Positions 1 to 64,000 of a stretch of DNA of 64,000 bases are shown here, in pieces. A program made the position numbers and the translations under genes. Under the pieces are notes generated by a model. That model made no database searches. It saw nothing but the letters and a program-made list of their open reading frames with translations, and was not told where the DNA came from. How positions within the stretch are numbered: the stretch's first letter is position 1; each line of letters starts with the position of its first letter. This DNA comes from Opitutus sp. GAS368 (GTDB lineage Bacteria; Verrucomicrobiota; Verrucomicrobiia; Opitutales; Opitutaceae): positions 2,512,291-2,576,290 of the forward strand of contig NZ_LT629735.1 of the NCBI RefSeq assembly GCF_900104925.1. The letters run 5' to 3'.

Positions 1-2
1 CA

Positions 3-3000
3 AAGGCCTATACTGCGGACTCCACTCTGGCCGGCAACCGACTCAACACCCAGCTGCGCGACATCGGCAGCTCCTTGACCGTGGTCACCTCGCAGTTCCT
101 CCTGGACACCGGAGCGACCGACAACACCTCGCTGCTCCAACGGCTCGGCGGCACTGAAGTGGGTGGCGTGAATGGCAATTTTGCCAGTGCCGGTTCCGGT
201 TCCTCCGCTACGCTCCTGACCGAAGACACCATCAAACCGACCGAGGGCACCCGTATCCGCGGTCTCGCGGCGGCAGATAATGTCCGCGATTTCTTTGTCA
301 CAGATATCCCATGGGACTCATATAATGTCGACCGCATCGATATCTCACGCGGACCGAATGCGATTCTCTTTGGTGAAGGCAGTCCCGCCGGCATTATCAA
401 TGCCACCAGCAAGAGTGCCGCCTTCATTAATTCTGGAAACATCGACTTTCGCCTTGGCAGCTGGGGCAGCACCCGCGAGAGCCTGGATATCAATCAAGTG
501 ATCGTGCCCGGCCAGGTCGCCGTCCGGCTCGACCTTCTGCACAATGACCAAAAATATGAACAGAAGCCGGCCTATTCGAAGGACCAGCGCATATCCGGTG
601 CACTCCGCATCGAACCTGCTTTCCTGAACAAAAACGGAAATCGGACCATCTTCAAAGCGAACTTCGAGTCTGGCCAGGTCGATTCCGACAATCCTCGCGC
701 CCTTCCTCCGACGGACCACATTACGCCGTGGTTCGACCCCACCGCTCTCGTCAATGGGATCCCCGGCTCTGGAGCTTATCAGGCGGGATTGAACGGTGCG
801 CAGTCGTGGAACAGCGGCGTTGCTGGTGGTTTCTCCACCGCCGCTAATGGTTATTCCGATGCCGGCCGTGCCGAAGGCGCCAAGAATCCCGATCCGTGGT
901 TTACGAACGGCCAGCTCGGTAATGCCGGTTTTCCGTTAAACGTTATCCAGAACGGTAACACCGTCGGTTCTGCGGGCCAGTACCGTTTCACGTCCTTCAA
1001 TCAGAATAGTCGGGCCGGGACATTAATCACGCTCCCCTATGGCTCTTATCCCAGCTCCTGGCTTTCTCTAAACGGCAAAGCCAAGGAAGCAGTCTTTGCG
1101 GGGCTGCCTTTCTCCAACGGTGGCCTCTTCACGGACACCTCGTTGACCGATCCTTCGATCTTCAATTTCTACAAGAATTTGATCGACGGCAATATGAAGA
1201 AGGAATGGCAGCGTTTCTGGACGGGATCGGCGAATCTCTCGCAAACCTTCCTCAACGACCAGGTTGGCTTCTCCCTTGATTACAACAAACAGCACTACGA
1301 GGACGGCTCGGTCAACCCCTTTGGCGGTGCCGTCCCGTTGTTCGTTGACGTCATGTCGACCAACAACGACGGAACTTCGCTGGCGACTGCTAGCGCGAAT
1401 CCGAACTTTGGCCGCCCTTTCGTGATCAACAACAACAATCCAACCGATTTCAACTACATCAGTGATCGCGAAGATACCCGCGCCACGGCGTTTGTCACAC
1501 ATAACTTCAAGAAAGACAGCAATGCATGGTGGGCAACGATCCTCGGCACCCAAACCCTGACCGGTTTGGCGGATCAAGCGAAGCTAAACACCTCCACCAT
1601 GAGCTGGCAACAGTATGGTTATCTCGGCGCAAACCTCGCGCTCGCCAATACTCTCAACGGGGGATCAGCACTTTCCAACTTCTCACAGGTAAATCCGCAA
1701 CAGGTCATCTATCTGGGGCCCTCGTTGACGGGCAAGCCGATCATTGGGGCTAATATTTCCAGGGTCACCGGCAACCCGACGATCGGCAGCAACCCGATCA
1801 ATTACTTCGATCTCACTCCAAACCCGGCGAACTCAGGATTGAGCCCTTCCAACCCAGCGTTCTACAACGGCTGGGCGGGCACGGGGACCCTGACAGTTAC
1901 CGATTCTGAAGCCAACCCGTCCGTCAACCGCGCCCTGTTGGCGACGGCCTATGGTAAAACACGCTCGGTGACTACCTCTCAGGCGTTGGTCTACGAGGGT
2001 AATTGGCTGGATGGCGCGCTGGTGGGTATCTATGGCTGGCGCAAAGATATCAACAAAAGCTCGGCTGATTCCGCCACTTTAGGCGATGCGAACGACCAGC
2101 AAAGCATCAACCTCCAGAACGTCAGCCTGGACATTCCCGGCGCAACGCCGGGTCGGGTAGAAGTTCAATCCCGCTCCTATAGTCTTGTGGCTCACCTTGA
2201 CGAACTCCCGGGTCTGAAAGATTTTGCCAGCAAGCTTCCGGTCAAAATCAGTGTGGCCTACAACGTTTCGAGCAACTTCCAGCCGGACTCCAGTCGCGTC
2301 GACATTAACGGGGCTCCCCTCGCACCTCCGTCCGGCAAGACCATCGAGCGTGGCATCCTGCTCGAGACGCGTGACGGCAGGTTCTCCCTCAAGGTCAATC
2401 GCTATGTGACCACTATCGCGAACGGTGAGTACGCCGGCGGTAGAGCCTTCGCTGCGGATCTGGCTAATTTCGTCGGCAACACAGCGTACTTCGCCAACGC
2501 CTTTTATTACCATAATGACCAGAACGGCAATTTCGCTCAATCAGACCCGGCTCATATGGTAAACAATCCGGGCATCGGGCCTGATGGGGGCCCGCTTGGC
2601 GCGGGTAAGTATCCCAATGATAACACCGCCGCGGGCTACTACTACGATGCTGCTGGCTACCACACCCAGGCGATGGAGGATCTACAGAATTCCTCAACCG
2701 CGGCCACGCGGGCTTGGGAAACCCAGATTAACGCTGATTTCCCGAACTTCTTTAAGAATTGGGGCATGAATAGCCTGGCGGCAGTGCAGGCCGGCACGGT
2801 CCTGAGAAGCCAGTTGACGGGCATCCCGGGCGAAACCAACTTCGCGCTTACCGAAAACTCCGAATCCAAGGGCTGGGAGATGGAGCTCAACGCCAATCCC
2901 ACCAAGGAATGGCGCATCTCATTCAACGCTACAAAGACGGATGCGGTCATCACGACAGTCGGTGACCCGGCCTTGGCCAAATTCATGGCGGAGACGTCGG

Positions 3001-3581
3001 CCTATGTTAAAGGTCCCGGCGGCAATACGCAGTGGTTCTGGGGCAATTCCATCAGCCCAGGCGTTCCTGCAGTCAAGGATGCCTACTACAACAATTATAA
3101 TGGTTTTGCCCCACTCGGTACCACTTATGCCGGACTCCAGCAGCAGCAGGGCGTGGCGGTTCCGCAACTCGCCAAGTGGCGCTACAATCTGACGACGAAC
3201 TATGACTTCAACCGGGGCGTCCTTAAAGGTGTTAACGTTGGTGGTGGCGTGCGTTATTCATCCGCCGAGACCCTCGGCTATGCTCCGTCTGGCACCGGGC
3301 TTAACCCGGATGGCACGCTTGCGTCTCCTCCGTTCCTGGCCGACCTGTCCAAGCCGCAAAAGAGCCCGAGTGAGACCTACTTCGATCTTTGGGTTGGTTA
3401 TCACCGTAAGCTGACCAACAAGATCAATTGGAACATTCAGCTCAACGTCGCAAACGTCGGCAAAGGTAATTATCTGATTCCGGTCAGCTATCAGGCACCG
3501 ATAAACGGTGTGGCCAGCCCTGCGTTCTATCGTATCGGTCCGACGCAGCAGTTCACGATCAAGAACGTATTTAGTTTCTGA
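3..3581 (+). CDS. TonB-dependent receptor, 5'-truncated by the window edge
   Basis: Outer-membrane TonB-dependent receptor, which would import a ligand through a 22-strand barrel using energy from TonB. The frame is open from base 3, so the true start, signal peptide and TonB box lie upstream; 1192 residues are visible. The plug domain comes first (motif RGPNAILFGEGSPAGIIN near residues 115-132), followed by a very long barrel rich in Asn, Gly and aromatic residues, ending QFTIKNVFSF with the C-terminal Phe typical of barrel proteins. The length and plug style match the large receptor families of Opitutaceae. It precedes sugar-phosphorylase genes on the same strand, so a glucan oligosaccharide is the likely ligand; that is inference from context. 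Class assignment is secure, ligand is not. Confidence 0.93.
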   Translation, partial: KAYTADSTLAGNRLNTQLRDIGSSLTVVTSQFLLDTGATDNTSLLQRLGGTEVGGVNGNFASAGSGSSATLLTEDTIKPTEGTRIRGLAAADNVRDFFVTDIPWDSYNVDRIDISRGPNAILFGEGSPAGIINATSKSAAFINSGNIDFRLGSWGSTRESLDINQVIVPGQVAVRLDLLHNDQKYEQKPAYSKDQRISGALRIEPAFLNKNGNRTIFKANFESGQVDSDNPRALPPTDHITPWFDPTALVNGIPGSGAYQAGLNGAQSWNSGVAGGFSTAANGYSDAGRAEGAKNPDPWFTNGQLGNAGFPLNVIQNGNTVGSAGQYRFTSFNQNSRAGTLITLPYGSYPSSWLSLNGKAKEAVFAGLPFSNGGLFTDTSLTDPSIFNFYKNLIDGNMKKEWQRFWTGSANLSQTFLNDQVGFSLDYNKQHYEDGSVNPFGGAVPLFVDVMSTNNDGTSLATASANPNFGRPFVINNNNPTDFNYISDREDTRATAFVTHNFKKDSNAWWATILGTQTLTGLADQAKLNTSTMSWQQYGYLGANLALANTLNGGSALSNFSQVNPQQVIYLGPSLTGKPIIGANISRVTGNPTIGSNPINYFDLTPNPANSGLSPSNPAFYNGWAGTGTLTVTDSEANPSVNRALLATAYGKTRSVTTSQALVYEGNWLDGALVGIYGWRKDINKSSADSATLGDANDQQSINLQNVSLDIPGATPGRVEVQSRSYSLVAHLDELPGLKDFASKLPVKISVAYNVSSNFQPDSSRVDINGAPLAPPSGKTIERGILLETRDGRFSLKVNRYVTTIANGEYAGGRAFAADLANFVGNTAYFANAFYYHNDQNGNFAQSDPAHMVNNPGIGPDGGPLGAGKYPNDNTAAGYYYDAAGYHTQAMEDLQNSSTAATRAWETQINADFPNFFKNWGMNSLAAVQAGTVLRSQLTGIPGETNFALTENSESKGWEMELNANPTKEWRISFNATKTDAVITTVGDPALAKFMAETSAYVKGPGGNTQWFWGNSISPGVPAVKDAYYNNYNGFAPLGTTYAGLQQQQGVAVPQLAKWRYNLTTNYDFNRGVLKGVNVGGGVRYSSAETLGYAPSGTGLNPDGTLASPPFLADLSKPQKSPSETYFDLWVGYHRKLTNKINWNIQLNVANVGKGNYLIPVSYQAPINGVASPAFYRIGPTQQFTIKNVFSF

Positions 3582-3723
3582 TCTCTTGGTCTCGAGAGCC
3601 GCGCCTGACCACAGCAAGGTGGGCGCGGAATCTCATCAGGCGGTGCACGTCGAAGGTGCTCACATCGTGGAGCAGTTTTGCCGCGCACCGCCTCACTTTT
3701 CCAAACCCTCTCCGTCTATATCA

Positions 3724-4605
3724 GTGGTTCCGGAACACGACCAACCCGCCCCGATCACGCCCAACCGGATTCCGGTTGCGCGCGCCCGCGCGCCCGCCGG
3801 AAATATCCGCCAGATCCCCGGGTTGGGCGGGCCTGCCGAACGGCCATTCGAGGCCGCGATCTTCGACATGGACGGCGTCATCACCCGGACGGCCGATGTC
3901 CACTCGACGGCATGGAAGCGGATGTTTGACGAGTATCTCCGGCTCCGCGAAGCCCAATACCGTGAGCCGTTCAGGGAATTCACCCATGCCGGGGACTATC
4001 GCGCCCATGTGGACGGCCGGCCCCGCTACAAGGGCGTCGAGGCATTCTTGAAATCAAGAGGGATCAGCCTGCCTTTGGGGTCGCCGGAAGATCTGCCGGG
4101 AACGGAGACCATCTGCGGCCTCGGCAACCGGAAGAACGCGATTTTCAACCAGGTGCTCGAGAGCGAGGGCGTGAGCCTCTTCGATTCCACCATCGCCCTG
4201 ATCGAGGAAATGCGGCAACGCGGGATCAAAATCGGCCTGGCCACCTCGAGCAACAATTCCGCGATCGTCTTGAACAAGACCGGCACCGCGCATTTGTTTG
4301 CCACGGTCGTCGACGGCATTGTATCCGCAAAACTTGGACTCAAAGGCAAGCCGGAGCCCGACATTTTTGCCACCGCCTCCGCCAACCTGGGCGTGCCCAG
4401 CGCCCGCGCGATTGTGGTCGAGGACGCGGTGTCCGGAGTGCAGGCCGGGGCGAAGGGGGGCTTCGCCCTCGTCATCGGCGTTGCCCGGGAAGACAATGCG
4501 CGCGAACTCCGCGACAATGGCGCCGACGTGGTCGTTCGCGACCTCGCCGAAACCAGCCTTGAGCAGATCAACCGGCTGGTTCAGCACAAACGCGCTCGCG
4601 CCTGA
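3724..4605 (+). CDS. pgmB: Beta-phosphoglucomutase family HAD hydrolase
   Basis: Probable beta-phosphoglucomutase, converting beta-glucose 1-phosphate to glucose 6-phosphate in the cytoplasm. The HAD motifs are all present: FDMDGV (nucleophile and acid Asp), ATSSNN (motif II), GKPEPD (Lys, motif III) and VVEDAVSGVQAG (motif IV). The context RTADVHSTAWKRMFDEYL resembles the HAD partners encoded beside GH65 phosphorylases. The start is uncertain. The frame stays open back to an ATG at 3508 inside the receptor gene, but this would add more than 100 residues unlike the family. I chose a GTG at 3724; another GTG lies at 3643. No clear Shine-Dalgarno sequence is seen. The GH65 enzyme two genes downstream would supply the substrate. 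Confidence 0.85.
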   Translation: MVPEHDQPAPITPNRIPVARARAPAGNIRQIPGLGGPAERPFEAAIFDMDGVITRTADVHSTAWKRMFDEYLRLREAQYREPFREFTHAGDYRAHVDGRPRYKGVEAFLKSRGISLPLGSPEDLPGTETICGLGNRKNAIFNQVLESEGVSLFDSTIALIEEMRQRGIKIGLATSSNNSAIVLNKTGTAHLFATVVDGIVSAKLGLKGKPEPDIFATASANLGVPSARAIVVEDAVSGVQAGAKGGFALVIGVAREDNARELRDNGADVVVRDLAETSLEQINRLVQHKRARA

Positions 4606-4638
4606 TGCCACTATCCATCGGTCTCTAGAAACAACCCC

Positions 4639-6150
4639 ATGCGCAAAAAGCCCCTGTTAAGTTTCTGGCAGCTTTGGAACATGAGCTTCGGCTACGTGGG
4701 CATTCAGTTCGGCTTCGCCCTGCAGAATTCAAACTTGAGCCGGATTTTCGAAACCCTGGGCGCGAAGCAGGACAATATTCCCGCACTCTGGATCGCCGCG
4801 CCGTTGTCCGGGTTGATCGTGCAACCGATCATCGGCTATATGAGCGACCGGACTTGGAATCGCTTCGGTCGCCGGAAGCCTTATTTTCTGACGGGAGCGA
4901 TTCTGGCGTCGCTGTCATTGTTGGTCTTGCCCAACTCGCCCACCTTGTGGGTCGCCGCCGGCATGTTATGGATGCTCGACGCGTCTCTCAACATCACCAT
5001 GGAGCCCATGCGCGCATTTGTCGGCGACATGCTGTCGGACGAGCAACGCACCCAGGGTTTTGCCGTCCAGACGTTCTTCATTGGCGCGGCGTCGATTGTC
5101 GGTTCGCTGTTGCCGTGGATACTGACGAACCTGCTCCACATTTCGAACACGGCGGAAGCGGGCTTGATCCCTCAATCCGTGCGTTGGGCTTTTTACTCTG
5201 GCGGAGTCATCTACATTTCCGCCGTTTTGTGGTCGATTTTTTCGACCAAGGAATATTCGCCGGAAGAGTTCGAGGCTTACAACGCGCGGGGCTCTGACGC
5301 TCCGGCCAAGGCAGGCGACGCCCTGACCCTCGACACCGGAAAATATTATACGTCCGGCATCATCTTGGTGATCGTCGGCCTGATATTCACCTTTGGGGTG
5401 AACCATTTCGTCTGGGACAAGGCTCTTTATATTCTGTCAATCGGCGTCGGGGTCTACGGCGCGTTGCAATTGCTCTCCGCCCAGCTGTTCACTTCGGGCC
5501 AGAAGAGCGGCTTGGTGGAGATCGTGTATGACCTGAACAACATGCCCAAGACCATGCGGCAACTCGCGGTGGTCGCAGTATTCACGTGGTTCGCCATGTT
5601 CGCCTGGTTCATCTATTGCACGCCGGCCATCACCAGCTATCACTTCGGCACGAGCGACCCCCTGACGAAGGCTTACAACGACGGTGCTGATTGGGTGGGG
5701 GTGCTAAATTCGGTTTACAATGGGGTGGCGGCCCTCGTGGCGTTCACCCTTCCAGTCATTGCGCGAAAGACCAGCCGTGTGACCACGCATGCCGTTTGTC
5801 TCTTCATCGGCGGCTTGGGTTTGATGTCGCTACGCTGGTTTGTGGATCCGCATTTGTTGGTGATTTCAATGGCGGGCCTCGGAATCGGTTGGGCCGGCCT
5901 GCTCACCATGCCTTACGCGATCCTGAGCAGTGTGGTGCCCTACCGGAAGATGGGGGTTTACATGGGTATGTTCAATTTCTTCATCGTCATCCCGCAGATC
6001 CTTGCCGCCGCCGTGCTGGGCCTGCTGGTCCGCACGGTGTTTCACGGACAGGCCATCGATGCGCTCGTGCTGGGCGGGATTTCGATGATCGTCGCCGCGG
6101 GGCTCATGCTGCGGGTCAAGGACGAACGGATGGCGCCTGACCCAAAATGA
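4639..6150 (+). CDS. MFS sugar transporter (SLC45/maltose-type symporter)
   Basis: Inner-membrane transporter of 503 residues with about 12 hydrophobic segments. The loop after TM2 carries SDRTWNRFGRRKPY, an MFS signature close to that of GPH/SLC45-type sugar symporters, and the N-terminus (FWQLWNMSFGYVGIQFGFAL) matches bacterial maltose/sucrose-proton symporters. It would bring disaccharide from the periplasm to the cytoplasmic phosphorylase. The stop overlaps the next start (ATGA at 6147-6150), so the two are probably translationally coupled. A disaccharide substrate is inferred from the neighbouring GH65 and GH87 genes. Confidence 0.85.
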   Translation: MRKKPLLSFWQLWNMSFGYVGIQFGFALQNSNLSRIFETLGAKQDNIPALWIAAPLSGLIVQPIIGYMSDRTWNRFGRRKPYFLTGAILASLSLLVLPNSPTLWVAAGMLWMLDASLNITMEPMRAFVGDMLSDEQRTQGFAVQTFFIGAASIVGSLLPWILTNLLHISNTAEAGLIPQSVRWAFYSGGVIYISAVLWSIFSTKEYSPEEFEAYNARGSDAPAKAGDALTLDTGKYYTSGIILVIVGLIFTFGVNHFVWDKALYILSIGVGVYGALQLLSAQLFTSGQKSGLVEIVYDLNNMPKTMRQLAVVAVFTWFAMFAWFIYCTPAITSYHFGTSDPLTKAYNDGADWVGVLNSVYNGVAALVAFTLPVIARKTSRVTTHAVCLFIGGLGLMSLRWFVDPHLLVISMAGLGIGWAGLLTMPYAILSSVVPYRKMGVYMGMFNFFIVIPQILAAAVLGLLVRTVFHGQAIDALVLGGISMIVAAGLMLRVKDERMAPDPK

Positions 6151-8450
6151 AAAACCTCTGGTCAATCAGCACCAATGAGTTCGCCGGCGGCAAGGAGAGC
6201 CTCATGCGCCGCGGCAACGTCTACCAGATCGCCAATGGCTACATGGGCTATCGCGGCACGTTGGATGAATTCGGCCCGGAGGAATCGGTCGGCAGCACGC
6301 TGGCCGGAATCTTCGATCGCGTCGGCTCCGCCTGGCGGGAACCCGTCAATGCGCCCAACGCGGGATTCACGCGCGTGTCACTCGATGGGGCCGAACTCTC
6401 CGCGCTCGGCCGCAAAGTAAGGCACCACGAGCAGACCCTGCATTTTGCCAATGCGGTGTTCGCGCGGGAAACGGTGTTCGCGTCGCGGGGGAAGACCCTC
6501 ACGCTCAAATCCTCCCGTTTCCTGAGCGCGGCCACACCCAACCTCGGCGTCGTGCAGTTCAGCATCCGCTGCGACAAGGCGGCCGCGGTCACCATCCGCA
6601 CCGGTATCGACTGCAACATCTGGGACCTGAACGGCCCGCATCTGCCGCAGCTCACCGCGGAAAAGCACGGGTCGGTTTTGCTGGTGCAGGGCGTCACCAA
6701 CGAAAGCGCCAAGCGGGTGGTCGTCGCCGAGGCGGTCGGGCTGGATTTCGGGACGGAGACCCATGAGACCCAGGGCCATCGCAACCTTCGCGCGATCCGC
6801 CTGCACGCGGAGGCCGGAAAGACCTACACGTTCCACAAGTATTACGCGGTCTTCACCGACCACGACGCCGTGGGCACACCGCTCCCGGCGGCCGCGATCG
6901 AAGCGGTCCGGCAGGCCCGGGCGTTGGGCTACCAAGCCTGTCTGGGAAAACACAACGCCGAGTGGGCCCGGAAATGGGAGCGTTGCGACGTCAGGATCGA
7001 GGGGGATGACGAAGCGCAGCACGCGCTGCGCTACAGCATTCTTCAGCTGCTGATGGCCGCTCCCGTGCAGGGCAGCGCGAACTCGATCCCGGCGCGCGCG
7101 CTGTCGGGCCAAGTCTATAAAGGGGCGATCTTCTGGGACACGGAAATGTATATGCTGCCGTTTTTCCTCCATACCTACCCGGAAAAGGCGGTCGAGTTGA
7201 TGCGCTACCGGATCAAGACCCTCGATGGAGCCCGGCGGAAGGCGGCAACGGAGGGGCCGGGTTATCGCGGAGCCTTCTATGCCTGGGAGAGTCAGGAGAC
7301 GGGCGACGATGCCTGCACGTATTTCAACGTCGGCGATCCGTTTACCGGCCGAGATCTGCGCACGCACTTCCGCGACAAGCAGGTTCACATCAGCGGCGAC
7401 GTGGCCATCGCGATGTGGGAATACTTCAAGCTGACCGGCGACGACTCGCTGCTGCTCGAGGGAGGGGCCGAGGTGATCCTGGAGTGCGCCCGCTTCTACT
7501 ACTCCTACGCCTACTTCAAGCGGGACAAAGGCCGCTACGAGATCCTCGATGTCATCGGGCCGGATGAGTATCACGAGCGCGTCAATAACAACGCCTTCAC
7601 CAGCACGGTGGCGAAGGAGACTTTCGCGATCGCAAACGCGACGGTGGACCATCTCCGGAAAAATCACCCGAAGGCGCTGCAGGCGTTGCTGCGGAAGATC
7701 GACATCCAGGGCGAATTGCCCCGCTTCCGCGAGGCGGAAAACCTGCTGTATGTTCCCGCGCCGGATCCCCAGACGGGGGTCATCGAACAATTCGACGGCT
7801 ACTTCCAATTGGGGGACGCCACGGTCGAGGAACTCAAGGCGAAGATGGTTCACCCGAATGAGTATCTCGGCGCCGGGCAGGGCCTGGCGGTGGCGACCAA
7901 GATCATCAAGCAGGCCGACGTGGTGGCGATGCTCAACCTGCTCCGGACCCGCTTCTCCACCGAGATCAAAAAGGCGAACTGGGAATACTACGAGCCGCGC
8001 ACCGAACACGGGTCCAGCTTGAGCGCCAGTGCCTACGCGATGGTGGCGATTGAGTTCGGCAAGCTCGATTTCGCCTACAAATACTTCCTGAAGACGGCGA
8101 AGATCGATCTCGAGGCCAAATACAAGGTGTATGTGGGCAACATTTTCATGGGCGGTTCACACCCCGCCGCGAACGGGGGCACGTGGATGACGGCCGTGCT
8201 GGGTTTTGGCGGCGTGCAGGCGGATGAGAACCGGGTCGCCATCAACCCGCGGCTCTGCCGGAAGTGGAAGAGCCTGCAGTTCCAGCTCGTCTACCAGGGA
8301 GACGGTTTCAAGATCAAGATCACGAAGACATCGGTGACCATCAACCCCGCCCGCACCAACACGCGCAAGCACACCTTGCTCGTGGCGGGGAGCCCGGCGA
8401 AATGCAGTCCCGGCAAACCGGTGACAGTCAAATATCGGCAGGCAAAATGA
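6147..8450 (+). CDS. Glycoside hydrolase family 65 disaccharide phosphorylase
   Basis: GH65 inverting phosphorylase of 767 residues, the usual length. It splits an alpha-linked glucose disaccharide with phosphate into beta-glucose 1-phosphate and glucose. The N-terminal beta-sandwich is followed by the (alpha/alpha)6 barrel. The motif DVIGPDEYHERVNNNAF carries the conserved Glu that acts as general acid in the family, and the C-terminal GGTWM segment (near residue 676) is present. GH65 includes maltose, trehalose, kojibiose and nigerose phosphorylases, and the linkage cannot be read reliably from this sequence. The following GH87-type gene makes nigerose or maltose plausible. It overlaps both neighbours by 4 nt. 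Confidence 0.9.
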   Translation: MKNLWSISTNEFAGGKESLMRRGNVYQIANGYMGYRGTLDEFGPEESVGSTLAGIFDRVGSAWREPVNAPNAGFTRVSLDGAELSALGRKVRHHEQTLHFANAVFARETVFASRGKTLTLKSSRFLSAATPNLGVVQFSIRCDKAAAVTIRTGIDCNIWDLNGPHLPQLTAEKHGSVLLVQGVTNESAKRVVVAEAVGLDFGTETHETQGHRNLRAIRLHAEAGKTYTFHKYYAVFTDHDAVGTPLPAAAIEAVRQARALGYQACLGKHNAEWARKWERCDVRIEGDDEAQHALRYSILQLLMAAPVQGSANSIPARALSGQVYKGAIFWDTEMYMLPFFLHTYPEKAVELMRYRIKTLDGARRKAATEGPGYRGAFYAWESQETGDDACTYFNVGDPFTGRDLRTHFRDKQVHISGDVAIAMWEYFKLTGDDSLLLEGGAEVILECARFYYSYAYFKRDKGRYEILDVIGPDEYHERVNNNAFTSTVAKETFAIANATVDHLRKNHPKALQALLRKIDIQGELPRFREAENLLYVPAPDPQTGVIEQFDGYFQLGDATVEELKAKMVHPNEYLGAGQGLAVATKIIKQADVVAMLNLLRTRFSTEIKKANWEYYEPRTEHGSSLSASAYAMVAIEFGKLDFAYKYFLKTAKIDLEAKYKVYVGNIFMGGSHPAANGGTWMTAVLGFGGVQADENRVAINPRLCRKWKSLQFQLVYQGDGFKIKITKTSVTINPARTNTRKHTLLVAGSPAKCSPGKPVTVKYRQAK

Positions 8451-10258
8451 ATTCATCCCCCGGCAAGGTTCGTAGGGCAAAGACCGCGGCCGCGATTCCG
8501 CTCCTCCCGCGGCTCGCATTCGTCGTCGCGTGCGCCGCCGGCCCGGGCCAGGCTCACGCCGGGGTCGGGGCCGACCTGCCGTGGACGACTTACGAGGCCG
8601 AGGCCATGAAAAGCACCGGCGTCGTGCTGGGTCCGAAATACGATCCGTATCTGGTCGAAACCGAATCCTCCGGCCAGAAATGCGTGAAGCTCGGGGCCAC
8701 CGGCGAATTCGTGGAGTTCTCCGCGGCGGCGAAGGCCAATGCGCTGGTGATCCGCTACAGTCTGCCGGATGCGAAAGAGGGCGGCGGGACCGACTCGAGC
8801 CTCGAGCTCTTCATCAACGGGAAGAAGGCCAGGACGCTGCCGCTTACCTCCCGCTATTCGTGGCTCTACGGCAAATACCCGTTCTCCAACCAGCCTGGCG
8901 AGGGCAAGCCGCGCAATTTCTACAATGAACTTCGCGTCAAGGACTTGCAGATCGCCAAGGACGATGTAATCCGCCTGCAACGGGCCGCCGCGGACACCGC
9001 GTATTGCATCGTCGATTTCGTCGACCTCGAGGATGTCCCCGCCGCGCGGACCGCTCCGGCCAACGCGCTTTGTGTCCTCGATTTCGGGGCGGGCGGGAAA
9101 GGCGGGACCGACGACACGGACGCCTTGCGGCGGTGCATCGCCGAAGCGCAGAAACAAGGCCGGCCCGTCTGGGTTCCGGCCGGCGATTACAAGCTGACCG
9201 GCGATATTCTCGTGCCGTCCGCCGTGACGATCCAAGGCGCCGGCATGTGGCACACGACCTTCGTCGGCGATGAAAAACTTTACGGTCAGTCCGCACGACG
9301 CGTGCGGTTCAAGCTCACCGGCCGCGGCATTCACCTGGCCGATTTTTCGATCGCCGGTAAGCTGAATTACCGCAACGACAACGAACCGAACGATGGCGTC
9401 GTCGGCGCAGGCTGTGCCGACTCGACGATCTCGCGCGTCTGGCTGGAGCACACCAAGACGGGCATCTGGATCTATAACGGCACGAACCTGGTCATCGACG
9501 GCTGCCGTTTCCGTGATCTGCTCGCCGACGGCGTGAATCTCTGCGTCGGCACCAGCGGAACGGTCATCCAGAACTGCACGGCCCGCGGCACGGGCGACGA
9601 TTGTTTCGCGATGTGGCCGGCGGCTTCCGACCAAGGGTTCGTCGGACAGGGCCCGCGGTCGGGTCACAATGTCGTCCGTCACTGCACGGGCCAGCTGCCC
9701 TTTCTGGCGAACGGCGGGGCGATCTATGGCGGGGAGGACAACCGCATCGAGGACTGCCTCTTCACCGACATTTCCGCCGGCTGCGGCATCCTGATCAGCA
9801 CCACCTTCCCCACCTCCGATGAGCAGCGGAAGATCGACAACAACTTCAGCGGCACGACGCTGGTTCGCAATTGCGAACTCCTGCGCTGTGGCGGCTATGA
9901 CCACGATTGGGCCTGGCGCGGTTCGTTCCAAGTCTGCCTGGATCGCCGCAGCATCTCGGGCCTCACGATCAGCCGGGTCACCATCCGCGACAGCATCTCC
10001 AGCGGCCTGACCATCGTGGCACCCGGCAGCAAAAAGGGTGAGGGCACGCTTTCCCAGGCGCGACTCGAACAGGTGAACATCACCGGAACCGGGCTCGGCG
10101 GATCACCGCACCATGACCTGTGGATTCGCCAGGACGCGGTCGGCGGCGCGACGTTGGTCAATTCGCAGATCGCCGACATCCGGAATGAGTCCGTTAACTT
10201 CAGCCTCCTCGGGGAAACGGGTGAACCGGTGCCGGGGCAGGCCGCCTCCGGGCCCTGA
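8447..10258 (+). CDS. Secreted GH87-like alpha-1,3-glucanase/mycodextranase with N-terminal CBM-like domain
   Basis: Exported polysaccharidase of 603 residues. The ATG at 8447 overlaps the GH65 stop (ATGA). A signal peptide with twin-Arg-like start KVRRAK and hydrophobic core ends near AHA/GVG at about residue 40. Residues 45-180 (starting TYEAEAMKSTG) look like a beta-sandwich carbohydrate-binding domain. From about 200 (FGAGGKGGTDDTDALRRCI) a right-handed parallel beta-helix begins. Motifs ADGVNLCVGTSG and RGTGDDCFAMW resemble the conserved core of GH87, where Asp residues in the GDD region are catalytic. Known GH87 activities are alpha-1,3-glucanase and mycodextranase. It may release disaccharides for the transporter and phosphorylase. 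Another pectate-lyase-fold family is the main alternative. Confidence 0.78.
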   Translation: MNSSPGKVRRAKTAAAIPLLPRLAFVVACAAGPGQAHAGVGADLPWTTYEAEAMKSTGVVLGPKYDPYLVETESSGQKCVKLGATGEFVEFSAAAKANALVIRYSLPDAKEGGGTDSSLELFINGKKARTLPLTSRYSWLYGKYPFSNQPGEGKPRNFYNELRVKDLQIAKDDVIRLQRAAADTAYCIVDFVDLEDVPAARTAPANALCVLDFGAGGKGGTDDTDALRRCIAEAQKQGRPVWVPAGDYKLTGDILVPSAVTIQGAGMWHTTFVGDEKLYGQSARRVRFKLTGRGIHLADFSIAGKLNYRNDNEPNDGVVGAGCADSTISRVWLEHTKTGIWIYNGTNLVIDGCRFRDLLADGVNLCVGTSGTVIQNCTARGTGDDCFAMWPAASDQGFVGQGPRSGHNVVRHCTGQLPFLANGGAIYGGEDNRIEDCLFTDISAGCGILISTTFPTSDEQRKIDNNFSGTTLVRNCELLRCGGYDHDWAWRGSFQVCLDRRSISGLTISRVTIRDSISSGLTIVAPGSKKGEGTLSQARLEQVNITGTGLGGSPHHDLWIRQDAVGGATLVNSQIADIRNESVNFSLLGETGEPVPGQAASGP

Positions 10259-10290
10259 ACCTGTCCTGCTGGGCCGGGGCGGCCATTTGG
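10240..10290 (+). terminator. Possible terminator at the end of the glucan operon
   Basis: A GC-rich imperfect hairpin spans the stop codon: the left arm at 10240-10255 (GGCCGCCTCCGGGCCC) can pair with the right arm at 10271-10284 (GGGCCGGGGCGGCC). Only a short T run (ATTTG) follows, so termination is not certain. Confidence 0.4.
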
Positions 10291-10545
10291 GCAGACTTCA
10301 TCCCAGGATCTGGTGTCAAAGACGTGCAGATTCAAGTCCGGTCACAGACACCACTTGGATAAAGATGTTGGGAGGGGCGAAGAGGGATTTTAGTGTTCCT
10401 TGGTGCGAGGAGGACAAATCAACCGAGCTGCTCCTTGGCGCTGGAAATGACGCTTGAATTTAGCAGCGCACAGTTTGCGGAAATTAAGCCGACGTGATGA
10501 TTGGCGGACCGGACAGGCCTTCCTTGACCCCCGGGCTGCGCCACC
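10259..10545. other. Intergenic region with a degenerate tRNA 3'-end-like fragment
   Basis: This 287-nt gap holds no convincing gene. At 10324-10353 there is a stretch that looks like a T-arm plus acceptor end finishing in ACACCA: GCAGA, loop TTCAAGT, then CCGGT. The T-stem has two mismatches and no upstream D or anticodon arm is visible, so it is not a functional tRNA. A 7-bp inverted pair TGGTGTC (10311-10317) / GACACCA (10347-10353) surrounds it. It may be a decayed tRNA end or a chance match. Confidence 0.35.
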
Positions 10546-11772
10546 ATGGCATGGGGAATGAGCCAGGGGCCCGAGCAATCCGCCGCGCAGAACACCGTCA
10601 TGAAGGTGCTGCTGGCGCTGAGCTGCGCCCACCTGATCAACGACACGCTCCAGGCGCTGCTGCCCTCGATTTATCCGGTGCTTAAGGAAACGTATGGGCT
10701 GAACTTCACGCAGATCAGCAATCTCACCCTGACTTATCAAGTGACCGGATCGATTCTCCAGCCCTTGGTTGGATTCTACACGGATCGTCACCCCAAGCCT
10801 TATTCGTTGCCGGTCGGTATGGGGGTGACGCTGATTGGGCTGGTGATGCTCGCTTTGGCGAAGGATTATTTCGCCCTGTGTCTTGCCGCAGGTTGTGTGG
10901 GCGTGGGTTCGTCGTTTTTCCACCCGGAAGCCTCACGGGTGGCACGGATGGCCTCAGGCGGCCAGCACGGGTTGGCCCAGTCCCTGTTTCAGGTGGGTGG
11001 CAATTTCGGCACCTCGCTCGGACCGCTGCTGGCGGCGGCGATCATCACAGTGCACGGCCAGACGAACATCCTGTGGTTCACGTTGCTGGCGCTGGCGGGC
11101 ATCCTCCTGCTGGTCCGGGTGGGCCGGTGGTATCAGCGCAACCTGGGCCTCCTCAAACCCAAGCCGCGCGCCGCGGGCGAGGCCGGGCCGGTGCGGTTGT
11201 CGCGCGGCAAGGTCATGCTGGCCTTAGCGACGCTCGTGGTGCTGGTCTTCTCGAAATATTTCTACCTGATCAGCCTGACGAACTACTACACGTTCTACCT
11301 GATCGATAAGTTCCAGGTTTCCGTGCAGACCTCGCAGATCTGCCTGTTCGTGTTCCTGTTCGCGGTGGCGGCGGGCACGATCATCGGCGGCCCGGTAGGC
11401 GACCGCATCGGGCGCAAGCGGGTCATCTGGATCTCGATCCTCGGGGTCGCGCCGTTCTCGCTGGTGCTGCCGCACCTGGGGCTGGCCGGGACGGTCGTGT
11501 TCACGGTGCTCATCGGCGTGATCCTCGCCTCGGCCTTCTCGGCCATCCTCGTCTACGCGCAGGAACTGGTGCCGGGGAACGTCGGCCTGATCGCCGGCCT
11601 GTTCTTCGGGCTGGCGTTTGGCGCGGCCGGCATCGGTTCGGCGCTGCTCGGCCGGCTGGCGGACCACACCAGCATCCGGACGGTGTTCGAGGTCAGCGCG
11701 TATTTCCCGCTGCTCGGCCTGTTCACCGCGTTCCTGCCCGAGGTGGAGCCGAAGCGGCGAGCGGCGAATTGA
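10546..11772 (+). CDS. MFS transporter, fosmidomycin-resistance (Fsr) type
   Basis: Inner-membrane efflux protein of 408 residues with about 12 membrane spans. The N-terminal ALSCAHLINDTLQALLPSIYP and the internal GSSFFHPEASRVARMASGGQHG and FQVGGNFGTSLGPLLAAA match the fosmidomycin-resistance subfamily closely, as does the second-half GDRIGRKR loop. Two in-frame ATGs (10546 and 10558) could start it; neither has a strong Shine-Dalgarno sequence. It is not obviously linked to the glucan operon upstream. The natural substrate in this organism is unknown. Confidence 0.88.
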   Translation: MAWGMSQGPEQSAAQNTVMKVLLALSCAHLINDTLQALLPSIYPVLKETYGLNFTQISNLTLTYQVTGSILQPLVGFYTDRHPKPYSLPVGMGVTLIGLVMLALAKDYFALCLAAGCVGVGSSFFHPEASRVARMASGGQHGLAQSLFQVGGNFGTSLGPLLAAAIITVHGQTNILWFTLLALAGILLLVRVGRWYQRNLGLLKPKPRAAGEAGPVRLSRGKVMLALATLVVLVFSKYFYLISLTNYYTFYLIDKFQVSVQTSQICLFVFLFAVAAGTIIGGPVGDRIGRKRVIWISILGVAPFSLVLPHLGLAGTVVFTVLIGVILASAFSAILVYAQELVPGNVGLIAGLFFGLAFGAAGIGSALLGRLADHTSIRTVFEVSAYFPLLGLFTAFLPEVEPKRRAAN

Positions 11773-11774
11773 TG

Positions 11775-11855
11775 GTAGGGCGCGGACTCCGCTCCGCGCC
11801 TTCCGTCAGGACATCGCAGCCCGCGCGCGGCGGGCAGCGGAGTGCCCGCCCTACC
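11775..11855. repeat. GTAGGG-type palindromic element (A family variant)
   Basis: Element bounded by GTAGGGCG and CGCCCTACC, containing the words GCGGACTCCGCTCCGCGCC and GGCAGCGGAGTGCCCGCCC. It fills the space between two convergent genes. Its right end supplies the TAG stop (11851-11853, read on the minus strand) of the threonine dehydratase gene. Related copies are at 14160, 14629 and 60736. Confidence 0.75.
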
Positions 11856-12807
11856 TTTTCAGCCACGGCAGCGACTCGAGGTCGACGTTGCCGCCGGTGA
11901 GGATGAGGCCGACGTTCTGGCCGGCGAAGACAAACTTGCGCTCGAGCAGCGCGGCGTAGGGCACGGCGGCGGACGGTTCGATGACCAGGTGGAGCTTCTC
12001 CCACAGCTCGCGCATGGCGGCGACGATGCCCGCCTCGGACACCGTCACGATGTCGTCCACGTATTGCCGGATGATCGGGAGATTGACCTCGCCGGTGCAG
12101 TTGGTGCGTAGGCCGTCGGCGATGGTGGCCGGCGTGGGGATGGCAATGCGCTGCCCGGCGCGGAACGACTGGGCGACGTCGTCGGCGAGCGCCGGCTCGA
12201 CGCCGATGACCCTGATGCCCGGCTTGAGCAGCTTGGCCGCGAGGGCGGTGCCGCAAAGCAGGCCGCCGCCGCCGACCGGGCAAAGGACGAAGTCGAGATC
12301 GGGGACATCCTCCAGCAACTCAATCGTGGCCGTGCCCTGGCCGGCGATGACGCGGAGATCGTCGAACGGGTGCACGAGGGTCGCGCCGGTTTCCGCGGCG
12401 AGTTTGGCGCAGGCCGCCTCGCGGGCGTTCAGGCCGGGTTCGCAGAAGGTGATCCGGCCGCCGAAGCTGGCGACGTTGCGCACCTTGGACTGCGGGGAGC
12501 CGGCGGGCATGACGATGTGGGCCGGGATGCCGCGCAGCCGGGCGGCGCGGGCGAGGGCGGCCGCATGGTTGCCCGAGGAGTGCGTGACGACGCCGCGGGC
12601 GGCCTCGGCGTCGGTCAACGAGAAGACGGCGTTGCACGCGCCGCGCGACTTGAACGCGCCCGCGGCCTGAAGGTTCTCGCACTTGAAGCCCAGCCGGGCC
12701 CCGCGGGCGTCGTCGAGCGCCTCGTTGGTGAGGACGGGCGTCCGCTTGATGTGGGGGCGGATGCGCTCGTGGGCGGCGCGGAGGGTGGCGAGGTCGAGGG
12801 AGGACAT
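11851..12807 (-). CDS. Threonine/serine dehydratase, PLP fold type II
   Basis: PLP enzyme of 318 residues, probably a catabolic or biosynthetic threonine dehydratase (threonine to 2-oxobutyrate and ammonia) or a serine racemase relative. The PLP lysine lies in AAGAFKSRGACNA, the substrate loop in SSGNHAAALA, and the cofactor-phosphate loop in VGGGGLLCG. There is no C-terminal ACT regulatory domain, so it resembles the short, non-allosteric form. The frame runs 15 codons further upstream, but the ATG at 12807 (MSSLDLATL) is the likely start because the extension lies in an inverted-repeat element. The stop codon is supplied by the neighbouring palindromic element. Confidence 0.88.
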   Translation of the reverse strand: MSSLDLATLRAAHERIRPHIKRTPVLTNEALDDARGARLGFKCENLQAAGAFKSRGACNAVFSLTDAEAARGVVTHSSGNHAAALARAARLRGIPAHIVMPAGSPQSKVRNVASFGGRITFCEPGLNAREAACAKLAAETGATLVHPFDDLRVIAGQGTATIELLEDVPDLDFVLCPVGGGGLLCGTALAAKLLKPGIRVIGVEPALADDVAQSFRAGQRIAIPTPATIADGLRTNCTGEVNLPIIRQYVDDIVTVSEAGIVAAMRELWEKLHLVIEPSAAVPYAALLERKFVFAGQNVGLILTGGNVDLESLPWLKR

Positions 12808-12828
12808 AGATGACTCAGAAGAGGAATT

Positions 12829-12906
12829 AACCACGAAGCACACGAAACACACGAAAAAGAAATCACCGACCCGGTAGCTTTAGTGTATTTCGTGTGTTTC
12901 GTGGTG
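12829..12906. repeat. Inverted repeat of CACGAAACACACGAAA type
   Basis: Left arm 12829-12857 (ACCACGAAGCACACGAAACA and on) and right arm 12885-12906 (TTTCGTGTGTTTCGTGGT) are complementary. They separate the divergent dehydratase and VOC genes. The AT-rich, low-complexity arms differ from the GC-rich coding DNA around them. The element lies where both promoters should be. Confidence 0.75.
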
Positions 12907-12957
12907 ACTCTCCGGGAAGGGGTTTGATTTTAAAAGATGCGGAGCTAACCTTCGCGC

Positions 12958-13347
12958 ATGACCGTCAAAAAGCTTCTCCACACCCGGATGCGGGTAAACG
13001 ACATCGAGCGCACGGTGAAATTCTACGAGCAGGCTCTCGGACTGAAAGTGTCGCGGCGGCACACGTCGCCCCGCGGGGCGCAACTGGTGTTTCTGGCGAC
13101 GCCAAACAGCGCCGAGGAAATCGAGATCTGCCAGATGCCGGCCGGCAAATCACCCCCGGTGACGGTGCAGCCGGACCTGATGCACCTCGCCTTTGAGGTG
13201 GACGACATGACGGCGTTCGTCGCCGCGCTCGAGCAAAAGGGCTTCAAGCTCAGCGACGGTCCGAGCGGCGGCAGCACAGGCAATGTGATCGCCTTCATCG
13301 ACGCCCCCGAGGGCTACGAGGTGGAGCTGATCCAGAGGGCGAAGTGA
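12958..13347 (+). CDS. VOC/glyoxalase I-like protein
   Basis: Small cytoplasmic protein of 129 residues with the vicinal-oxygen-chelate fold: two beta-alpha-beta-beta-beta units, beginning LLHTRMRVNDIERTVKFYEQ and again HLAFEVDDMTAFVAAL. Candidate metal ligands are the two His residues at these positions and the Glu in GYEVELIQ. The arrangement resembles lactoylglutathione lyase, which would detoxify methylglyoxal, but many VOC proteins have other substrates. A single gene bounded by repeats on both sides. Confidence 0.85.
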   Translation: MTVKKLLHTRMRVNDIERTVKFYEQALGLKVSRRHTSPRGAQLVFLATPNSAEEIEICQMPAGKSPPVTVQPDLMHLAFEVDDMTAFVAALEQKGFKLSDGPSGGSTGNVIAFIDAPEGYEVELIQRAK

Positions 13348-13360
13348 GCTGTTGCTTTCT

Positions 13361-13410
13361 GTAGGAGCCTGCTTGCAGGCGATTCGAGTCGCTTGTAAAC
13401 AAGCTCCTAC
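13361..13410. repeat. GTAGGAGCCTGC palindromic element
   Basis: Inverted repeat bounded by GTAGGAGC and GCTCCTAC, with inner words CTGCTTGCAGG and CTTGTAAACAAG. It starts 13 nt after the VOC stop and ends on the base before the ATG at 13411. A related hairpin (GAGCCTGC/GCAGGCTC) occurs at 63812-63832. Confidence 0.75.
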
Positions 13411-14163
13411 ATGACTGCGGGTAACCTTGGGACTGAAGTCGGAGACCGTCCGGGAAATCGCTGGGCGGACGCCTGGCCCGACGCGCTGGCCTTCGCCGCG
13501 GGGCTGGGCATGGCGTGGTATTTCAAATGGGAGACACGCGACCTCGTGTGGAGTCTCTGGCTTTCGAGCCTGGTCGTCGGCTATGCGATGATCGTGTGGG
13601 ACATCTTCAGCCCGGGGATGCTCCTTGTGACCAAGGTGTGGGGCGACCGGGCGATGCTTTCCCCCGAGCCCAAGGGGCCGGCCATCGCCGGCGGCGCGGT
13701 GCTGTTGGTGGGCGGGCTCTTCATGCTCGCGTTTTTTACCGTGCACTTTGGCGGGTTTCATTTCGTGCACTCGGTTTTCCTCAACGTGTTCTTCCCGCTG
13801 GGGCCGGTCAAAAACAGCTGGCCCAACGCCGCGCTCTACCTGCAGGTGCTGCGCGACTACTGGCCTTTCGTGCTGGTGGCGGCAGTGGCCGAGCGGAAGG
13901 CCTTCCGGCTCGCCCCGGCAGAACCGGCCGGGCCGGAGGACACCTCGGTCACGGCGGCGGCGATCGCGGCGCGCAAGGCCCGGAATGCCCAGGCGGCGTT
14001 CGCGAGCGGCGGCCTGATGGCGCCGTATAAGAATGTGGTGCGGCTCCACTGCCTGATTTTCTTCTTTGCCGCCGCGCATTTCGCCAAGCTGGACAACTTC
14101 CTGGTCTACGCCGTCGTCTATGCGGTGTATTTCTTCCCGTGGCGGCTGCTGAAGAAAGGGTAG
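13411..14163 (+). CDS. Multi-spanning membrane protein, DUF6498-like
   Basis: Predicted inner-membrane protein of 250 residues with about six hydrophobic segments. The segment FFTVHFGGFHFVHSVFLNVF is characteristic and resembles the DUF6498 family; function is unknown. A polar, Ala-rich loop (about residues 165-205) separates the last two spans. The ATG follows directly after a palindromic element, with no visible Shine-Dalgarno sequence, so the start may be further in. Its TAG stop (14161-14163) lies inside the GTAGGG end of the next repeat. Confidence 0.7.
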   Translation: MTAGNLGTEVGDRPGNRWADAWPDALAFAAGLGMAWYFKWETRDLVWSLWLSSLVVGYAMIVWDIFSPGMLLVTKVWGDRAMLSPEPKGPAIAGGAVLLVGGLFMLAFFTVHFGGFHFVHSVFLNVFFPLGPVKNSWPNAALYLQVLRDYWPFVLVAAVAERKAFRLAPAEPAGPEDTSVTAAAIAARKARNAQAAFASGGLMAPYKNVVRLHCLIFFFAAAHFAKLDNFLVYAVVYAVYFFPWRLLKKG

Positions 14164-14217
14164 GGCGGTGAGTCCCTTCACCGCTGGATTGGCGCGGAGC
14201 GGAGCCCGCGCCCTACC
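14160..14217. repeat. A-family palindromic element, copy 1
   Basis: 58-nt element bounded by GTAGGGCGGTGAGTCCC and GCGCCCTACC, with the inner hairpin GGTGAGTCCCTTCACC. It nearly matches the copies at 14629-14686 and 60736-60793. It provides the TAG stop of the upstream membrane-protein gene and reaches the end of the convergent OGG gene. Confidence 0.85.
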
Positions 14218-15184
14218 GCCCGCCGTGGCGGCGTTCCCACGCGAACAGGTATTGCTGGGCCAGCCCGGCGAGCGGGCCGAAGTGGGCGCGGCCGAAGTGC
14301 GCCACCGGCGCGGGCTTCCAGCCCTCGAGACCATAGCGGCGGGCGAGTGATTTCAGCACCCACGTGTCCACGGGAAAAGCCTCGAGCCGGCCGGCGCCGA
14401 AAAGCAGGACGCAATCGGCGACCTTTTCGCCCACGCCGGGCAGCTCGAGCAGGCGGGTCTTGGCCGCCGGGTAGGGCAGGTGCTCGGTCTCCTCCAGCCA
14501 GCCCGGCCGCGCGGCGATGAACTTCGCCGTGCCGTGGATGTATCTGGCGCGGAAACCGAGCAGGCAGGCGCGGAGTTCCTTTTCGGGAACGGCGGCGAGT
14601 TCGGCCCAGGTCGGCAGGCGGTGGAACGGTAGGGCGGTGAGTCCCTTCGCCGCCGGTTCGGCGCGGAACGGAGTCCGCGCCCTACCGATTTCGGCACCGT
14701 GTCGTTCCGCCAGCAGCGCACACATCTGTTTGATCTGGACGATCTGTTTGGTCGCGCTGCAAAGGAAGCCGAGCAGGGTTTCGCCGAAGGGCTGGCGCAG
14801 GATCCGCAGGCCGGGGAAAGCGGCGAGGCATTGCGCGAGATGGGCGTCGCTGCGCCACGGGAGCGCATCGATGAGCGCGGCCCAGTCGCGGTCGAGTCCG
14901 AGGTAGCGGGGCAGGGCGGAAGCGACGACGGCACGCAACGCCGTGGGCGCGCGCCACTCAAGGGAGTCGTCACGCAGGCGGAGCTGGGCGACGCAACCGG
15001 CCCAGGTGCCGGTCCAGACACGGTGGTCGCTGATTTCCATATCAACGACAGGCGTCGGTGTGGAAACCGACGCCCACCTAAAGCTTTGTCCACCATCCAG
15101 CGTCTCGGCGAGGACGTCCGGCGTCAGACGGAGCGCGAGCGGCTGCCACTCAGACCACGGGACTTGCCTGCCAATGCGTGTCAT
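14213..15184 (-). CDS. 8-oxoguanine DNA glycosylase/AP lyase, OGG1 type, carrying repeat insertions
   Basis: Base-excision repair enzyme of 323 residues that would remove 8-oxoguanine from DNA. The N-terminal domain has LDGGQSFRW, typical of OGG. The helix-hairpin-helix and active site are intact: LPGVGEKVADCVLLF carries the Schiff-base Lys (as in human OGG1 GVGTKVADC) and FPVDTWV the catalytic Asp. Two palindromic elements lie inside the frame without breaking it: one encodes about residues 36-54 (STPTPVVDMEISDHRVW), the other about 167-185 (IGRARTPFRAEPAAKGL). I chose the ATG at 15184, which itself lies in a third repeat; upstream codons are pure repeat. Whether the enlarged protein is active is unknown. 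Confidence 0.85.
   Translation of the reverse strand: MTRIGRQVPWSEWQPLALRLTPDVLAETLDGGQSFRWASVSTPTPVVDMEISDHRVWTGTWAGCVAQLRLRDDSLEWRAPTALRAVVASALPRYLGLDRDWAALIDALPWRSDAHLAQCLAAFPGLRILRQPFGETLLGFLCSATKQIVQIKQMCALLAERHGAEIGRARTPFRAEPAAKGLTALPFHRLPTWAELAAVPEKELRACLLGFRARYIHGTAKFIAARPGWLEETEHLPYPAAKTRLLELPGVGEKVADCVLLFGAGRLEAFPVDTWVLKSLARRYGLEGWKPAPVAHFGRAHFGPLAGLAQQYLFAWERRHGGR
14629..14686. repeat. A-family palindromic element, copy 2, inside the OGG gene
   Basis: Same 58-nt unit as at 14160 (GTAGGGCGGTGAGTCCC ... GCGCCCTACC), here in the coding region of the OGG gene between the KQMCALLAERHG and LPTWAEL segments. The reading frame passes through without a stop. Confidence 0.85.
15023..15078. 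repeat. C-family element, copy 1, inside the OGG gene
   Basis: Two linked palindromes: GTGGTCGCTGATTTCCATAT and GGCGTCGGTGTGGAAACC..GACGCCCACC. The same pair occurs in reverse orientation at 43044-43100, and its first half at 21257-21281. This copy lies in frame within the OGG coding sequence. Confidence 0.8.
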
Positions 15185-15254
15185 TCTGAGCGAAGCGAAG
15201 AATCCATTCTGCCGGCGTCGATCCAACTGGATTCCTCGCTTCGCTCAGAATGAC
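15180..15254. repeat. F-family inverted repeat (GTCATTCTGAGCGAAGCGA)
   Basis: Near-perfect inverted repeat: left arm GTCATTCTGAGCGAAGCGAA from 15180 and right arm TTCGCTTCGCTCAGAATGAC ending at 15254 (allowing one step). A half copy lies at 15746-15772. It separates the OGG gene from the secreted-protein gene and supplies the ATG chosen for OGG. Confidence 0.8.
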
Positions 15255-15262
15255 AGAAGGGG

Positions 15263-15739
15263 TTATTTCGCCGCCGGTTTTTCCCAGAGATAGCTCTTCT
15301 CGGAGGCGAGCACGCGGCCGTCGTCGGCCAGGACCTGCACATACCAGGCGACGGGTTGGGACTTGGCATTCTGCCAGGCCGGACCGGTCAGGCCGAGTTG
15401 GAAGACGGTCGACCCGGGCTTGAGCTCGACGGGGAAGGTCGTGGCGTGTGGCGTCGGCGAGCCCTGCTCGATGAGCTGAAGCTGGAACTGCACGTGGCGC
15501 GTGGCCCCGGGGTTGGCGACGCGGAGCTGGAAGTAGAAGCCGGCGCGCTGTTCGGGGTTGGTGCGCAGCACGGTCTCGCTGCTGGTGTTTTCCCGGCCCG
15601 TGAAGTATTCGGAGATCCGCTTGAAGGAGGCGGCATCACGCCAGCCGGTGAAGACCCGGACGATGGTCAGGTCGGCCGCCGTCGCTGGGGCGGCGGACAG
15701 GGCGAGACAGCAAACGGTGATGACAAATCGGGCGGACAT
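15263..15739 (-). CDS. Secreted protein of unknown function
   Basis: 158-residue protein with a clear signal peptide (MSARFVITVCCLALSAAPATAA, cleavage near residue 22). The mature part looks like a single beta-sandwich: it contains YFTGRENTSSETVLRT, FQLRVANPGATRHVQFQLQL and a C-terminal YVQVLADDGRVLASEKSYLW. I recognise no family. It lies between two F-type repeats and is separated from the lipoprotein gene downstream in transcription (ending 15849 after B1), so co-transcription is not evident. Confidence 0.7.
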   Translation of the reverse strand: MSARFVITVCCLALSAAPATAADLTIVRVFTGWRDAASFKRISEYFTGRENTSSETVLRTNPEQRAGFYFQLRVANPGATRHVQFQLQLIEQGSPTPHATTFPVELKPGSTVFQLGLTGPAWQNAKSQPVAWYVQVLADDGRVLASEKSYLWEKPAAK

Positions 15740-15745
15740 GCGGAT

Positions 15746-15846
15746 GGATTCTTCGCTGCGCTCAGAATGACAAGCAAGTGCGGACTACGCTGCGTAGGGG
15801 CGTGGCTTGACCACGCCCGGGCGCCGACAAGCGGTGTCCCCACACC
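15746..15846. repeat. F half-element followed by B-family element
   Basis: 15746-15772 repeats one arm of the F element (ATTCTTCGCTGCGCTCAGAATGACA). 15794 onward is a B-family unit, GTAGGGGCGTGGCTTGACCACGCCCGGGCGCCG, whose right end has decayed (GTGTCCCCACACC). The better-preserved B copy is at 21282-21331. Together they fill the space before the end of the OppA-like gene. Confidence 0.75.
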
Positions 15847-15848
15847 GG

Positions 15849-17465
15849 CTAAGGTTCCAAGCGGATTTTCTTGTATTGGTAGATGCCGACGGGCGCCGGC
15901 TCCCAACCCTTGACCGAGGGCTGGATGAGGAAGTTCCGCGCGCCGAAGATGAGGGGGGTGACGGGCGCCTGCTCCAGCAGGAGGGCCTCGGCTTGCTGGA
16001 GGAGCTCGTAGCGCTGCTTCGGGTCGACGGTGCGGGCCGCGGCCGCGATGAGCCGATCGTAGGCCGGATCGCCCCAGCCGGTCCAATTGTTGCCGCCGCC
16101 GGTGACAAAGAGGTCGAGAAACGTCACCGGGTCCGCGAAGTCGGCGACCCAGCCGTTGACGCCGATGGTATAGTCGAGGGCCTGCTGGTTCGCGATGGTC
16201 ACCTTCTGCTCGAGCAGGGCGATGCTGATACGGACCCCGAGCTCGCGCAGCCACATGGCTTGGACGGCCTCGACGATCTTGGGCTGAAGTTCGTCGTTGC
16301 GGACCTGGAGTTCGAAGACCGGCAGGCCGGCGCCACCCGGATAGCCGGCCGCGGCGAGCAGGTGGCGGGCTTCGTCGAACCGGGCGGGAACATGCGCACG
16401 CGAATCGTAGCCGGCGGTCGCCGGCGGCACGAAGTGATCGGCCGGGGCCCGCGAGCCGTGCAGCAGGGTGCGCGAGATCGTGTCGCGATCGATCGCCAGC
16501 GAGAGCGCGCGGCGCAATTTGGGGTTGTCGAGCGGCGGCTTGGTGACGTTGAAACGGATGAAGTAGGTCTGGAGGAAGAGATCGGTGCGCAGCCGGGCCG
16601 CGTCGGGTCCTTCCCGGTAGGCGGGGATCTTGGAGAGCGGCAGGTTGTTGGTCAGGTGCAGCTGGCCGGCGCGGAAGTTGCGCTCCTCGACGTCGGGATT
16701 CTCGATCGGGTAGAAGATGATGCCGTTGAGGCGGACGGCGGCGGCGTCCCAGTAGCGCGGGTTTTTCTCGACCACCAGGCGCGAGCCGGGCGTCCACTCC
16801 TTGAGCACAAAGGGCCCGTTGCCGACGAGGTTGCCCGGGCGCGTCCAGGCGCTGGCGCGGTCGGTGAGGGCGCCGAATCTGGCCACGACGCGCGGGTTGA
16901 CGGGATACCACGGGGTCGCGGCGGTGAGGACCGGCAGGTAGGGCGTCGGCCGCTCGAGCGTGATGACGACGGTGCGGGCGTCGGGTGCGGCGAGACCGAG
17001 CGCGGCCGGGTCGGTGACTTTGCCGGCGTTGAAGGCTTCGGCGTTTTTGATCGGGAAGAGCAGGTAGGCGTAAGCCGAGGCGAAGGCCGGTGCGAGGTTG
17101 CGGCGCCAGGATTGCACGAAATCGTCCGCGGTGAGCGGCTCGCCGTTGGACCACTGCAGCCCGGCGCGCAGGTGGAAGGTCCAGGTCAGGCCGTCGGGGG
17201 AACTTTCCCAGCGCTCGGCCGCGCCGGGCGCGGGTTGCGAACTTTGCTCGTCGAGCGCGCACAGGCCCTCGAAAAGCGCGGCCTCAAGGCGCTGGTCGGT
17301 GTAGGCGTTGAGCACGTGCGGATCGAGGCTCTCGGGCTCGGCGCCGTTGCCGACATGGAGGATGCCGGTGCGCGTGCCGATTTCGACCAGGGTCTCCCGG
17401 CGGCTGCAGGCGCCCAAGGCAAGGAAGGAGCAGAGGGCGGTGAACCGGAGGAGGCGCGCAGGCAT
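15849..17465 (-). CDS. OppA-like peptide ABC transporter substrate-binding lipoprotein
   Basis: Extracytoplasmic solute-binding protein family 5, 538 residues, the usual length. The N-terminus MPARLLRFTALCSFLALGAC has a lipobox (LGAC), so it should be lipid-anchored. Family motifs include GAEPESLDPHVLNAYTDQRL near the N-terminus, WTFHLRAGLQWSNGEPLTADDFVQSW, and the ALSLAIDRDTISRTLL helix in the middle. Such proteins bind oligopeptides for an Opp/Dpp permease. No permease or ATPase genes lie next to it in this window, so it may work with a remote transporter or in peptide recycling. Confidence 0.88.
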   Translation of the reverse strand: MPARLLRFTALCSFLALGACSRRETLVEIGTRTGILHVGNGAEPESLDPHVLNAYTDQRLEAALFEGLCALDEQSSQPAPGAAERWESSPDGLTWTFHLRAGLQWSNGEPLTADDFVQSWRRNLAPAFASAYAYLLFPIKNAEAFNAGKVTDPAALGLAAPDARTVVITLERPTPYLPVLTAATPWYPVNPRVVARFGALTDRASAWTRPGNLVGNGPFVLKEWTPGSRLVVEKNPRYWDAAAVRLNGIIFYPIENPDVEERNFRAGQLHLTNNLPLSKIPAYREGPDAARLRTDLFLQTYFIRFNVTKPPLDNPKLRRALSLAIDRDTISRTLLHGSRAPADHFVPPATAGYDSRAHVPARFDEARHLLAAAGYPGGAGLPVFELQVRNDELQPKIVEAVQAMWLRELGVRISIALLEQKVTIANQQALDYTIGVNGWVADFADPVTFLDLFVTGGGNNWTGWGDPAYDRLIAAAARTVDPKQRYELLQQAEALLLEQAPVTPLIFGARNFLIQPSVKGWEPAPVGIYQYKKIRLEP

Positions 17466-17573
17466 GACGGGGAGTTAAACGGCAATTTTACGGTGGGCAA
17501 GGGAAGCGCGGCATATTTCTGTGTCCATGCCCTAATAAACCCCGCCATGATGCGTCTCTGAGGAGCAGGTCTC

Positions 17574-18113
17574 GTGAATATCGAACCGGAAACAACCCAT
17601 GCCAGCCCCGATGCCAGCTCCTTCATGCGGGCGGCGGTGGACCGCCATCAGGCGCCACTGCTGCGCTACGCCACCCGGCTCCTCGGCGGGGATGCCGACC
17701 GCGCGCGCGACGTCGTCCAGGACACCTACGTCAAGCTCATGGCCCAGCCGCCGGCCGAGGTGGACGGCCACGTGGCGGAGTGGCTCTTCACGGTCTGCCG
17801 CAACCGCACGCTCGACGTGCTGCGGAAAGAGGGACGCATGAAACGCTTTGAGGAGGGCCAGGTCGAGCGCCTGACCGCCCCGGAGCCCCGCCCCGGCCGC
17901 ACCCTGGAGCGCGCCGAACAATACGCCGCCGTGCTGAAACTCATCGGCCGGCTGCCCCACAACCAACAGGAGGTCGTCCGGCTGAAATTCCAGAACGGAT
18001 TCAGCTACCAGGAGATCAGCCGCATCACGTCGCTGTCGGTCGGCAACGTCGGCTTCATCCTGCACACCGCCCTCAAGGCCCTGCGGTCCGGGATGGCCGC
18101 GCAGCCGGAATGA
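17574..18113 (+). CDS. ECF-type RNA polymerase sigma factor
   Basis: Sigma-70 family protein of 179 residues with region 2 (ATRLLGGDADRARDVVQDTYVKLM, about residues 35-58) and region 4 (RLPHNQQEVVRLKFQNGFSY followed by the helix-turn-helix EISRITSLSVGNVGFILHTA). It starts at GTG 17574, preceded by AGGAG at 17561-17565. The next gene, 34 nt downstream, has a membrane-anchored anti-sigma-like N-terminus, so the pair probably forms a sigma/regulator unit. The target regulon is unknown. Its TGA stop (18111-18113) touches a G-family purine-rich repeat. Confidence 0.92.
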   Translation: MNIEPETTHASPDASSFMRAAVDRHQAPLLRYATRLLGGDADRARDVVQDTYVKLMAQPPAEVDGHVAEWLFTVCRNRTLDVLRKEGRMKRFEEGQVERLTAPEPRPGRTLERAEQYAAVLKLIGRLPHNQQEVVRLKFQNGFSYQEISRITSLSVGNVGFILHTALKALRSGMAAQPE

Positions 18114-18147
18114 CGGAGGACAGAAGACAGAGAACAGAGGACTGAAA
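18112..18147 (+). repeat. G-family purine-rich repeat, copy 1, carrying a Shine-Dalgarno match
   Basis: Sequence of the type GACGGAGGACAGAAGACAGA/GAACAGAGGACTGAAA between the sigma-factor stop and the next ATG at 18148. The last GAGGA (18137-18141) lies 6 nt before the ATG and can act as ribosome-binding site. Similar words occur at 30670-30704, 32898-32996 and 35831-35860, all inside genes. Confidence 0.7.
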
Positions 18148-19692
18148 ATGAACCAAAACCAGATTTCCCCCGACGACCCGCGTCTGACGCTCTATGCTCT
18201 CGATGAGATGGAGCAGGGCGAACGCGCACAGTTCGAGAAGCTGCTGGAGCAGGATGCCGCCGCCCGGCAGGCCGTCGCGGAGATCCGCGCCACGGTTGCG
18301 ACTGTCACCGCCGCGCTGGAACAGGAACCGGCGGAGGCGGCACCGAAGCCGGCCGGCAAGATGCTGCGTTTCCCGCAGCTTTATTTCATGATCAGCGGGC
18401 TCGCCGCGGCGTGCTTCGCGCTCATCTTCGCGGTCTGGCAGTCCGGCCATCAGGACAAGCAGCCGATGCAGCTCATCGAGGTGCCGCTGGCGGCCGCCAA
18501 GGAAGCCGGGACCTTGCCGGCCGCTCCCGCTCCCATCCCGGTCGTGGCCATGGGCCGGGCCGACGAGGCCCCCGTGCCCCAGGAGCCCGCGGTCGCACTT
18601 GATAAATTCGCGGTCGCCGAAACCCGCGCCAGGGTCTCGGCGGATTTTGCGGCCCAGTTCGGCGGTAAAAACGAAGCCGAGCGGTCGGCCATGGCAACGA
18701 TGCAAAAAGCCCGGGTGGCGGCTCCGTCGCCGGCCATGGCCTCTACCGGGGCCGTGAAGAAAACCGAGAGCGACTCCAACACCGCGCCCTACCGCGCCCG
18801 GAAGGACAACGATTTCCTGCGTGTGGCCGACCAGCCGCTCTCCACCTTCCCGGTGAACGTTGGCACGGCCTCCTACGCGAACGTGCAGCGTTTCCTCGCG
18901 CAGAAGCAGCGCCCGCCGGCCGACGTCGTGCACATCGAGGAGCTCGTGAACTATTTTCCCTATCACTACGCGCCACCGACGGACAACGTTCCGTTTGCCG
19001 CCAGCCTGGAGGTGGCCGGCGCGCCGTGGGCGCCCGAACACCGTCTGGTGCGCATCGGCTTGAAAGGCCGCGAAGCCGGCGGCACGCTCGTGACCATCGC
19101 CAAGGACGTGAAGATCCAGGTCGAGTTCAACCCCGCCCGGGTGGCGGCCTACCGTCTCATCGGCTATGAGAACCGGCGGCTGGGCACGGAGGATTTCCAC
19201 AACGACAAGGTGGACGCGGGCGAGATCGACGCCGGCCACACCGTGACCGCGCTCTACGAGGTCGTGCCGGCCGGCACAGCACTGCCGGAAACCGGCGGCA
19301 AGGTGGACGACCTCAAGTATCAGCGCGTCGCCCCCGCTGGGGCGACGGCGACCTCGCCGTCGAAGGACCGCGGCGAGGTCACCGCGGCTCCACTCAATGC
19401 CGAGATGCTCACGGTGAAGGTCGCCTACAAGGAGCCGACCGGTGACGTCAGCAGCACGCTCGAGTTCCCGTTGACCGACGCCGGCGCCCGCTTCGAGGAC
19501 GCCAGCCCGGACTTCAAGTTCGCCGCGGCGGTCGCGGGCTTCGGCATGGTGCTGCGCGACTCCCCGGACAAGGGCCGGCTGACGCTCGCCGAGATTTCGG
19601 AGTGGGGCCGCGCCGGGCTCGACCAGGACGCCGGCGGCTACCGCGCGGCGTTCCTCACGCTGGTGGGCGAGGCCGACAGCCTGTTGCGGTAG
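18148..19692 (+). CDS. YfbK-like protein with anti-sigma-like N-terminus, lacking its vWA domain
   Basis: 514 residues. Residues 1-60 (DPRLTLYALDEMEQGERAQF...) look like an anti-sigma cytoplasmic domain, followed by a membrane span at about 74-95 (LYFMISGLAAACFALIFAVW). From about 228 (DQPLSTFPVNVGTASYANVQ through HIEELVNYFPY) comes the N-terminal YfbK family domain, and from about 313 (AGGTLVTIAKDVKIQVEFNP through HTVTALYEVVPAG) the C-terminal family domain. In normal members a vWA domain of roughly 200 residues lies between GLKGRE and AGGTLVT; here they are joined directly and in frame. A repeat at 19336-19394 adds a foreign AGATATSPSKDRGEVTAAP stretch. The TAG stop comes from a GTAGGGG repeat. 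Role: probably regulator of the adjacent sigma factor (inferred). Confidence 0.82.
   Translation: MNQNQISPDDPRLTLYALDEMEQGERAQFEKLLEQDAAARQAVAEIRATVATVTAALEQEPAEAAPKPAGKMLRFPQLYFMISGLAAACFALIFAVWQSGHQDKQPMQLIEVPLAAAKEAGTLPAAPAPIPVVAMGRADEAPVPQEPAVALDKFAVAETRARVSADFAAQFGGKNEAERSAMATMQKARVAAPSPAMASTGAVKKTESDSNTAPYRARKDNDFLRVADQPLSTFPVNVGTASYANVQRFLAQKQRPPADVVHIEELVNYFPYHYAPPTDNVPFAASLEVAGAPWAPEHRLVRIGLKGREAGGTLVTIAKDVKIQVEFNPARVAAYRLIGYENRRLGTEDFHNDKVDAGEIDAGHTVTALYEVVPAGTALPETGGKVDDLKYQRVAPAGATATSPSKDRGEVTAAPLNAEMLTVKVAYKEPTGDVSSTLEFPLTDAGARFEDASPDFKFAAAVAGFGMVLRDSPDKGRLTLAEISEWGRAGLDQDAGGYRAAFLTLVGEADSLLR
19336..19394. repeat. D-family-like repeat inside the YfbK-like gene
   Basis: Contains GGGGCGACGGCGACCTCGCC and CCGCGGCGAGGTCACCGCGG with complementary arms. 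It resembles the intergenic D elements at 22806, 37555 and 59138. It lies in frame and encodes an insertion just before the AEMLTVKVAYKEPTG segment. Confidence 0.6.
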
Positions 19693-19742
19693 GGGCCTTG
19701 CCCTCAAGCGCCCTTGGGCCGTTGGGGGCAACGGCCCCTACC
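19689..19742. repeat. GTAGGGGCC palindromic element
   Basis: Unit bounded by GTAGGGGCCTTGCCC and GGGGGCAACGGCCCCTACC, able to form one long hairpin. The TAG at 19690-19692 is the stop codon of the YfbK-like gene. A related half (GGGTTGAGGGCAACCGCCCC/TACC) lies at 60924-60948 beside the pnp gene. Confidence 0.8.
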
Positions 19743-19822
19743 ATTTCGCCTTGTGGATGGGTTTTAGCGGCCGGCCCGAGCTTAGGCCTTGCCGGGGTGC
19801 TGGGTCGGACAATCCTGCCCGC

Positions 19823-20311
19823 ATGGCAGTCTTCGGTTCCCTTTCCGCCGTGCGCGCCCAGCTGGCGCACGATCCCCGATTCAAGGCGGCGTTTGACTAC
19901 GTCGCCGAGGCCCTGCATCCGGCCTCCGCCGTGCGCGCCCGCATCGGCGCCGTGGCGATGGGCGCCACGGACCGGCACGAGCTGGCCGGCGACGCCTTCG
20001 CCCTCGAGCAGGCTTATCTCTCGAAGCCCCGCGCCGAGGCGTTTTTGGAGTCGCACCGCAAGTATATCGACGTGCAGGTCGTGGTGGCGGGCGAGGAGAT
20101 CCAGGAGGTGGTCGACATCGCCAGGATGACGGTGAACGTCCCCTACGACCCCGAGCGCGACCTGATCAAATACCTCGATTGCCAGGACACCTCGCTGCTC
20201 AGCGCCCGCGACGGGCTGGTGGGGATCTATTTCCCGGTCGACGGGCATATCTCCCGGGCTGTCGGTCCGGCGGTGCTGGTGCGGAAAACGGTGGTGAAGG
20301 TTCCCGTCTGA
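19823..20311 (+). CDS. YhcH/YjgK/YiaL (DUF386) family protein
   Basis: 162-residue cupin-like protein starting at ATG 19823 (MAVFGSL). Family hallmarks are FLESHRKYIDVQVVVAGEE, the following region EVVDIARMTVNVPYD, and GIYFPVDGHISRAVG near the C-terminus, where the His and Glu/Asp residues bind metal in solved members. Relatives (EbgC, YiaL, NanQ-like anomerases) act on sugar or sialic-acid anomers. No sugar-catabolic genes adjoin it here, so a substrate cannot be named. Confidence 0.88.
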   Translation: MAVFGSLSAVRAQLAHDPRFKAAFDYVAEALHPASAVRARIGAVAMGATDRHELAGDAFALEQAYLSKPRAEAFLESHRKYIDVQVVVAGEEIQEVVDIARMTVNVPYDPERDLIKYLDCQDTSLLSARDGLVGIYFPVDGHISRAVGPAVLVRKTVVKVPV

Positions 20312-20362
20312 CTGTAGCGGCGCTCTATGAGAGCTGTCGGCGGTCACAGACCGCCGCTACAG
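20312..20362. repeat. CTGTAGCGGCG palindromic element
   Basis: Inverted repeat with outer arms CTGTAGCGGCG and CGCCGCTACAG and the inner words GAGAGCTGTCGGCGGTCACA. It fills the gap between the YhcH-like gene (stop 20309-20311) and the rlmJ start at 20383. Confidence 0.75.
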
Positions 20363-20382
20363 TGCCAAGCGCCAAACGAAAA

Positions 20383-21252
20383 ATGAACTACCGCCACCAC
20401 TACCACGCGGGGAACTTTGCGGACGTCTTCAAGCACGTCCTGCTGCTGCAGCTCATCCGGGCAATGCAGCGCAAGGACAAGGGTTTTCTCTACCTCGACA
20501 CCCACGCCGGCCGCGGCGGCTACGACCTCTCGATGCCGTCCGTGCTGCCCGACGGCCGGTCGCGGGAGCCCGAATACCCCGCCGGCATCGGTCGGTTCCG
20601 GGGCGCGACGGGCCTGCCGCCCGCGCTCAACGACTACCTGGCGCTCGTCCGGCGGTTCAACGACCGCCACGGCGCGACGGGCGAGGAGCTGAAATTTTAT
20701 CCCGGTTCGCCGTGGATCGCGAAGCTGCTGCTGCGGCCGCAGGACCGGCTGGCGCTGTGCGAGCTGCGGCCGGATGACGCCGAGGCGCTGGACTTCGAGT
20801 TCGCTCGCGAGGCGCGGGTCAAGGTGGAGGTCATCGATGGTTACACCGGCCTGAAGGCGATGCTGCCGCCGCCGGAAAAACGGGCGTTGGTGCTCATCGA
20901 CCCGCCGTTCGAGACGAAGAAGGAGTTCGCGGACATCGCCCGCGGGCTGCGGGATGCGCTGAAACGCCTGCCCGGCGCGGTGTGCGCCGTGTGGTATCCG
21001 ATCACGGAACGGGCGCGGACGGATGAATTCCACCACGCCCTGCTGGAGCTGGCCACGCCGGCGCTCTTTGCCGAGCTGAATATCGCCGGCCCGGAGTCCC
21101 TGCTGAAGATGAAGGGCTGCGGGCTGCTGATCCTGAACCCGCCATGGCAGATCGACCGGGAAATCCGGGCGGTGCTGCCGGTGCTGCGGGAGCGCCTGCG
21201 GGTCGAGGCCGGGGCCAGCGCCGTCTGCGACTGGCTGGTGCCGGACAAGTGA
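20383..21252 (+). CDS. rlmJ: 23S rRNA (adenine(2030)-N(6))-methyltransferase RlmJ
   Basis: SAM-dependent methyltransferase of 289 residues. The N-terminus MNYRHHYHAGNFADVFKHVL is the strongly conserved start of RlmJ. The SAM motif region YLDTHAGRGGYDL and the catalytic LIDPPFE motif (D/NPPF-type) are present, as is FYPGSPWIAKLLLRPQD. In E. coli RlmJ methylates A2030 of 23S rRNA. The start is the ATG at 20383; the open frame upstream is repeat DNA. Confidence 0.94.
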   Translation: MNYRHHYHAGNFADVFKHVLLLQLIRAMQRKDKGFLYLDTHAGRGGYDLSMPSVLPDGRSREPEYPAGIGRFRGATGLPPALNDYLALVRRFNDRHGATGEELKFYPGSPWIAKLLLRPQDRLALCELRPDDAEALDFEFAREARVKVEVIDGYTGLKAMLPPPEKRALVLIDPPFETKKEFADIARGLRDALKRLPGAVCAVWYPITERARTDEFHHALLELATPALFAELNIAGPESLLKMKGCGLLILNPPWQIDREIRAVLPVLRERLRVEAGASAVCDWLVPDK

Positions 21253-21256
21253 GCGG

Positions 21257-21331
21257 GTGGTCGCCGATTTCCATATCGGCGGTAGGGGCGTGGCTTGACC
21301 ACGCCCGGACGCCGTCAAGCGGCGCCCCTAC
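21257..21331. repeat. C half-element fused to B-family element
   Basis: 21257-21281 is the GTCGCCGATTTCCATATCGGC half of the C family; 21282-21331 is a full B unit, GTAGGGGCGTGGCTTGACCA through GCGGCGCCCCTAC. The two families share the junction GGCGGTAGGGG, which suggests that elements land next to each other. Confidence 0.85.
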
Positions 21332-21344
21332 AAGGTGAGATCAG

Positions 21345-21551
21345 TCAGGCCGAGGCCGAAGGCCGCCGCGTGATGCGCGTGGCGCGGAGCGGCAGGGGTT
21401 CGAGCGCGATGTTCGGGATGGGGAGGGCCGGCGCCTTGAAGACGGGCTGGTTCCACAGGATGTCGCGGGGGAGCATCTGCCGCACATCGCCCGGCTTCGC
21501 GGCCGCATGGATCGCGGGGCGCTCGGGAAGGTGTTGCGGGAAGTAGGTCAT
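21345..21551 (-). CDS. Possible small protein, unknown
   Basis: 68-residue open frame starting at ATG 21551, with composition rich in Pro, Ala and Arg (MTYFPQHLPERPAIHAAAKP...). It follows the Hsp20 gene on the same strand but is separated from it by a terminator-like hairpin. No family is recognised and no signal or membrane segment is seen. The frame could be chance. Confidence 0.35.
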   Translation of the reverse strand: MTYFPQHLPERPAIHAAAKPGDVRQMLPRDILWNQPVFKAPALPIPNIALEPLPLRATRITRRPSASA

Positions 21552-21630
21552 GGTGTTTGCGGTGGGCCAGCTCGGTCAAAGCCGGACTGCTTAAGAACCC
21601 CGCGGGCGGCGGATTGTTCCAGAAAAAGCG

Positions 21631-21677
21631 GAAAAACTTGCGCGCCCGGCCAAGCAACGGGCCGCGCGCGCAAGTTT
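21631..21677 (-). terminator. Terminator of the Hsp20-like gene
   Basis: Read on the minus strand: hairpin with arms AAACTTGCGCGC and GCGCGCAAGTTT (outer pairs 21634-21645 with 21666-21677) followed by a T run (complement of the A run at 21632-21636). It lies 11 nt after the Hsp20 stop. Confidence 0.8.
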
Positions 21678-21687
21678 CTTCCGGGGG

Positions 21688-22083
21688 TCAGGCCACCTGG
21701 CGTTGCCGGGCGGGCAGGCCGGCCGAGGCCAGCCGGCTCTTCGGCAGCACGATGGTGAGCACGCCCCGGGTGACGGATGCCTGCAGGGCCTCGAAGGCGA
21801 AGCCGAGCCCCAGCCGCAGCTTGAGCTGGTAGTCGCGCTGCACCCCTTCGAGGTGCAGGGCCTGCCAGTTGGTGCGGACATGGTGCGCCTTGCGGGCGGT
21901 CACAAAGAGGTCGGGGCCCGACGTGGTGATGTCCACGCCGCTCGCGTCCACGCCCGGGACGTAGAGCGTGAGCTTGAGGGCCGCCGGCAGATCCATGCAG
22001 TCGTAGTGCGGCGAACGGAAGTCCTGTTTGGACTCCGTGCCCGGGAAACGGCTCTGATTATGGCGATGGATGATGGTATGCAT
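21688..22083 (-). CDS. Hsp20/alpha-crystallin family small heat-shock protein
   Basis: 131-residue ATP-independent chaperone. The alpha-crystallin domain runs from about residue 35 (LKLTLYVPGVDASGVDI) to the conserved RGVLTIVLPK near 112. The N-terminal arm is short and the C-terminal extension lacks a clear I-x-I motif, so the protein is at the small end of the family. A GGAACC ribosome-binding sequence precedes the ATG at 22083. Confidence 0.85.
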   Translation of the reverse strand: MHTIIHRHNQSRFPGTESKQDFRSPHYDCMDLPAALKLTLYVPGVDASGVDITTSGPDLFVTARKAHHVRTNWQALHLEGVQRDYQLKLRLGLGFAFEALQASVTRGVLTIVLPKSRLASAGLPARQRQVA

Positions 22084-22161
22084 GATGGTTCCTTTCTCGT
22101 CGGTCTGAAGACCGCCGGGACTCCTGGAAGATTGGGACTGATCCGTGTTTTACGGGGTCCG

Positions 22162-22305
22162 TCAGGCCAGGCAGCCCGAGCCGGTCTTTTGTTTCAGCCA
22201 ATTGGCGACGCCCTGGCACATCTGGGCGCAACCAAGAGGCAGACCGGCCTTCGTAATCGAAGTGCGGGCCTGCAGGCGGCGCTGATGCTGTTGATAGGAC
22301 GTCAT
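22162..22305 (-). CDS. Possible 47-residue protein
   Basis: Open frame from ATG 22305 to TGA 22162, encoding MTSYQQHQRRLQARTSITKA and on to CQGVANWLKQKTGSGCLA. It lies in the 341-nt gap between hsp20 and the MazG-like gene. Its residue pattern (basic amphipathic start, three Cys) looks more protein-like than the surrounding shadow frames, but there is no recognised family and no good Shine-Dalgarno sequence. The rest of the gap shows nothing recognisable. Confidence 0.35.
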   Translation of the reverse strand: MTSYQQHQRRLQARTSITKAGLPLGCAQMCQGVANWLKQKTGSGCLA

Positions 22306-22424
22306 TGGACTGAGTTCGCCGTCCAAAATGCACACCTCATGCCAGCCGCCAAATAAATTTGGGCCTTATGACAAAACACCCGGCGCGCTTGCACGGGGGC
22401 CACTGTAACGGTAACCCACTCAGC

Positions 22425-22799
22425 ATGAAACCGATGACCGACGCGAAAACCACGGTGGCGGAATTGCGGGAACGGGTGCTGGCCTTCGTGCACGAGCGCG
22501 ATTGGGAACAGTTCCACTCCCCCAAGAACCTCAGCATGGCGCTGGCGGCGGAGTCGGGCGAGCTGATGGAGCACTTCCTGTGGAGCGAGTCCAAGGCGTC
22601 GCTCGAAGTGGCGCGGGACCCGAAAAAGCGCCCGGCCATCGAGGCCGAGCTCGCCGACGTTGTCATCTATGCGCTCGAGTTCGCGAACATCTGCGGCATC
22701 GACCTCGCCACCGCCATCGAGACCAAAATGGCGGCCAACGCGAAGAAGTATCCGGTCGAGAAGGCGAAGGGGCGGTCGGACAAGTATACGGAGTTATAA
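22425..22799 (+). CDS. MazG-like nucleotide pyrophosphohydrolase (dCTPase type)
   Basis: 124-residue all-alpha NTP pyrophosphatase of the RS21-C6/dCTPase kind, which would cleave noncanonical or excess dNTPs to monophosphates. Metal-binding signature: SMALAAESGELMEHFLW (E-x-x-E) and EAELADVVIYALEFAN (E-x-x-D). The C-terminal KYPVEKAKGRSDKYTEL ending is common in the family. An ATG at 22425 or 22434 could start translation; the frame is open further upstream but without resemblance to the family. Confidence 0.88.
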   Translation: MKPMTDAKTTVAELRERVLAFVHERDWEQFHSPKNLSMALAAESGELMEHFLWSESKASLEVARDPKKRPAIEAELADVVIYALEFANICGIDLATAIETKMAANAKKYPVEKAKGRSDKYTEL

Positions 22800-22805
22800 A
22801 CCAAC

Positions 22806-22860
22806 CACGGCGAGGTCGCCGTGGCTCCAGCCAATGGAGCGCGGGCGACCCGCCCGCGGG
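22806..22860. repeat. D-family element, copy 1
   Basis: CACGGCGAGGTCGCCGTGGC, then TCCAGCCAATGGA, then GCGGGCGACCCGCCCGCGG: three nested or tandem palindromes. A near-identical copy is at 59138-59192 and a related one at 37555-37608. It lies between the convergent MazG-like and DUF5069 genes. Confidence 0.85.
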
Positions 22861-22867
22861 TTTGGCC

Positions 22868-23374
22868 TCAGGGCTTTCCGCCGTAGGTCACGTAGTCGTC
22901 GAGCTCGAGCCAGTCGAACCAGGTGCCGATGTCCTCGCGCTGCGGCGCGTTCTTGCGGTGCACGTCGTTGAAGAAGGCGCGGGTGTCCGGCGGTGTGGGG
23001 GTCAGCTGCTCGAACCAAGCCGACCAGGAGGCGATCTCGGACGGCTGGCGCTTGGGCGAGGCGTTGGCCGTCACGTAGGCGAGGATCTCGCTGTCGCTTT
23101 TGCCGGCCTTGATCTCGGCAAAGAGCGCGTCGGGGTTGAGCCCGGTGAAGGAGAGGAAGCGCTGGTCGATCGGGCAGTTGTAGTGGAAGTCGCCGGCCTT
23201 GCCGGCGGCGACGGCGCGGGCCTTGTCAATCAGGCGCGGCAGTTGGACGTAGCCGCCGAGCCTGGTGCGCGGGCTGCGCGGCGGATGGCGGGTGAGGTCG
23301 GGCGCGCTGTAGTTGATGCCGCCGGCGGCAGCGGCGGCGGGAGCGGTGTAGGCGGTCTTGAGGGAGTCGGACAT
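22868..23374 (-). CDS. DUF5069 domain protein
   Basis: 168-residue protein starting at ATG 23374. It contains APDLTRHPPRSPRTRLGGYV, LPRLIDKARAVAAGKAGDFH YNCPIDQRFL-type sequence, and a WFDWLELDDYVTYGG C-terminus, all typical of DUF5069. Function is unknown. Members are common in Verrucomicrobiota and Planctomycetota (from memory of the family). A separate gene; the FmdB-like gene lies upstream on the same strand. Confidence 0.85.
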   Translation of the reverse strand: MSDSLKTAYTAPAAAAAGGINYSAPDLTRHPPRSPRTRLGGYVQLPRLIDKARAVAAGKAGDFHYNCPIDQRFLSFTGLNPDALFAEIKAGKSDSEILAYVTANASPKRQPSEIASWSAWFEQLTPTPPDTRAFFNDVHRKNAPQREDIGTWFDWLELDDYVTYGGKP

Positions 23375-23405
23375 AGTCGTGTTTCCAATTGGAGTGGGTA
23401 ACGGA

Positions 23406-23654
23406 TTAAAGCGATGGGATGCGCGGGCCGCTGTGGCAGGCACAGCCGGGGGCGCACGGGGCAGCGGGCGCGGCCGCCGGGGCTCTCTCGCCGACTCCCA
23501 TCAGGCCGTAGCCGCCGGTGATGATGCGCCGGACGGGTTCGCCGGTGTCGGGGTGTCGCTCAAGAGGCGCCTCCTTCATGCTTTGCACCACCTCGAAGCG
23601 TCGCGGCATTTCGCCGGCGGCGCGGGGGATGGTCTCGTAGACGTAGGTGGCCAT
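23406..23654 (-). CDS. FmdB-like small zinc-ribbon-type protein
   Basis: 82 residues starting at ATG 23654 (MATYVYETIPRAAGE). The opening Y-V-Y-E-T and VVQSMKEAPLERHPDTGEPV resemble the FmdB/CxxC-CxxC regulatory family, but the N-terminal CxxC pair of that family is absent; the only Cys cluster is CAPGCACH near the C-terminus. It may have lost or moved its zinc site. Function unknown. Confidence 0.7.
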   Translation of the reverse strand: MATYVYETIPRAAGEMPRRFEVVQSMKEAPLERHPDTGEPVRRIITGGYGLMGVGERAPAAAPAAPCAPGCACHSGPRIPSL

Positions 23655-23725
23655 GCGCAGGCTCTGTGGGAATGCAGATTTTCGCTTTTGGCAAGCGGTG
23701 AACTTTCCGCCATGGCCCTTGGCCA

Positions 23726-24088
23726 ATGAGAACCACCGCGACCCTCGAACGCTATTACGTGCTCCCGTGCTGCCTGCTGCTGCTCAACCTGGGCAACGAA
23801 ATCATCGCCTACAAGGCGCGGCTGATCGACGACGGCCTGCTGCGCACGCTCTTCATCATGGGGTTCGTGCTGTTCGGCGCCTCGCTCGTCGCGTTCGCGA
23901 TCGCGCCCGGCCTGATCTGGCTGGTGCAATCGCTGCGCCGCACCAGCCGCTCCACCGCCGGCCAGCTCGGCGAGGATGGCTTCCTCGTCGGACTCGGGCT
24001 GTTGATCTTCTGGCTCTATTACCGGAACTACCTGCTGGGCACCGCATACATCCTGCCGGCGGTGTGGCGCAACGGCGTGCACCCATAG
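23726..24088 (+). CDS. Small membrane protein, unknown
   Basis: 120 residues with three hydrophobic segments (YYVLPCCLLLLNLGNEIIAY; TLFIMGFVLFGASLVAFAIA; LVGLGLLIFWLYY). No family recognised. It is divergent from the FmdB-like gene and converges on the secreted-protein gene at 24156. Confidence 0.65.
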   Translation: MRTTATLERYYVLPCCLLLLNLGNEIIAYKARLIDDGLLRTLFIMGFVLFGASLVAFAIAPGLIWLVQSLRRTSRSTAGQLGEDGFLVGLGLLIFWLYYRNYLLGTAYILPAVWRNGVHP

Positions 24089-24094
24089 CGGGCG

Positions 24095-24128
24095 CAAAAA
24101 AATGCGACCCTCGCTGTGAGGGTCGCAT
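24095..24128 (-). terminator. Intrinsic terminator for the gene at 24156-24917
   Basis: Perfect 11-bp stem ATGCGACCCTC (24102-24112) / GAGGGTCGCAT (24118-24128) with a 5-nt loop, preceded on the plus strand by seven A residues (24095-24101). Read on the minus strand this is a stem followed by a T run. Confidence 0.88.
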
Positions 24129-24155
24129 GGGGTCAGTCACTCTTGCGCACTGGAA

Positions 24156-24917
24156 CTAAGGCCGGCCCGGCCGGGGCATGTGCCCCGGATTTGGCAGGCT
24201 GCTGTGGCCCGCCCAGTCCGGGCGGCCGCTGCTTTCGGACCGGGCCGCGGTCTGCGGCCCGGCGGCCGCCTGCCCGGTCTTAGCGGCGGATTCCGCGCGG
24301 ACCGCTGTTTCCTTCATTTTCGGCTGTTCGGGCTTTTCCATCTCGTGGTTGGCGACGTGCAGGTCGCTCACCACCCGGCCCAGCTTCACGTTGAGGGTCT
24401 GGGCGATGTCACCCCAGCCCTGGCCGGCGGCGCGCAGCGTGAGCACGCCGGGGAGAGTCACGGCGGTGCCGCTGCTGCCCGTGACCGAGCCGCCGTTGAG
24501 CGCGGCGACGAGTTGGGCCGAGGTGGGGGCGGTGATGCCCGCCTTGGCGAGCGACTCCTGGGCGAGGGCCAGCGAGATGAACGTGTTGCCGTAGCCGAGC
24601 TTGCCGGTGGCCGGTTGGAACACGGTCTTGGTGACCGTGCCGTTCGCGGCGGTGGTGGTCAGCGTGACGGCCGTGCCGTCGTGCAGGCCGGTGACGAGTG
24701 CGGTGGCGTTTTGACTCGAACCGGCGAGCGTCGTGAACCTGGCGCTGATCCGGGTGGCTGCGCTGACACTGTCATCATGCTGGACCGTCTCGTCGAACTG
24801 CTGGGCGGTCGTGCTCAAGGCTTCCTCGGCGGACAGCAGGCCCGGCAGGCTGCAAAACAACGCCGACGCAACTAACAGGCCGGCGCGCGTGGATGAACGA
24901 TGCAGGGATGTATTCAT
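24156..24917 (-). CDS. Secreted Ala/Thr-rich protein of unknown function
   Basis: 253 residues from ATG 24917, with a signal peptide (hydrophobic GLLVASALFCSLPGLLSAEE, cleavage near residue 30). The middle part is rich in Thr, Ala and Gly (DGTAVTLTTTAANGTVTKTV). A helical stretch LAQESLAKAGITAPTSAQLV follows, and a Pro/Ser/Glu-rich tail ends in PNPGHMPRPGRP. No family recognised. A strong terminator lies downstream. Confidence 0.7.
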   Translation of the reverse strand: MNTSLHRSSTRAGLLVASALFCSLPGLLSAEEALSTTAQQFDETVQHDDSVSAATRISARFTTLAGSSQNATALVTGLHDGTAVTLTTTAANGTVTKTVFQPATGKLGYGNTFISLALAQESLAKAGITAPTSAQLVAALNGGSVTGSSGTAVTLPGVLTLRAAGQGWGDIAQTLNVKLGRVVSDLHVANHEMEKPEQPKMKETAVRAESAAKTGQAAAGPQTAARSESSGRPDWAGHSSLPNPGHMPRPGRP

Positions 24918-25094
24918 GGCTGGGTTGGATTGCGGGACGGGGCCCTCCCGCGGTTGCACGTGGGGAACTGGCGGAATTGACCTGCGCGCCGCGCGCCGGG
25001 TCCGAAAAAATTTCCGGATATTCCACCCCCCGGCCACGCAGCCTTACGGCGCCAGGGGTGAACCCTTCAGGGGTTACTACCCGGCACGCGCCCC

Positions 25095-26528
25095 TCACTT
25101 GGGTTGGGGTGCGGGGGTGGTCGGCAGATCCTCGAGGTTGAACTCGATGATCTGGGTGGCGTGCGTGGCTACTTTGCGGCCGTGCAATTCACCGGGCACG
25201 AACTTCCATTGGAGGATGGCCGCGATCGCGGGGGCCTCGAACTCCTGGCGGGTGGATCGCAGCACCTGCGCGTCACGGACATTGCCGTCCTGATCGATCA
25301 CAAACTCGACCGTGACCTTGCCTTCCACATTGGCCGCCGACATTTCGAACGGATAGAGGGGCGTGACCCGACTCAACAGGCGGGGAGAGACACCGGCTTC
25401 GGTGAGGCCCTTAGCCACGCCGGTCCCGGCGGGCAGTTGGAAAGCCGCGACTTCGTGTCGGGGGGATTTTGCGGCCGGCGTCGTGGCTTTGGCGACTGGC
25501 ACCACCGGCAGGTGGCCGTCGGGATTGATCCGCCGGAGGCGGTCGGCGGTCGAGGGATGGGTGCTAAGGTAGGAAAAATCCTGGGCGCCCTCGGGCCGCG
25601 CGGCCTGCAGCTTCCCGAGGATGGAGGCGAAGAAGGCAGGGTCGATGCCCGCGGCGCGCAGCGCGTGGATCGCATAGTCGTCCGCCTCGGCCTCGAACTC
25701 GCGCGAGTAGCCCCGTTGCAGCAGGGTGAGCGGGATAGAGCCCGCGAAGGAGGTGACCGTGGAGAGGTCGCCGGTGACGGTGCTGACCACCAGCAGCGCG
25801 GCGGAGTTGCGCAGCACGCTCTGCAACCCATGCCGGTGCTCGACATGGCCGAGTTCGTGCGCGAGCACCGCGGTGAGCTCCTGGTCGTTTTCAGCCAGTT
25901 TGACCAGTTCGTCCGAGACGACGATGATCCCGCCGGGCAGCGCGAAGGCGTTGGGGAACTTGCCGCCCATGGACCGGAACTCGATCACGAGCGGCCGGTT
26001 CACGTGCTGCTGGCGGCCCAGCCGGTCGAGCAAGGCCTGCACCCGCCGGCGCTCGGCGACGCCCAGCTGCGAGGGCGCTAGATACCGGTTGAAAGTGGCG
26101 AGGGCGGCCCGCCCGGCCTGCAGCTCGACGGTCGCGGGCACGGCATAGGCCGCGCGCTCGGCGAGCGCCGGCAGGCCGAAATAAACGGCCGCCAGGGCGA
26201 TGAGCGTCAGCAGAACGGTGGCGGTGGCCGCCACCCGGGCCCGCGCCTCCAGCCAGTGGATCAGCCGGCTGAGATGTCCGCGGTCCTGCAGGGCGACGAG
26301 CGCATCGACCGCCCGGTGATCGCCGGTCTCGACCGTGCCCCGGTTGGGCAAATAGAGAAAGCGCGGCACCCGGCCCAGGCGGTCGCTGGACCGGATATCG
26401 GCCAGCGAAAAATCCAGGCTCCGGCCGGGGCCCGCCAGGTAAAGCCGGCCGGCCTCGACCCGGAGCTCCACCGGTTCGATCCGGAGGGTTTCGCCGTTGG
26501 CGTAGAGACCGGTGAAGACGCTGTTCAT
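25095..26528 (-). CDS. M48-family membrane metallopeptidase fused to a TonB C-terminal domain
   Basis: 477 residues. A soluble N-terminal domain (1-105) is followed by a membrane span near 110-130 (VAATATVLLTLIALAAVYFG). The M48 peptidase domain has the zinc site AVLAHELGHVEHRHG and the third ligand in REFEAEADDYAIHAL. Residues about 395-470 (VTPLYPFEMSAANVEGKVTV ... LQWKFVPGELHGRKV) form a TonB_C domain, which normally contacts TonB-dependent receptors in the periplasm. The start overlaps the stop of the DUF898 gene (ATGA, 26525-26528), so the two are coupled. M48 with DUF898 is a known pairing; the TonB_C fusion is unusual. Substrates unknown. Confidence 0.88.
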   Translation of the reverse strand: MNSVFTGLYANGETLRIEPVELRVEAGRLYLAGPGRSLDFSLADIRSSDRLGRVPRFLYLPNRGTVETGDHRAVDALVALQDRGHLSRLIHWLEARARVAATATVLLTLIALAAVYFGLPALAERAAYAVPATVELQAGRAALATFNRYLAPSQLGVAERRRVQALLDRLGRQQHVNRPLVIEFRSMGGKFPNAFALPGGIIVVSDELVKLAENDQELTAVLAHELGHVEHRHGLQSVLRNSAALLVVSTVTGDLSTVTSFAGSIPLTLLQRGYSREFEAEADDYAIHALRAAGIDPAFFASILGKLQAARPEGAQDFSYLSTHPSTADRLRRINPDGHLPVVPVAKATTPAAKSPRHEVAAFQLPAGTGVAKGLTEAGVSPRLLSRVTPLYPFEMSAANVEGKVTVEFVIDQDGNVRDAQVLRSTRQEFEAPAIAAILQWKFVPGELHGRKVATHATQIIEFNLEDLPTTPAPQPK

Positions 26529-27865
26529 AGTCCGAAGTCCATCCCGATGAATTCGCCGGCGGTCTCGCCGAAGGCGCTGCCTTCGTCCTTGCCCAGGCGC
26601 TCGATGCGATCCAACGGGCCGACGGGCTCGAAGTGCAGGCAGCTGAGGGCGTAGCGCGTCGAACGCACGACCGTCCAGGGATACAGGAGCCCGCCGGAGA
26701 CGAGCAGCAGGCCGAGGTTGTGCAGCTGCAGCTTGAGCCATGCGCCGGTGCCGAGGTTTGCGCTGAACCGGTGCTCGTCCAGGCGGGTGTGGTTCCACAC
26801 GTGGTTGAACAGGCGGGCGAAAAGATACTGCTTGGCCAGATACAGCACGAAGCCGTAGACGATGAAGAAGGGCACCAGCTCCACGAGGGTGGCGACCTTG
26901 TGCTTGTTGACCGCCAGCAGGACGCCGGTCATACCGCCGCCGATCATCGCGGCCCCGAAGACCATCGCGCCTGCGACGAGGTAGGCGGCATAGAACGGGC
27001 CGCTCTTGGCCGTGAAGCGGAAAAAGGCATCCCCCAGCCGGTGGCTGCCGATGCTGAACTCCCGCTGGTTCCGGATCCAGGCGGGGTAATAGATGCCCAG
27101 GGTGATTCCCACCACGAGCGCCTGGCCCAGGTAGGTCAGCGCGGCCATGCCATACGTCTGGCGGAACTGGAACCGCAGGCCCCGGTAGGCCGTGTTGTGG
27201 GCGTTGAACGCCAGCGAGCGCACCACGATCCAAGGCAGCAGCAGCACCCCGAGCCCCAGGGTGCCGAAGCGCACGACGGGGTAAACCTCGCCGATGACCA
27301 TGTAGCCGAGGAACAGCACGGCGACCACCAGGGTGCCGGTCAGAATGCGGCGCGGATCGGCCCGGTAATCGAAGCGGTGCCCCATCAGCTCCGTGTTGCC
27401 ACGCAGGTAGCGGCGCTTGCGCACCTTCGCCCAGGGCGCAAACAACCCGCCGGTCAGCAGCGTGAGCAGCGTGTTGACGATCCAGATGCGGAAATACTCC
27501 CTTTCCTCGCCGTGAAAGACGAAGGCGTGCAGCTCGCGCTTTTTCTCCGTCCCGAGCAGCGGCGGAGTGGGGGATTCGGCCGCCGGCGCGGATTGGGTCC
27601 GCAGCGACTCTTCGAGGGTCCGCTGCAGGTCGGCCGGAGTGTCATCGATCCTGGGCAGGGGCAAGGAGGCCGGTGGCGCCGGAGGGCCGGGTTGCAGGCT
27701 CTGCTGGATGGTGCGCAGGAAATCCGCGGGCGTGCCGATGGGGCCGGGGCGCGGACGCCCCGCTTCATGACCGGACGGGTGGCCGGCGGCGGATACAGAC
27801 GGCGCCGATCCGGCGCCGGGCAATTCCGGGGGTGGCAGCGGTGCCGAGGCAGGCTGTTCAGACAT
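26525..27865 (-). CDS. DUF898 (YjgN-like) multi-spanning membrane protein
   Basis: 446 residues from ATG 27865. A Pro/Ser/Ala-rich cytoplasmic N-terminus of about 130 residues contains two similar units (GTPADFLRTIQQSLQPG and DTPADLQRTLEESLRTQ). From about 148 comes the YjgN-type membrane domain (FVFHGEEREYFRIWIVNTLL TLLTGG-type start, then RYLRGNTELMGHRFDY). Eight or so spans follow. The family is of unknown function and often sits beside an M48 peptidase, as here. Confidence 0.87.
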   Translation of the reverse strand: MSEQPASAPLPPPELPGAGSAPSVSAAGHPSGHEAGRPRPGPIGTPADFLRTIQQSLQPGPPAPPASLPLPRIDDTPADLQRTLEESLRTQSAPAAESPTPPLLGTEKKRELHAFVFHGEEREYFRIWIVNTLLTLLTGGLFAPWAKVRKRRYLRGNTELMGHRFDYRADPRRILTGTLVVAVLFLGYMVIGEVYPVVRFGTLGLGVLLLPWIVVRSLAFNAHNTAYRGLRFQFRQTYGMAALTYLGQALVVGITLGIYYPAWIRNQREFSIGSHRLGDAFFRFTAKSGPFYAAYLVAGAMVFGAAMIGGGMTGVLLAVNKHKVATLVELVPFFIVYGFVLYLAKQYLFARLFNHVWNHTRLDEHRFSANLGTGAWLKLQLHNLGLLLVSGGLLYPWTVVRSTRYALSCLHFEPVGPLDRIERLGKDEGSAFGETAGEFIGMDFGL

Positions 27866-27925
27866 GCAGGTTGGAAAGGGGCCCGTGCAGGACCGACTTT
27901 CCGGCAAGGCGGAATCAGGGCAATG

Positions 27926-28753
27926 CTATTTCCAATCCACCCGCAACTGCCCCGGGATCCGGCCTTGTTCGCGCAGGGTGCGCAGGGCCAGTGCGTCGTG
28001 GCGCTTGGCCAGGCGCACGCCCTTTTCGTCGGTGACGAGCGGGCAGTGATAAAACCCCGGCGCCGTGAGCCCGAGCGCCCGGTAAAGCAGCAGCTGGCGG
28101 AAAGTGGATTTCATCAGATCCGCCCCGCGCACGACCTCGGTGATGCCCATGGCGTCGTCGTCCACCACGCACGCGAGCTGGTAACTCGGGACGTCGTCCT
28201 TCCGCCACACGAGGAAGTCGCCGAACTCCCGACCGGCCACGGCGTGTTGCGCGCCGAAATGTCCGTCCGTGAATGTGAGGGTCTCGCCGTCAGGCACCCG
28301 GAAACGCCAGTTGATCGCGACGGGGTCGGTCAGCGACGGGAGCGAGGCGTCCGCCGGCGGACGGAACTGCGGCGGGTAGACCGGTTCGTCCGCCTCGTCG
28401 CCCTCGTGCGGCGCGCCCGCGGCGGCGAGGACGTCGCGCCGCGACCGGGCACAGGGATAGATGCACCCGGCGACGTGCAGCCGGGCAAGGGCCGCGCGGT
28501 AGAGCAGGAGGCGGGTGCTTTGCGTGAGCATTGGCCCGGCCCACGTCAGGCCGAACCAACGCATGTCCTCCACCATCGCCGTGACGAACTCCGGGCGGCA
28601 GCGGGCGGTATCGAGGTCGTCGTTGCGCAGGAGGAGTTCGCCGCCGGCGGCGCGGGCGCGCTCCTGGGCCGCCCAGAAGGTCCGGGCGTGCCCCAGGTGG
28701 AGCAGGCCGGTGGGCGACGGTGCCAGGCGGCCGATGTAGGAGGGTTTCACCAC
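27926..28753 (-). CDS. gluQ: Glutamyl-Q tRNA(Asp) synthetase
   Basis: 275-residue truncated relative of glutamyl-tRNA synthetase that would attach glutamate to the queuosine base of tRNA(Asp). The class I motif appears as RLAPSPTGLLHLGHARTFW (HIGH-like) and the KMSKS-like loop as GVRLAKRHDALAL. The anticodon-binding domain is missing, as expected. The zinc-binding cysteines of the family are only partly kept (YPCARSRRD). It starts at GTG 28753 or 28750; these codons lie in the arm of an inverted repeat. Confidence 0.92.
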   Translation of the reverse strand: MVKPSYIGRLAPSPTGLLHLGHARTFWAAQERARAAGGELLLRNDDLDTARCRPEFVTAMVEDMRWFGLTWAGPMLTQSTRLLLYRAALARLHVAGCIYPCARSRRDVLAAAGAPHEGDEADEPVYPPQFRPPADASLPSLTDPVAINWRFRVPDGETLTFTDGHFGAQHAVAGREFGDFLVWRKDDVPSYQLACVVDDDAMGITEVVRGADLMKSTFRQLLLYRALGLTAPGFYHCPLVTDEKGVRLAKRHDALALRTLREQGRIPGQLRVDWK

Positions 28754-28836
28754 TAATCCACACTAATGGGTCACTAATCCCGGACAGACAATACCGGTCC
28801 TTAAATTAGTGCTGATTAGTGGGGATTAGTGGTTTC
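28743..28836. repeat. Inverted repeat of ATTAGTGG type
   Basis: Left arm 28743-28779 (GTTTCACCACTAATCCACAC...) and right arm 28804-28836 (ATTAGTGCTGATTAGTGGGG ATTAGTGGTTTC-type) are complementary with small gaps. It occupies the whole space between the divergent gluQ and LOG genes and supplies the GTG start of gluQ. The AT-rich arms contrast with the surrounding GC-rich DNA. Confidence 0.8.
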
Positions 28837-28846
28837 AAATTCGGTC

Positions 28847-29428
28847 ATGCAAAAGCTCCTCTGCGTCTATTGTTCCTCCAGCGACCGGCTCGACCCCAAG
28901 TATGCGGCGGCCGCGGAGGAATTGGGACGCGAACTTGTCGCCCGCGGCTTCGGGTTGGTCTACGGCGGCGGCAAGACCGGCCTGATGGGTGCAGTGGCGC
29001 GGGCGGTCAAGTCCCGCGGCGGCCGCGTGGTCGGCGTAATCCCCGAGTTCATGAAGGCGCGCGAGCTGGCCTACGACGAGGCCGACGAGCTGGTGACCGT
29101 CGTGACGATGCGCGAGCGCAAGCTGCTGATGGAGGCGCGGGCCGACGCCTTCGTGGCGCTGCCGGGCGGCTTCGGCACGCTCGAGGAGATCATGGAGATC
29201 CTCACGCTGCGGCAGCTCGACGTCGTGAAGAAGCCCTGCGTGTTCTTCAACCAGGACGGGTTCTATGACGACCTGATCAAACTCTTCGAAAAAATGCTCG
29301 CGGAGAAATTCTTCAAGCCGTCGAACATGGACCTGTTCCGGGTGGCGGCGTCAGTGTCCGACATCTTCACGCAGATCGAGGCCGCCCGCGGCGTGCAGGC
29401 GGAGTCGAAGTGGTTCCAGACGCGGTGA
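28847..29428 (+). CDS. LOG family protein (TIGR00730-type Rossmann fold)
   Basis: 193 residues from ATG 28847. Motifs VYGGGKTGLMGAVARAV and LPGGFGTLEEIMEI (PGGxGTxxE) define the LOG family, whose studied members release the base from nucleoside 5'-monophosphates (cytokinin phosphoribohydrolase). A metabolic or hormone role here is unknown. The gene is divergent from gluQ. Confidence 0.92.
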   Translation: MQKLLCVYCSSSDRLDPKYAAAAEELGRELVARGFGLVYGGGKTGLMGAVARAVKSRGGRVVGVIPEFMKARELAYDEADELVTVVTMRERKLLMEARADAFVALPGGFGTLEEIMEILTLRQLDVVKKPCVFFNQDGFYDDLIKLFEKMLAEKFFKPSNMDLFRVAASVSDIFTQIEAARGVQAESKWFQTR

Positions 29429-29438
29429 TTCCCGAATG

Positions 29439-29523
29439 CAGGGTCGCCGCTTGCCGGCGGACCGTTTCCCTATGGCCTGGCGACAAGCACCGGCCCTACA
29501 TTTAGAAAAAGGGTCGCCCTACC
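29439..29523. repeat. N-family palindromic element, copy 1
   Basis: GGGTCGCCGCTTGCCGGCGG ACC-type sequence followed by a decayed half and GGGTCGCCCTACC. The word TCGCCGCTTGCCGGCGGACC is identical to one arm of the element at the window end (63943-63962). Its right end supplies the TAG stop of the BatD-like gene (29519-29521 on the minus strand). Confidence 0.8.
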
Positions 29524-32191
29524 GATACAGCCGGATCAGGTCCTCGCTGCGCACCCAGCCGGCCTGGCCGCCGGCGAAACTGAGCTTTGTCCAGCCGAGG
29601 AAGGTCTTCTCGGCCACGGCAATGGAGCCGGCGGAAAGCGGGGACATCTTCTGGGTCGTGTCGGCCTCGGTCGGGATGCTGCGCAGCGTGGAGGCCTTCC
29701 ACACGATCACCGCGTCGGGCTGCGCGAGCGGCCCGTAGGTGTGCAGGCTGAGTGTGGCCGCGGCGGCAAGCAGGATGGCGAGGAGAATGGTGACGAGCGC
29801 GGTCGGCCGGGCCCAGCCGCCGATGCGGCCGTAGCCCTTCAGGAGCAGCACGACGAGCGCGACCGCGATGAGCAGGGCGGCGCCCACGAGGGCAAGCTGC
29901 CATTCGCCCGGGCTCGCCCAGCGCGCGAGCTCATGACGGCCATCGCCGCGGGAAAGCTCGACGAGCTCGGGCGGAGCCATGCCCGAACGCTGCAGCCCGA
30001 GCGCAAGATCCCAACGGGTCGCGTCGGAACGGGCGTTGAGCAGGAACGCCCCGGTCCAGTAACCGGTCGCCTCGGCCCAGCGATCCTGCTGGCCGAGGGC
30101 GAGGCCCAGGTTGTGACGGACCGTCCAGTCGCTCGGCGCCGTGGCGAGAGCCTGGCGCCAGTTGGTTTCGGCGACGGCAAAGTCGCCGCGCTTGTAGGCC
30201 TCACCAGCGACATCGGCGTGCGCCGCAACCGGTGCGAGCAGCACGGCGAGCGTGAAAAGGAAGGGCAGCAGGTTGCGGCCGGCAAAGAGCGAGGATGGCG
30301 GCCAGCCGGGCACCTTGACGCCCGCGAGCGCAGCGTCGGCGCGCACCTGCCAGTCCTTGGGCAGGGTGTTCTCCCGGCTGTGCAGGGCGCGATCGGCCTC
30401 GGACCAGAGCTTCGCCCAGGCGGAGGCGGCATCCGGGGCGTGACGGCCGACGCAGGCGTGAACCAGCGGGGTGCCGGGCGCGGCGTGCGGAACTTCCCAG
30501 AGCTTGGTCGTCTCCATCTGCCAGACTTTGAGCCGGGAGATGATCGCCGCGGGTTGAGAGTCGGAGGAACGCAGGGCCGACACCGCCGTGGCGAGGCGGG
30601 CGCGGGCTTCGCGCCGCCGGCGCTGCGGGTCGCGCTCGCGAGAGCGCAGGGCGGCGAGCGCCAGCCAGAGGAGCAGAGGACAGAGGACGGAGGACAGAAG
30701 ACAGGCCCAGACAAGATTGAATGTCACCAAGGGCACGAAACCGGTGCTGCCTGAGGCGATGGGATCGCGCGGCAGGTTTTCGGGTGCGACCGGCGCCACG
30801 GCCGGCGGGAGGACCGGCGGCGCGGGCGTGCTGGACGGGGTGTTGATGGAGAACTGCACGGGCGCGCCGGAACCGGCCGGCGCCTGCACCGGAGTGGAGC
30901 CGGCGGTGATGGTCACCATGACGGGCTCGCTGGCGATGGTCTTGTAGGTGCCGGACTTGGTGTCGAAGTAGGTGAAGCGCACCGGCGCGAGCCGGTAGGT
31001 GCCGGGCTTGGTCGGCACGAGCACCACGTCCTCGGTCAGCGTGCCCTCGAACAGCGTGCCGTCCTTCATCGCGCGCTTGGACTTCGGCTGCACGACCTGG
31101 AAGTCATTCGACACCTCGCGCTCGGGCAGGCCGGTGACGTCCGGCCAGTTGCCCGTGCCGGCCAGCTCCAGGGTCCAGGTGACGGGTTCGCCGACGGCGG
31201 CGGTGAGGGGCACGACCTTGGAGGTGAAGCTGAACTCGCCGACGGCGCCGGCGAAGGCGGCGGGCGGCGTCGGCAGCGGCTTGATGGTCAGGGTCAGGGA
31301 TTCCGACTCGATGGCGCGCTGCTCGACGGTGGGCTGGGAGAAAAGCCCGAAACCCGCGGTGCCGACCATCAGGTTCACCATCTGGCTGGCCGGCTTGAAG
31401 GTGTAATTGCCCGGCTGCTTGGCGTAGGCGCGGGTGGACTGCTGCAGGACGACATAGCGCTCGCCGCGGACGAGGGCCTCGTTGAGCTCGGGCTTGCTCC
31501 AGTCCTCCGTCACGAGCGGGGTGGACGGCCAGTCGACATTGGTGGCGATCGAGTGGTAGTAGCGCCGCACGATGTTGAGGTTGTAAGTGACGGGGAAGAC
31601 CTCGCCGGCCCAGAAGGAATCCTTGTTGGCGGTGACCTTCGCGACGGCGACGTCGTTCACGGCGAGGCCGGAGTTGCCCACGGTGGCGTCGCCCACGGTG
31701 AACGTGGCGGACTTGACCGTGATCGGGCCCTTGTCGGTTTTAACCTCGAAGGCCGGGATGCTGATGGTGCTGCGCTTGCCCGGCCGCACGGGGAAAACGA
31801 GGGAGAAGCGGCGGGTCACGGTCATGTTGACCATGTTCATCTCGCTGCTCTGCGAAGGCCGGCCGATCTGGAGGCCGTCGATCTTGGGCAGGGCCGGGTC
31901 GCCGTCGGGCTCGCAATTTTCAAACACCAGGGCGAGGTCGCTGACCTGGTTGAAACCCAGCTGGCCGCCGGGTGGCTCCCAGCGTACGGTCTGGGCGCGC
32001 ATGAGGGTGGGCAACAGCAGGGCGAACAGGAATAGGCCGAGGCCCAACGCGCTCAACACACCCCGGCGCTGCGCGCCACCCCTCTTGATAGAGGGGATCT
32101 GCATGGCCGTGGTTCGGAAATCCCCTCTGGAGAGGGGTGTCCGAAGGGTGGTGTGGGTAAGGAAGGGCATGAGGCGGGAAAGCATGATCAT
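29519..32191 (-). CDS. BatD-BatE fusion: Ig-like BatD with TPR and SH3-like C-terminus
   Basis: 890 residues, last gene of the MoxR/Bat operon. ATG 32191 shares one base with the upstream TGA (TGATG). A hydrophobic export segment lies at about 48-66. Residues 70-490 are the BatD (oxygen-tolerance) domain of repeated beta-sandwiches. Then come a membrane span (about 505-530), a linker, a second hydrophobic stretch, a TPR-like segment (AYKRGDFAVAETNWRQALAT ... RHNLGLALGQQDRWAEATGY) as in BatE, two further spans, and an SH3-like end (WTKLSFAGGQAGWVRSEDLI). Normally BatD and BatE are separate. Repeats provide part of the N-terminus, an internal stretch (LLSSVLCPLL) and the stop codon. Confidence 0.86.
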   Translation of the reverse strand: MIMLSRLMPFLTHTTLRTPLSRGDFRTTAMQIPSIKRGGAQRRGVLSALGLGLFLFALLLPTLMRAQTVRWEPPGGQLGFNQVSDLALVFENCEPDGDPALPKIDGLQIGRPSQSSEMNMVNMTVTRRFSLVFPVRPGKRSTISIPAFEVKTDKGPITVKSATFTVGDATVGNSGLAVNDVAVAKVTANKDSFWAGEVFPVTYNLNIVRRYYHSIATNVDWPSTPLVTEDWSKPELNEALVRGERYVVLQQSTRAYAKQPGNYTFKPASQMVNLMVGTAGFGLFSQPTVEQRAIESESLTLTIKPLPTPPAAFAGAVGEFSFTSKVVPLTAAVGEPVTWTLELAGTGNWPDVTGLPEREVSNDFQVVQPKSKRAMKDGTLFEGTLTEDVVLVPTKPGTYRLAPVRFTYFDTKSGTYKTIASEPVMVTITAGSTPVQAPAGSGAPVQFSINTPSSTPAPPVLPPAVAPVAPENLPRDPIASGSTGFVPLVTFNLVWACLLSSVLCPLLLWLALAALRSRERDPQRRRREARARLATAVSALRSSDSQPAAIISRLKVWQMETTKLWEVPHAAPGTPLVHACVGRHAPDAASAWAKLWSEADRALHSRENTLPKDWQVRADAALAGVKVPGWPPSSLFAGRNLLPFLFTLAVLLAPVAAHADVAGEAYKRGDFAVAETNWRQALATAPSDWTVRHNLGLALGQQDRWAEATGYWTGAFLLNARSDATRWDLALGLQRSGMAPPELVELSRGDGRHELARWASPGEWQLALVGAALLIAVALVVLLLKGYGRIGGWARPTALVTILLAILLAAAATLSLHTYGPLAQPDAVIVWKASTLRSIPTEADTTQKMSPLSAGSIAVAEKTFLGWTKLSFAGGQAGWVRSEDLIRLYR
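30670..30704. repeat. G-family purine-rich repeat, copy 2, inside batD
   Basis: GAGCAGAGGACAGAGGACGG followed by AGGACAGAAGACAG, within the BatD-like coding sequence, where it encodes part of a membrane span (LLSSVLCPLL on the minus strand). Nearly the same words form the intergenic copy at 18112. Confidence 0.7.
32056..32156. repeat. Palindromic element in the N-terminal coding region of batD
   Basis: Outer arms CACACCCCGGCGC near the left and GGGTGTCCGAAGGGTGGTGTG at the right surround two inner hairpins (CCCCTCTTGATAGAGGGG and CCCCTCTGGAGAGGGG, the latter with a 2-nt loop). The frame stays open across it and encodes LRTPLSRGDFRTTAMQIPSI before the export segment. Confidence 0.65.
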
Positions 32192-34008
32192 CACCAATTC
32201 TTGCCCGTGGTCTTGGGCTTCTGTTGCGGGCCTTGCATGATTTGCTGGAGTTTGGCGGGCGAATCCTGGTTGCGTACCTGCTCGAGCTTCTGGAGCGGCA
32301 TGGCGAGCTCGGCGTCGATGGGCTCGGCGGGCTGTTTTTCCTGCTGCCCGCCGACCTTCTGCGTGCCGGCGGGCGGGGTGGACGGCTTCGGTTCGGCCTT
32401 CTTCTGGTCCGGCTTGTCCTTCATGTCGCCGAAGGCGTCCTTGTTCTGCTGCTGCGGCTGCTGGTCCTTCTGGTCCTGGCTTTGCTGGTCCTGCTTCTTT
32501 TGATCCTGCTGATCCTTGTTCTGGTCCTGCTTTTGCTGGTCTTTCTGCTGCTGCTTGTCCTGTTGCTGTTGGTCCTTCTTGTCCTGATCTTTCTTATCCT
32601 GTTTCGGCGGCTCCTCCTTTTTTAGCAGCTCCTCCAGCTCCGAGCGCACGCGCGGCCAGTCGGCGGCCTTGGCGTCAAGTTTCTCGCCGGTGTCGACCGC
32701 CGCCAGGGCGTCGCGGATGACCGGCTCGGGCGGTTGCTGCTGGGATGATTTCACGCGCTGGCCGTAGGTGACCGTGGTCTGCGCCAGCTCGGAATATTCC
32801 TTGGCGGTGACGGTGTCCTTGGCGGCGAGCCGGGCCACGGTGGTCGAGAGCGGTTTGGCCAGCGGGTCGCTGGGAGCTTCGCTCTCGGCGCCGCACGCAG
32901 AGGACGGATGACAGAGGACGGAGAACAGGACCAAGGCCGCAACAACGGCGACGGCCTTCCGTCCTCCGTCCTCGGTCTTCGGTCCTCTGGCCTTGCCCAG
33001 GGGCAGCGCCCGCTCGCGCGGGCGGACGGGGAACTCGGCCCAGAAGCTGATGAGCAGGAGGAGCAGGCCGGGGGCGAGGAACCACTGGAAGCGCTCGATG
33101 CGGCGCGCGGTGTTCTTCTCCGCAAACTCGCCTTTGCGACCGGCCTCGACGGTTTTCCGGAGCAACGCCGGCAGGTCCACCCACGAGCTGGCATCGGCGT
33201 AGGCGCCGCCCGTCACCTGCGCGAGCTCCTGCAGGGTCGAGCTGTTGAGGCGCGACATGACAACTGCGCCGCGCTCGTCCTTCACCAGGCCGCCGCCGGG
33301 CTCGGGGATGAACGACCCCTGGGCCGTGCCGACGCCGAGGCCGATGACGCGGATGCCTTTGGTCTTGAGCGAACCGGTCAGGCCCTGCCATTCATCCTCC
33401 GTGCTTTCGCCGTCGCTGAGGATGATCAGGTAACGGTCGGCGGTGGAGGTGCCGAAGGCCTGCATGGAGGTCTCGAGCAGCGCCTTGTAGTTCGTGCCGC
33501 CCTCGGGAAGGTAATCTGTGTTCAGGACGGGCAGGAACTCCCGCAGCACCTCGTAATCGGAGCTGAGCGGGCTCTGCAGGAAGGCGGTGCCGGAGAACAG
33601 CACGAGGCCGACGCGCTCGCCCTTCAGACCGTCGAGCAGGGAGGTGATGAGCAGCTTGCTGCGGTCGAGGCGCGAGGGCTTGACGTCCTGCGCCAGCATG
33701 GAGCGCGACAGGTCCATGGCGATGATCACCTCGCGCGACTGGTCGAACACCTGCTCCTCGATCACGCCCCATTGCGGGCGGGCGAGGGCGATGAGGCAAA
33801 GCGCCAGGCCGAACCAGAGCCAGATCCGCGGCCGGTTCTCGGCGGTGGTATGCTTGGCCCCCAACGAGACGTCGAAGGCCCCGGCCCAGGCGCGGGCGAT
33901 CTTCGGCCAGTTCGCCACCGTGCGCGCGGAGTGGCGCATCAGCTCCCACGAGAAGAGCAGCACGAGCGGCACGAGGAGCCAGAGGAGATGCGGGGATTGG
34001 AAGCTCAT
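32191..34008 (-). CDS. BatB-BatC-like vWA membrane protein with Gln/Lys/Asp-rich tail
   Basis: 605 residues from ATG 34008, overlapping the batA stop by 4 nt. Two N-terminal membrane spans flank a vWA domain (MIDAS motif AMDLSRSMLAQD near residues 92-103, later LSDGESTED). A third span follows near 325. After a second hydrophobic segment (about 370-385) comes a helical region and a low-complexity stretch of about 65 residues made almost only of Q, K and D (for example KKDQDKKDQQQQDKQQQKDQ). This tail resembles BatC. Bat proteins work with MoxR; their precise job is unsettled (oxygen tolerance or envelope complex assembly). Repeats of G type lie in the linker (32898-32996). Confidence 0.86.
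   Translation of the reverse strand: MSFQSPHLLWLLVPLVLLFSWELMRHSARTVANWPKIARAWAGAFDVSLGAKHTTAENRPRIWLWFGLALCLIALARPQWGVIEEQVFDQSREVIIAMDLSRSMLAQDVKPSRLDRSKLLITSLLDGLKGERVGLVLFSGTAFLQSPLSSDYEVLREFLPVLNTDYLPEGGTNYKALLETSMQAFGTSTADRYLIILSDGESTEDEWQGLTGSLKTKGIRVIGLGVGTAQGSFIPEPGGGLVKDERGAVVMSRLNSSTLQELAQVTGGAYADASSWVDLPALLRKTVEAGRKGEFAEKNTARRIERFQWFLAPGLLLLLISFWAEFPVRPRERALPLGKARGPKTEDGGRKAVAVVAALVLFSVLCHPSSACGAESEAPSDPLAKPLSTTVARLAAKDTVTAKEYSELAQTTVTYGQRVKSSQQQPPEPVIRDALAAVDTGEKLDAKAADWPRVRSELEELLKKEEPPKQDKKDQDKKDQQQQDKQQQKDQQKQDQNKDQQDQKKQDQQSQDQKDQQPQQQNKDAFGDMKDKPDQKKAEPKPSTPPAGTQKVGGQQEKQPAEPIDAELAMPLQKLEQVRNQDSPAKLQQIMQGPQQKPKTTGKNW
32424..32628. repeat. Low-complexity Gln/Lys/Asp codon tract
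   Basis: Degenerate CTGCTG/TTGCTGGTCCTTCTG-type tandem words on the plus strand, the reverse of CAG/AAG/GAC codons of the BatB/C-like tail. Likely slippage-prone; length may differ between strains. Confidence 0.75.
32898..32996. repeat. G-family repeats, copies 3 and 4, in inverted orientation inside batB
   Basis: 32898-32930 reads CAGAGGACGGATGACAGAGG ACGG-type; 32957-32992 reads CCTTCCGTCCTCCGTCCTCG GTCTTCGGTCC-type, its reverse complement in kind. Both lie in the BatB/C-like coding sequence and encode VLFSVLCHPSS and GPKTEDGGRKA. Confidence 0.7.
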
Positions 34009-35336
34009 TTCGATCCCCCGAGGTTGACGAGCAGAAGCACGAAGGAGGTCCAAAAGACAATCCGGGTGAGGGACCGGAGGTTGCGGAAACTGCGGCCGAT
34101 GGAAAAAAGCAGCGCGACAAGGGCCGGCATGACAAGCTGCGACATTGCAACGCCCAGCGCAAAGCCCGGGTTTTCCGAAGTCCTCACGCCCTTGAGATAG
34201 CCCAGGATCAGATTGAGTCCGACGAGGACGATGGCAGCCGCCAGCATGGCAGCACTTGGCTGCGGGGCTGGGGTGGTCACCGAAGCGCCCGCTGCACCGG
34301 CGGTTCGGGCGCCGGACTGATTGCGCAGCGGCAGGCTGGGTGGCAGGGCGAACAGGGCCCCGAGGAAAAGCAGGCTGGCGCCGGGCGTGGCAACCCACGT
34401 GAACAGCTCGGTCGTGAGTAGATAGGACTTGGCGGTGAACTCGATCTTCTGCGCCTGATCGATGGCGGCGAAGGCCTTCTCGGCCGTGTCGACGTCGAAG
34501 GCGCGGAAGAACTTGCCGCCGGTGGCCGCGGAAATCTGCTGGAGGGCGCCCTCGTCGAGGTCAGAGACCACGCGGCGATAGCCGAGCAGCTTTCCGGTGG
34601 TTTCATCGCGGACCGGGAACGGCACGAGGCCGTCGCGGCCGGCGCCGATGGTGTAGACCGGCACGCCGCGGGCCTTGGCAATCTCGGTCGCCTGCTCGGG
34701 CGTCAGCACGCCGCGGTTGTTGGCGCCGTCGGTCATAAGGACGATGAAGGCGCCCTTGCGCTTGCCGCCTTCCTCGCGCTTGGCCTGCTCCAGCCGCGTC
34801 AGCGAGATGCCGAGGCCGTCGCCGATGGCGGTGCCGTCCTCGATCATGCCGATCTTCAGGCGTTCGATCTGCCGGGCGAGCCAGTCGTGGTCGAAGGTGA
34901 GCGGGGCCAGCGTGTAGGCGCGGCCGGAAAAGACGACCAGGCCGATGCGGTCGCTGGGTCGCTGGCTGATGAAGGCCTGGATGATGGGCTTGATGGCCTG
35001 CAGGCGGTTGATGCGCTCGCCGCCGCGCTCGTAGTCCTCGGAGAGCATCGAGCCGGAGAGGTCGATGGCGAGCATCAGGTCGTAGCCCTGCTGCTTCACC
35101 TCGCGCTTGTCCTCGACGATCTGCGGGCGGGCCAGGGCGAGGATGAGCAGGACAAGCCCGGTCAGGGCGAGCGCGGCCGGCCAGCGGGAGGTGGGGATGA
35201 GCGACGGCCGGTGCCACGCCGCGGCGAAGGGCACGACCAGCACCGGGGCGCCGCGCCGGCCGCGCACCCACACGAGCAGCGGCAGGAGGAGCAGCGCGAG
35301 CAGCCAGAGCGGATCATGAAAGGTATAGTCCTTCAT
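34005..35336 (-). CDS. BatA-like vWA-domain membrane protein
   Basis: 443 residues from ATG 35336. Two spans at the N-terminus (HDPLWLLALLLLPLLVWV; ALALTGLVLLILALARP), a vWA domain with MIDAS motif AIDLSGSMLSED and later LMTDGANNRG, then a span near 325. Unlike typical BatA (about 330 residues) it carries about 120 extra residues with two or more further hydrophobic segments (AAMLAAAIVLVGLNLILGYL and others). It overlaps the next gene by 4 nt. Part of the MoxR-coupled complex. Confidence 0.88.
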   Translation of the reverse strand: MKDYTFHDPLWLLALLLLPLLVWVRGRRGAPVLVVPFAAAWHRPSLIPTSRWPAALALTGLVLLILALARPQIVEDKREVKQQGYDLMLAIDLSGSMLSEDYERGGERINRLQAIKPIIQAFISQRPSDRIGLVVFSGRAYTLAPLTFDHDWLARQIERLKIGMIEDGTAIGDGLGISLTRLEQAKREEGGKRKGAFIVLMTDGANNRGVLTPEQATEIAKARGVPVYTIGAGRDGLVPFPVRDETTGKLLGYRRVVSDLDEGALQQISAATGGKFFRAFDVDTAEKAFAAIDQAQKIEFTAKSYLLTTELFTWVATPGASLLFLGALFALPPSLPLRNQSGARTAGAAGASVTTPAPQPSAAMLAAAIVLVGLNLILGYLKGVRTSENPGFALGVAMSQLVMPALVALLFSIGRSFRNLRSLTRIVFWTSFVLLLVNLGGSK

Positions 35337-35340
35337 GGGG

Positions 35341-35426
35341 CGACGAAGTGACAAGTGGCAAGAGGCAAGGGCCAAGAGCTGAAAACGGCGGAAAGCATGT
35401 TTTTTGTTACTTGATACTTGTTACTT
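35341..35426. repeat. Intergenic inverted repeat (AAGTGACAAGTGGCAAG / CTTGATACTTGTTACTT)
   Basis: Left words GAAGTGACAAGTGGCAAGAG and right words TTGTTACTTGATACTTGTTA CTTTC are roughly complementary. It separates the DUF58 and BatA genes in the operon. Its AT-richness is unlike the flanking genes. Confidence 0.6.
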
Positions 35427-36356
35427 TCACCCCCGGCGGCCCGCGTGCATACGGGCGTGGAAGAAGTGGATGAGCGCCTCGAGGCGCTCCTCGTCGGTGC
35501 GGACGGTGAGCCGGCTCAGGCTGTCGGGAAAGATGCGGCTGAAGGCGCCATCCCGCGACTGCACCCACTCGGCGTGGGCGGCGCGCTGGGCGGAGGAGGC
35601 ACCGTTGAGGTTCACCAACCGGCCGGCGACCGGGTCGTAGGTGGTGAGGATGCGGTCGGAGGGCAGGTCGCGCTCCCACGGGTCGTCGACGCGGAAGCCC
35701 ATGGTCTGGTAACGGCGCGAGAGGACGCTCCAGCCCTCGGGCTCGACGCGCGGCGGGAAATCGCCGAGCCAGATCAGGATGCTGTGGCGCGGCGCGGCCT
35801 TGGCCAGCAGGCGCCAGGGGACGAAGGAACCGGAGGATTGAGGACTGAGATCAGAGGACAGCGGCGGCGGCGTCTGGCCGAGCAGGGTGGCGGCGGCGTG
35901 CAGGATCTGGCCGCGGCCGCGGACGGGCTCCTGCAGCTTATAGCCGGCGGGCGAGGCGTGGAGGAAGCCGACGCGGTCGCGGTTGACGGCGCCGAGCATC
36001 ATGACGAGGCCGGCGAGCTCGAGCAGCGCTTCGCGCTTGGACTGCGCGCCGGAACCGAACTGCAGACTGACGCTGTCCTCGAACAGGAGCAGCAGCGAGA
36101 CCTCGCGTTCCTCGATGAACTTCTTGCGGTAGGGTTCGCCCAGGCGGGCGGTGACGTTCCAGTCGATGTCGCGGATGTCGTCGCCGAAGGTGTATTTGAC
36201 GACCTGGTCGAACTCCATGCCGCGGCCGCGGAAGGCGGAGCGGTATTCGCCGCTGAGCACGTTCTCCACGGCGTGGCGCACGCGCCACTCCAACTGGCGC
36301 AGGAGCGCCAGTTGCGAGGTGACGAGGGAAGCGGGGGTTTGGACGGGAGCGGACAT
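35427..36356 (-). CDS. DUF58 domain protein of the MoxR/Bat operon
   Basis: 309 residues. The conserved DUF58 core is seen in GRGMEFDQVVKYTFGDDIRD followed by IDWNVTARLGEPYRKKFIEE, and the protein continues as a degenerate vWA-like fold (LLLLFEDSVSLQFGSG). DUF58 proteins are always close partners of MoxR ATPases and BatA/B. A G-type repeat is embedded near residues 165-175 (SSDLSPQSSGSF). Confidence 0.92.
   Translation of the reverse strand: MSAPVQTPASLVTSQLALLRQLEWRVRHAVENVLSGEYRSAFRGRGMEFDQVVKYTFGDDIRDIDWNVTARLGEPYRKKFIEEREVSLLLLFEDSVSLQFGSGAQSKREALLELAGLVMMLGAVNRDRVGFLHASPAGYKLQEPVRGRGQILHAAATLLGQTPPPLSSDLSPQSSGSFVPWRLLAKAAPRHSILIWLGDFPPRVEPEGWSVLSRRYQTMGFRVDDPWERDLPSDRILTTYDPVAGRLVNLNGASSAQRAAHAEWVQSRDGAFSRIFPDSLSRLTVRTDEERLEALIHFFHARMHAGRRG
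35831..35860. repeat. G-family purine-rich repeat, copy 5, inside the DUF58 gene
   Basis: CGGAGGATTGAGGACTGAGA TCAGAGGACA-type sequence within coding DNA, similar to the intergenic copy before the YfbK-like gene. Confidence 0.6.
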
Positions 36357-36360
36357 GGGT

Positions 36361-36460
36361 CGTTCTCTTAATCGTAATCTTTCTCGTTCTCTTTGTCCGG
36401 GGCGTTCGTCTCGGCTGAAGCAGGAGAGAACGATTAGGATTACGAGAACGAGAACGATTG
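36361..36460. repeat. Inverted repeat of CGTTCTCTTAATCGTAATC type
   Basis: Left arm CGTTCTCTTAATCGTAATCT TTCTCGTTCTC-type from 36361; right arm GAGAACGATTAGGATTACGA GAACGAGAACG-type ending near 36458. It fills the whole gap between the MoxR and DUF58 genes of the operon and could form a long stem in the mRNA. Confidence 0.8.
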
Positions 36461-36461
36461 A

Positions 36462-37433
<972 letters not shown>

Positions 37434-37662
37434 GGGGTGAGTGAAAAGTGATGTGTGGCGAGTGACAAGTGATGAGTAGGGAGCGCAATGAGACTGCCGA
37501 AGGGAGACAGAGTTTCAGAAGATGGCCACGAAAAGGCGCCAAAAGGCACTAAAATGGAGCCGGGGCGACCCCGCCCCGGAAGAACGCGGCGTGGTCGCCG
37601 CGTCTCCAGCGGCGAGCGGCTTTTTCGTGTCTTTTTGTGCCTCTTTGTGGCTAAACCAGAGC
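37434..37662. repeat. Nested repeat region between MoxR and the RF-like gene
   Basis: Three layers are seen. 37438-37480 holds GTGAAAAGTGATGTG/GTGACAAGTGATGAG words. 37520-37557 (GGCCACGAAAAGGCGCCAAA) pairs roughly with 37617-37652 (TTTTTCGTGTCTTTTTGTGC CTCTTTGTGGC). Between these arms lies a D-family copy (37555-37608: GGGGCGACCCCGCCCCGG, then GCGGCGTGGTCGCCGCG, TCTCCA). The frame of the next gene is open through part of it. Promoters of both divergent genes must lie here. Confidence 0.75.
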
Positions 37663-38073
37663 ATGGCCGATTTTCCGGACATCGTGGAAGCGTCGCTGCG
37701 GGCGCGATTTGTCTCCTTGGGCGTGAAGCCGGAGGAGGTCGAGGAGCAGTTTATCCGCGGGGCCGGCGCCGGCGGGCAGAAGATCAACAAAACCTCGTCC
37801 ACCGTCGTGCTGCGGCACCGGCCGACCGGGGTGGAGGTGCGCTGCCAGCGCGAGCGCAGCCAGTCGGTCAACCGGCTGCTGGCCTGGTCCGAGCTGGCCG
37901 GCAAGCTGGAGTGGCGCCGGGCCGAGGCGGCCAACCAGAAGCAGGCGGCGCGGGAACTCAGCCGCCGGCAGACCCGGCAGAAATCCCGCGGCCAGAAGGT
38001 GCGGATGATCGAGGCCAAGAAGCACCGCGCGAAGCACAAGTCGTCGCGCGGCCGCGTCAGCGGCGACGAGTGA
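37663..38073 (+). CDS. Peptide chain release factor-like protein (RF-1 domain only)
   Basis: 136 residues from ATG 37663 (MADFPDIVEASLRARF). It carries the RF-1 peptidyl-hydrolase domain with the catalytic GGQ in RGAGAGGQKINKTSSTVVLR and a basic C-terminus (KKHRAKHKSSRGRVSGDE), but no codon-recognition domain. Such proteins (ArfB/PrfH-like) can rescue stalled ribosomes by hydrolysing peptidyl-tRNA. It differs from ArfB in sequence around the tail, so the exact subgroup is uncertain. The open frame upstream is repeat DNA. Confidence 0.88.
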   Translation: MADFPDIVEASLRARFVSLGVKPEEVEEQFIRGAGAGGQKINKTSSTVVLRHRPTGVEVRCQRERSQSVNRLLAWSELAGKLEWRRAEAANQKQAARELSRRQTRQKSRGQKVRMIEAKKHRAKHKSSRGRVSGDE

Positions 38074-38386
38074 GCTGCAGGAGGGGCTTTATGCCCCGAT
38101 GCGACCCACGGCAGGGTTTAACCACTCGGGAGTGTTTTCAAAGCTCGGAAGGGGGACCACTAAAAGGATTCCGCCAACGGCGGAATCTACTTTCACTGCT
38201 CCGGCTAATCGCCTCCGCCGCCAGGCTCAGGGGGCGGCTGATCGCCGCCCTCTCTGCCCGCGATTAGCGGGCCCCCGAAACCCACCGCGCAGGCGATCAG
38301 CCGGAGCGGTTTCCGTGGATTTCATCATTGGTGAAATCTCATTAGTGGTCCTTTTCGGTGGTTTGAAGACACACCCTGGTGGTTCA
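38074..38386. repeat. 313-nt gap with M half-element and large nested palindrome
   Basis: No gene is seen. 38078-38104 (GCAGGAGGGGCTTTATGCCC CGATG) is a half copy of the element at 55486. 38154-38358 is one nested palindrome: outer arms GGACCACTAAAAGG and ATTAGTGGTCCTTTT; next arms GCTCCGGCTAATCGCC (from 38198) and GGCGATCAGCCGGAGC (to 38311); inside GATTCCGCCAACGGCGGAATC and GGCGGCTGATCGCCGCC. Confidence 0.7.
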
Positions 38387-38656
38387 TCAACTCCGACTGA
38401 AGCCCACGACGGTGATCACCACGCCCGTCACGAGGATCACGTTGGCGACCAGGCCGAGATTCCGCTCGAACCAGCCCGGCGGTTTGGCCAGCTCGCCGGT
38501 GAGGATGGCGTCGGTGGATCTCCGTTCGTCGATCCGGTGTTCTTTGCGGCGGGCGAGGTCGCGCCGGGCGCTGCCGGCGAAACCGCGGAGGATGACGCCG
38601 GCCATCGCGAGCGTGACGCCGACGGCCTGCAGGGTTTCGTGGTCGGGGAGCTTCAT
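38387..38656 (-). CDS. Small membrane protein, unknown
   Basis: 89 residues with a hydrophobic N-terminal segment (LQAVGVTLAMAGVILRGFAG), a highly charged middle (RRDLARRKEHRIDERR) and a C-terminal span (LGLVANVILVTGVVITVVGF). No family recognised. Confidence 0.6.
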   Translation of the reverse strand: MKLPDHETLQAVGVTLAMAGVILRGFAGSARRDLARRKEHRIDERRSTDAILTGELAKPPGWFERNLGLVANVILVTGVVITVVGFSRS

Positions 38657-38691
38657 GGGTGGAGCCGCCCGATTCTACGAAAACATTTTTT

Positions 38692-38851
38692 AGCCACGGA
38701 TTGCACGGATGAATACGGATAAAATCAAAGGCAGGGTTTCACAGGAGCCCGCAGAGAAAAGGCAGGAGATCGGAATCTCTGTTTCCTCTGTGCCCTCCTG
38801 TAAAATGATTTGTTCGTTTCCATCCGTGGCCATCTGTGCAATCCGTGGTCA
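38692..38851. repeat. Nested inverted repeat (ATTGCACGGATG / CATCTGTGCAATCCGTGG)
   Basis: Outer arms 38692-38720 (AGCCACGGATTGCACGGATG) and 38819-38851 (CATCCGTGGCCATCTGTGCA ATCCGTGGTC). Inner arms 38748-38775 (CACAGGAGCCCGCAGAG) and 38783-38804 (CTCTGTGCCCTCCTG). It lies between two minus-strand genes, upstream of the small membrane protein, and ends at the MOSC stop. Confidence 0.8.
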
Positions 38852-39649
38852 AATGACCCCCACCGCATCCCCGACGCGCACCGTGCCGCGCTTGGTCTCG
38901 TGGATGAGGTTGGTGCCGAAATTGACGTTGGTCGGGTCGGCCGGATCGCGCCGGTAGGTGGCGAGGGTCTTGAGCGGCTCCTTGCTGCGCACCGCCGTCT
39001 CCTGGTCGGTGGTCGTGATCGGGCAGCGGGCGCACGGGCCGGCGCTGCGGAAGACCGCGTCGCCGATGCGGACCCGGGTCCAGGTGTCCTCCCCGTAGGG
39101 CGCGGCGTCGGCGATGACGAGGTTGGGGCGGAAGCGGTTCATCGACAGCGGCACGGGGAGGCGCGAGTTCAGGTCGCTGAGCGACGCCTCGCCCAGGACC
39201 ATGAACGGGCAGCTGTCGGCAAAGGTGACGACGTCGCCCGCCTGCGCCGCGCGCTTCAGGTTCGGCCGCTGGTAGGTGCCGCCCATCCGCACAAGCCGCA
39301 GCGGCAGGCAGAGGAAATCGCTGAGCCATTCCGCGGGCTCGTCGCCGCAGTCGTCGGCGTTGACCGTGCTTTTCCACACCGTGACGCGGCGCTGGCCGGC
39401 GGAGGCGTTGAGCGGGACGGTGACCGAGCCGCGGCCGGGCGAGGAGAGGAGGAGAGCGGTGGAAGTCAGTGAGGACTCGATCAGCGCCATGCGGGGGTGG
39501 GTGCGCTGCGTGAGGAAGAGGCCGTCGGCCTCGGCCACGATCATGAAGCGGCGGTCGCCGACGAAACCGTGGTCGTCCAGCTCGGCGGAGGGCACCGACA
39601 AACCGCGGCAGGACTTGACCGGGTAGAGATGGAGGGCCGACACATGCAT
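38849..39649 (-). CDS. MOSC domain protein (YcbX/mARC type)
   Basis: 266 residues with an N-terminal MOSC beta-barrel (HVSALHLYPVKSCRGLSVPS) and C-terminal MOSC domain. The RFRPNLVI motif and the conserved Cys in SAGPCARCPITTTDQ fit binding of molybdenum cofactor as in YcbX and mARC, which reduce N-hydroxylated compounds. The usual ferredoxin domain of YcbX is absent, so a separate electron donor would be needed. Assignment to the family is good, substrate unknown. Confidence 0.9.
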   Translation of the reverse strand: MHVSALHLYPVKSCRGLSVPSAELDDHGFVGDRRFMIVAEADGLFLTQRTHPRMALIESSLTSTALLLSSPGRGSVTVPLNASAGQRRVTVWKSTVNADDCGDEPAEWLSDFLCLPLRLVRMGGTYQRPNLKRAAQAGDVVTFADSCPFMVLGEASLSDLNSRLPVPLSMNRFRPNLVIADAAPYGEDTWTRVRIGDAVFRSAGPCARCPITTTDQETAVRSKEPLKTLATYRRDPADPTNVNFGTNLIHETKRGTVRVGDAVGVI

Positions 39650-39654
39650 GGGGG

Positions 39655-39800
39655 CAGAAAGGCGGAAGGGCTGAAAAACTGAAAGGCTGAAAACGAGGCC
39701 AGCAGTTCGATGCGGGTAACGGCACAGTGCCCTTCGGTTCGACGTGCAGCGTGTTCCCCTATGGATTCAGCTTTTCAGTCCTTCGTTTTTTCAGCCCTTG
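39655..39800. repeat. Inverted repeat of GGCTGAAAAACTGAAAGG type
   Basis: Left words 39660-39692 (GGCGGAAGGGCTGAAAAACT GAAAGGCTGAAAA) and right words 39767-39799 (TTCAGCTTTTCAGTCCTTCG TTTTTTCAGCCCTTGG). The right arm includes the last codons and stop of the TIGR03067-like gene. A similar word run (ACTGAGAGCTGAGAGCTGAA) is at 40158-40178. Confidence 0.65.
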
Positions 39801-40150
39801 GCAATCCGCTGGTAATTGGCGAGGTAGAGCTGCTCGCCCCCCCGGGTGTCGAATTGCTTCGGGCGCACCCCGCCCAAGCCGTAGCAGATGGAGAGGATGT
39901 CGCCGGCGAACCTGAAGATGCCCGGGATCGTGCGGCCGGCGTTCGGGCCGATCATGCCCGCAAGCGTGAGGTGACCGTCGGCCTCGATCGTGTAAGTGCC
40001 CTGGTCGGCCGTGACGCCGCCGAAGCGCACGGCATATTCCCCGCCGGCCAGCTCGATCTCCATCTTGTCGAGCATCATCCTCGGCGCCTCCTCGCCATTC
40101 ATCTCGGCGTAGACGGGCTGCCAGCGGCCTTCGAGGGAGGGCATGTTCAT
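39791..40150 (-). CDS. TIGR03067-like domain protein
   Basis: 119-residue cytoplasmic beta-rich protein. LEGRWQPVYAEMNGEEAP, then DQGTYTIEADGHLTLAGMIG and IPGIFRFAGDILSICYG match the lipocalin-like TIGR03067 pattern (W near the start, GIY/GIF, D-x-L-x-x-C) common in Planctomycetota and Verrucomicrobiota. Function unknown. Confidence 0.75.
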   Translation of the reverse strand: MNMPSLEGRWQPVYAEMNGEEAPRMMLDKMEIELAGGEYAVRFGGVTADQGTYTIEADGHLTLAGMIGPNAGRTIPGIFRFAGDILSICYGLGGVRPKQFDTRGGEQLYLANYQRIAKG

Positions 40151-40193
40151 GCCGGAAAACTGAGAGCTGAGAGCTGAAACCTGAAGAAAAAAG

Positions 40194-40628
40194 TCAGGGC
40201 TTGGGCCGGGTGAGGCAGGAACGGTGGACGGCCCAGATCATCAGCGGTTGCAAGGGCAGGCGCAGCCATAACGACCAGGCCGGGAGATCCACCCCCGGCC
40301 AGCCCTGCAGGGCGACGTGAAGGTTGGCCGGGAAGACCGCCAGCAGCAGGACGATCAAGCTCCAGGCCGCCGCGCGCCGCAACGACGGGATCAGCACACC
40401 AATGCCACCGGCCACTTCCGCGATGCCACTCACGATCACCAGCAGGCCCGGCGCCGGCAGCCACGGCGGCATCATTGCCAGATAAGGCGCGGAGTTCATG
40501 AAGTGATTGGCCCCGGTCAGAACGAAAAATACCCCGACCAGCCACGGTCCGAGGGATCTGAAAGAGGAGCGCAAAGTGCACAGCGGATGTTCGAGGTGAG
40601 CTATTGGGCTTGGAGGTATTTCTTCCAT
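40194..40628 (-). CDS. DoxX-family membrane protein
   Basis: 144 residues with four hydrophobic segments. LVGVFFVLTGANHFMNSAPY and VIVSGIAEVAGGIGVLIP are typical of DoxX-like proteins, and the last half carries FPANLHVALQGWP. Its start overlaps the end of the SRPBCC gene by 28 nt; a later start is possible. Role uncertain (quinone or redox-linked membrane protein in the family). Confidence 0.82.
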   Translation of the reverse strand: MEEIPPSPIAHLEHPLCTLRSSFRSLGPWLVGVFFVLTGANHFMNSAPYLAMMPPWLPAPGLLVIVSGIAEVAGGIGVLIPSLRRAAAWSLIVLLLAVFPANLHVALQGWPGVDLPAWSLWLRLPLQPLMIWAVHRSCLTRPKP

Positions 40629-41080
40629 GAGTCTGACTCGGATGCCTGCTTGAGGACGGCATTCCGCTTAACAAGCAAGCGATGCATATAGGCCGTGAGG
40701 AAGAGTCGGTCAAAAATGCTTCCCAGCCAGCCCAGCGGCGACCGGAAATCGAAACGATCGATCATCATAGTCTTTCCCTGACGATCCTCAAATATGTGAT
40801 CATGTTTCATACGGCCAAATGTGCCTCGAAGCATGACGTCTTGAAAATGACGCGGCCGATCAAACTGCGTTATCTTTACACGCAATCTTTGGGTGACGCC
40901 CAGATGCCGTGCTTCCCAAGTCACTTCCTGCCCGAGACCGATCAGTCCTGAGGTAACGCCGGCGACAGCGCGCTCATCCGTGCCTTCCATACTGTCCTGG
41001 TGCACATCGATGCTGCGCGCCAGATCGAACACCCGTTCTCTGGGAGCATCGATGGCAGTTTCGAGGTGGATGACGGCCAT
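40601..41080 (-). CDS. SRPBCC family protein (START/polyketide-cyclase fold)
   Basis: 159 residues beginning MAVIHLETAIDAPRERVFDL, the usual first strand and helix of the fold, continuing with GLGQEVTWEARHLGVTQRL and DRFDFRSPLGWLGSIFDRLF. Members bind hydrophobic ligands; this one resembles the cell-division-inhibitor-like SRPBCC group. The codon usage is less GC-rich than that of its neighbours. Probably co-transcribed with the DoxX gene. Confidence 0.85.
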   Translation of the reverse strand: MAVIHLETAIDAPRERVFDLARSIDVHQDSMEGTDERAVAGVTSGLIGLGQEVTWEARHLGVTQRLRVKITQFDRPRHFQDVMLRGTFGRMKHDHIFEDRQGKTMMIDRFDFRSPLGWLGSIFDRLFLTAYMHRLLVKRNAVLKQASESDSWKKYLQAQ

Positions 41081-41091
41081 TCAGGCTAATT

Positions 41092-42351
41092 TCACGCCCG
41101 CTTCAGCACGTCGCGCGGGGTGGTCTCGACGGGGCCGGGGGCGGGGAGGTCCTTCACGCCTTTCGCGCCGAGCTCGGAGAACTTGCGGGCGCCGGGCAGC
41201 AACGTCTGCTCGAAGGAGCCGACGGCGGAGTTGTAGGCCTTGCTGGCCGTCTCAAGACCGCGGCCGACCTTGTCGAGGTTGTCGGCGAAGCCCGCGATGC
41301 GGTCGTAGAGCTGGCGGCCGAGGTCGGCGATGACCTGGGCGTTGCGCGACACATCCTCCTGGCGCCAGCCGTAGGCCGTGGCCTTGAGCAGGGCGATGAG
41401 CGTGGCCGGCGTGGCGAGCAGGACCTTCTTGCCGATGGCGCGGTCGATGAGCGACGGGTCGGCCTGCAGCGCGCCGGCGAGGAACTGGTCGCCGGGCAGG
41501 AAGAGCACGACGAACTCCGGCGAGGGCTGGAACTGCGCCCAGTAATCCTTGGCGCCGAGGGCGTCGATGTGGCTGCGGACCTTGGCGGCGTGCTCGGCGA
41601 GCTTGGCGGAGCGGACAGTGTCGTCGGAGGCGTTGACGGCCTCGCGGTAGGCGTCGTTCGGCGCCTTGGCGTCAATGACGATCTGCTGGCCGCCGGGGAG
41701 GCGGACGATGAGGTCGGGGCGGAAGCCGCCGGCGGACTGCTGCTCGGTGAAGTCGCAGTAGCTCGACATGCCGGACATCTCGACGACGCGGCGGAGCTGG
41801 AGTTCGCCCCAGGTGCCGGCGGTGGTGGTCGAGCGGAGGGCGGTGGTGAGCTTGGCGGCCTCGGCCTGGAGGGAGACCTGGGCGGTGCCGAGGGATTTCA
41901 ATTGCTCGGACAACTGGCCGTAGGCGCCGGCGCGGGCCTTCTCTATCTCGCCGATCTTGGCGTCGACCTTTTCGAGGGACTCCTTGAGCGGCTTGACCAT
42001 CGAATCAATGGCCTGCTGGCGCTTGCCCAGTTCGTCGGCGGACTGCTGGTGGAGCTTGCCGAAGGTCTCGCCCGCGAGCTTGAGGAATTCGTTGGTGTTC
42101 TTGCTGAGGGCGTCGGCGGAAAGGGCTTTGAAGGACTCGAGGAGCTTGGCCTGGGCCTCCTTGAGGGCGCCGCGCTCGGTTTCGAGTTCGGTGGCGCGGG
42201 CGCGGAGGGAAAGCAACTCGGCGTCGAGCTTGGCCACCTGCTCGGTGGCGAGGCGGGCGCGCTCGACCGAGGCAGCGGCGCGGGCCTGGGCAATGAACCA
42301 GCCCAACGCGGCGCCGACCGCCAGGCCGGTGAGGATGTAGACAATTTCCAT
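41092..42351 (-). CDS. rmuC: DNA recombination protein RmuC
   Basis: 419 residues from ATG 42351. One N-terminal membrane span (EIVYILTGLAVGAALGWFIA), a long coiled coil (about 30-190), and the RmuC nuclease-like domain (TTAGTWGELQLRRVVEMSGM, GQQIVIDAKAPNDAYREAVN, FVVLFLPGDQFLAGAL). RmuC limits DNA inversions at short inverted repeats in E. coli, which is notable given the repeat load of this region; that link is only a thought. Confidence 0.94.
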   Translation of the reverse strand: MEIVYILTGLAVGAALGWFIAQARAAASVERARLATEQVAKLDAELLSLRARATELETERGALKEAQAKLLESFKALSADALSKNTNEFLKLAGETFGKLHQQSADELGKRQQAIDSMVKPLKESLEKVDAKIGEIEKARAGAYGQLSEQLKSLGTAQVSLQAEAAKLTTALRSTTTAGTWGELQLRRVVEMSGMSSYCDFTEQQSAGGFRPDLIVRLPGGQQIVIDAKAPNDAYREAVNASDDTVRSAKLAEHAAKVRSHIDALGAKDYWAQFQPSPEFVVLFLPGDQFLAGALQADPSLIDRAIGKKVLLATPATLIALLKATAYGWRQEDVSRNAQVIADLGRQLYDRIAGFADNLDKVGRGLETASKAYNSAVGSFEQTLLPGARKFSELGAKGVKDLPAPGPVETTPRDVLKRA

Positions 42352-42539
42352 CAGGGAGCAGTGAAGCCCGCCGGGAGCGGTGAGTCGAGCCAACACCCGG
42401 GAAGATACTGACAACGTGGTGTCAGGAGACTGACCGGCTGGGTCGGGTGGGTTATGATTTGTGGTTTACCCTGCTGCCTGAGTCTGGCCGATTGACGGGG
42501 TCGGCGCGTGCATCAAGCCGGCGCCTTCCTCCCCGAACC

Positions 42540-43019
42540 GTGAACACGTCCGCCGCCGCCCCGCCCGGGGTTTCCCTCCGCGAGGTCCGCGTCAGCGACC
42601 TGCCCGTTTTTTTCGAGCATCAGCGCGACCCCGAAGGTGCGCGCATGGCCGCGTTTCCCTCACGCGACCACGAGGCGTTCATGGCCCACTGGGCGAAAAT
42701 CATGGCCAACCCCGCCTGTGCCCTCCGCACCGTTCTCTTCAACGGGAGCGTCGCCGGGAATATGTGCGCGTGGACCGACGGCGTCGACCGCTTCGTCGGC
42801 TACTGGATCGGGCGCGAGTTCTGGGGGCGCGGCATCGCGAGCGCGGGGCTGGCGCAATTTCTCCACTACGAAACCACCCGCCCGCTCACGGCCTGCGTCG
42901 TGAAGCACAACGCCGCCTCGATTCGCGTCCTCCAAAAGACCGGCTTCACGCTGGCCGGCGAGCACGCCTTTGAGCTGCCCGGCGGGGTGAAGCTCGAGGA
43001 GTTGGTCTTCAGGTTATGA
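42540..43019 (+). CDS. GNAT family N-acetyltransferase
   Basis: 159 residues from GTG 42540. GNAT fold with the acetyl-CoA loop in GREFWGRGIASAGLAQFL and the last strands VKHNAASIRVLQKTGFTL. It resembles RimJ/RimL-type acetyltransferases in layout. Substrate unknown. A longer frame opens at 42447 but its extra residues are unlike the family. Confidence 0.85.
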   Translation: MNTSAAAPPGVSLREVRVSDLPVFFEHQRDPEGARMAAFPSRDHEAFMAHWAKIMANPACALRTVLFNGSVAGNMCAWTDGVDRFVGYWIGREFWGRGIASAGLAQFLHYETTRPLTACVVKHNAASIRVLQKTGFTLAGEHAFELPGGVKLEELVFRL

Positions 43020-43043
43020 GGCCCTGCGGAGGGGCCGGCCTTG

Positions 43044-43128
43044 GGTGGGCGTCGGTTTCCACACCGACGCCTGTCGCCGATATGGAAATCGGCGACCACC
43101 TTCGGCGGGGTCAGCGACCCCGCCCTAC
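43044..43128. repeat. C-family element, copy 2, plus a GGCGGGGTC hairpin
   Basis: 43044-43100: GGTGGGCGTCGGTTTCCACA CCGACGCC and GTCGCCGATATGGAAATCGG CGACCACC-type, inverse of the OGG copy. 43104-43124: hairpin GGCGGGGTC/GACCCCGCC, then CCTACC, whose CTA is the TAG stop of the sensor-kinase gene. It lies between convergent genes. Confidence 0.85.
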
Positions 43129-44966
43129 CTGAGCGACCCGAACGAGATCTGGATGTCGGTGCCCTTGATGCCGGGGCCGGCCTGGAGGGTGCCGCCGTGG
43201 AGGCGGAGGATTTCCCGGGCGAGGAAGACGGAGAGGCGGCCCTCGTTGGGCGTCGAGCCGGGGGCCGGCAGGGGCAGGATGCCATCGAGTTCGAGGCGCT
43301 TGCCCTCGATGGTGACGATGGCGGTGCGGAGGCCGTCGGTGCCGGCGGTGCGCAGGGTGAGCAGCAGGTCCTTGGTGCCCTCGTCGGGCCGGTTGGCGCC
43401 AAGGGCCTCGAAGATGGCGTTGAAGGCGAAGCGCACCAGCACGGGGTCGACCGAGAAGACGAGCTGTTCCTCGGAAAAGCGGGTGGTGATGCCGCGCGCC
43501 ACGGCAAGCTCGGTGAGCAGGGCGTTGAGGTCGACCGACTGGGCGACCGGCGAGGCGATCTCGCCGAGGACGGTGGCGTGCTCGGCCAGGCGCTGGAGCT
43601 TCTGCACCTCGGTGGCGAGGGAGACCTCGGAGGCGATCGCGGCGGCGCCGTCGGCCGGGGGAGTCGATCCCGTCGGCATGGGCGGACGGCTCTGGCTGCG
43701 GGCGAGGAGCTGGGCGAAGGTGACGAGGGAGACGAGCGGGTTGGACAGCTCGTGGCTGAGGGTGAGGCCGAGGTTCTTGAAGAGCGCGCGGCGGTGCTGC
43801 TCGTGCTCGGCGCGGATGCGCTCGATCTCGGGCGCGGATTCTTCCCACTGGACCCAGACGCCGTCGATCTCGGGGGCGGGACCGGCGGTGACGCGGAAAC
43901 GGTGCGGCGGGCGCGCCGGCTGGGTGATGGCCTTCTGGGCGTGCAGGGCTTCGCTGGCGACGGCGCGGACCTCGACCGGCAGGTCCATCGAGGCGATCTC
44001 GGCGCGGGAGAGGACGCGGGAGCCGGAGAGGTATTTGGCGCGGAGGGCGGTGGCGGTCTCGGCGCGCGCGAGTTCCTCGAGCTGGACGGAGCGCTCGAGG
44101 CAGCGCTCGAGCAGGCGGCCGTGGAGGACGGCGCGGAACTTGTCGGACTCGCGGTAGGAGGCGCCGTCGGCGCGCGGTCCGAGGGCCATCCAGCCCAGGA
44201 GCTGGCCGGAGGCGTGCAGCGGGATCAGGAGCTTGGCGCCCCAGCTGTGCAGCTGCTGGCGGATGGGGGCATCAATGGCCGGATCCTCGGGGCCGGCCCA
44301 TTGGGCGACATCGAGGGCGGCGGGATGCTCCTCCAGCCAGAGCGAGAGCGGGTGGCCGGCGTCGAGCCGGTGCGCCTCGTCGTCGGACACGAAGGCGTCA
44401 AACTTGCGGAAGAAAAACAGGACCTTGCCGGACTTCAGGATGTAGCGGCCGGCGCGGCGGAACTCGTCGAGCAGGCGCGTGCGGTCGCCGAGGTGGGTGA
44501 GGGCGCTCTCGAGGAAGTCCCACGACTCGACCGGTTCGCCGCCGGCCGGGGCGGGCGCGGGTTCACGCATGGCGAAGGGCGCGGCGCTGGCCCGGGAGCG
44601 CTCGAGGGTGGTCTGCAGCTGGGAATTCTTGTCGGCGATCTCCTCGAGGAGGCTCACGGACTCGGCGAGGCGGGAGCGGCTTTCGTCGTAGCTGAGGAAG
44701 AGGCGGGCGGCGCGGTTCTGGCGGGCCTGCTCGTAGGGCAGGCTGTGCGGCTGGCCGACGAGGATGACGAGGGTGCCCGTGCCGCAGGCGAGGCGGGTGC
44801 GCGGGTCGTTGATGTCGGTGATCCAGACGCGCGAGCCGGGGCGGAGAAGATCACGCTGCAGGTCGGCGGGCCGGGCGAAGACAGCGGGTTCGCGCGGGTG
44901 GAGCTGGTTCTTCCATGCGGCTTCGAGACCGGGATCCGGGGTGGTCAGGATAAGGGAGGCGGGCAT
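43125..44966 (-). CDS. GAF-containing sensor kinase-like protein with degenerate ATPase domain
   Basis: 613 residues, soluble. An N-terminal receiver-like domain without clear phosphoryl Asp pocket (1-110), a coiled linker, a GAF-like region (about 155-320) and a histidine-kinase dimerisation helix (LTLSHELSNPLVSLVTFAQL, His about 410). The ATPase domain is abnormal: the N box reads RFAFNAIFEALGANRP and no DxGxG (G1) or GxGLGL (G2) motif is visible. It may accept or sense rather than make phosphate. It overlaps the membrane kinase gene by 22 nt. Confidence 0.82.
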   Translation of the reverse strand: MPASLILTTPDPGLEAAWKNQLHPREPAVFARPADLQRDLLRPGSRVWITDINDPRTRLACGTGTLVILVGQPHSLPYEQARQNRAARLFLSYDESRSRLAESVSLLEEIADKNSQLQTTLERSRASAAPFAMREPAPAPAGGEPVESWDFLESALTHLGDRTRLLDEFRRAGRYILKSGKVLFFFRKFDAFVSDDEAHRLDAGHPLSLWLEEHPAALDVAQWAGPEDPAIDAPIRQQLHSWGAKLLIPLHASGQLLGWMALGPRADGASYRESDKFRAVLHGRLLERCLERSVQLEELARAETATALRAKYLSGSRVLSRAEIASMDLPVEVRAVASEALHAQKAITQPARPPHRFRVTAGPAPEIDGVWVQWEESAPEIERIRAEHEQHRRALFKNLGLTLSHELSNPLVSLVTFAQLLARSQSRPPMPTGSTPPADGAAAIASEVSLATEVQKLQRLAEHATVLGEIASPVAQSVDLNALLTELAVARGITTRFSEEQLVFSVDPVLVRFAFNAIFEALGANRPDEGTKDLLLTLRTAGTDGLRTAIVTIEGKRLELDGILPLPAPGSTPNEGRLSVFLAREILRLHGGTLQAGPGIKGTDIQISFGSLR

Positions 44967-46966
44967 GGAAACGTGATGCGGAAAGTAGCGCCGGGGCGTT
45001 CGTTGTCAGGCACAATGATGGTGGCCTTGTGTTCGTGCAAGATATCCGCGCACACCGCCAGGCCCAGGCCCATGCCCTTGGTTTTCGTGGAGACAAATGG
45101 GTGGAAGAGCCTGGCGCGCTGGTCCAGCGGGATGCCGGGGCCGTTGTCGCTGATCTCGAGGATGACGCTGCCATTGGGGGAATTCCGGGTGCGGAGGTCC
45201 ACGCGGCGGTCGGTTTCCTGGCTTTCGAGGGCCTGAAAGGCGTTGATCAGAAGATTGATGAGGACCTGGCGGATGGCGCTCGCGTCGGCCCAGATGGTGT
45301 CCGTCGCGGCGTTGTAGGTGCTGGTCAGGGAGACGCGGGCCTCGGCGGCGCGGGTGAGCATGAGCTCGACGGTCTCGCGGGCGACGGCGTGGAGGGCGAT
45401 GCGCTCCATCTGGTGCCGGCGGGGGTTGGAGAGGTCGAGGAGCTGCTGGGTGAGGCTGTCGATGCGGTCCACCTCGGCGGGGATGAGGACGTTGAAGCGG
45501 CGGCGGAACTCCGGGTCGTCGAAGCGGGTGGGCAGGAGGTGGGCGAAGGTCTTGATCGAGACGAGCGGGTTGCGGATCTCGTGGGCCAGGCTGGCGCCGA
45601 GCAGGCCGATGGTCGCGAGCTGCTCGGACTGACGCGCCTGCATCGTGAGGCGGGAGCGCGCGAGGATGTTGTCCATGAACTCGGCGATCTCCTGGACCTG
45701 CTGCACCTCGGGGTAGGTGAAGGGCCGGTGATTGACCTTGGTGCCGAGGACGAGGACCAGCGACGGCGTGGTGCTGCCCCGCGGGGCGGTGACGGCCAGG
45801 CCGAGGTCGAACTCGGTGAGGAAGTGGCGGAGGTCGACGAGGCCCGGCTCGGCGCGCTGGCGCTGGAGGCTCTCGGGGGTGGTCCAGCCGGTCCGGCAGA
45901 GCGAAGCGTGGGCCGGGCGTTCTTTGCTGAACTCGAGGTCGCCGGCGGCGTAGACCTCGCCGCTGTCGAAGAGCAGGCGGGCGTAGCTGGCCTGGCCCCA
46001 GGTCCGCAGCAGGTTCTCAAAGGCGGTGACGAGTTGGTCGGGGTTGGGCTCGCTGCGCGCGAGGTCGGTCATGGTGCGGCGGATGGCGGCGATATTGTGC
46101 TCGGGGCCGAGGCGGAACCACTCGCGGGTCTTGCGCTCGAGCAGGAAGGCGAGGGAGCTGCACACGGCGATGCTCAGGATCAGATCGACCGGTGGGAGAA
46201 GGATCAGACCGAAGAGCCACCAACCACCGAATATGCCGCTACACAATATCGTGACGAGGACCAGGCGTTGCACTACAGAAAGAAACACCTGTCTTGCGTC
46301 GAAGATGCGGTGGACGGTTACCGCCCAAGCCGTGAGGGCGTAGAAAGTGACGACCGTGATCGGGCTGAGCCGGGAGAGAAAGCGCAGGTTGAGATAGGTG
46401 CCGCCGGCGTTGATGGCGATGGCGAGCAGGCAGCTGAGGGCGCTGTTGAAGGTCAGAAACTGCAGTTCGATGCGGCGCACTCCCTGCTCCCGGCGAAGCA
46501 GGCGGTAGGATTGGATCACCAGAAAGGCATACAGACCCACACTGACAATGGTGTAGATGAGATAGCCCACGCCGCGCCGCGGGTTCTCCGGAGTGGATGT
46601 GCTGGGAATGAAGAGCTCCGTGAAGCAGAGCACGGCCAGCACGGCGCCGATCAGGAACCAAGGCCACGAGCGCCGCAAAGCGGCCTTGGCTTGGCCCTCG
46701 GCGGTCAGGATTGACTGCATGAACAGCCAGATGATCCAAGGGAAGAAGGCACCAGCGGCCGAGGTCGCGCGCAGCCACGGCACCGGGTTGATCACCGGGG
46801 TGCTTTCGCCCGCCCTCAAGGCGAAAACGAAGAACAGCAGCCACGCGGCCGAGGTCAGGGAAGCGAGCGCAAAAACCTGGTTGGTGAAGCGGCGGGAGTT
46901 GATCCAGAGAACGCTCGCCCCGATGGCGAGGGTCAGCAGTGCAGCGATGAAAATCAGGGAGGACAT
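44945..46966 (-). CDS. Membrane sensor histidine kinase (7TM-GAF-HK)
   Basis: 673 residues. Eight or so N-terminal spans (1-290), then a GAF-like domain and a complete kinase core: H box GASLAHEIRNPLVSIKTFAH, N box INLLINAFQALESQ, G1 DNGPGIP and G2 KGMGLGLAV. The arrangement resembles PrsK-type kinases of exosortase systems, but no exosortase genes are seen here. Its ATG shares bases with the TAA of the ketosynthase-like gene (TAATG), indicating coupling. Confidence 0.88.
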   Translation of the reverse strand: MSSLIFIAALLTLAIGASVLWINSRRFTNQVFALASLTSAAWLLFFVFALRAGESTPVINPVPWLRATSAAGAFFPWIIWLFMQSILTAEGQAKAALRRSWPWFLIGAVLAVLCFTELFIPSTSTPENPRRGVGYLIYTIVSVGLYAFLVIQSYRLLRREQGVRRIELQFLTFNSALSCLLAIAINAGGTYLNLRFLSRLSPITVVTFYALTAWAVTVHRIFDARQVFLSVVQRLVLVTILCSGIFGGWWLFGLILLPPVDLILSIAVCSSLAFLLERKTREWFRLGPEHNIAAIRRTMTDLARSEPNPDQLVTAFENLLRTWGQASYARLLFDSGEVYAAGDLEFSKERPAHASLCRTGWTTPESLQRQRAEPGLVDLRHFLTEFDLGLAVTAPRGSTTPSLVLVLGTKVNHRPFTYPEVQQVQEIAEFMDNILARSRLTMQARQSEQLATIGLLGASLAHEIRNPLVSIKTFAHLLPTRFDDPEFRRRFNVLIPAEVDRIDSLTQQLLDLSNPRRHQMERIALHAVARETVELMLTRAAEARVSLTSTYNAATDTIWADASAIRQVLINLLINAFQALESQETDRRVDLRTRNSPNGSVILEISDNGPGIPLDQRARLFHPFVSTKTKGMGLGLAVCADILHEHKATIIVPDNERPGATFRITFPCPPPLS

Positions 46967-48165
46967 TATCTTTCGACCACGAGCGCGGCATTGCTGCCCG
47001 AGAGGCCGTGGCTGTTGACCACGGCGACCCGCACCGGCAGACGGCGGGGCTGGTTGGACAGATTCAGGGGGCAGGCCGGATCGGGACTTTCCCAGTTCAC
47101 GGTCGGCGGGATCAGGCCCTGCTGCAGGCTCAGCGCCGTGCTGGCTGCCTGGATCGGGCCTGACGCGCCGAGGGCGGTGCCGATGGCCCCCTTGATCGAG
47201 CTGACCGGGATTTCTGCCAGCCGGCTGCCATACAGGTGCGCCATGGCGCGGGACTCATTGGCATCGATCACGCGATGGCCGGTGCCCCAGGCATTGATGA
47301 AGTTCACTTCGTCCGAGCGACGCTGGGCATTGGCGAGGGCCTGCCGGACGCATTCCACCAGGCCCATGGCCGCCTGCCCGTCCTGGTCGTTGGCGTAGCT
47401 GTAACCGGTGATCCAAGCCACGGCGGGTCGCGGGCTGTGTTCGGGTTCAAGCACGAAGATGCAGGCGCCCTCGCCAAGCACACCGGTGGAACGCCACAGG
47501 TCGAAGGGCCGGCAGGCTTTTTCCGGGGTCTCGTTGGTGGCGGGGCTGAGTTCCGAGGCGTTGAACCCGAGCATGGGGTAATAGGAGAGCGGAGATTCGC
47601 TGCCTCCACAAAGCGCGAGGTCGGTCTGGCCACTGGCGACGAGGTCGGCGGCCTGGCCCACGGCGTCGAGGCCCGAACAGCAAGAGGTCTGCATCGTCAG
47701 CATCCTGGCGGGGATCCCGAGCCATTCGACGATCTTCCCGGCCACATTCGCGACCGAGGCCTCATACATGATGCTGCCGGGCGTGTAGCGCACCCCCTTT
47801 TTCATAACCAGCTCCATCCCTCGCCCGATCTTGTCGAAGTCCATGATGGACGTGCCGGTCAGTACCACCGGATTGTGCCTCGCCAGATCAGCGGGAGTAA
47901 GGCCGGCATCCTTCAACGCCAGTATCGCCGCCACCAGGCTGAACTGGGTGTGGCGTGAAAGGCGCCGGGGATTTTCCTCAGGCGCATACTTCTTCAAGTC
48001 AAAGTCCGGGATCTCCGCCCCGATGAACTGTCCGGCCTCCGGGTCGAAGCGGGTGATGGCGCGCACGCGGCTGACGGATTCGTTGATGCCGCGGAAGAAA
48101 TCCTCACGGCCGATGCCTGCGGGTGTGACCGGGCCGATGCCGGTGATTTTAACGCGGCGACGCAT
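46966..48165 (-). CDS. Beta-ketoacyl synthase-like protein lacking both catalytic histidines
   Basis: 399 residues with the thiolase fold of FabF-type enzymes (start RRVKITGIGPVTPAGIGRED). The active Cys is present (MQTSCCSGLDAVGQA). The two catalytic His are not: NFINAWGTGHRVIDAN has Trp where FabF has His in NAHGT, and SIKGAIGTALGASG has Thr where FabF has His in GHxxG, although the Lys is kept. Chain elongation by the normal route is therefore unlikely; acyl transfer, decarboxylation-free condensation or a binding role remain possible. No ACP or other fatty-acid genes adjoin. It is the first gene before two sensor kinases. Confidence 0.85.
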   Translation of the reverse strand: MRRRVKITGIGPVTPAGIGREDFFRGINESVSRVRAITRFDPEAGQFIGAEIPDFDLKKYAPEENPRRLSRHTQFSLVAAILALKDAGLTPADLARHNPVVLTGTSIMDFDKIGRGMELVMKKGVRYTPGSIMYEASVANVAGKIVEWLGIPARMLTMQTSCCSGLDAVGQAADLVASGQTDLALCGGSESPLSYYPMLGFNASELSPATNETPEKACRPFDLWRSTGVLGEGACIFVLEPEHSPRPAVAWITGYSYANDQDGQAAMGLVECVRQALANAQRRSDEVNFINAWGTGHRVIDANESRAMAHLYGSRLAEIPVSSIKGAIGTALGASGPIQAASTALSLQQGLIPPTVNWESPDPACPLNLSNQPRRLPVRVAVVNSHGLSGSNAALVVER

Positions 48166-48380
48166 GGGGGGACCGCGCGACGCGGGCGGGTGAGGAGGGG
48201 GTGGGCGCCAGGAAGAGGTTCAATGCGGGCGGAAGTGGGTGTGGCGGAGATAGCTGGCCTGGAGCCAACCTCGGTCAGCCATCACCGACCCTAGTTGGCC
48301 GACAAAGCAGGTGACGGCAAGCCTCGGTATCGCAAAAGAGATTTGCGCCGTGGCGAGGCCGAACCCACAACAACGGCAGC

Positions 48381-49265
48381 ATGACTGCCCCGGAATTCGA
48401 AGCCCGTCTCATGGCCTGGGCTCTCACCTTGCCCGATCTCGAGGCGCTCGTGCAGATCGGTTCGCGCGTGCAGCCGGGTGCGGTGGTGGATGCTTGGTCC
48501 GACTGGGATTATCAGCTGATCACCCGCGACCCGGGGCGCTACCATAACCACGACTGGCCGAGGCAGATTGCCCCGTGCTGGTCGGTGCATTTGGAACGCA
48601 CCCCACGAGGCGTAATGAAGCTGAGCGCGGTCTTTGCGGGTGGTTGGGAGGTGGACTTCGTGCTGTTGCCGGCCTGGCAGATGAAGCTGGCCTGTCGGGC
48701 GATGCGGCACCCAGGCGCTCAAGGGTGGTTTCCGCAGGCGCTGCTCCGAGGGGTGCATAATCTGCGACTCGTGGCCGGCCCCGGCCACCGTGTGGTGCTC
48801 GGCGGTCCGGCGTGGGAGCGGCGCTATGCCGCGCTGGCGATTCCGTGGCCGGTCCCGGGGTTCATCGTCGAGGATTTCAGATACCACACGGCGGCTTTCT
48901 GGCGACATGCCGTCTGGGTGGCCAAGAAAATCCTACGCGGTGAGCTGCACGCGGCGTTGCGTTGGTCGCACGTCGAGCTGCGCGAGCATACCTATGCCCT
49001 TCTGGCGGAGGAGGCCCGGCTGGCCGGACGCACCCCCCGGCCTGAGGCCCGCAAGGCGGAGCAATGGCTCGATGACACACGCTTGCGACAGACGGCCCTC
49101 TCGACCGGGCCGGAACAAGCCCAGTTGGCGCGGGCATTGCTGGCCGAGATGACTCTTTTTCGCGAGGTCACCCAAAGTATCGCGACCCGGCGGGAGTGGC
49201 CGGTGCCGGATTACGTGGCGGTTGAAACCTGGTTGCGGACCGAGCTCACGAAACTGGCCGGCTGA
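48381..49265 (+). CDS. Nucleotidyltransferase-like protein (ANT(6)/streptomycin adenylyltransferase type)
   Basis: 294 residues. The pattern IGSRVQPGAVVDAWSDWDYQ matches the GS-x(n)-D-x-D nucleotidyltransferase motif of aminoglycoside 6-adenylyltransferases, and a further acid residue lies in GGWEVDFVLLP. The C-terminal half is helical (WVAKKILRGELHAALRWSHV). Family resemblance is moderate; an antibiotic substrate is not implied. The 215-nt gap before it (48166-48380) shows no gene or clear repeat. Confidence 0.75.
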   Translation: MTAPEFEARLMAWALTLPDLEALVQIGSRVQPGAVVDAWSDWDYQLITRDPGRYHNHDWPRQIAPCWSVHLERTPRGVMKLSAVFAGGWEVDFVLLPAWQMKLACRAMRHPGAQGWFPQALLRGVHNLRLVAGPGHRVVLGGPAWERRYAALAIPWPVPGFIVEDFRYHTAAFWRHAVWVAKKILRGELHAALRWSHVELREHTYALLAEEARLAGRTPRPEARKAEQWLDDTRLRQTALSTGPEQAQLARALLAEMTLFREVTQSIATRREWPVPDYVAVETWLRTELTKLAG

Positions 49266-49276
49266 CGCGGAGGGCG

Positions 49277-50419
49277 TCAGTTCGAGGCGAGCGGGAAATC
49301 CAGCGTGAAGACCGTGCCGCCGCCGGGACGGGTTTCGACCCTCATCTCCGCGTGGTGCGCAACGGCGATGTGGCGGCAGATGGTCATGCCGAGACCCGTG
49401 CCGTGGGGCTTGGTGGACTCAATCGGCTTCTTGAGGATGACCGCCATGACGTCGGGCGGCAGCCCGCTGCCGTTGTCCGCGATCGCGAGCACGGCCCGGC
49501 CGGGGTTTTTCCGGACGGAGAGCATCACGCGGGTCGCGCCGGCTTCGAGGGCATTTTTGATGAGATTCTGGAGCACGCGCATTATCTCGTAGCGGACGCC
49601 GGTGATGGCGACGTCGGCGTCGCCCTCGATCTCGATGCGCGGGGAATCGAAAAACAGCACGGCCCGGGTCTCCTCGGCGGCGTCGCGCAACGCGAAGGTG
49701 TCGCTCTTGGCGACGTGCTTCGCGCTTTGGCGCCACGACTCGGCCAGGTGGAGGCAGAAGGAGGAACAGTGCTCGAGCCGCTGGGCGTAGTGGACGATGC
49801 GGTCGACCGACGCGGAACTGCCGGGCAGGCTCTGCGCCTCGTCGAGCAGCATGTTCGTGTAGCCGATGGTCACGACGAGCGGGTTGCAGATGTCATGCAC
49901 CATCTCCGCGGCGGCCTGGCCGTAACCGACCTGCATCTGGTTCTTCTTCTGCTCGGTCTTCACCGACTCATACATGCCCTCGAGCTGACGGAAGAGCGAA
50001 GCGCGCTTCTTGCGCTCCAGCGCCTGGGCGGCATGGCGGCGCACGGCGGCCTGCAGCACGTCCACGTCAAACGGTTTCTTGAGATATTCGTTGGCCCCGA
50101 GGCTGATCGCGGCCTGGGCCGAGGCGAGGGCGCCGTAGCCGGTCATCATGATCACGGCCACATCGCTGTCGATGCGTCGCAGCTCTTCCAGACCTTGGAT
50201 GCCGTTCTTCTGTGGCATGCGGATGTCCATGACCACGACGGCGAACGACTCCTTGCGGATGAGGTCGAGGCCGCGATCCACGCGATCCGCCGTCTGCACC
50301 GAGAACTCGTCCTGCAGCAGGTAGCTCATGCTCTCGCGCGGGCCGAGTTCGTCGTCAATGACGAGAACCTTCGGGCGGCCCGGGATCGTGGCAGGGGGGG
50401 TTGGCGTGGTGTCGAGCAT
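49277..50419 (-). CDS. Hybrid response regulator-histidine kinase (REC-HK)
   Basis: 380 residues. N-terminal receiver domain: acidic pair in VLVIDDELGP, phosphoryl Asp in VVVMDIRMPQKNG, Thr in VIMMTGYGA and Lys in LKKPFD. Kinase domain: H box AEMVHDICNPLVVTIGYTNM, N box LQNLIKNALEAG, G1 IADNGSGLP, G2 HGTGLGMTI. All motifs look intact. This REC-first order suggests that the kinase is itself controlled by phosphorylation, possibly by the sensor kinases encoded nearby. Confidence 0.9.
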   Translation of the reverse strand: MLDTTPTPPATIPGRPKVLVIDDELGPRESMSYLLQDEFSVQTADRVDRGLDLIRKESFAVVVMDIRMPQKNGIQGLEELRRIDSDVAVIMMTGYGALASAQAAISLGANEYLKKPFDVDVLQAAVRRHAAQALERKKRASLFRQLEGMYESVKTEQKKNQMQVGYGQAAAEMVHDICNPLVVTIGYTNMLLDEAQSLPGSSASVDRIVHYAQRLEHCSSFCLHLAESWRQSAKHVAKSDTFALRDAAEETRAVLFFDSPRIEIEGDADVAITGVRYEIMRVLQNLIKNALEAGATRVMLSVRKNPGRAVLAIADNGSGLPPDVMAVILKKPIESTKPHGTGLGMTICRHIAVAHHAEMRVETRPGGGTVFTLDFPLASN

Positions 50420-50520
50420 GGGTGAAACTGCGGGGGCAGGCTGGAGTGGCCCCCCCAGTTTGGCAATCCGAAGCTTGTCATCAGCCGCCTCGGTGGTGCA
50501 GCCGGCTTGCTAAATAAATG

Positions 50521-51504
50521 TTATTTTGCGGCGACGCCGCGGGAGAACAGCTCGGTGATGACGTCCTCAAGGGGCACGTCCTGGATGGTGATGTCGTCCA
50601 CCGCGCCCAGGCTCAGGATCTGCTGACAGACCTCTGTGACCTTCTCGCTGGGCACGTGCAGGAGGATCTCGCCGTCCTCGCCGACCGCGGCCGTGCCGTG
50701 GGCGGGCTTCCAGTCCGCCGGGAACGCCTCGCTCCGGGGCTTGAACTTGATGATACGCTGCCGCGCCCCGGCCCCGGTGATCCGGTCGAGGTCGCCGTCG
50801 TAGATCTTCTTGCCGTGGTCGATGACGATCACGCGCGCACAGAGCGACGAGATGTCGGCCATGTAATGGCTCGTCAGCAGGATGGTCGTCTTCGTGCGCC
50901 GGTTGTAGTCGCGCAGGAACTCGCGGACCTTCTTCTGCGACACGACGTCGAGGCCGATGGTGGGTTCGTCGAGGAAGAGCACGCGTGGCCGGTGGAGCAG
51001 GGCGGCGATGAGCTCCATCTTCATGCGCTCGCCAAGGGAAAGTTCGCGGACCATGATATTGAGCTTCGACCCGACGTCGAGCAGCGCCACCAGCTCGTCG
51101 AGCGTGGCCTTGAACTGGTCCGGCGGCAGGCCGTAGATGGCGCGGAGCAGGTGGAACGACTCGATGGCGGGCAGGTCCCACCAGAGCTGGTTCTTCTGGC
51201 CGAGCACGAGGGCGAAAAGCCGGCGGTAGGCGTTCTCGCGCTTGGTCGGATCGAACCCTGCCACCCGCGCCGTGCCGCTGGTCGGGTAGATGAGGCCGGA
51301 AAGCATCTTGAGCGTGGTGGTCTTGCCGGCGCCGTTGGGTCCGAGGAAGCCGACCAGTTCGCCCTCGGCGATGGTGAAGCTGACGTTGTCGGCCGCGCGG
51401 GTCTCCTCGAATTCGCGGTGGAACAGCCCCTTCACGCCACCCCAGAAACCGGGTTGCTTCTTGTAGGTGCGGAAGACCCGGGTGAGGTTCTCGACTTCAA
51501 TCAT
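50521..51504 (-). CDS. ABC transporter ATP-binding protein (COG4586-type)
   Basis: 327 residues from ATG 51504. Walker A GPNGAGKTTTLKM, signature LSLGERMKMEL, Walker B VLFLDEPTIGLDV, H loop SHYMAD. The N-terminal RVFRTYKKQPGFWGGVKGLF matches the COG4586 subgroup, whose permeases (COG4587 and COG3694) are normally adjacent. No permease is found on either side here. Confidence 0.92.
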   Translation of the reverse strand: MIEVENLTRVFRTYKKQPGFWGGVKGLFHREFEETRAADNVSFTIAEGELVGFLGPNGAGKTTTLKMLSGLIYPTSGTARVAGFDPTKRENAYRRLFALVLGQKNQLWWDLPAIESFHLLRAIYGLPPDQFKATLDELVALLDVGSKLNIMVRELSLGERMKMELIAALLHRPRVLFLDEPTIGLDVVSQKKVREFLRDYNRRTKTTILLTSHYMADISSLCARVIVIDHGKKIYDGDLDRITGAGARQRIIKFKPRSEAFPADWKPAHGTAAVGEDGEILLHVPSEKVTEVCQQILSLGAVDDITIQDVPLEDVITELFSRGVAAK

Positions 51505-51601
51505 GAGAGCCGCCGACTGAACACGGAAAAAAGGGAAAGGCAACCCGCCTTCACCGGGCCGGCCGCACCCTGCATTTAGTCCTGTAATGGTAAGGCTTTT
51601 G

Positions 51602-51615
51602 CTGTAGGCCTACAG
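51602..51615. promoter_or_regulatory. 14-bp perfect palindrome before the purine operon
   Basis: CTGTAGGCCTACAG lies 3 nt before the ATG at 51619, where a ribosome-binding site would be expected. It may be an operator or a remnant of a GTAGGG-type element. No Shine-Dalgarno sequence is seen. Confidence 0.4.
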
Positions 51616-51618
51616 ACT

Positions 51619-52398
51619 ATGTCCAAGCCCGCGGTCGCACCCACCCTGATCCTGAGCGCCATGCCTTCCGAGATCCGGTTGATTCAGGCGCAGATCAGCG
51701 GACCGAAATCGGGGCGGCTGACCGGGTTTCCCTACGTCACGGGAAGCTTGCGCGGCCGGCGGGTCGTCACGGCCGTCACCGGCGTGGGCGTGACCAACGG
51801 CGCGATGGTCGCGGCGCTGTTCATCCAGGCGTTCCGGCCGGCCGAGGTGCTCGTGTCGGGCACCGGTTCGCGGTTCAACCCGCGCATCGCCACCGGCGAC
51901 ACGGTCATCTCGACGAAGACGATCCACCACGCCGCCGGCAATCTGACCGACCGGGGCATGATCTACCGCAAGGTGCGCGGCCCGCTCGCCGGGCAGATGA
52001 CACACTGGTATTACCGGCCGGACCGGCGCCTGCTGAAAATCGCCCGCGCCGCGGTCGCCGGCTACGCGGCCGAACCGGTCACGGTCGACGGCGGGACCTA
52101 TGTGCCGCGGGTGCTCACGGGCGTGGTGACGGCGAGCGACATGTTTGGCGTGTCGGACGCCAAGATCGCCGACATGAGGAAAAAACTGAAGCCGGACATC
52201 ATGGAAATGGAGAGCGCCGCCATCGCCCAAGTCTGCACGCAGCTCGGCGTGCCGCACATCGTGTTCCGCGCCGGCAGCAACCGCACACAGTCCAATCCCG
52301 GCAGCGCCTACCGCCTGCTCGGCCAGAAGGCCGCGGCCGCCGCGGCGCGCTGGACCGTTTATTTCACCGGCTGCCTCGCGGCGGCCGCAAAACAATGA
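51619..52398 (+). CDS. MTA/SAH nucleosidase-like phosphorylase
   Basis: 259 residues of the PNP/UDP phosphorylase superfamily. ILSAMPSEIRLIQAQI at the start, TAVTGVGVTNGAMVAALFI, and DIMEMESAAIAQVCTQL (the catalytic Glu-Met-Glu region of MTA/SAH nucleosidases). It would release a base from a nucleoside. First gene of a run that encodes a purine permease and two purine deaminases, so a purine nucleoside is the likely substrate. Confidence 0.82.
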   Translation: MSKPAVAPTLILSAMPSEIRLIQAQISGPKSGRLTGFPYVTGSLRGRRVVTAVTGVGVTNGAMVAALFIQAFRPAEVLVSGTGSRFNPRIATGDTVISTKTIHHAAGNLTDRGMIYRKVRGPLAGQMTHWYYRPDRRLLKIARAAVAGYAAEPVTVDGGTYVPRVLTGVVTASDMFGVSDAKIADMRKKLKPDIMEMESAAIAQVCTQLGVPHIVFRAGSNRTQSNPGSAYRLLGQKAAAAAARWTVYFTGCLAAAAKQ

Positions 52399-52413
52399 TC
52401 GGCCTATGTCTTA

Positions 52414-52469
52414 GTGGAGAGCTCGCGTCCCTGCGAGCCACGGCCCGCAGAGACGCGGGCTCTCCAGCA
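52414..52469. repeat. GAGAGCTCGCGTC palindromic element
   Basis: Arms TGGAGAGCTCGCGTCCCTGC and GCAGAGACGCGGGCTCTCCA with the short middle GAGCCACGGCCC. It lies between the nucleosidase and permease genes. Confidence 0.8.
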
Positions 52470-52489
52470 AACAACCGGAAGCCCGGCGC

Positions 52490-54097
52490 ATGAAGTGGTT
52501 CTCCCGCGGCGATGGCGAGGGCTTCGTGGTGGCCTTCGTGAACAACCTGGTGCAGCTGCTCATCCTAGCGCCGCTGTGCCGCGGCGTGCTCGGGTTCTCC
52601 CCGGAGCTGATCTACGGGCGCATCCTGCCGGGCGTCGCGATCTCGTTCCTCGTCGGCAACCTCTTCTACGCCTGGCAGGCGGTGCAGCTGGCGCGGCGCG
52701 AGGGCCGCACGGACGTCACGGCGCTGCCCTACGGCATCAGCACGCCCGGGCTGTTCGCGCACGTCTTCCTCGTGATGCTGCCGGCCAAGCAGCTGGCCCT
52801 CGCGCAGGGGCTGGCCGACCCGGAGCGCTTTGCGTGGCACGCGGGACTGGTGGCCTGCTTCGCCGGCGGGCTGATCGAGTTCGGGTGCGCTTTTTTTGCG
52901 GAGAAAATCCGCCGGCACACGCCGCCGGCCGCGATGCTGGCGACCCTCGCGGGCGTCGGGCTGGGTTTCCTCGGCCTGTCGTTTCTCTTCCAGGCCTTCG
53001 CGGCGCCGGTCATCGGGCTGGTGATGCTGGTCCTGGTCTTCCTGGTCTTCTTTGGCCGGGTGAAATTCCGCGGGGGCCTGCCGGCGACCGTGGTGCTGCT
53101 GGCCGTGGGCACGGCGCTGGCCTGGGCGACGGGCCTGGCGCCGGTCGGCGGACCGGCGGCGCAGCCGCTGGCGCATTTCAAGCTCTACTTCCCGGTGCCC
53201 GTGCTCGGCGAGCTGTGGACGGCCCTGTTCGGCGGGCACATCGTTGCGTATCTGTCGGTGGTGATCCCGATCGGCCTGCTCGGGGTGCTGGCCTCGCTCC
53301 AGAACATCGAGTCGGCGGCGGCCGCGGGCGACAATTACCCGGTGCGCCCCAGCCTGGTCATCAACGGCCTCGGCACCATCGCCGCGGCGTGCTTCGGCTC
53401 GCCGTTCCCGTCGTCGATCTACATCGGGCACCCGGCCTGGAAGAAACTCGGGGCGCGGGCCGGTTATTCGGTGCTGAACGGCCTGGGCATCACGCTCGTC
53501 TGCCTCACGGGCGCCATGGGCGCCCTGACGTGGCTGATTCCGGCGGAGGCGGGCATCGCGATCATCCTGTGGATCGGCATCATCATCGCGGCACAGGCCT
53601 TCGAGGTGACGGAAAAGAAATACTACCCGGCGGTCGTGGTGGGCCTGCTGCCCGCACTGGCCGCTTGGGCCATGCTGATCGTCAAGACGTCGGTGGGCGC
53701 GGGCGGCGCCACCCTGAATGCCGCGCTGGTGTCCGGCGCGTCCCGGGCCGGCGCCTACCTCGGCGGCGGCTTCGCCCTCGAGCAGGGCTTCCTGTATTCC
53801 GCGATGATCTGGTCGGCCGTGGTGGTGTGCATCATCGACCGGCGGTGGCTCCGGGCGGCCGCGTGGTGCGGGGTGGGGGCGGTGCTGGCCCTGTCGGGTC
53901 TCATGCACTCCTACGCCCTGACCGGGCGCGACACGGTCATCGACCTGCCCCTGCTGGCCTGGGCGAGCGGCACCTGGACGCCCGGGCGGGCGTTGTTCCC
54001 GGCGGGCGGCGCCGCGCTTGGCTACACACTGGCCGCGCTGGTTTTTCTGCTGGCCAAGTTCATCACTGTGCCCCGGGCTGAGGACGAAGTCGCCTGA
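52490..54097 (+). CDS. NCS2-type purine/xanthine permease
   Basis: 535 residues with 12-14 hydrophobic segments. YGISTPGLFAHVFLVML, ASLQNIESAAAAGDNYPVRP and FGSPFPSSIYIGHPAWKKLG resemble the NCS2/AzgA group of nucleobase symporters, with the QNxEsA-type motif in TM8 region. Neighbours suggest guanine, 8-oxoguanine or adenine as substrate. Six nt separate it from the deaminase gene. Confidence 0.82.
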   Translation: MKWFSRGDGEGFVVAFVNNLVQLLILAPLCRGVLGFSPELIYGRILPGVAISFLVGNLFYAWQAVQLARREGRTDVTALPYGISTPGLFAHVFLVMLPAKQLALAQGLADPERFAWHAGLVACFAGGLIEFGCAFFAEKIRRHTPPAAMLATLAGVGLGFLGLSFLFQAFAAPVIGLVMLVLVFLVFFGRVKFRGGLPATVVLLAVGTALAWATGLAPVGGPAAQPLAHFKLYFPVPVLGELWTALFGGHIVAYLSVVIPIGLLGVLASLQNIESAAAAGDNYPVRPSLVINGLGTIAAACFGSPFPSSIYIGHPAWKKLGARAGYSVLNGLGITLVCLTGAMGALTWLIPAEAGIAIILWIGIIIAAQAFEVTEKKYYPAVVVGLLPALAAWAMLIVKTSVGAGGATLNAALVSGASRAGAYLGGGFALEQGFLYSAMIWSAVVVCIIDRRWLRAAAWCGVGAVLALSGLMHSYALTGRDTVIDLPLLAWASGTWTPGRALFPAGGAALGYTLAALVFLLAKFITVPRAEDEVA

Positions 54098-54102
54098 TCA
54101 TC

Positions 54103-55458
54103 ATGCCCCGGCTGCTCGTCAAAAACATCGGTCACCTCGTCACCATGGACGCCACCCGCGCCGTGTTGCGCGATGCGTGGCTGCTGGCCGAGGGCGGGTT
54201 CATCCGGACGGCTGGCACGGGCGCGCCCCCGCCGGCGACCGCGGGAACGGAGGTGCACGACGCCCGTGGCGGGATTGCCACGCCCGGGCTGGTCAACACG
54301 CACCATCATTTCTACCAGACGATGGCGCGCGCCTACACGCCGGGGAACAACCTGCCGCTGCTGCCGTGGCTCGCGCACATGAACAAGCTGTGGCGGCCGT
54401 TCACCGCGGCCGACCTGCACCTGGCCTCGAAGCTGGCGCTGGCGGAGATGATGCTGACCGGTTGCACGACGACATCCGACCACCATTACGTGGTGCCGCG
54501 CGGCAGCGGCGACAACTTCGCCGCACAGTTCCGGGCGGCGGCCGAACTCGGCATCCGGTTCCACGGCGCGCGCGGCAGCATGGATGTGCCGTCGAAGCTG
54601 ATCGGCGACTGGGCGATCCAGACCGCCGACGAGATCATGGCGGACGTCGGGCGGCTGCACCGGGAATACCACGACCCGGCGCCGGGCAGCTTCCGGCAGG
54701 TGTTCCTCGCGCCCTGCGCGGCGACGTCGGCGAGCCACGAACTGCTGACCCTGTCGGCCGCCTATGCGCGCGAGCACGGGCTTGGCTTGCACAGCCACTG
54801 CGCAGAGACCGTGGATGAGGACCAGTTCTCGCAGGAAAAATTCGGGCGGCGGCCGCTCGAGTATTTCGCCGACTGCGGCTGGGACTTCGAGGGCGTGTGG
54901 TATGCGCACGGCATCCACTTCACCGACGCCGAGATCGCCTGGCTCGGGGCGCGGAAGATCGGCGTCAGCCACTGCCCCTACGCCAACATGCGGCTCGGGT
55001 CCGGCATCTGCCGGGTGAACGACCTGCGCGCCGCCGGCGCGAAGGTCGGCATCGGGGTCGACGGCAGTGCCTCGAACGACTCCGGCCACGTGCTCGGCGA
55101 GTTGCGGCAGGCGCTCATGCTCTGCCGCGTGCAATACGGCGCCGCGGCGATGAGCGTGATGGACGCGCTGACGATCGGCACGACTGGCGGCGCGGCCATC
55201 CTGCGGCGGCCGGACCTCGGTTCGCTCGAGCCGGGCAAATGCGCGGACCTGGCGATCTGGCCGGCGGTGGACCTTTTCTCCAGCGGCTGCGAGAATGCGG
55301 TGGACGCGCTCCTGCTCTGCCACGCCCGGCAGGTGGACAGCCTGATCATCGGCGGCCGGGTGCGGATCGCGCAGGGGCGGTTCACCGATCTCGATCTGGC
55401 CGGGCTCATCGCGCAACATCACGCCCGCGCCCGGCAGATCCACGCGGCGCTGTCATGA
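54103..55458 (+). CDS. 8-oxoguanine deaminase-like amidohydrolase (AtzA/TrzN superfamily)
   Basis: 451 residues, metal-dependent TIM-barrel hydrolase. Metal ligands lie in GLVNTHHHFYQTMARAY (H-x-H), LHSHCAETVDE (His and Glu), and VGIGVDGSASNDSGH (Asp). The pattern NTHHHFYQT and DGSASND is typical of 8-oxoguanine deaminase, which forms urate and ammonia. Other members act on cytosine, guanine or triazines; context with the permease and adenosine deaminase favours a purine. Confidence 0.85.
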   Translation: MPRLLVKNIGHLVTMDATRAVLRDAWLLAEGGFIRTAGTGAPPPATAGTEVHDARGGIATPGLVNTHHHFYQTMARAYTPGNNLPLLPWLAHMNKLWRPFTAADLHLASKLALAEMMLTGCTTTSDHHYVVPRGSGDNFAAQFRAAAELGIRFHGARGSMDVPSKLIGDWAIQTADEIMADVGRLHREYHDPAPGSFRQVFLAPCAATSASHELLTLSAAYAREHGLGLHSHCAETVDEDQFSQEKFGRRPLEYFADCGWDFEGVWYAHGIHFTDAEIAWLGARKIGVSHCPYANMRLGSGICRVNDLRAAGAKVGIGVDGSASNDSGHVLGELRQALMLCRVQYGAAAMSVMDALTIGTTGGAAILRRPDLGSLEPGKCADLAIWPAVDLFSSGCENAVDALLLCHARQVDSLIIGGRVRIAQGRFTDLDLAGLIAQHHARARQIHAALS

Positions 55459-55485
55459 GATTCACGCCAAAAATCCCGAAGGACT

Positions 55486-55560
55486 GTAGGAGGGGCTTTA
55501 CGCCCCGATGGATGACAGCCCGTTTCGGGAAAATCGAGGCATAAAGCCCCTCCTGCAGTT
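55486..55560. repeat. M-family palindromic element
   Basis: Arms CTGTAGGAGGGGCTTTACGC CCCGATG (from 55486) and CGAGGCATAAAGCCCCTCCT GCAG (to 55559), spacer with GCCCGTTTCGGG. A half copy is at 38078. It lies between the deaminase and adenosine-deaminase genes, ending 2 nt before the latter's ATG, so its AGGAGG-like arm would pair with the ribosome-binding site region. Confidence 0.85.
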
Positions 55561-55561
55561 T

Positions 55562-56563
55562 ATGGACCCTTCGCTCCCCTTCATCGATCTGCACCGCCAC
55601 CTCGACGGCAACGTCCGGCTGCAGACCATCCTCGACCTGGGCCGGCAGCATAACATCAGGCTGCCCGGCGCCACCCTCGAGACGCTGCGGCCGCACGTGC
55701 AGGTGACCGAGGTGATGCCCGACTTGATCACGTGGTTGAACAAGCTCCACTGGATGATCGCCGTGCTCGGTGATTACGACGCCTGCCGGCGGATCGCCCG
55801 GGAGAACGTCGAAGACGCCAAGGCCGAGGGCATCGACTACCTCGAGCTGCGCTTCAGCCCGTATTTCATGGCCGGACCGAACCGGCTGGACCCGGCGAAG
55901 GTCGTCGAGGCGGTCGTGGCCGGCGTCGAGGAAGGCCGCGTCCAAACCGGGCTCAAGGTGCAACTCATCGGCATCCTCAGCCGCACCTTCGGCGCGGCGG
56001 CGTGCAGGATCGAATTGGAGGCGCTGTTGACGCAGCGCGCGCACCTCGTCGCGCTCGATCTCGCCGGGGACGAGAGGAACTACCCGGCCGAGCTGTTCAC
56101 GGAACATTTCAAGCGCGGGCGCGACGCCGGCTGGGCCATCACGGTGCACGCCGGCGAGGCCGGTGGTGCGGCGAGTGTCTGGGCCGCGCTGGAGAAGCTC
56201 GGCGCCACGCGCATCGGCCACGGCATCCGCGCCATCGACGACCCGAAGCTGCTCGACCATCTGGGCGCACACCGGATCGGCCTCGAGATCAACCTGACGA
56301 GCAATGTGCAGACGAATACGGTGCCGGGCTTCGCGGCGCATCCCATGAAGCAGTTCCTTGCCCGCGGCCTGCTCGCGACGATCAACACGGACGACCCGGT
56401 GATCAGCGCCATCGACCTGCGGCATGAATTCGAGGTCGCCGCGCCGGCCGCCGGGCTGACGCCGGCCGAGATCGCGCAGGCGCAGCGCAACGCGCTGGAG
56501 ATCGCGTTTCTGACGGCGGCGGAAAAAACCGCGCTGGTTAACACCAGGAAACAAAGAAGCTAA
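55562..56563 (+). CDS. add: Adenosine deaminase
   Basis: 333 residues from ATG 55562 (MDPSLPFIDLHRHLDGN). Metal and catalytic residues: IDLHRHLDG (two His), ITVHAGEAGG (His, Glu), RIGHGIRA (His) and INTDDPVIS (two Asp). Converts adenosine or deoxyadenosine to inosine. Length fits. The open frame before the ATG is repeat DNA. Last gene of the purine operon. Confidence 0.93.
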   Translation: MDPSLPFIDLHRHLDGNVRLQTILDLGRQHNIRLPGATLETLRPHVQVTEVMPDLITWLNKLHWMIAVLGDYDACRRIARENVEDAKAEGIDYLELRFSPYFMAGPNRLDPAKVVEAVVAGVEEGRVQTGLKVQLIGILSRTFGAAACRIELEALLTQRAHLVALDLAGDERNYPAELFTEHFKRGRDAGWAITVHAGEAGGAASVWAALEKLGATRIGHGIRAIDDPKLLDHLGAHRIGLEINLTSNVQTNTVPGFAAHPMKQFLARGLLATINTDDPVISAIDLRHEFEVAAPAAGLTPAEIAQAQRNALEIAFLTAAEKTALVNTRKQRS

Positions 56564-56646
56564 GGCCCGGCAGGGGCGCTGGTGGAGGCCGCGAAGGCGT
56601 GGCAAAACCTGAGACTTGAGGGACGGCCCGGCGAGAGCTGGCGCAG

Positions 56647-57207
56647 CTATTTGTTCCGGAGCGTTTGCAACGCGCCGCCCCAGGCGATCACCTGATCGAG
56701 CATGACGTTGACGGATTTTTCGTGCTGGGGGGCCGGCTTGAACACGCTGTAATTCTCGAAGTCGGTGAGCAGGGAAAGCCCGACCTGGGCGCGCACCGTG
56801 GCGACCTGCAGCTCGGACATGATCAGGCGCAGGTTTTCCACCGCGCGAATCCCGCCGGCCGCGCCGTAGCCAATGAATCCGGCCGCCTTGTTGCCCCATT
56901 CGTGATAGAGGAAATCGATCGCGTTCTTGAGCGCCCCCGGGACCGCATGGTTATACTCGGGCGTTACGAAGACGTAGGCATCGTAGGTCGCGATTTTCGC
57001 CGACCAGCGCCGCGTATGCTCCTGGGCATACCGGCCCATCATCGGCGACATGGGTTCGTCGAAGAGCGGCAGGTCGAAGTCCTTGAGATCCACGAGTTCG
57101 AACCCGGCGTCGCGGCGCTGGCGCGCAATTTCGTAGGCCCAGTTCGCGACCGCCTCGCCATTGCGATTGGGCCGTGTGCTTCCGATGATGATGGCAATTT
57201 TAAGCAT
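56647..57207 (-). CDS. NADPH-dependent FMN reductase-type flavoprotein
   Basis: 186 residues from ATG 57207, with AGGAG just upstream. Flavodoxin-like fold: phosphate loop IIIGSTRPNRNGEAVANW and YVFVTPEYNHAVPGALKNAI DFL-type motif. These enzymes reduce FMN, quinones or azo compounds. It forms a small minus-strand group with the DoxX gene. Confidence 0.9.
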   Translation of the reverse strand: MLKIAIIIGSTRPNRNGEAVANWAYEIARQRRDAGFELVDLKDFDLPLFDEPMSPMMGRYAQEHTRRWSAKIATYDAYVFVTPEYNHAVPGALKNAIDFLYHEWGNKAAGFIGYGAAGGIRAVENLRLIMSELQVATVRAQVGLSLLTDFENYSVFKPAPQHEKSVNVMLDQVIAWGGALQTLRNK

Positions 57208-57258
57208 GACGATTTTCTCCTGAGTTAACGTGTTGGAATGGGGCAAGCGGGCGCCCGG

Positions 57259-57642
57259 TCAGGCCGCGCCGCGCGCGGCCCAGAGCGGCGCGAAGGCGGC
57301 GCGTTCGTGGGAGAACAGCACGGCCCAGAGCGCGACCGCGATCACCGCCGGGGCGAAGCCCGCCGGCGCCATGCAGGCGTGAAAGAGCACGATGTTGACG
57401 AGGATGGGCGCGAGGATGACCAGTGCCGCCCGCACGAACCGGTTGGCGAGCAGCAGGACGCCGGCGACCAGCTCCAGGGCGAACACCGCCGCCAGGTAGT
57501 GCGAGACGAACAGCGCACCCACATACTGGCCGGCGATGCCCGTGGGCATCGGCGCCGGGATGAAGTGCAGGAAACCATTGAGGCCGAAGACGGAGAACAG
57601 GAGCCCCAAGAGGAGCCGAGAGATGAGGACGAGTGTTTTCAT
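57259..57642 (-). CDS. DoxX-like membrane protein
   Basis: 127 residues with four spans: start MKTLVLISRLLLGLLFSVFG LNGFLHF-type, then AAVFALELVAGVLLLANRFV. Family DoxX/DUF417-like, unknown function. Probably co-transcribed with the FMN reductase gene 51 nt downstream. Confidence 0.85.
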   Translation of the reverse strand: MKTLVLISRLLLGLLFSVFGLNGFLHFIPAPMPTGIAGQYVGALFVSHYLAAVFALELVAGVLLLANRFVRAALVILAPILVNIVLFHACMAPAGFAPAVIAVALWAVLFSHERAAFAPLWAARGAA

Positions 57643-57759
57643 ATGATGAGGTTTGGTTGCAAAAAGCTTATTCGCGGTGGTCGGATTCGGCGCTGTCGAT
57701 GCTGGTGACCGCGACGAGGCTGAAGAGAATGATGGTTACGGTGATCATGGGCGTGGGGC

Positions 57760-58101
57760 TCACTCGATGGTGAGGGTCGAGATTTTGCCGTCGCGGAGCC
57801 GGAGCTGGTAAGCGAGCGTGACGGGGCTGCCGGGAAACTGGCCGGACACGGCGACCGAAAGGCTGGCCTCGTCGCCCTGCACCGTCGCGCGCAGCACGGT
57901 GAACGCGGGGCGGTATTTCCGGCTGGTCGCGGCGATCCAGGTGCGAATGGCATCCCGACCCACGTAATCCTGGTTCTCGTCGTGCACCGAGGCATCGGCG
58001 TTGAAGCAATCGGCGGCGACGAGGACATTGAACCGGTTGGCGGCCTCGAGATAGCGCGTCACGGCGGCAGGCAGGGTGGTGGCGGTGGTGGTTGTTTTCA
58101 T
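57760..58101 (-). CDS. SnoaL-like (NTF2-fold) protein
   Basis: 113 residues. The N-terminus VTRYLEAANRFNVLVAADCF N-type helix, then VHDENQDYVGRDAIRTWIAA and the later beta strands match SnoaL-like proteins. Ligand and activity unknown. It is divergent from a LysR regulator gene, which may control it. Confidence 0.85.
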   Translation of the reverse strand: MKTTTTATTLPAAVTRYLEAANRFNVLVAADCFNADASVHDENQDYVGRDAIRTWIAATSRKYRPAFTVLRATVQGDEASLSVAVSGQFPGSPVTLAYQLRLRDGKISTLTIE

Positions 58102-58149
58102 GGCGGCGGTGGGAACGCACCCACATTATCCGAAAACCGCCGAACCGCC

Positions 58150-58203
58150 CAATGCCGTGTTTTTGGCCTCGCCCATACTTTTGGTAATAGCTGGAATCCG
58201 CCC
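58150..58203. promoter_or_regulatory. Possible LysR binding dyad in the divergent promoter region
   Basis: The 102-nt gap between the SnoaL-like and LysR genes contains the imperfect dyad ATACTTTTGGTAAT (near 58175-58188), of a size fitting a LysR T-N11-A box. Weak evidence. Confidence 0.3.
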
Positions 58204-59109
58204 ATGGAACTGCGTCACCTGCGCTACTTCGCCGCCGTTGCCGCCCACGGGAGTTTCAACCGCGCGGCGGACACCCTGCACCTCACGCAGCCGGCGCTCA
58301 GCCGGCAGGTGAAGGACCTGGAGGAGGAACTGGGCGTGCCGCTCCTCGTGCGCGGCAAGAACGCCGTGACCCTGACGGAGGCGGGGGAACTGTTCTACGA
58401 GGAGGCGCGCGACCTGCTGGCGCGCGCCGACCAGGCGGTCCAGCGGGTGCGGGGCGAGGCGCGGAACGAGATCCTGCGGGTCGGCTATGCGCCCTCGGTG
58501 ACCGCGGGCATCATGCCCGCGGCGTTGGAAAAATTCCAGGCGGCGACGCCCGGGGTGCGGATCGAGCTCTCCGATCTTTCCTCGAGGGAGATGATCGAAC
58601 TTGCGAAGGCAGGGCGGCTGGACCTTTTGATCACGCCCGAACCGGCGGCGGAAGCCGTGCCCGGGTTCCAATGGACCGAACTGCGGCGGGTGTCGCCGGT
58701 GCTGGTCATGCCCGCCACGCATCCACTGGCGAAGTTGAAGCGGATTCCGCCGGCCCGGTTGCGCGACCTGCCGCTGATCGGCCTGGCCCGCGAGAATTAT
58801 CCCGACTATGTGCGTTTCGCGCGGGCCCTGCTCAAGCCGTTCGGAGTCACCCCGCGGTTCGTCGCGCTCATCAACGACGGGGTCTCCACGCTGTTCCCCG
58901 CCCTGGAGGCCAATCGCGCCGCGGCGATTCTCGCCGACGGCATCGCGAGCATCATGCCCCGGACCCTTGTCACGCGGCCGTTTTCTCCGGCGCTGGCGGA
59001 AGGCTCGGTCAAGCTGGGGCTGCCGGCGGTGCGGCCCAACCCGCACGCCGAGACCTTCGCACGGCTGCTGCGCGCCGAAGTGGAGCGCCTGAAGCAGGGA
59101 CGGCCGTGA
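58204..59109 (+). CDS. LysR-family transcriptional regulator
   Basis: 301 residues from ATG 58204. N-terminal winged helix-turn-helix (MELRHLRYFAAVAAHGSFNR AADTLHLTQPALSRQ-type), linker helix, and periplasmic-binding-like effector domain (about 90-290). Probably regulates the divergent SnoaL/DoxX/FMN-reductase genes. Effector unknown. Confidence 0.94.
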   Translation: MELRHLRYFAAVAAHGSFNRAADTLHLTQPALSRQVKDLEEELGVPLLVRGKNAVTLTEAGELFYEEARDLLARADQAVQRVRGEARNEILRVGYAPSVTAGIMPAALEKFQAATPGVRIELSDLSSREMIELAKAGRLDLLITPEPAAEAVPGFQWTELRRVSPVLVMPATHPLAKLKRIPPARLRDLPLIGLARENYPDYVRFARALLKPFGVTPRFVALINDGVSTLFPALEANRAAAILADGIASIMPRTLVTRPFSPALAEGSVKLGLPAVRPNPHAETFARLLRAEVERLKQGRP

Positions 59110-59137
59110 AACACCAACTCGCCGGAAATCCCAATCC

Positions 59138-59192
59138 CACGGCGTGGTCGCCGTGGCTCCAGGTCTTGGAGCGCGGGCGACCTCGCCCGCGG
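59138..59192. repeat. D-family element, copy 2
   Basis: CACGGCGTGGTCGCCGTGGC, TCCAGGTCTTGGA, GCGGGCGACCTCGCCCGCGG: same three palindromes as at 22806. It follows the LysR gene. Confidence 0.85.
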
Positions 59193-59303
59193 AATGGTAT
59201 CAGGTCGGCAGGCCGGACTGACTGGTCGTCTTGAGCGCGGCGAGACGGAGAGGGTGGTTCGGGAGAGTTGAGCCGGGGACATGGGGCAATGACGAGTCGA
59301 AGG

Positions 59304-59337
59304 TAAGGCGCGTTGAGGTCAACGCGCTCCACCTCAA
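59304..59337. repeat. E-family element, copy 1
   Basis: GCGCGTTGAGGTCAACGCGC followed by TCCACCTCAAG. The TCA at 59334-59336 is the TGA stop of surE on the minus strand. Related copies: 60815-60872 and 63272-63340. Confidence 0.8.
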
Positions 59338-60110
59338 GCGTGCCCGAGCTTCCGGTAGTCGAGAACGGTGTGGCTGATTTCGCCCGCCTCGACGCACTTG
59401 AGGTCGGTGAGCAGATCGGGCGGAGAAACGTCCTCGCCCTCGCACCAGATGAGCTTGTGGCGGCCGTCGGCGTCGGGCGGCGTGAACAGCCCGGGCACGA
59501 AGAAATGCGCCGGCACCGTGGACTTCATCACGGTATCCGGCCGGCAGGGGAAAGGAAAGTTGACGTTGTGGACGGTGAAGCTGCGCGGCGGGGTCTTCGG
59601 CAGGAGCTCGCCGGCGAGGCGCGCGGCATGGGCGGCGGAGTGCTGGAGCGTGGCGGTCAGCTCGGCGCCCGGTTTGCCGCCGTGCTCCTTGAGGTCGTAG
59701 TAGACGCCCTCGGACACGTCCTGCGAGAGCGCCATGGCCGGCAGGCCGTGCAGCGTGCCCTCGAGCGCGGCGGAGACGGTGCCGCTGGCGACGATGAAGC
59801 CGAGCGTGCAGTTGAAGCCGACGTTGATGCCGCTGACGACAGCGTCGACCTTGACCGGCAGCAGGTGGGCGATGGCGATGTTGACGCAGTCGGAGGGCGT
59901 GCCGTCGACGGTCCAGGTGGGGCAGCCGAAGCCGTGGTCGGCGACGGCGGACTGCACGGCGCGGTGGCGCGTCTTGGAAGCGCCGGTCCAGCTCTGCTCG
60001 GTGAGGGGCGCCACGACATAAAGCTCGTGCCCGGCGGCCTGGAGCGCGCGGACGAGCGCGTGGAAGAAGACCGAGTTGATGCCGTCGTCGTTCGTGACGA
60101 GGAGTTTCAT
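59334..60110 (-). CDS. surE: 5'-nucleotidase SurE
   Basis: 258 residues from ATG 60110. The N-terminal LLVTNDDGINSVFFHALVRA has the metal-binding Asp-Asp pair; APLTEQSWTGAS, DGTPSDCVNIAI and SGINVGFNCTLGFIVASGTV are the other conserved blocks. Dephosphorylates nucleoside monophosphates, in stationary-phase survival in E. coli. The AAACTCCTCG complement gives a GAGGAG-like ribosome-binding site. Confidence 0.94.
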   Translation of the reverse strand: MKLLVTNDDGINSVFFHALVRALQAAGHELYVVAPLTEQSWTGASKTRHRAVQSAVADHGFGCPTWTVDGTPSDCVNIAIAHLLPVKVDAVVSGINVGFNCTLGFIVASGTVSAALEGTLHGLPAMALSQDVSEGVYYDLKEHGGKPGAELTATLQHSAAHAARLAGELLPKTPPRSFTVHNVNFPFPCRPDTVMKSTVPAHFFVPGLFTPPDADGRHKLIWCEGEDVSPPDLLTDLKCVEAGEISHTVLDYRKLGHA

Positions 60111-60177
60111 GGCGAGCAGGCCTTCACGGAATACGGGGCGGCGGCGGAGGGGAAGCGAGAAAACCCGGGCCGACCGG

Positions 60178-60672
60178 CTAGGGCAGCGTATCGGCGACGG
60201 CTTGCTTGGCGCGCAGGCGGCGCGACTCGGTGAGCAGCCAGACCATGTAGCCGACGACGACAACGTTCACCACCAGGGCCGTGACCTTCAGCCAGGTGAC
60301 GCGGTGCGTGAGCTCGTAGATCTCCACCGGGATGTAGATGGCGCCGCTGAGCGCCGCAAACCACTCGGCCCAGCGCCGACCGCGCCAGAGCCCGTAAGCC
60401 TCGGCGAAGCGCACTCCGGCATACAGCGCAAAAAAGGACGCCGCGACCATGATTTGCGAGTCGCTGGCTTCCGCCACGAGTTTGACAAACCATTGGGCGT
60501 AACGCCAGGTCGGATCGATGTGCAGGTGGCGGATGATCTGCTCGGCGAAGACCTCGTTGTCGCGGTCCATGAAGCCCAAGGCCACGATACCGGCAATGAG
60601 ACCGCCCGCGCCTTTGACGGCTTCGAAGACGGCGATAGCCTGGAGGCCTTTGCGGTGGGTGGGGACGGACAC
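60178..60672 (-). CDS. DUF2127 membrane protein
   Basis: 164 residues with four hydrophobic segments. GLQAIAVFEAVKGAGGLIAG at the start and AYGLWRGRRWAEWFAALSGA IYIPVEIYEL-type sequence are characteristic of DUF2127. Function unknown. Confidence 0.88.
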   Translation of the reverse strand: MSVPTHRKGLQAIAVFEAVKGAGGLIAGIVALGFMDRDNEVFAEQIIRHLHIDPTWRYAQWFVKLVAEASDSQIMVAASFFALYAGVRFAEAYGLWRGRRWAEWFAALSGAIYIPVEIYELTHRVTWLKVTALVVNVVVVGYMVWLLTESRRLRAKQAVADTLP

Positions 60673-60735
60673 GCGAGCAAATTAGTCCCGGGGCCGGCGA
60701 CTGCAATCAAGCAGAAAAGAAAAAACGCGACTGGG

Positions 60736-60793
60736 GTAGGGCGGTGAGTCCCTTCACCGCCGCGAAGGCGCGGAACGGAGTCCGCGCCCTACC
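60736..60793. repeat. A-family palindromic element, copy 3
   Basis: GTAGGGCGGTGAGTCCCTTC ACCGCC and GCGCGGAACGGAGTCCGCGC CCTACC: nearly the same 58-nt unit as at 14160 and 14629, 46 kb away. Confidence 0.87.
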
Positions 60794-60814
60794 GGGCATC
60801 GTTGCCCGCTAGGG

Positions 60815-60872
60815 GGTGGAGCGGCTTGACCTCAAGACGCTCAAGCAAGCGCACTGGGGTCAGCGAACTCCA
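60815..60872. repeat. E-family element, copy 2
   Basis: GTGGAGCGGCTTGACCTCAA GACGC and GCGCACTGGGGTCAGCGAAC TCCA: same outline as the copy at 63272, partly decayed. Confidence 0.75.
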
Positions 60873-60878
60873 ACTATG

Positions 60879-60907
60879 AAAAAAGCCGCGACTTGCGTCG
60901 CGGCTTT
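60879..60907 (-). terminator. Terminator of pnp
   Basis: Perfect 8-bp stem GCCGCGAC (60885-60892) / GTCGCGGC (60897-60904) with loop TTGC, preceded on the plus strand by six A residues (60879-60884), i.e. a T run after the stem on the minus strand. Confidence 0.88.
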
Positions 60908-60950
60908 GAAGGTGGGCGAAGGGGGGTTGAGGGCAACCGCCCCTACCGGG

Positions 60951-63143
60951 TTACGACTGCACCGGGGCGGCCTCGGCGGGGGCGGGGGCGCCGCCGGCCT
61001 GCTTCTGGGCCTCGAGCTCGGCCATCGCGGCCTTGCGGCTGAGACGGACCTTGCCGGAGCGCTCGTCGATGCCGACGCACTTGACTGTGATGGAGTCGCC
61101 GACCTTGACGACGTCCTCGGTGCGGCGCACGCGGAAGTCGGCCAGCTCGGAGATGTGCACCAGGCCTTCCTTGCCCGGCATGCACTCCACGAACGCGCCG
61201 AACTCCTTGGTGCCGGTGACGCGGCCGGTGTAGATCTTGCCGATCTCGATCTGGGAACCGCCGCCGCAAAGGGCGTCGATCTCCTGCACGGCGCGGTTCA
61301 TGGCGTCGGCATTGTTCGAGTAGATGAAGACCTTGCCCGAGTCGTCGTCGGCGATGTCGATCTGCGCGCCGGTCGTCTCGGTGATGCGGCGGATCGTCTT
61401 GCCGCCGGGCCCGATGAGCAGGCCGATCTTCTCGGGATCGATCTGGATCGTCTGGATGCGCGGGGCGTATTGGCTGAGGTCCTTGCGGGGCGCCGGAAGG
61501 GAGGCGAGCATGACCTTGAGGATCTCGATGCGGGCCTCGCGGCATTGCATGATGGCGGTCTTGGCGATCTCGAAGGGCAGGCCGTTGATCTTGAGGTCCA
61601 GCTGGAAACCGGTGATGCCCTTGGTGGTGCCGGCGACCTTGAAGTCCATGTCGCCGAAGTGATCTTCCTCCCCGAGGATGTCGGTGATGGTCGTCCACTT
61701 CGTGATGGAGCCGTCGGCGGCCATCTCGGTCATGAGACCGCAGGAGATGCCGGCGACGGGGGCGATGATCGGCACGCCGGCGTCCATGAGGGCGAGGCAG
61801 CCGCCGCAGATCGAGGCCATCGAGGTCGAGCCGTTGGAGGCCATGATCTCGGAGACGACGCGGATGGAGTAGGGGAAGGCGTCCTCGGGCGGGAGCACCG
61901 GCACGAGCGAGCGCTCGGCGAGGGCGCCGTGGCCGATTTCGCGGCGGCCGGGGCCGATGAAGCGGCCGGCCTCGCCGACGGAGAACGGCGGGAAGTTGTA
62001 GTGCAGGATGAACGACTTGGAGGTCGCGCCGCCGGTGAGGCCGTCCATGTCCTGGGCTTCCTTCGTCGGCCCGAGGGTGACGAGGGCGATGTTCTGGGTG
62101 TCGCCGCGCTGGAACATGGCGGAACCATGGACGCGGGGCAGCACGCCGACCTGGGCGCTGAGCGGACGGAGCGACTTGGCGTCGCGGTGATCGGAGCGGA
62201 CGCCCTTGGCGAGCACGGTGGCGCGGTAGGCCTTGTATTGCAGGTCCTCGAACACGACGTTCAGGTCGACGTCGGTGAACTTGCCTTCGCCGAGTTCCTT
62301 GGTGAGGGCGGCCTTGGCCTCCTCCTTGAGGAGCTTCACGTTGGCGGAGCGGACGTTCTTCTCGAAGCCGAAGATGGCGGCGGAAACGCGCTCGGCGGGG
62401 ACGACACGCTCGATGATGGCGCGGGCCTCGGGGGTGGCGCCGACGAGCTTGAAGGTCTGCTTCGGCTTGCCGGCGAGCTTCTGGAGTTCCTTGATCGCGG
62501 CGATGATGGGCTGGATGGCCTGATGGCCGAACGCGAGCGCCTCGATGAACTTCTCCTCGGCGATCTGGTCGGCGGAACCCTCGATCATCAGCATGTCCTT
62601 CTCGTTGCCGACATAGATGAGGTCGAGCGACGAGCTGAACATCTGCTCGATGGTCGGGTTGGCGACGAACTGGTCGTCGATCAGGGCGACGCGCACGCAG
62701 CCGATCGGCCCGTTCCACGGGATGTCGGAGATGGCGAGGGCGGCGCTGGCGCCGTTGACCATGGCGATGTCGGAGTCGTGGATGAGGTCGGCCGACATGA
62801 GCTGGCCGATGATCTGCACCTCATTGAGGAAGCCCTCGGGGAAGAGCGGGCGGCAGGGGCGGTCGCAGAGGCGGGAGATCAGGATCTCGCGCTCGGAGGG
62901 CCGGCCCTCGCGCTTGAAGTAGCCGCCGGGGAAGCGGCCGGCCGCGGCATACTTGTCGCGGTAGTCGCAGGTGAGCGGGAAGAAGTCCTGGCCGGGGCGC
63001 ATGGTCTGGGCGACGCAGGCGGTGACGAAGACGTTGGTCTCGCCGACGTTGACGTTGACGGCGCCGCCCGCGAGCTGGGCGATGGAGCCGGTCGAGAACG
63101 TGAGGTTCAGGCCGGGAACGGTGACATTGTGTTTCTGATTCAT
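60951..63143 (-). CDS. pnp: Polynucleotide phosphorylase
   Basis: 730 residues from ATG 63143 ([20 protein letters not shown]). Two RNase PH domains separated by a helical domain, then KH ([20 protein letters not shown]) and S1 ([20 protein letters not shown]) domains and a short Ala/Pro-rich tail. Degrades RNA from the 3' end using phosphate and works with RNase E-like enzymes. [31 protein letters not shown]-type sequence is the classic PNPase block. Second gene after rpsO, as in many bacteria. Confidence 0.97.
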
Positions 63144-63271
63144 TTTCGGATTCGGTTCGGATGATGCGTGGCGCCGGCCGGATTGCCGGAACGTCACGCG
63201 GGGTTCGGATGATGGCCGTTTTCTTGGACCCTTTGAATCAGCTCCCGGGAAATTTCGGATTACGGCTCCTG

Positions 63272-63340
63272 GGGTGGAGCGCGTTGACCTCAACGCGCTT
63301 TCCGGTTCTTAAAACGCGCCGGGGTCAGCGCGTTCCACCT
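63272..63340. repeat. E-family element, copy 3, between rpsO and pnp
   Basis: GGTGGAGCGCGTTGACCTCA ACGCGC and GCGCCGGGGTCAGCGCGTTC CACC, outer arms complementary. It lies in the 293-nt space between rpsO and pnp and would be part of any joint transcript. Confidence 0.8.
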
Positions 63341-63396
63341 TGATCGGAGAAGTAAGCGGAAATGTCCCTGGGTTCTGGTTCGTGGGGGCTTGAACA

Positions 63397-63424
63397 AAAG
63401 GCGGCCCGTCGGTGGGCCGCCTTT
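63397..63424 (-). terminator. Terminator after rpsO
   Basis: Stem GGCGGCCC (63400-63407) / GGGCCGCC (63414-63421), loop GTCGGT, with AAAA before and TTT after, so it can act on both strands. It lies 13 nt after the rpsO stop and may reduce read-through into pnp. Confidence 0.88.
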
Positions 63425-63436
63425 CGTGAAAACGGG

Positions 63437-63700
63437 TTACTTGCGGAGACTCAGCTTCTGCAGCAGGTCGTTGTATTTGGCGAGGTCCTCGCTCTTGACG
63501 TAATCAAGGAGCTTGCGACGACGACTGGCCATTTGGAGGAGGCCGCGGCGGCTGTGGAAGTCCTTGCGATGCGTGCGCAGGTGCTCGGTCAAGTGATTGA
63601 TCCGGGCGGTGAGCAGCGCGATCTGGACGTCGCTGGAGCCGGTGTCCTTCTCGTGGATTTTATACTGGGCGATGACTTCTGACTTAACGGGTTGTGACAT
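63437..63700 (-). CDS. rpsO: 30S ribosomal protein S15
   Basis: 87 residues, four-helix protein that binds 16S r[43 protein letters not shown] is the conserved S15 core, with VGKRRRLL-equivalent [16 protein letters not shown]. Followed by pnp. Confidence 0.97.
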
Positions 63701-63731
63701 GGTTTAGGTTGTTGATGACGCGGTCTTTGTT

Positions 63732-63832
63732 GGAGCTTTCGCTCCGTGCCGCCCGCTTTTGGAGGGCCGGCGGCACCGTTAGTGTCCGGTTGCCCGGACT
63801 GACCGTGGTGGGAGCCTGCGACCAGCAGGCTC
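63732..63832 (-). promoter_or_regulatory. Structured leader upstream of rpsO
   Basis: Four consecutive hairpins precede rpsO: GGAGC/GCTCC (63732-63745), GTGCCGCC/GGCGGCAC (63746-63776), GTCCGG/CCGGAC (63784-63799) and GAGCCTGC/GCAGGCTC (63812-63832). S15 commonly represses its own mRNA by binding leader structures. Whether this is such a leader or stacked repeat elements cannot be told; the last hairpin resembles the element at 13361. Confidence 0.45.
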
Positions 63833-63937
63833 TCACTAACGAAGGAGCCATTAACTAAACCGAGGCCCCCTCCTGCAAGCGAAATTTTGCAGAAGCTGAA
63901 GTGTGCCAGTGTGGCGCGGAATCAAGGGTTCCGAGTG

Positions 63938-64000
63938 TAGGGTCGCCGCTTGCCGGCGGACCATCGCGGCTGTAATTCCCGGTCCGCCGGCAAGCGGCGA
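63938..64000. repeat. N-family palindromic element, copy 2
   Basis: Perfect 20-bp inverted repeat: TCGCCGCTTGCCGGCGGACC (63943-63962) and its complement (63981-64000), spacer 18 nt, preceded by GTAGGG. It runs to the window edge. One arm equals that of the copy at 29439. Confidence 0.92.

What the first reader, a model, noticed from the sequence alone, without database searches (positions are those of the whole stretch)
11775..64000. At least a dozen families of dispersed palindromic elements in one 64-kb window
Seen directly: families A (14160, 14629, 60736, variant 11775), B (15794, 21282), C (15023, 21257, 43044), D (22806, 37555, 59138, similar 19336), E (59304, 60815, 63272), F (15180, 15746), G (18112, 30670, 32898, 32957, 35831), M (38078, 55486), N (29439, 63938), plus single palindromes. 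Most have outer arms beginning GTAGGG or GTAGGAG. Different families share the same layout, as if one mechanism spreads unlike sequences. REP/BIME elements moved by RAYT transposases are the nearest known system, but those are usually one or two families per genome.
Basis: partly seen in the sequence, partly recalled or inferred. Interest (0 to 1): 0.78.

Follow-up and report, generated by a model that had tools for sequence, protein, structure and literature searches.

The report
Twelve RAYT genes, many REP families
The scattered palindromes are small hairpin elements (REPs/REPINs) of the kind copied around chromosomes by single-strand transposases (RAYTs); this genome carries about twelve such transposase genes, each bordered by its own hairpin type, which explains why so many unlike families share one layout.

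Summary
Families A, B, C, D, E, M and N are REP hairpins: a foot tetranucleotide (GTAG, GTGG or GGAG), a 5-9 bp stem and a short loop, usually as head-to-head pairs (REPINs). F fits another published superfamily (TGTC/CGTC foot). G is a degenerate 7-bp tandem repeat, not a palindrome. The window lies in a 4.15-Mb single-contig genome with 12 RAYT loci (10 open, 2 broken), each bracketed by its own inverted hairpin type. B, C, M, N and a fifth window hairpin match RAYTs of this genome; A, D and E match RAYT classes seen here or in relatives. Two REPINs lie in frame inside a DNA-glycosylase gene whose relatives have empty sites or other REPs there. Repeat-specific RAYTs are already published. 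What looks new is the number of systems in one genome, a GGAG foot (second most enriched of 256 feet) with its own RAYT clades, and a link between foot and RAYT residues: 14 of 14 GGAG RAYTs lack the histidine H101 that is listed for GTAG contact in E. coli TnpA-REP. A companion rule for GTGG (arginine in beta-1) held in one direction only. New variant of a known kind.

The parts
11775..11854 (.). A variant: head-to-head pair, GTAG-GGCGCGGA[CTCCGC] and GTAG-GGCGGGCA[CTCCGC]
14160..14216 (.). A REPIN: GTAG-[GTCCCT] + GTAG-[CTCCGY-like] heterodimer, intergenic
14629..14685 (.). A REPIN inside the OGG-type DNA glycosylase gene 14213-15226(-), residues 181-200
60736..60792 (.). A REPIN, intergenic
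15794..15843 (.). B: GTAG-GGGCGTGG[CTTGA] plus a degenerate inverted partner
21282..21331 (.). B REPIN: head-to-head GTAG-[CTTGA] pair
15023..15077 (.). C element (GTGG-[TTCCAY]) inside the same glycosylase gene, residues 50-68
21257..21281 (+). C half unit, GTGG-[TTCCAT]
43045..43099 (.). C REPIN, GTGG-[TTCCAC]/[TTCCAT], the same loop pair that flanks the RAYT at genome 2581119
19336..19393 (.). D REPIN inside the YfbK-like ORF 18148-19692(+); right unit GGAG foot, left unit reads GGGG
22805..22858 (.). D REPIN, GGAG-CCACGGCG[ACCT] / GGAG-CGCGGGCG[ACC]
37556..37607 (.). D REPIN, GGAG feet
59137..59191 (.). D REPIN, GGAG feet
59308..59332 (-). E: GTGG-A-GCGCGTTG[ACCT]
60816..60874 (.). E: GTGG-AGCGGCTTG[ACCT]; the same hairpin flanks RAYT L413 of relative G043
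63274..63338 (.). E REPIN, GTGG-AGCGCGTTG[ACCT] / GTGG-AACGCGCTG[ACCC]
38077..38101 (+). M: GCAG-GA-GGGGC[TTTAT]GCCCC-GATG
55486..55556 (.). M REPIN, GTAG-GA-GGGGC[TTTAY]; same hairpin as at the broken RAYT at genome 2237912
29438..29499 (.). N REPIN, foot GCAG at one end, loop CTTG
63938..64000 (.). N REPIN, GTAG-GGTCGCCG[CTTG], cut by the window end
20338..20360 (-). single REP GTAG-CGGCGGTC[TGT], same hairpin type as at the RAYT at genome 672992
43104..43128 (-). single REP GTAG-GGCGGGGTC[GCT]
19716..19741 (-). single REP GTAG-GGGCCGTTG[CCCC]; GTAG-[CCCT] sisters in the 400-kb sample
13361..13410 (.). single GTAG-GA type palindrome
15179..15255 (.). F: TGTC-foot palindrome pair, a different superfamily, not seen at RAYTs here

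Best explanation
The palindromes are REPs, mostly head-to-head pairs (REPINs), of many separate families. Each family is, or was, copied by a cognate RAYT (TnpA-REP, Y1 HUH nuclease). The RAYT binds the single-stranded hairpin by its foot, loop and stem irregularities, cuts beside it and moves it as single-stranded DNA. The shared layout reflects one enzyme class; the unlike sequences reflect about twelve diverged RAYT genes, each bracketed by its own hairpins. Shown: element anatomy, copy spread, RAYT genes and flanks, foot and loop following RAYT phylogeny, compensated stem changes in family B, inserts absent from relatives. Inferred: RAYT activity, binding specificity and single-strand mechanism, by analogy with E. 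coli, S. maltophilia and Marinomonas TnpA-REP.
For: 12 RAYT loci in the genome, 12 of 12 bracketed by inverted repeats or facing hairpins. In 8 the finder called matching hairpins on both sides; in 4 (L040, L045, L086, L087) I read the hairpin from the inverted repeat, and in L045 and L086 it is interrupted by mismatches. NCBIfam REP_Tyr_transpos hits on 4 of 4 proteins tested, 2 above the curated cut-off. Profile hit to solved E. coli TnpA-REP 4ER8, E 8.5e-20. Of 147 RAYTs with full flanks, 122 have an inverted repeat scoring at least 13 across the gene, against 6 of 300 random places of this genome (92 against 0 at 17 or more). On a tree of 161 RAYTs the foot changes 3 times (18-22 in 200 shuffles) and the loop class 21 times (64-76). 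In 400 kb of this genome outside the window GTAG is the most enriched of 256 feet (24 against 1.46 expected), GGAG second (16 against 2.81). In-gene inserts with empty or differently filled sites in relatives.
Against: A, D and E have no RAYT with exactly their foot, loop and stem among the 12 of this genome; their movers may be lost or shared. GTGG was only weakly enriched in the strict foot scan (6 against 3.17; rank 18 of 256), though a looser finder gave 63 against 28 in 464 kb including the window. Stem similarity follows RAYT distance as strongly as loop similarity (Mantel r 0.276 and 0.28), so loop is not the only tracked part. 36 of 167 distinct RAYTs had no inverted repeat by the script, some of them at contig ends and one (L083) with facing but unlike hairpins. 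No transposition was observed. L083 and L043 score below the NCBIfam cut-off (72.1 and 69.8 against 80).
Confidence: 0.93

Rival explanations
1. The hairpins are host regulatory elements (terminators, mRNA stabilisers) kept by selection, and RAYT proximity is incidental.
For: Many lie between genes, as a terminator or stabiliser would (crude gene calls by codon-position G+C).
Against: Inverted copies bracket RAYT genes specifically (122 of 147 against 6 of 300 random places). Feet and loops follow RAYT phylogeny. Copies sit in frame inside a coding region. A later host role is not excluded.
Confidence: 0.04
2. One or a few promiscuous RAYTs move all families, and the other RAYT genes are passengers.
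For: A, D and E lack an exact RAYT here. The GTAG-TCC type RAYT L045 could serve A, and the GGAG RAYT L044 could serve D.
Against: Each of the 12 RAYT loci carries its own hairpin, L040 and L041 sharing one type, and cognates of some orphan hairpins exist in relatives: E with L413, GGAG-GGCCCAGC[TCCA] with L417, CTCCGY with L071 and L073. Loss of the cognate RAYT is a published alternative (PMC3686654, passages).
Confidence: 0.15
3. The families are decayed IS200/IS605 ends (MITE-like) rather than REPs.
For: Two IS200-like transposases with identical proteins exist (L001, L002).
Against: The flanks of L001, the one checked, show no long inverted repeat and only one weak GTAG and one weak GGAG hairpin. 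The families match RAYT flanks instead.
Confidence: 0.02

Closest known systems
GTAG REP families and repeat-specific REPtrons (Di Nocera, De Gregorio, Rocco 2013, PMC3733652; parts 1, 2, 4, 5 of 8 and passages read)
   Same: Foot plus stem-loop, head-to-head dimers, several families in one genome (Opitutus terrae among those named), GTGG variant, in-frame copies inside repair genes, repeat-specific RAYTs in species with several GTAG families.
   Different: The foot degeneracies given in the text (GYAG, GYRG, GTRG, GTMG, GTGG) do not include GGAG. Figures and supplements were not seen, so identity with the GTAG-17/19/20 families of O. terrae could not be tested.
REP classes and RAYT orthogroups (Nunvar, Licha, Schneider 2013, PMC3686654; abstract and passages read)
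   Same: One REP class per RAYT; REP classes left behind after RAYT loss.
   Different: They report two to three RAYTs on average, at most four per genome; here 12 loci.
TnpA-REP subclasses (2018 survey, PMC6006769; sections 10, 13, 14 and passages read)
   Same: REP features follow subclass; W94, Q95, E100, H101 and R104 region tied to GTAG reading; H101 to R already noted in subclasses 2.5 and 2.7; [quoted passage not shown]
   Different: Their automatic search used GT[AG]G feet, so GGAG elements would be missed by it; the H101 change is not linked there to a foot in the text I saw.
TnpA-REP biochemistry (PMC8266576; section 26 and passages read)
   Same: Foot and loop decide cleavage; foot base changes redirect the cut site.
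   Different: Only E. coli, S. maltophilia and Marinomonas enzymes were tested.
CGTC REP superfamily (PMC3733652)
   Same: Family F: CGTC or TGTC foot, AT at the stem start, CC(A) tail, not seen at RAYTs.
   Different: F has an interrupted stem here; published families have 8-9 bp stems and 4-5 base loops.

Membership tests
REP/REPIN (GTAG superfamily) | GTAG/GTGG foot at the base of a short stem-loop | tested here: met
   A, B, C, E, M, N; GTAG top of 256 feet. M and N each also have a copy with foot GCAG.
REP/REPIN (GTAG superfamily) | D family has a GT[AG]G foot | tested here: not met
   7 of 8 D units have GGAG, one reads GGGG. It is built like a REP and GGAG hairpins flank a group of RAYTs, so I call it a variant.
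REP/REPIN (GTAG superfamily) | many dispersed copies, often inverted pairs | tested here: met
   A and B genome-wide, others by sample; not counted genome-wide for C, D, E, M, N
REP/REPIN (GTAG superfamily) | family F belongs | tested here: not met
   TGTC/CGTC foot; its word AGCGAAGCGAA is in none of the other RAYT loci held (a second word, TCATTCTGAG, in one, L117)
REP/REPIN (GTAG superfamily) | family G is palindromic | tested here: not met
   tandem heptamer
RAYT (TnpA-REP) | Y1 HUH motif and similarity to TnpA-REP | tested here: met
   MPDH-x-H motif in the 7 aligned, 4ER8 hit of the profile, NCBIfam hits (2 of 4 above cut-off)
RAYT (TnpA-REP) | gene flanked by inverted REPs | tested here: met
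   12 of 12 in this genome, 8 by the finder and 4 read from inverted repeats
RAYT (TnpA-REP) | cleaves and transfers its REP | not testable with these tools
   needs purified protein

The most novel reading that the evidence does not exclude
RAYTs read the REP foot by a residue code. H101 (E. coli numbering) goes with T at foot base 2; losing it (to R, T or V) goes with a G-second foot (GGAG, GGGG), a REP class I found no description of. In one large clade, beta-1 F-x-T becomes H-x-R together with foot GTGG. Changing these residues would then redirect which hairpins are copied and, by the published foot-guides-cut model, where they insert, explaining how new REP families are born in one genome.
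Probability: 0.4. Interest if true: 0.72.

Novelty: new variant of a known kind. Interest (0 to 1): 0.5.

Why it matters
How RAYTs recognise their REPs, and how new REP families arise, is open: the 2021 study PMC8266576 says that no structural data were available for group 3 enzymes with their REPs. A genome with about a dozen RAYTs of different feet and loops, plus about 180 RAYTs with a readable foot (this genome's and relatives'), turns specificity into a question that site-directed swaps can answer. It also shows that searches limited to GT[AG]G can miss part of the REP world.

Tried and rejected
Pfam Y1_Tnp alone undercounts RAYTs (9 hits, two of them IS200-like); protein and profile searches raised the RAYT loci to 12. 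The first pattern for B was mis-spaced and found 0; corrected. 'Stems vary freely, only loops are conserved' was rejected: Mantel r is equal for both. The beta-1 rule was written down before the first held-out flanks were read. In that set (53 RAYTs, 44 with a foot read by eye) 8 of 8 H-x-R rows had GTGG (L351 and L367 less clearly; L367 from one flank), 33 of 33 GTAG and 2 of 2 GCAG rows had T, and one ambiguous row, L395, has T with a GTGG-or-GGAG foot. In the second set (20 RAYTs, 19 feet read) the rule failed one way: 4 of 5 GTGG-foot RAYTs (L412, L423, L425, L426) have T. So R implies GTGG (19 of 19 over all sets) but GTGG does not require R. The H-x-R rows form one clade (18 rows, 100/97 support, those columns left out), so this is one evolutionary event. 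H101 rule: in training 12 of 12 GGAG lack H and 100 of 101 others keep it (exception L178). First held-out set: no clear GGAG; 44 of 44 read rows keep H, L395 included, which would be a counterexample if its foot is GGAG. Second set: GGAG L416 (T), L417 (V) and GGGG L414 (R) lack H; the 15 GTAG/GTGG rows with that column filled keep it. The H101 table was made before those flanks were read, but no note was written for it. Independent contrasts are too few for significance (1-2 pairs). A plasmid search for an independent GTGG RAYT gave one useless hit. A search for cut-site dinucleotides beside the feet showed only a conserved -1 base (T before 75% of GTAG and 85% of GGAG, G before 97% of GTGG). 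YfbK homologues were fetched but not aligned.
Full report
What is there. The window is bases 2512291-2576290 of a 4,150,783-base single-contig genome; the window has 65.7% G+C. The nearest titled RAYT relatives are Oleiharenicola, Opitutus and other Opitutia genomes, so I infer the Opitutaceae or close to it. A pairs two different hairpins, [GTCCCT] and [CTCCGY]; B has [CTTGA], C [TTCCAY] with foot GTGG, D [ACCT]-like with foot GGAG, E [ACCT] with foot GTGG, M [TTTAY] with a GA spacer, N [CTTG]. Copies of B differ in the stem by compensating changes: 22 copies, counted by me among 30 pattern matches, include GTGG/CCAC, GCCG/CGGC, GTCG/CGAC, GCGG/CCGC and GGCG/CGCC in the same part of the stem.

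More than chance. The window has 41 GTAG/GTGG hairpins against 4-11 in five resamplings. In 20 evenly spaced 20-kb stretches outside the window, all 256 tetranucleotides were compared as feet of perfect hairpins: GTAG 24 against 1.46 expected (rank 1), GGAG 16 against 2.81 (rank 2), GTGG 6 against 3.17 (rank 18). At least two of the 16 GGAG cases do not look like REPs.

The movers. Searches with RAYT proteins and profiles give 12 RAYT loci in this genome: ten open, one with an internal stop, one broken, plus two IS200-like genes with identical proteins. All 12 are bracketed by inverted repeats or facing hairpins, 8 by the finder and 4 read by me: CTTGA at 3921k (B), CTTG at 3169k and 1185k (N), TTCCAY at 2581k (C; 4.8 kb beyond the window), TAT/TGT at 673k (window 20338), TTTAY at 2238k (M, broken gene), and CACCGT, two GTGG-[TCC] types, GTAG-[TCC], GGAG-[YATCA] and a mismatched GTAG hairpin at the rest. 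In 61 genomes of the family, this one included, 44 have a RAYT at E 1e-12; this one has 11 by that cut, second only to 13 in an 8.0-Mb genome.

RAYT and hairpin go together. From 179 loci I took 167 distinct RAYTs; 131 had an inverted repeat across the gene. Of those with 450 bases on both sides, 122 of 147 did, against 6 of 300 random places of this genome. A tree of 161 RAYTs carried hairpin labels on 125. Eleven labels were read by hand, three were corrected and five dropped, leaving 120 loops and 119 feet. The foot changes 3 times (18-22 in 200 shuffles) and the loop class 21 times (64-76). Loop classes were defined by me. Stem similarity follows RAYT distance equally well.

Insertion. The gene at 14213-15226(-), an OGG-type DNA glycosylase, holds an A REPIN at residues 181-200, between the stretches matched by its two Pfam models, and a C element at residues 50-68. 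Of 19 relatives aligned (53 of 61 genomes, this one included, have the gene), L309, L317 and L318 have a short linker without insert, and L307, L308, L310 and L312 hold other REPs in that linker; L308 also has another REP near the C site. The other 12 have linkers of varied length, mostly with no REP called there. Unlike families have thus landed in the same tolerated place.

Foot and residues. In E. coli TnpA-REP the GTAG contacts lie in beta-1, around beta-4 and at the C-terminal end (PMC8266576, section 26), and H101 is named in the passage on residues that interact with GTAG, with the remark that it is sometimes R in subclasses 2.5 and 2.7 (PMC6006769, section 14). I place H101 by the alignment to 4ER8. 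Here it is lost in 12 of 12 GGAG RAYTs and kept in 100 of 101 others. Two more GGAG cases and a GGGG case in a second held-out set of 20 also lack it, and the 15 GTAG/GTGG rows with the column filled keep it. Beta-1 H-x-R marks GTGG RAYTs (10 of 10 training, 8 of 8 and 1 of 1 held out), but four held-out GTGG RAYTs have the usual F-x-T. These are correlations over few evolutionary events and not proof.

What is known. Repeat-specific RAYTs, several families per genome including O. terrae, GTGG feet, in-frame copies and the role of foot and loop are in print (PMC3733652, PMC3686654, PMC6006769, PMC8266576; parts read as listed). Counts per genome that I saw are at most four RAYTs (PMC3686654) and more than five copies of one subclass (PMC6006769); figures and supplements were not seen. 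A search for TnpAREP with GGAG found no paper and one for Opitut with repetitive extragenic palindrom found none; these cover only the held library. So the system is a known kind; the number of systems, the GGAG class and the residue link are the parts that look new.

Noticed in passing
15179-15255, 15746 and 5 places in 400 kb elsewhere: Family F, TGTCATTCTGAGCGAAGCGAAGAATCC, fits the CGTC/TGTC superfamily, for which PMC3733652 found no transposase; its word AGCGAAGCGAA was in none of the other RAYT loci held, a second word in one (L117).
   Followed up: partly
18116, 30676, 32900, 32960, 35833: Family G is a degenerate tandem heptamer GAGGACN in short dispersed arrays, two of them facing each other; origin unexplained.
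   Followed up: partly
L001 and L002 (genome 1734480 and 3396105): Two IS200-like transposase genes with identical proteins, distinct from the RAYTs.
   Followed up: no
L375 and L392: A pair of RAYTs in relatives flanked by hairpins with foot GCAG, a fourth foot type.
   Followed up: no
L045, L112, L069 flanks: Hairpins of these related RAYTs carry a tandem GA/GA mismatch at stem positions 4-5.
   Followed up: no
32437-32633: Long degenerate repeat around CTGCTGGTCCTT inside the ORF 32191-34398(-), probably a low-complexity protein tract.
   Followed up: no
18148-19692: D REPIN inside a YfbK-like protein; homologues fetched but not aligned.
   Followed up: no

Follow-up and report, generated by a model that had tools for sequence, protein, structure and literature searches.

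The window analysed here, a stretch of 64,000 nucleotides from the genome of Opitutus sp. GAS368 (4,150,783 bases in a single contig), carries an OGG-type 8-oxoguanine DNA glycosylase gene in and around which repeats of three kinds, named A, C and F, are found. The gene and its repeats are as follows.

14213–15184, minus strand: OGG-type 8-oxoguanine DNA glycosylase gene, predicted to run from an F-derived ATG to an A-derived TAG; the open frame reaches a TTG at 15226.
15022–15078, minus strand: C repeat, a REPIN-like doublet with GTGG heads, 57 nt, in frame, forming part of loop 1.
14628–14686, minus strand: A repeat, a REPIN of two inverted REPs with GTAG heads, 59 nt, in frame, forming most of loop 2.
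15180–15254, no strand assigned: F inverted repeat, whose gene-proximal arm holds the ATG at 15182–15184.
14159–14217, no strand assigned: third A REPIN, at the 3' end of the OGG gene, whose GTAG heads hold two TAG stop codons.

The open reading frame encodes 337 amino acids from the TTG at 15226, or 323 amino acids from the ATG in F. The protein contains an OGG_N domain (E=2.7e-9; 37.7 bits, above the curated cut-off of 23) and an HhH-GPD domain (E=5.6e-7; 30.3 bits, above the curated cut-off of 26.2), and its best solved relatives are OGG proteins. K254 and D273 (numbered from the ATG), which we take to be the catalytic Lys and Asp of OGG enzymes, are invariant in 34 aligned proteins and match the corresponding Lys and Asp in the alignment with mouse OGG1. 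The AlphaFold model, built with 34 sequences, has a mean pLDDT of 86.4, and its best Foldseek matches are OGG structures; the only internal residues with pLDDT below 50 are 44–51, 173–175 and 177–180 (from the ATG), all of them inside the two inserts. The protein is thus modelled as keeping the OGG fold, with low model confidence at the inserts, and by domains and predicted structure the gene is assigned to the bacterial OGG-type 8-oxoguanine glycosylases. It has both domains, the Lys and Asp and the overall fold in common with the OGG1-type glycosylases of Clostridium (3i0x/3f0z), human and mouse, and differs from them in that two of its loops are lengthened by repeat-encoded peptides. Outside the inserts the gene is under purifying selection, with a core dN/dS of 0.11–0.16 against six relatives. 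A pseudogene or a misannotated gene with unexpressed inserts, which the score of 137.9 bits against NCBIfam TIGR00588 (curated cut-off 397.85) could be taken to indicate, is extremely improbable in view of the intact frame, the invariant Lys and Asp and the modelled OGG fold, and the pseudogene reading was rejected on the core dN/dS. The low TIGR00588 score may be what is expectable in the bacterial branch of OGG.

The peptide encoded by the C repeat is STPTPVVDMEISDHRV and that encoded by the A repeat is IGRARTPFRAEPAAKGLTALP. The A repeat has the layout GGTAGGG...CCCTACC, its ends are complementary at 8 of 8 bases, and it is the strongest fold in the OGG gene. A is a REPIN, i.e., a doublet of GTAG-type REPs: it is built from two inversely oriented hairpins, each outer end carries a GTAG head, and A also occurs dispersed in the genome as single units of 25–29 nt (about 27 nt; L131, L134, L136–L141). 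At least 34 matches to A were found in the 4.15-Mb genome, from the scoring of 40 among 59 candidates. C has three matches in the genome, two besides the copy in OGG; by reading it has GTGG heads at both ends, these ends have drifted, and it fails the strict rule of 7 complementary end bases out of 8. A chance likeness was rejected for both A and C, because both are multi-copy in the genome. Unlike extragenic REPINs, these two copies lie inside the OGG gene; their position is an oddity and no disqualifier, since intragenic GTAG REPs are on record in Di Nocera et al. 2013 (PMC3733652). The third A copy provides the TAG that ends the OGG gene (14213–14215, minus strand) and also the TAG that ends a convergent open reading frame on the plus strand (14161–14163). 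A preliminary description of this DNA had placed the A and C units inside the coding region, correctly to within 1–2 nt, and had called the frame open and the active-site Lys and Asp intact, which our results bear out. It had overlooked the third A copy as a stop codon, and also the other repeats that relatives carry in the same loops.

Comparison with orthologues showed that A and C are insertions. The closest relative, L032/L004, is 86% identical to the window OGG and lacks both A and C, with the flanks kept. Loop 1 has 6 residues between the flanking Trp codons in L032 and 19 in the window, and loop 2 has 8 codons in L032 and 25 in the window. The window loop 2 is made up of the 59-nt repeat and 16 nt of loop, as compared to a 24-nt loop in L032, so that loop 2 has lost roughly 8 nt of its former sequence, and this loss keeps the frame. 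The compensating change that the length of A had been said to demand, then counted as 58 nt, is therefore present, and the two peptide segments are the insertions they had been supposed to be. Apart from the window, L033 alone among the orthologues falls into the group of the A insert; it carries the A DNA repeat at the same junctions and has a loop 1 different from that of the window. The refuting case named in the preliminary description, the same peptides in orthologues without the DNA repeat, was thus not seen among the orthologues analysed. In the core tree the window pairs with L032, followed by L034 and L035, and the three other members of this clade have no insert, an ERVD-type insert and a CRAG-type insert, respectively. 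Because L033 falls outside the window clade, either A entered the gene twice or L032 has lost it.

The F repeat has 84 matches in the genome, a number in which most palindromic places are counted on both strands. An F arm lies directly upstream of the gene in 7 of the 95 unique orthologues described below, its ATG is in frame in all seven, and the distance from this ATG to a conserved Trp is 108–123 nt, always a multiple of three. In L033, which is without F, an ATG of its own occurs at CGCATGAAC, the corresponding window sequence being CGCATTGGC. The OGG start seems to have moved into F, and the comparison speaks for the earlier suggestion that F gives the likely ATG. By reading of the sequence, a Shine-Dalgarno-like motif is not evident before this ATG, and its use as the actual start is predicted from the comparison of orthologues.

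Insertion has recurred at the same two loops of this one enzyme. Orthologues are present in 48 of the 57 genomes searched, this genome included, and a further search gave 80 loci of named contigs, with Lacunisphaera, Opitutus, Oleiharenicola and other Opitutaceae among the relatives. The query and 111 loci were reduced to 95 unique orthologues by identical core, leaving out L001 and L002, which are the query's own region. Internal insertions of at least 6 residues occur at these two loops and in three rows near residue 85. Loop 1 has 6–7 residues in 71 of the 95; the length of loop 2 varies between 7 and 52 residues, with 8, its base length, in 20. The long loop-2 inserts, defined as those of 16 or more residues (n=54), were sorted into 31 groups by sequence, and the core tree, made with the loops removed, requires the group to change at least 42 times and the presence at least 23 times. 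Sixteen of the 54 are the strongest fold among same-length windows of their own gene, as compared to about 0.8 by chance, and 17 of the 54 have REPIN-type ends, as compared to 50 of 966 control windows. Among the 14 long loop-1 inserts only two are the strongest fold and two have REPIN-type ends, so that the case for a REPIN site is less clear at loop 1. Sixteen loop inserts of relatives were searched in their own genomes and at least 10 have another copy there among the copies listed, i.e., at least 7 of 8 in a first batch, with G018 as the exception, and 3 of 8 in a second batch (loop 2 of G019, loop 2 of G009 and loop 1 of G020). In that second batch a second copy was not listed for loop 1 of G019, G012 and G009 or for loop 2 of G005 and G020 in the respective genomes. 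The loop-2 insert of G012 has dozens of copies in its own genome.

Clear inverted-repeat or REPIN ends are absent in 37 of the 54 long loop-2 inserts, some of which are low-complexity or weakly folded, and therefore not every loop-2 insert is a REPIN. Such inserts could suggest that the loops are ordinary hypervariable linkers whose likeness to repeats is due to chance or to low-complexity convergence. This is very unlikely for the loops as a whole: the genome-wide copies of A and of the G012 insert, together with fold and end tests that exceed the controls, contradict it for A, C and the multi-copy inserts, although for part of the rest it may hold. In loop 2 of L021, L039, L070, L083, L022 and L068, simple repeated words (STLNPQPST-like, SLVTSHS-like) were seen, which are not palindromes. 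The two loops might also be hot spots with target sites for sequence-specific integration, beyond mere tolerance, because the loop-2 boundaries of unrelated families lie within about two codons of each other and the GTGG head of C at loop 1 overlaps with a GTGG that L032 has without the insert. However, the loop-2 sequences that were read show no common target word, and non-palindromic inserts accumulate in that same loop; we regard site-specific integration as quite unlikely.

Candidate transposases are present in this genome. Genes matching Pfam Y1_Tnp were found in 14 of the 16 genomes searched, with nine matches in the present one, and the flanks of seven of these nine loci were read, the remaining two being 152-aa matches. 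In six of the seven the gene is flanked by palindromic repeats whose heads resemble GTAG, GTGG or GGAGG. These Y1_Tnp/RAYT-type genes (L155 and L157–L161 in G000) each have their own kind of flanking palindromic repeat. The A family was not found flanking a RAYT-type gene in the seven loci read, the nearest A copy being about 1.7 kb off, and the connection of A with any particular transposase is a putative one.

We consider it very probable that A and C represent REPINs mobilised by transposases and filtered by selection into tolerant loops. A and C would be REPIN-type non-autonomous palindromic elements that land in many places, probably moved by the RAYT/TnpA-REP-type transposases of this genome via single-stranded DNA. 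Copies inside genes would survive just where the frame stays open and the site is a surface loop, and such inserts would be neutral. Because the two OGG loops would fit both conditions, different REP families may repeatedly have entered, left or displaced one another at these sites across the family. The F inverted repeat would have entered directly upstream, its arm replacing the ancestral start codon.

In the REPIN and RAYT paper of Bertels and Rainey (2011; PMC3116915), REP doublets in inverted orientation, singlets and transposase genes flanked by REPs are described, all of which are also seen in this genome; the REPINs described there are mainly extragenic, whereas A and C in the window lie inside a gene and no RAYT flanked by A was found among the loci read. 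The rickettsial palindromic elements (RPEs; Ogata et al. 2000, 2002) are, as described in PMC10969869 and PMC3733652, palindromic repeats whose in-frame peptides are tolerated by proteins unrelated to one another, and in the former they are given as Rickettsial and about 150 bp long. The in-frame insertion into genes of unrelated proteins is also a property of A, which occurs in OGG, SNF2-type, RlmI-type and Mfd genes, and the comparison of orthologues supports the earlier view that the palindromes here encode tolerated in-frame peptides. The likeness to RPEs which the preliminary description had drawn stands as an analogy and fails as membership: A is a GTAG-headed doublet of 59 nt and C a GTGG-headed one of 57 nt, against about 150 bp in that account, and judged against the RPE descriptions both were rejected as RPEs on length and heads. 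The statement that such elements are not expected here did not hold, since intragenic GTAG REPs had been reported by Di Nocera et al. (PMC3733652) as most numerous in Opitutus terrae and often located in repair genes.

The phenomenon of intragenic REPs is therefore already published for this bacterial family, and OGG is an unusually clear case of it. According to PMC3733652, in-frame doublets encode 20–30 residues, the GTAG ends give TAG stop codons, intragenic REP inserts are proposed to occupy flexible loops, and different REPs are found at about the same recB site in two Xanthomonas, with differing sites in other genes. The window resembles that account in the bacterial family, the in-frame palindromic doublets with GTAG or GTGG heads, the repair genes and the TAG stops. 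It differs in that one gene pair (recB) is presented there, whereas here many inserts are seen in two loops over dozens of species, together with a repeat-derived start. A term search in the main text of PMC3733652 did not find OGG, and neither there nor in literature searches was an earlier report of OGG as a REP host or of repeated loop turnover found. A literature search on the F arm matched just one unrelated paper, and a combined-term search on palindromic repeats inserted in frame found no paper. What appears to be new is that the inserts form a series in two loops of a single enzyme across dozens of species, that they turn over rapidly from one sister species to another, and that the start lies in a repeat. 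In this conserved enzyme the start codon, whose use is predicted, two internal segments and the stop codon are all supplied by repeats. This natural series of 95 orthologues, two loops and dozens of unrelated inserts bears on how proteins absorb random inserts of 15–40 residues, and on why REPs are so common in genes of repair and RNA modification.

Other genes of this genome carry such doublets as well. A strict search for REP doublets gave 56 in an 864-kb sample (the window and 40 stretches), as compared to 2 in a shuffled copy, and a looser rule gave 83 in the same sample, 15 of which were coding candidates by an automatic call that put the candidate at 14629, the A copy in OGG, on the wrong strand. 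Seven candidates (L168, L169, L173, L177, L179:1270, L185 and L200:18699) were dropped as weak or spurious because there was no Pfam match at the repeat, the repeat lay outside the domain, or it was not REP-like. The in-frame doublets of the sample lie in the genes of UvrA (two), a DEAD-box RNA helicase, RsmB, KsgA and a CobW-like GTPase and in a 441-residue frame for which no family was recognised. A check of 30 of the 34 A matches for spanning open reading frames added an SNF2-type helicase, an RlmI-type methyltransferase and Mfd as in-frame hosts. Eight of the nine named hosts in this small sample, OGG included, act on DNA or RNA, the ninth being the CobW-like GTPase.

This leaning, which section 15 of PMC3733652 also reports, could mean that the inserts are adaptive, i.e., that REPINs alter the activity or regulation of repair and RNA-modifying enzymes, for example towards a mutator state, and are kept by selection; the mutator state is put forward as speculation by Di Nocera et al. 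(PMC3733652). We consider such adaptive inserts unlikely. Both the sequence and the presence of the inserts differ between sister species, which fits tolerance better than a conserved function, and the eight of nine is a raw count from a small sample in which OGG was given, not found. A broader conjecture, to be regarded as improbable, is that REPIN turnover in Opitutaceae is a continuing engine of loop insertion aimed by tolerance or selection at DNA and RNA enzymes, with the OGG loops as very active sites where sister species swap unrelated REP-encoded peptides, some of which swaps would alter repair activity and hence the mutation rate.

Several of these genes showed further repeats on reading. 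The UvrA of 2029 residues (L164:12864–18950, G000) contains REP doublets in frame at two places and, by eye, perhaps one more stretch like a repeat, and resembles the case reported for the uvrA of O. terrae. The Mfd (L136), SNF2-type (L121) and RlmI-type (L133) genes of G000 have A-family doublets or single units in frame, and in the SNF2-type gene a further A-like stretch is split by another repeat peptide. The CobW-like GTPase (L172:10887–12374, G000) has a single doublet in frame, and by eye another peptide like it. Within the window, the strict search also placed REP doublets at 11775–11854, 37556–37607, 43045–43128, 60736–60792 and 63274–63338.

Follow-up and report, generated by a model that had tools for sequence, protein, structure and literature searches.

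A ketosynthase-fold protein lacking both catalytic histidines is encoded with sensor kinases in a conserved operon of Opitutaceae

Genes of the operon

The window, a stretch of 64,000 nucleotides from Opitutus sp. GAS368, carries on its minus strand three consecutive genes for a FabF-fold protein (KS), a membrane histidine kinase (HK1) and a soluble kinase-like protein (HK2). With a receiver-domain kinase (RRHK) and a nucleotidyltransferase (AdT), they make up the following unit:

49277..50419, minus strand: RRHK, receiver domain followed by HisKA and HATPase_c (Pfam)
48381..49265, plus strand: AdT, AadS/streptomycin-adenylyltransferase-like nucleotidyltransferase (Pfam PF04439)
46966..48165, minus strand: KS, FabF-fold protein of 399 aa (Pfam ketoacyl-synt N and C)
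46966..46966, minus strand: KS/HK1 stop/start overlap of 1 nt (TAATG), junction read directly
44945..46966, minus strand: HK1, membrane histidine kinase of 673 aa (Pfam HisKA and HATPase_c)
44945..44966, minus strand: HK1/HK2 overlap of 22 nt, junction read directly
43125..44966, minus strand: HK2, soluble kinase-like protein of 613 aa with a GAF domain, a DHp domain and a degenerate ATPase domain

The two overlaps, TAATG between KS and HK1 and 22 nt between HK1 and the second kinase gene, had both been part of the original prediction and were recovered at the junctions. In most genera RRHK is the first gene of the operon and AdT the last; in the genus of the window AdT is inverted and placed between RRHK and KS. 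The operon contains no second KS gene, and no DNA-binding output gene was found in it. The expectation that no acyl carrier protein (ACP) would be encoded nearby also held: Pfam detected no PP-binding (ACP) domain in the window, the nearest one lying ~64 kb from KS, and a motif search of 40 loci revealed no ACP beside the operon, its sole regular-expression match reading like a chance frame.

HK1 had been described as a 7TM-GAF histidine kinase. Its layout of ~7 transmembrane segments, a GAF-like domain, HisKA and HATPase_c agrees with the transmembrane and kinase parts of this description, and the kinase motifs are intact (H462, N575, DxGxG and GxGLGL, all conserved). The GAF assignment fared less well, since the Pfam GAF model gave no match to HK1; in a profile comparison, the middle domain and the HK2 GAF domain came out as related (94.5% probability). 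The HisKA_7TM model (PF16927) produced a sub-threshold match in 2 of 10 diverse HK1 members and none for the window copy.

The second gene had been called kinase-like. The phospho-acceptor histidine of HK2 is kept, His405-Glu406 being invariant in the DHp domain, but the ATPase domain is degenerate and lacks the D and G boxes. Nothing was detected in the HK2 of the window at the default Pfam threshold; across the family, GAF was found in 27 of 41 members and HisKA, weakly, in 12. A structure model of HK2 matched kinase regions such as those of ZraS and RetS. The N-terminal domain of HK2 was considered as a degenerate receiver on account of a beta-alpha pattern in the model, and this candidate was rejected at a profile-comparison probability of only 1.2%.

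RRHK appears complete in both of its parts. The receiver site (D22, D23, D65, T93 and K115) is invariant in 44 sequences, in which H175 and the ATPase motifs of the intact kinase are likewise conserved. In AdT, the GS...SDxD motif and Asp92 are conserved in 47 sequences, with G27, D41, D43 and D92 invariant and S28 nearly so.

Active site and ancestry of KS

The fold of KS is that of FabF. Its AlphaFold2 model (pLDDT 92.4) found FabF 1j3n as the best match in the PDB, with a TM-score of 0.95, and KS scored 261.5 bits against the TIGR03150 fabF model, below the equivalog cut-off of 493.75. To compare active sites, we aligned 45 operon KSs with solved FabFs, E. coli FabF and 38 other FabFs. The codons of the window copy that matter most are the following:

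47680..47682, minus strand: Cys162, nucleophile position (45/45 in the family)
47287..47289, minus strand: Trp293, replacing catalytic His303 (W in 44/45, never His)
47275..47277, minus strand: His297, at the FabF Thr307 position (His in 45/45)
47191..47193, minus strand: Lys325, equivalent to FabF Lys335 (44/44)
47176..47178, minus strand: Thr330, replacing catalytic His340 (N, T, S or A in the family, never His)
47008..47010, minus strand: His386, at the FabF Phe398 position (His in 44/44)

Thus, as originally proposed, KS retains the active-site Cys and the Lys and carries Trp and Thr in place of the two catalytic His (FabF Cys163, Lys335, His303 and His340 align with C162, K325, W293 and T330). 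Both His are present in all 38 comparison FabFs and absent from all 45 operon KSs. The idea that the two substitutions would themselves be conserved held for position 303, which is Trp in 44 of the 45 and Cys in one, and not for position 340, where N, T, S or A is found. Homologues with normal His residues next to fatty-acid genes would have spoken against the original prediction; among the 45 operon KSs and the 40 loci, there was neither an orthologue with normal His residues nor one with an ACP-like gene beside it. In FabB, H298 and H333 have been reported to be indispensable for decarboxylation (PMC2649909).

Other active-site features are divided between retention and loss. Lys335, Asp311, Glu314, Asp265 and Asn404 (FabF numbering) are invariant in complete operon KS sequences; Asp265 and Asn404 form a gating pair, and their roles, like the ACP contacts of FabF, have been described (PMC7138838). 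Glu349 is replaced by Gln in 43 of 44 operon KSs, and the gate residue Phe400 of the GFGG motif by L, V, I or M. Loop 2 is five residues shorter, and the columns of Pro272/273 are deleted in 45 of 45 sequences, so that the hinge is gone. As for the ACP-docking residues, Arg68 and Lys69 are mostly basic in the operon KSs, and Lys65, Lys128, Arg206, Phe132 and the hydrophobic patch are not conserved. With both His, the gate Phe and the loop hinge lost and the ACP-docking surface only partial, KS should not elongate normally and, judged by these residue losses, should no longer condense. Retention of Cys, Lys and the Asp265/Asn404 pair is as expected for a pocket still in binding use.

FabFs have Thr at position 307 and mostly Phe at 398, whereas the operon KSs have a fixed His at both; the alignment places these new invariant His residues near the pocket. 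We also compared the Cys-His-Asn triad of KAS III (FabH). The operon KSs have Trp at its second position and Asn at its third in 26 of 45 cases, and KAS III identity was rejected in view of this Trp and because both sequence and fold are closest to KAS II.

The genome of the window also encodes conventional ketosynthases. Both His are kept in the four other KS homologues checked, and two normal KS genes (C1:3013689 and C1:3827073) adjoin an ACP gene. In a phylogeny, the operon KSs formed one clade, separate from 42 other KS sequences (SH-aLRT 100). Mean identity among them falls to ~52%, omega between pairs was 0.04-0.14 (NG86, with some dS values saturated), and KS is under strong purifying selection. 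Distance-matrix correlations were 0.48-0.70 between KS and the kinases and 0.94 between HK1 and HK2; given the lower values for KS, tight coevolution of KS with the kinases is unsupported.

Conservation across Opitutaceae and loci without KS

The original prediction called for a search of relatives for the same ketosynthase-kinase-kinase order. KS was present, at a threshold of E <= 1e-80, in 81 of 252 Opitutaceae genomes, representing 21 of 49 genera. HK2 was present in 93 genomes. Both genes occurred in 76 genomes and on one contig in 74. In all 74 testable genomes the arrangement was conserved: KS and HK2 lay on the same strand, and the ~2 kb that separated them, equal to HK1 in length, held a single gene of HK1 size. 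The reading frames of KS and HK1 overlapped at 37 of 39 junctions examined, and those of HK1 and HK2 at 43 of 44. Within the genus of the window, KS orthologues of 67-91% identity were found in nine other genomes, and HK1 and HK2 follow KS at each locus where the contig permits.

For gene order we compared 40 loci picked across Opitutaceae. RRHK, KS, HK1, HK2 and AdT were consecutive on one strand in 30 of these; RRHK lay ~1.5 kb upstream in two, AdT was present with RRHK-like genes downstream only in two, contig ends interrupted four, and two were without KS. Beyond Opitutaceae, sampling 273 genomes from the order and 289 from the phylum yielded no HK2 (E <= 1e-20). A DNA pattern for the Trp motif matched operon KSs only, being strict enough to miss some true members, including the window copy, and the KS matches checked at <40% identity proved to be ordinary FabFs retaining the two His. 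We rejected a restriction to the genus of the window, the system being found across Opitutaceae. The KS-kinase arrangement is a conserved unit of the family rather than an oddity of a single genome.

Two genomes, G024 and G119, provide natural variants in which RRHK, HK1 and HK2 are kept and both KS and AdT are absent from the locus. Neither genome is among the 81 with an operon KS, and a search of both whole genomes found no AdT. In the kinase tree the two form one clade (SH-aLRT 100), nested inside the KS-bearing diversity with a support of 85 under midpoint rooting. The simplest reading of this tree is that KS and AdT were lost jointly, in one event, in the G024/G119 clade. Such a loss would mean that the retained kinases can function in the absence of KS and AdT, and their persistence is in keeping with KS being an input and not a core part of the relay. 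KS and AdT could be an enzymatic pair, but their joint absence in a single event cannot prove that they act together.

A putative phosphorelay input and its relation to known systems

Comparative sequence analysis establishes a conserved KS under selection, devoid of the condensation residues and coupled to kinases by overlapping frames, and this suggests an enzyme turned into a putative signalling part. We propose that the five genes form a phosphorelay operon of Opitutaceae whose input includes a non-condensing FabF paralogue passing ligand or acyl binding on to HK1, a model that we regard as quite possible while stopping short of calling it probable. More tentatively, the KS fold may have been converted into a dedicated ligand sensor, loaded at Cys162 and non-condensing, that reports its acylation state to the 7TM kinase. 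The pocket of KS would take up an acyl group or some other small ligand, either reversibly or through a thioester at Cys162. Protein contact would convey whether KS is loaded or empty and thereby set the autokinase activity of membrane-bound HK1. HK2, of which only the phospho-acceptor His is kept, may act as a relay or as an accessory or heterodimer partner. The phosphate would end on the receiver of RRHK, a protein that additionally has an intact kinase domain of its own, and AdT may add a second layer, perhaps by modifying one of the operon proteins or the ligand. Since the operon has no DNA-binding output gene, the final target of the phosphorelay would lie elsewhere in the genome. Acyl-ACP is a doubtful ligand, as most FabF ACP-docking residues are unconserved and the ACP-contacting loop 2 is shortened; acyl-CoA or some other molecule is possible.

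The strictly kept Cys162 and Lys325 and the new invariant His would be equally at home in a catalyst, and in this respect they count against the sensor reading. KS may instead be an active acyltransferase that works without decarboxylation and, possibly together with AdT, produces or alters a small signal; the signal would be exported or held in the membrane and read by the 7TM domain of HK1. Such a catalytic role is plausible given the strict retention of Cys and Lys and the presence of AdT, which travels with KS. Asp301 and Glu304 are conserved alongside Cys162 and Lys325, His297 or His386 could serve as an alternative base, AdT brings a second enzyme gene with intact nucleotidyltransferase motifs into the operon and is absent along with KS from one clade, and HK1 carries a putative 7TM input domain. 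However, the conserved unit holds no exporter, ACP or CoA-handling enzyme, and the overlap of the KS and kinase frames fits a protein complex of fixed ratio at least equally well. We favour the sensor reading, with the acyltransferase close behind as a tentative alternative.

Two further explanations were considered. The loss of both His, of loop 2 and of the gate Phe, the change of Glu349 to Gln, and the translational coupling of KS with the kinase genes would agree with KS as a pure pseudoenzyme, a ligand-free scaffold holding the kinases together. Yet Cys162 (45/45) and Lys325 (44/44) are fixed at ~52% mean identity, as are the pocket residues Asp301, Glu304 and His297, and a scaffold would need none of these to stay unchanged; the strict retention of Cys and Lys makes this explanation the less likely one, and we consider it improbable. 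That KS is an ordinary or decaying FabF merely adjoining kinase genes would agree with its fold and clear FabF kinship, but we give this next to no credence in the face of co-location with HK2 in 74 of 74 genomes, purifying selection, residue loss in every orthologue and the presence of normal KS genes elsewhere in the genome.

Known bacterial sensors of acyl metabolites are transcription factors and receptors that detect secreted fatty-acid signals. If the sensor reading is true, the operon would represent a novel type of sensory unit, one linking acyl metabolism with phosphotransfer across a whole bacterial family; a ketosynthase without condensation but with acylation residues, fixed in one operon with three kinases and a nucleotidyltransferase in at least 21 genera, would form a new link between lipid metabolism and phosphorelays. 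Under the alternative outcome it would be a new signal-producing system. Full-text searches of open-access literature revealed no published KS-kinase unit; one may be described elsewhere.

KS shares with FabF (KAS II; TIGR03150; Thermus thermophilus 1j3n) the fold, the Cys, the Lys, Asp265/Asn404 and ~35% identity. It differs in lacking the catalytic His, in the changes of Glu349 to Gln and Phe400 to Leu/Val, in a loop 2 shorter by five residues, in partial ACP docking and in the absence of a fatty-acid cluster. The KS0 domains of trans-AT polyketide synthases are non-elongating domains that keep Cys and lose His. The operon KS does the same, and by analogy acylation without condensation is chemically plausible; unlike KS0, it is a free-standing protein of 399 aa in a kinase operon rather than a domain embedded in a modular polyketide synthase, and it has lost both His, with Trp at the first. 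Anammox and other bacteria have FabF paralogues, in several of which (Kuste3606, Kuste3348) both catalytic His are replaced; these altered anammox-type paralogues have also lost Cys and were discussed within lipid gene clusters (PMC2649909). By contrast, the operon KS has an invariant Cys and kinase partners. Chain-length factors (KS-beta) are without Cys and pair with a KS. One such protein, that of actinorhodin (1tqy_B), likewise represents a catalytically changed KS fold; we rejected the operon KS as a chain-length factor, its Cys being invariant and the operon offering no partner KS.

On the signalling side, HK2 recalls RetS/GacS, in that its model resembles the RetS kinase region and a putative accessory, non-canonical kinase stands beside an active one; its architecture and partners differ from those heterodimeric kinases. 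In RpfF/RpfC, CqsA/CqsS and LqsA/LqsS, a signal synthase adjoins a sensor kinase, and RpfF acts on fatty acyl substrates. The Opitutaceae operon similarly has an enzyme-fold gene beside a membrane kinase, but the enzyme folds of those systems are different and here three kinases and a nucleotidyltransferase are involved. Phosphorelays, GAF kinases, 7TM kinases and altered KS paralogues are each already known, and what would be new is the combination of a ketosynthase with kinases.

Genes adjoining the operon

At six of the operon loci chosen across Opitutaceae (L172, L174, L190, L191, L194 and L195), the operon was adjoined by another 7TM kinase resembling HK1, which scored 168-528 bits against the HK1 model and lay on the strand opposite to the operon in five of the six. 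This second kinase may represent a paralogous input. On the RRHK side, the following gene adjoins the receiver-kinase gene:

Window 50521-51543, ABC transporter ATPase

An ABC transporter ATPase was again found near the operon in several same-genus genomes and in genome G023. Downstream of the operon in G119, which lacks KS, we noted one frame that, judged from its first residues only, resembles a response regulator and is a possible output gene in this lineage:

L175:11546-12235, response-regulator-like open frame

Possible traces of loss or decay

G019 C30:199280-199372, 31 residues matching the end of HK2
G044 C45:23342-24508, KS copy with one in-frame stop
G053 C34:94902-96101, KS copy with one in-frame stop

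G019 is a genome of the window's genus that lacks the operon, and its match is possibly a remnant of loss. No match to HK2 was found in the G044 genome, and this absence, together with the interrupted KS, may reflect decay or an assembly error.

PP-binding domains outside the window

G000 C1:3265261-3279502, long open frames that contain several PP-binding domains

From these domains, the region resembles a modular cluster of the NRPS or PKS type.
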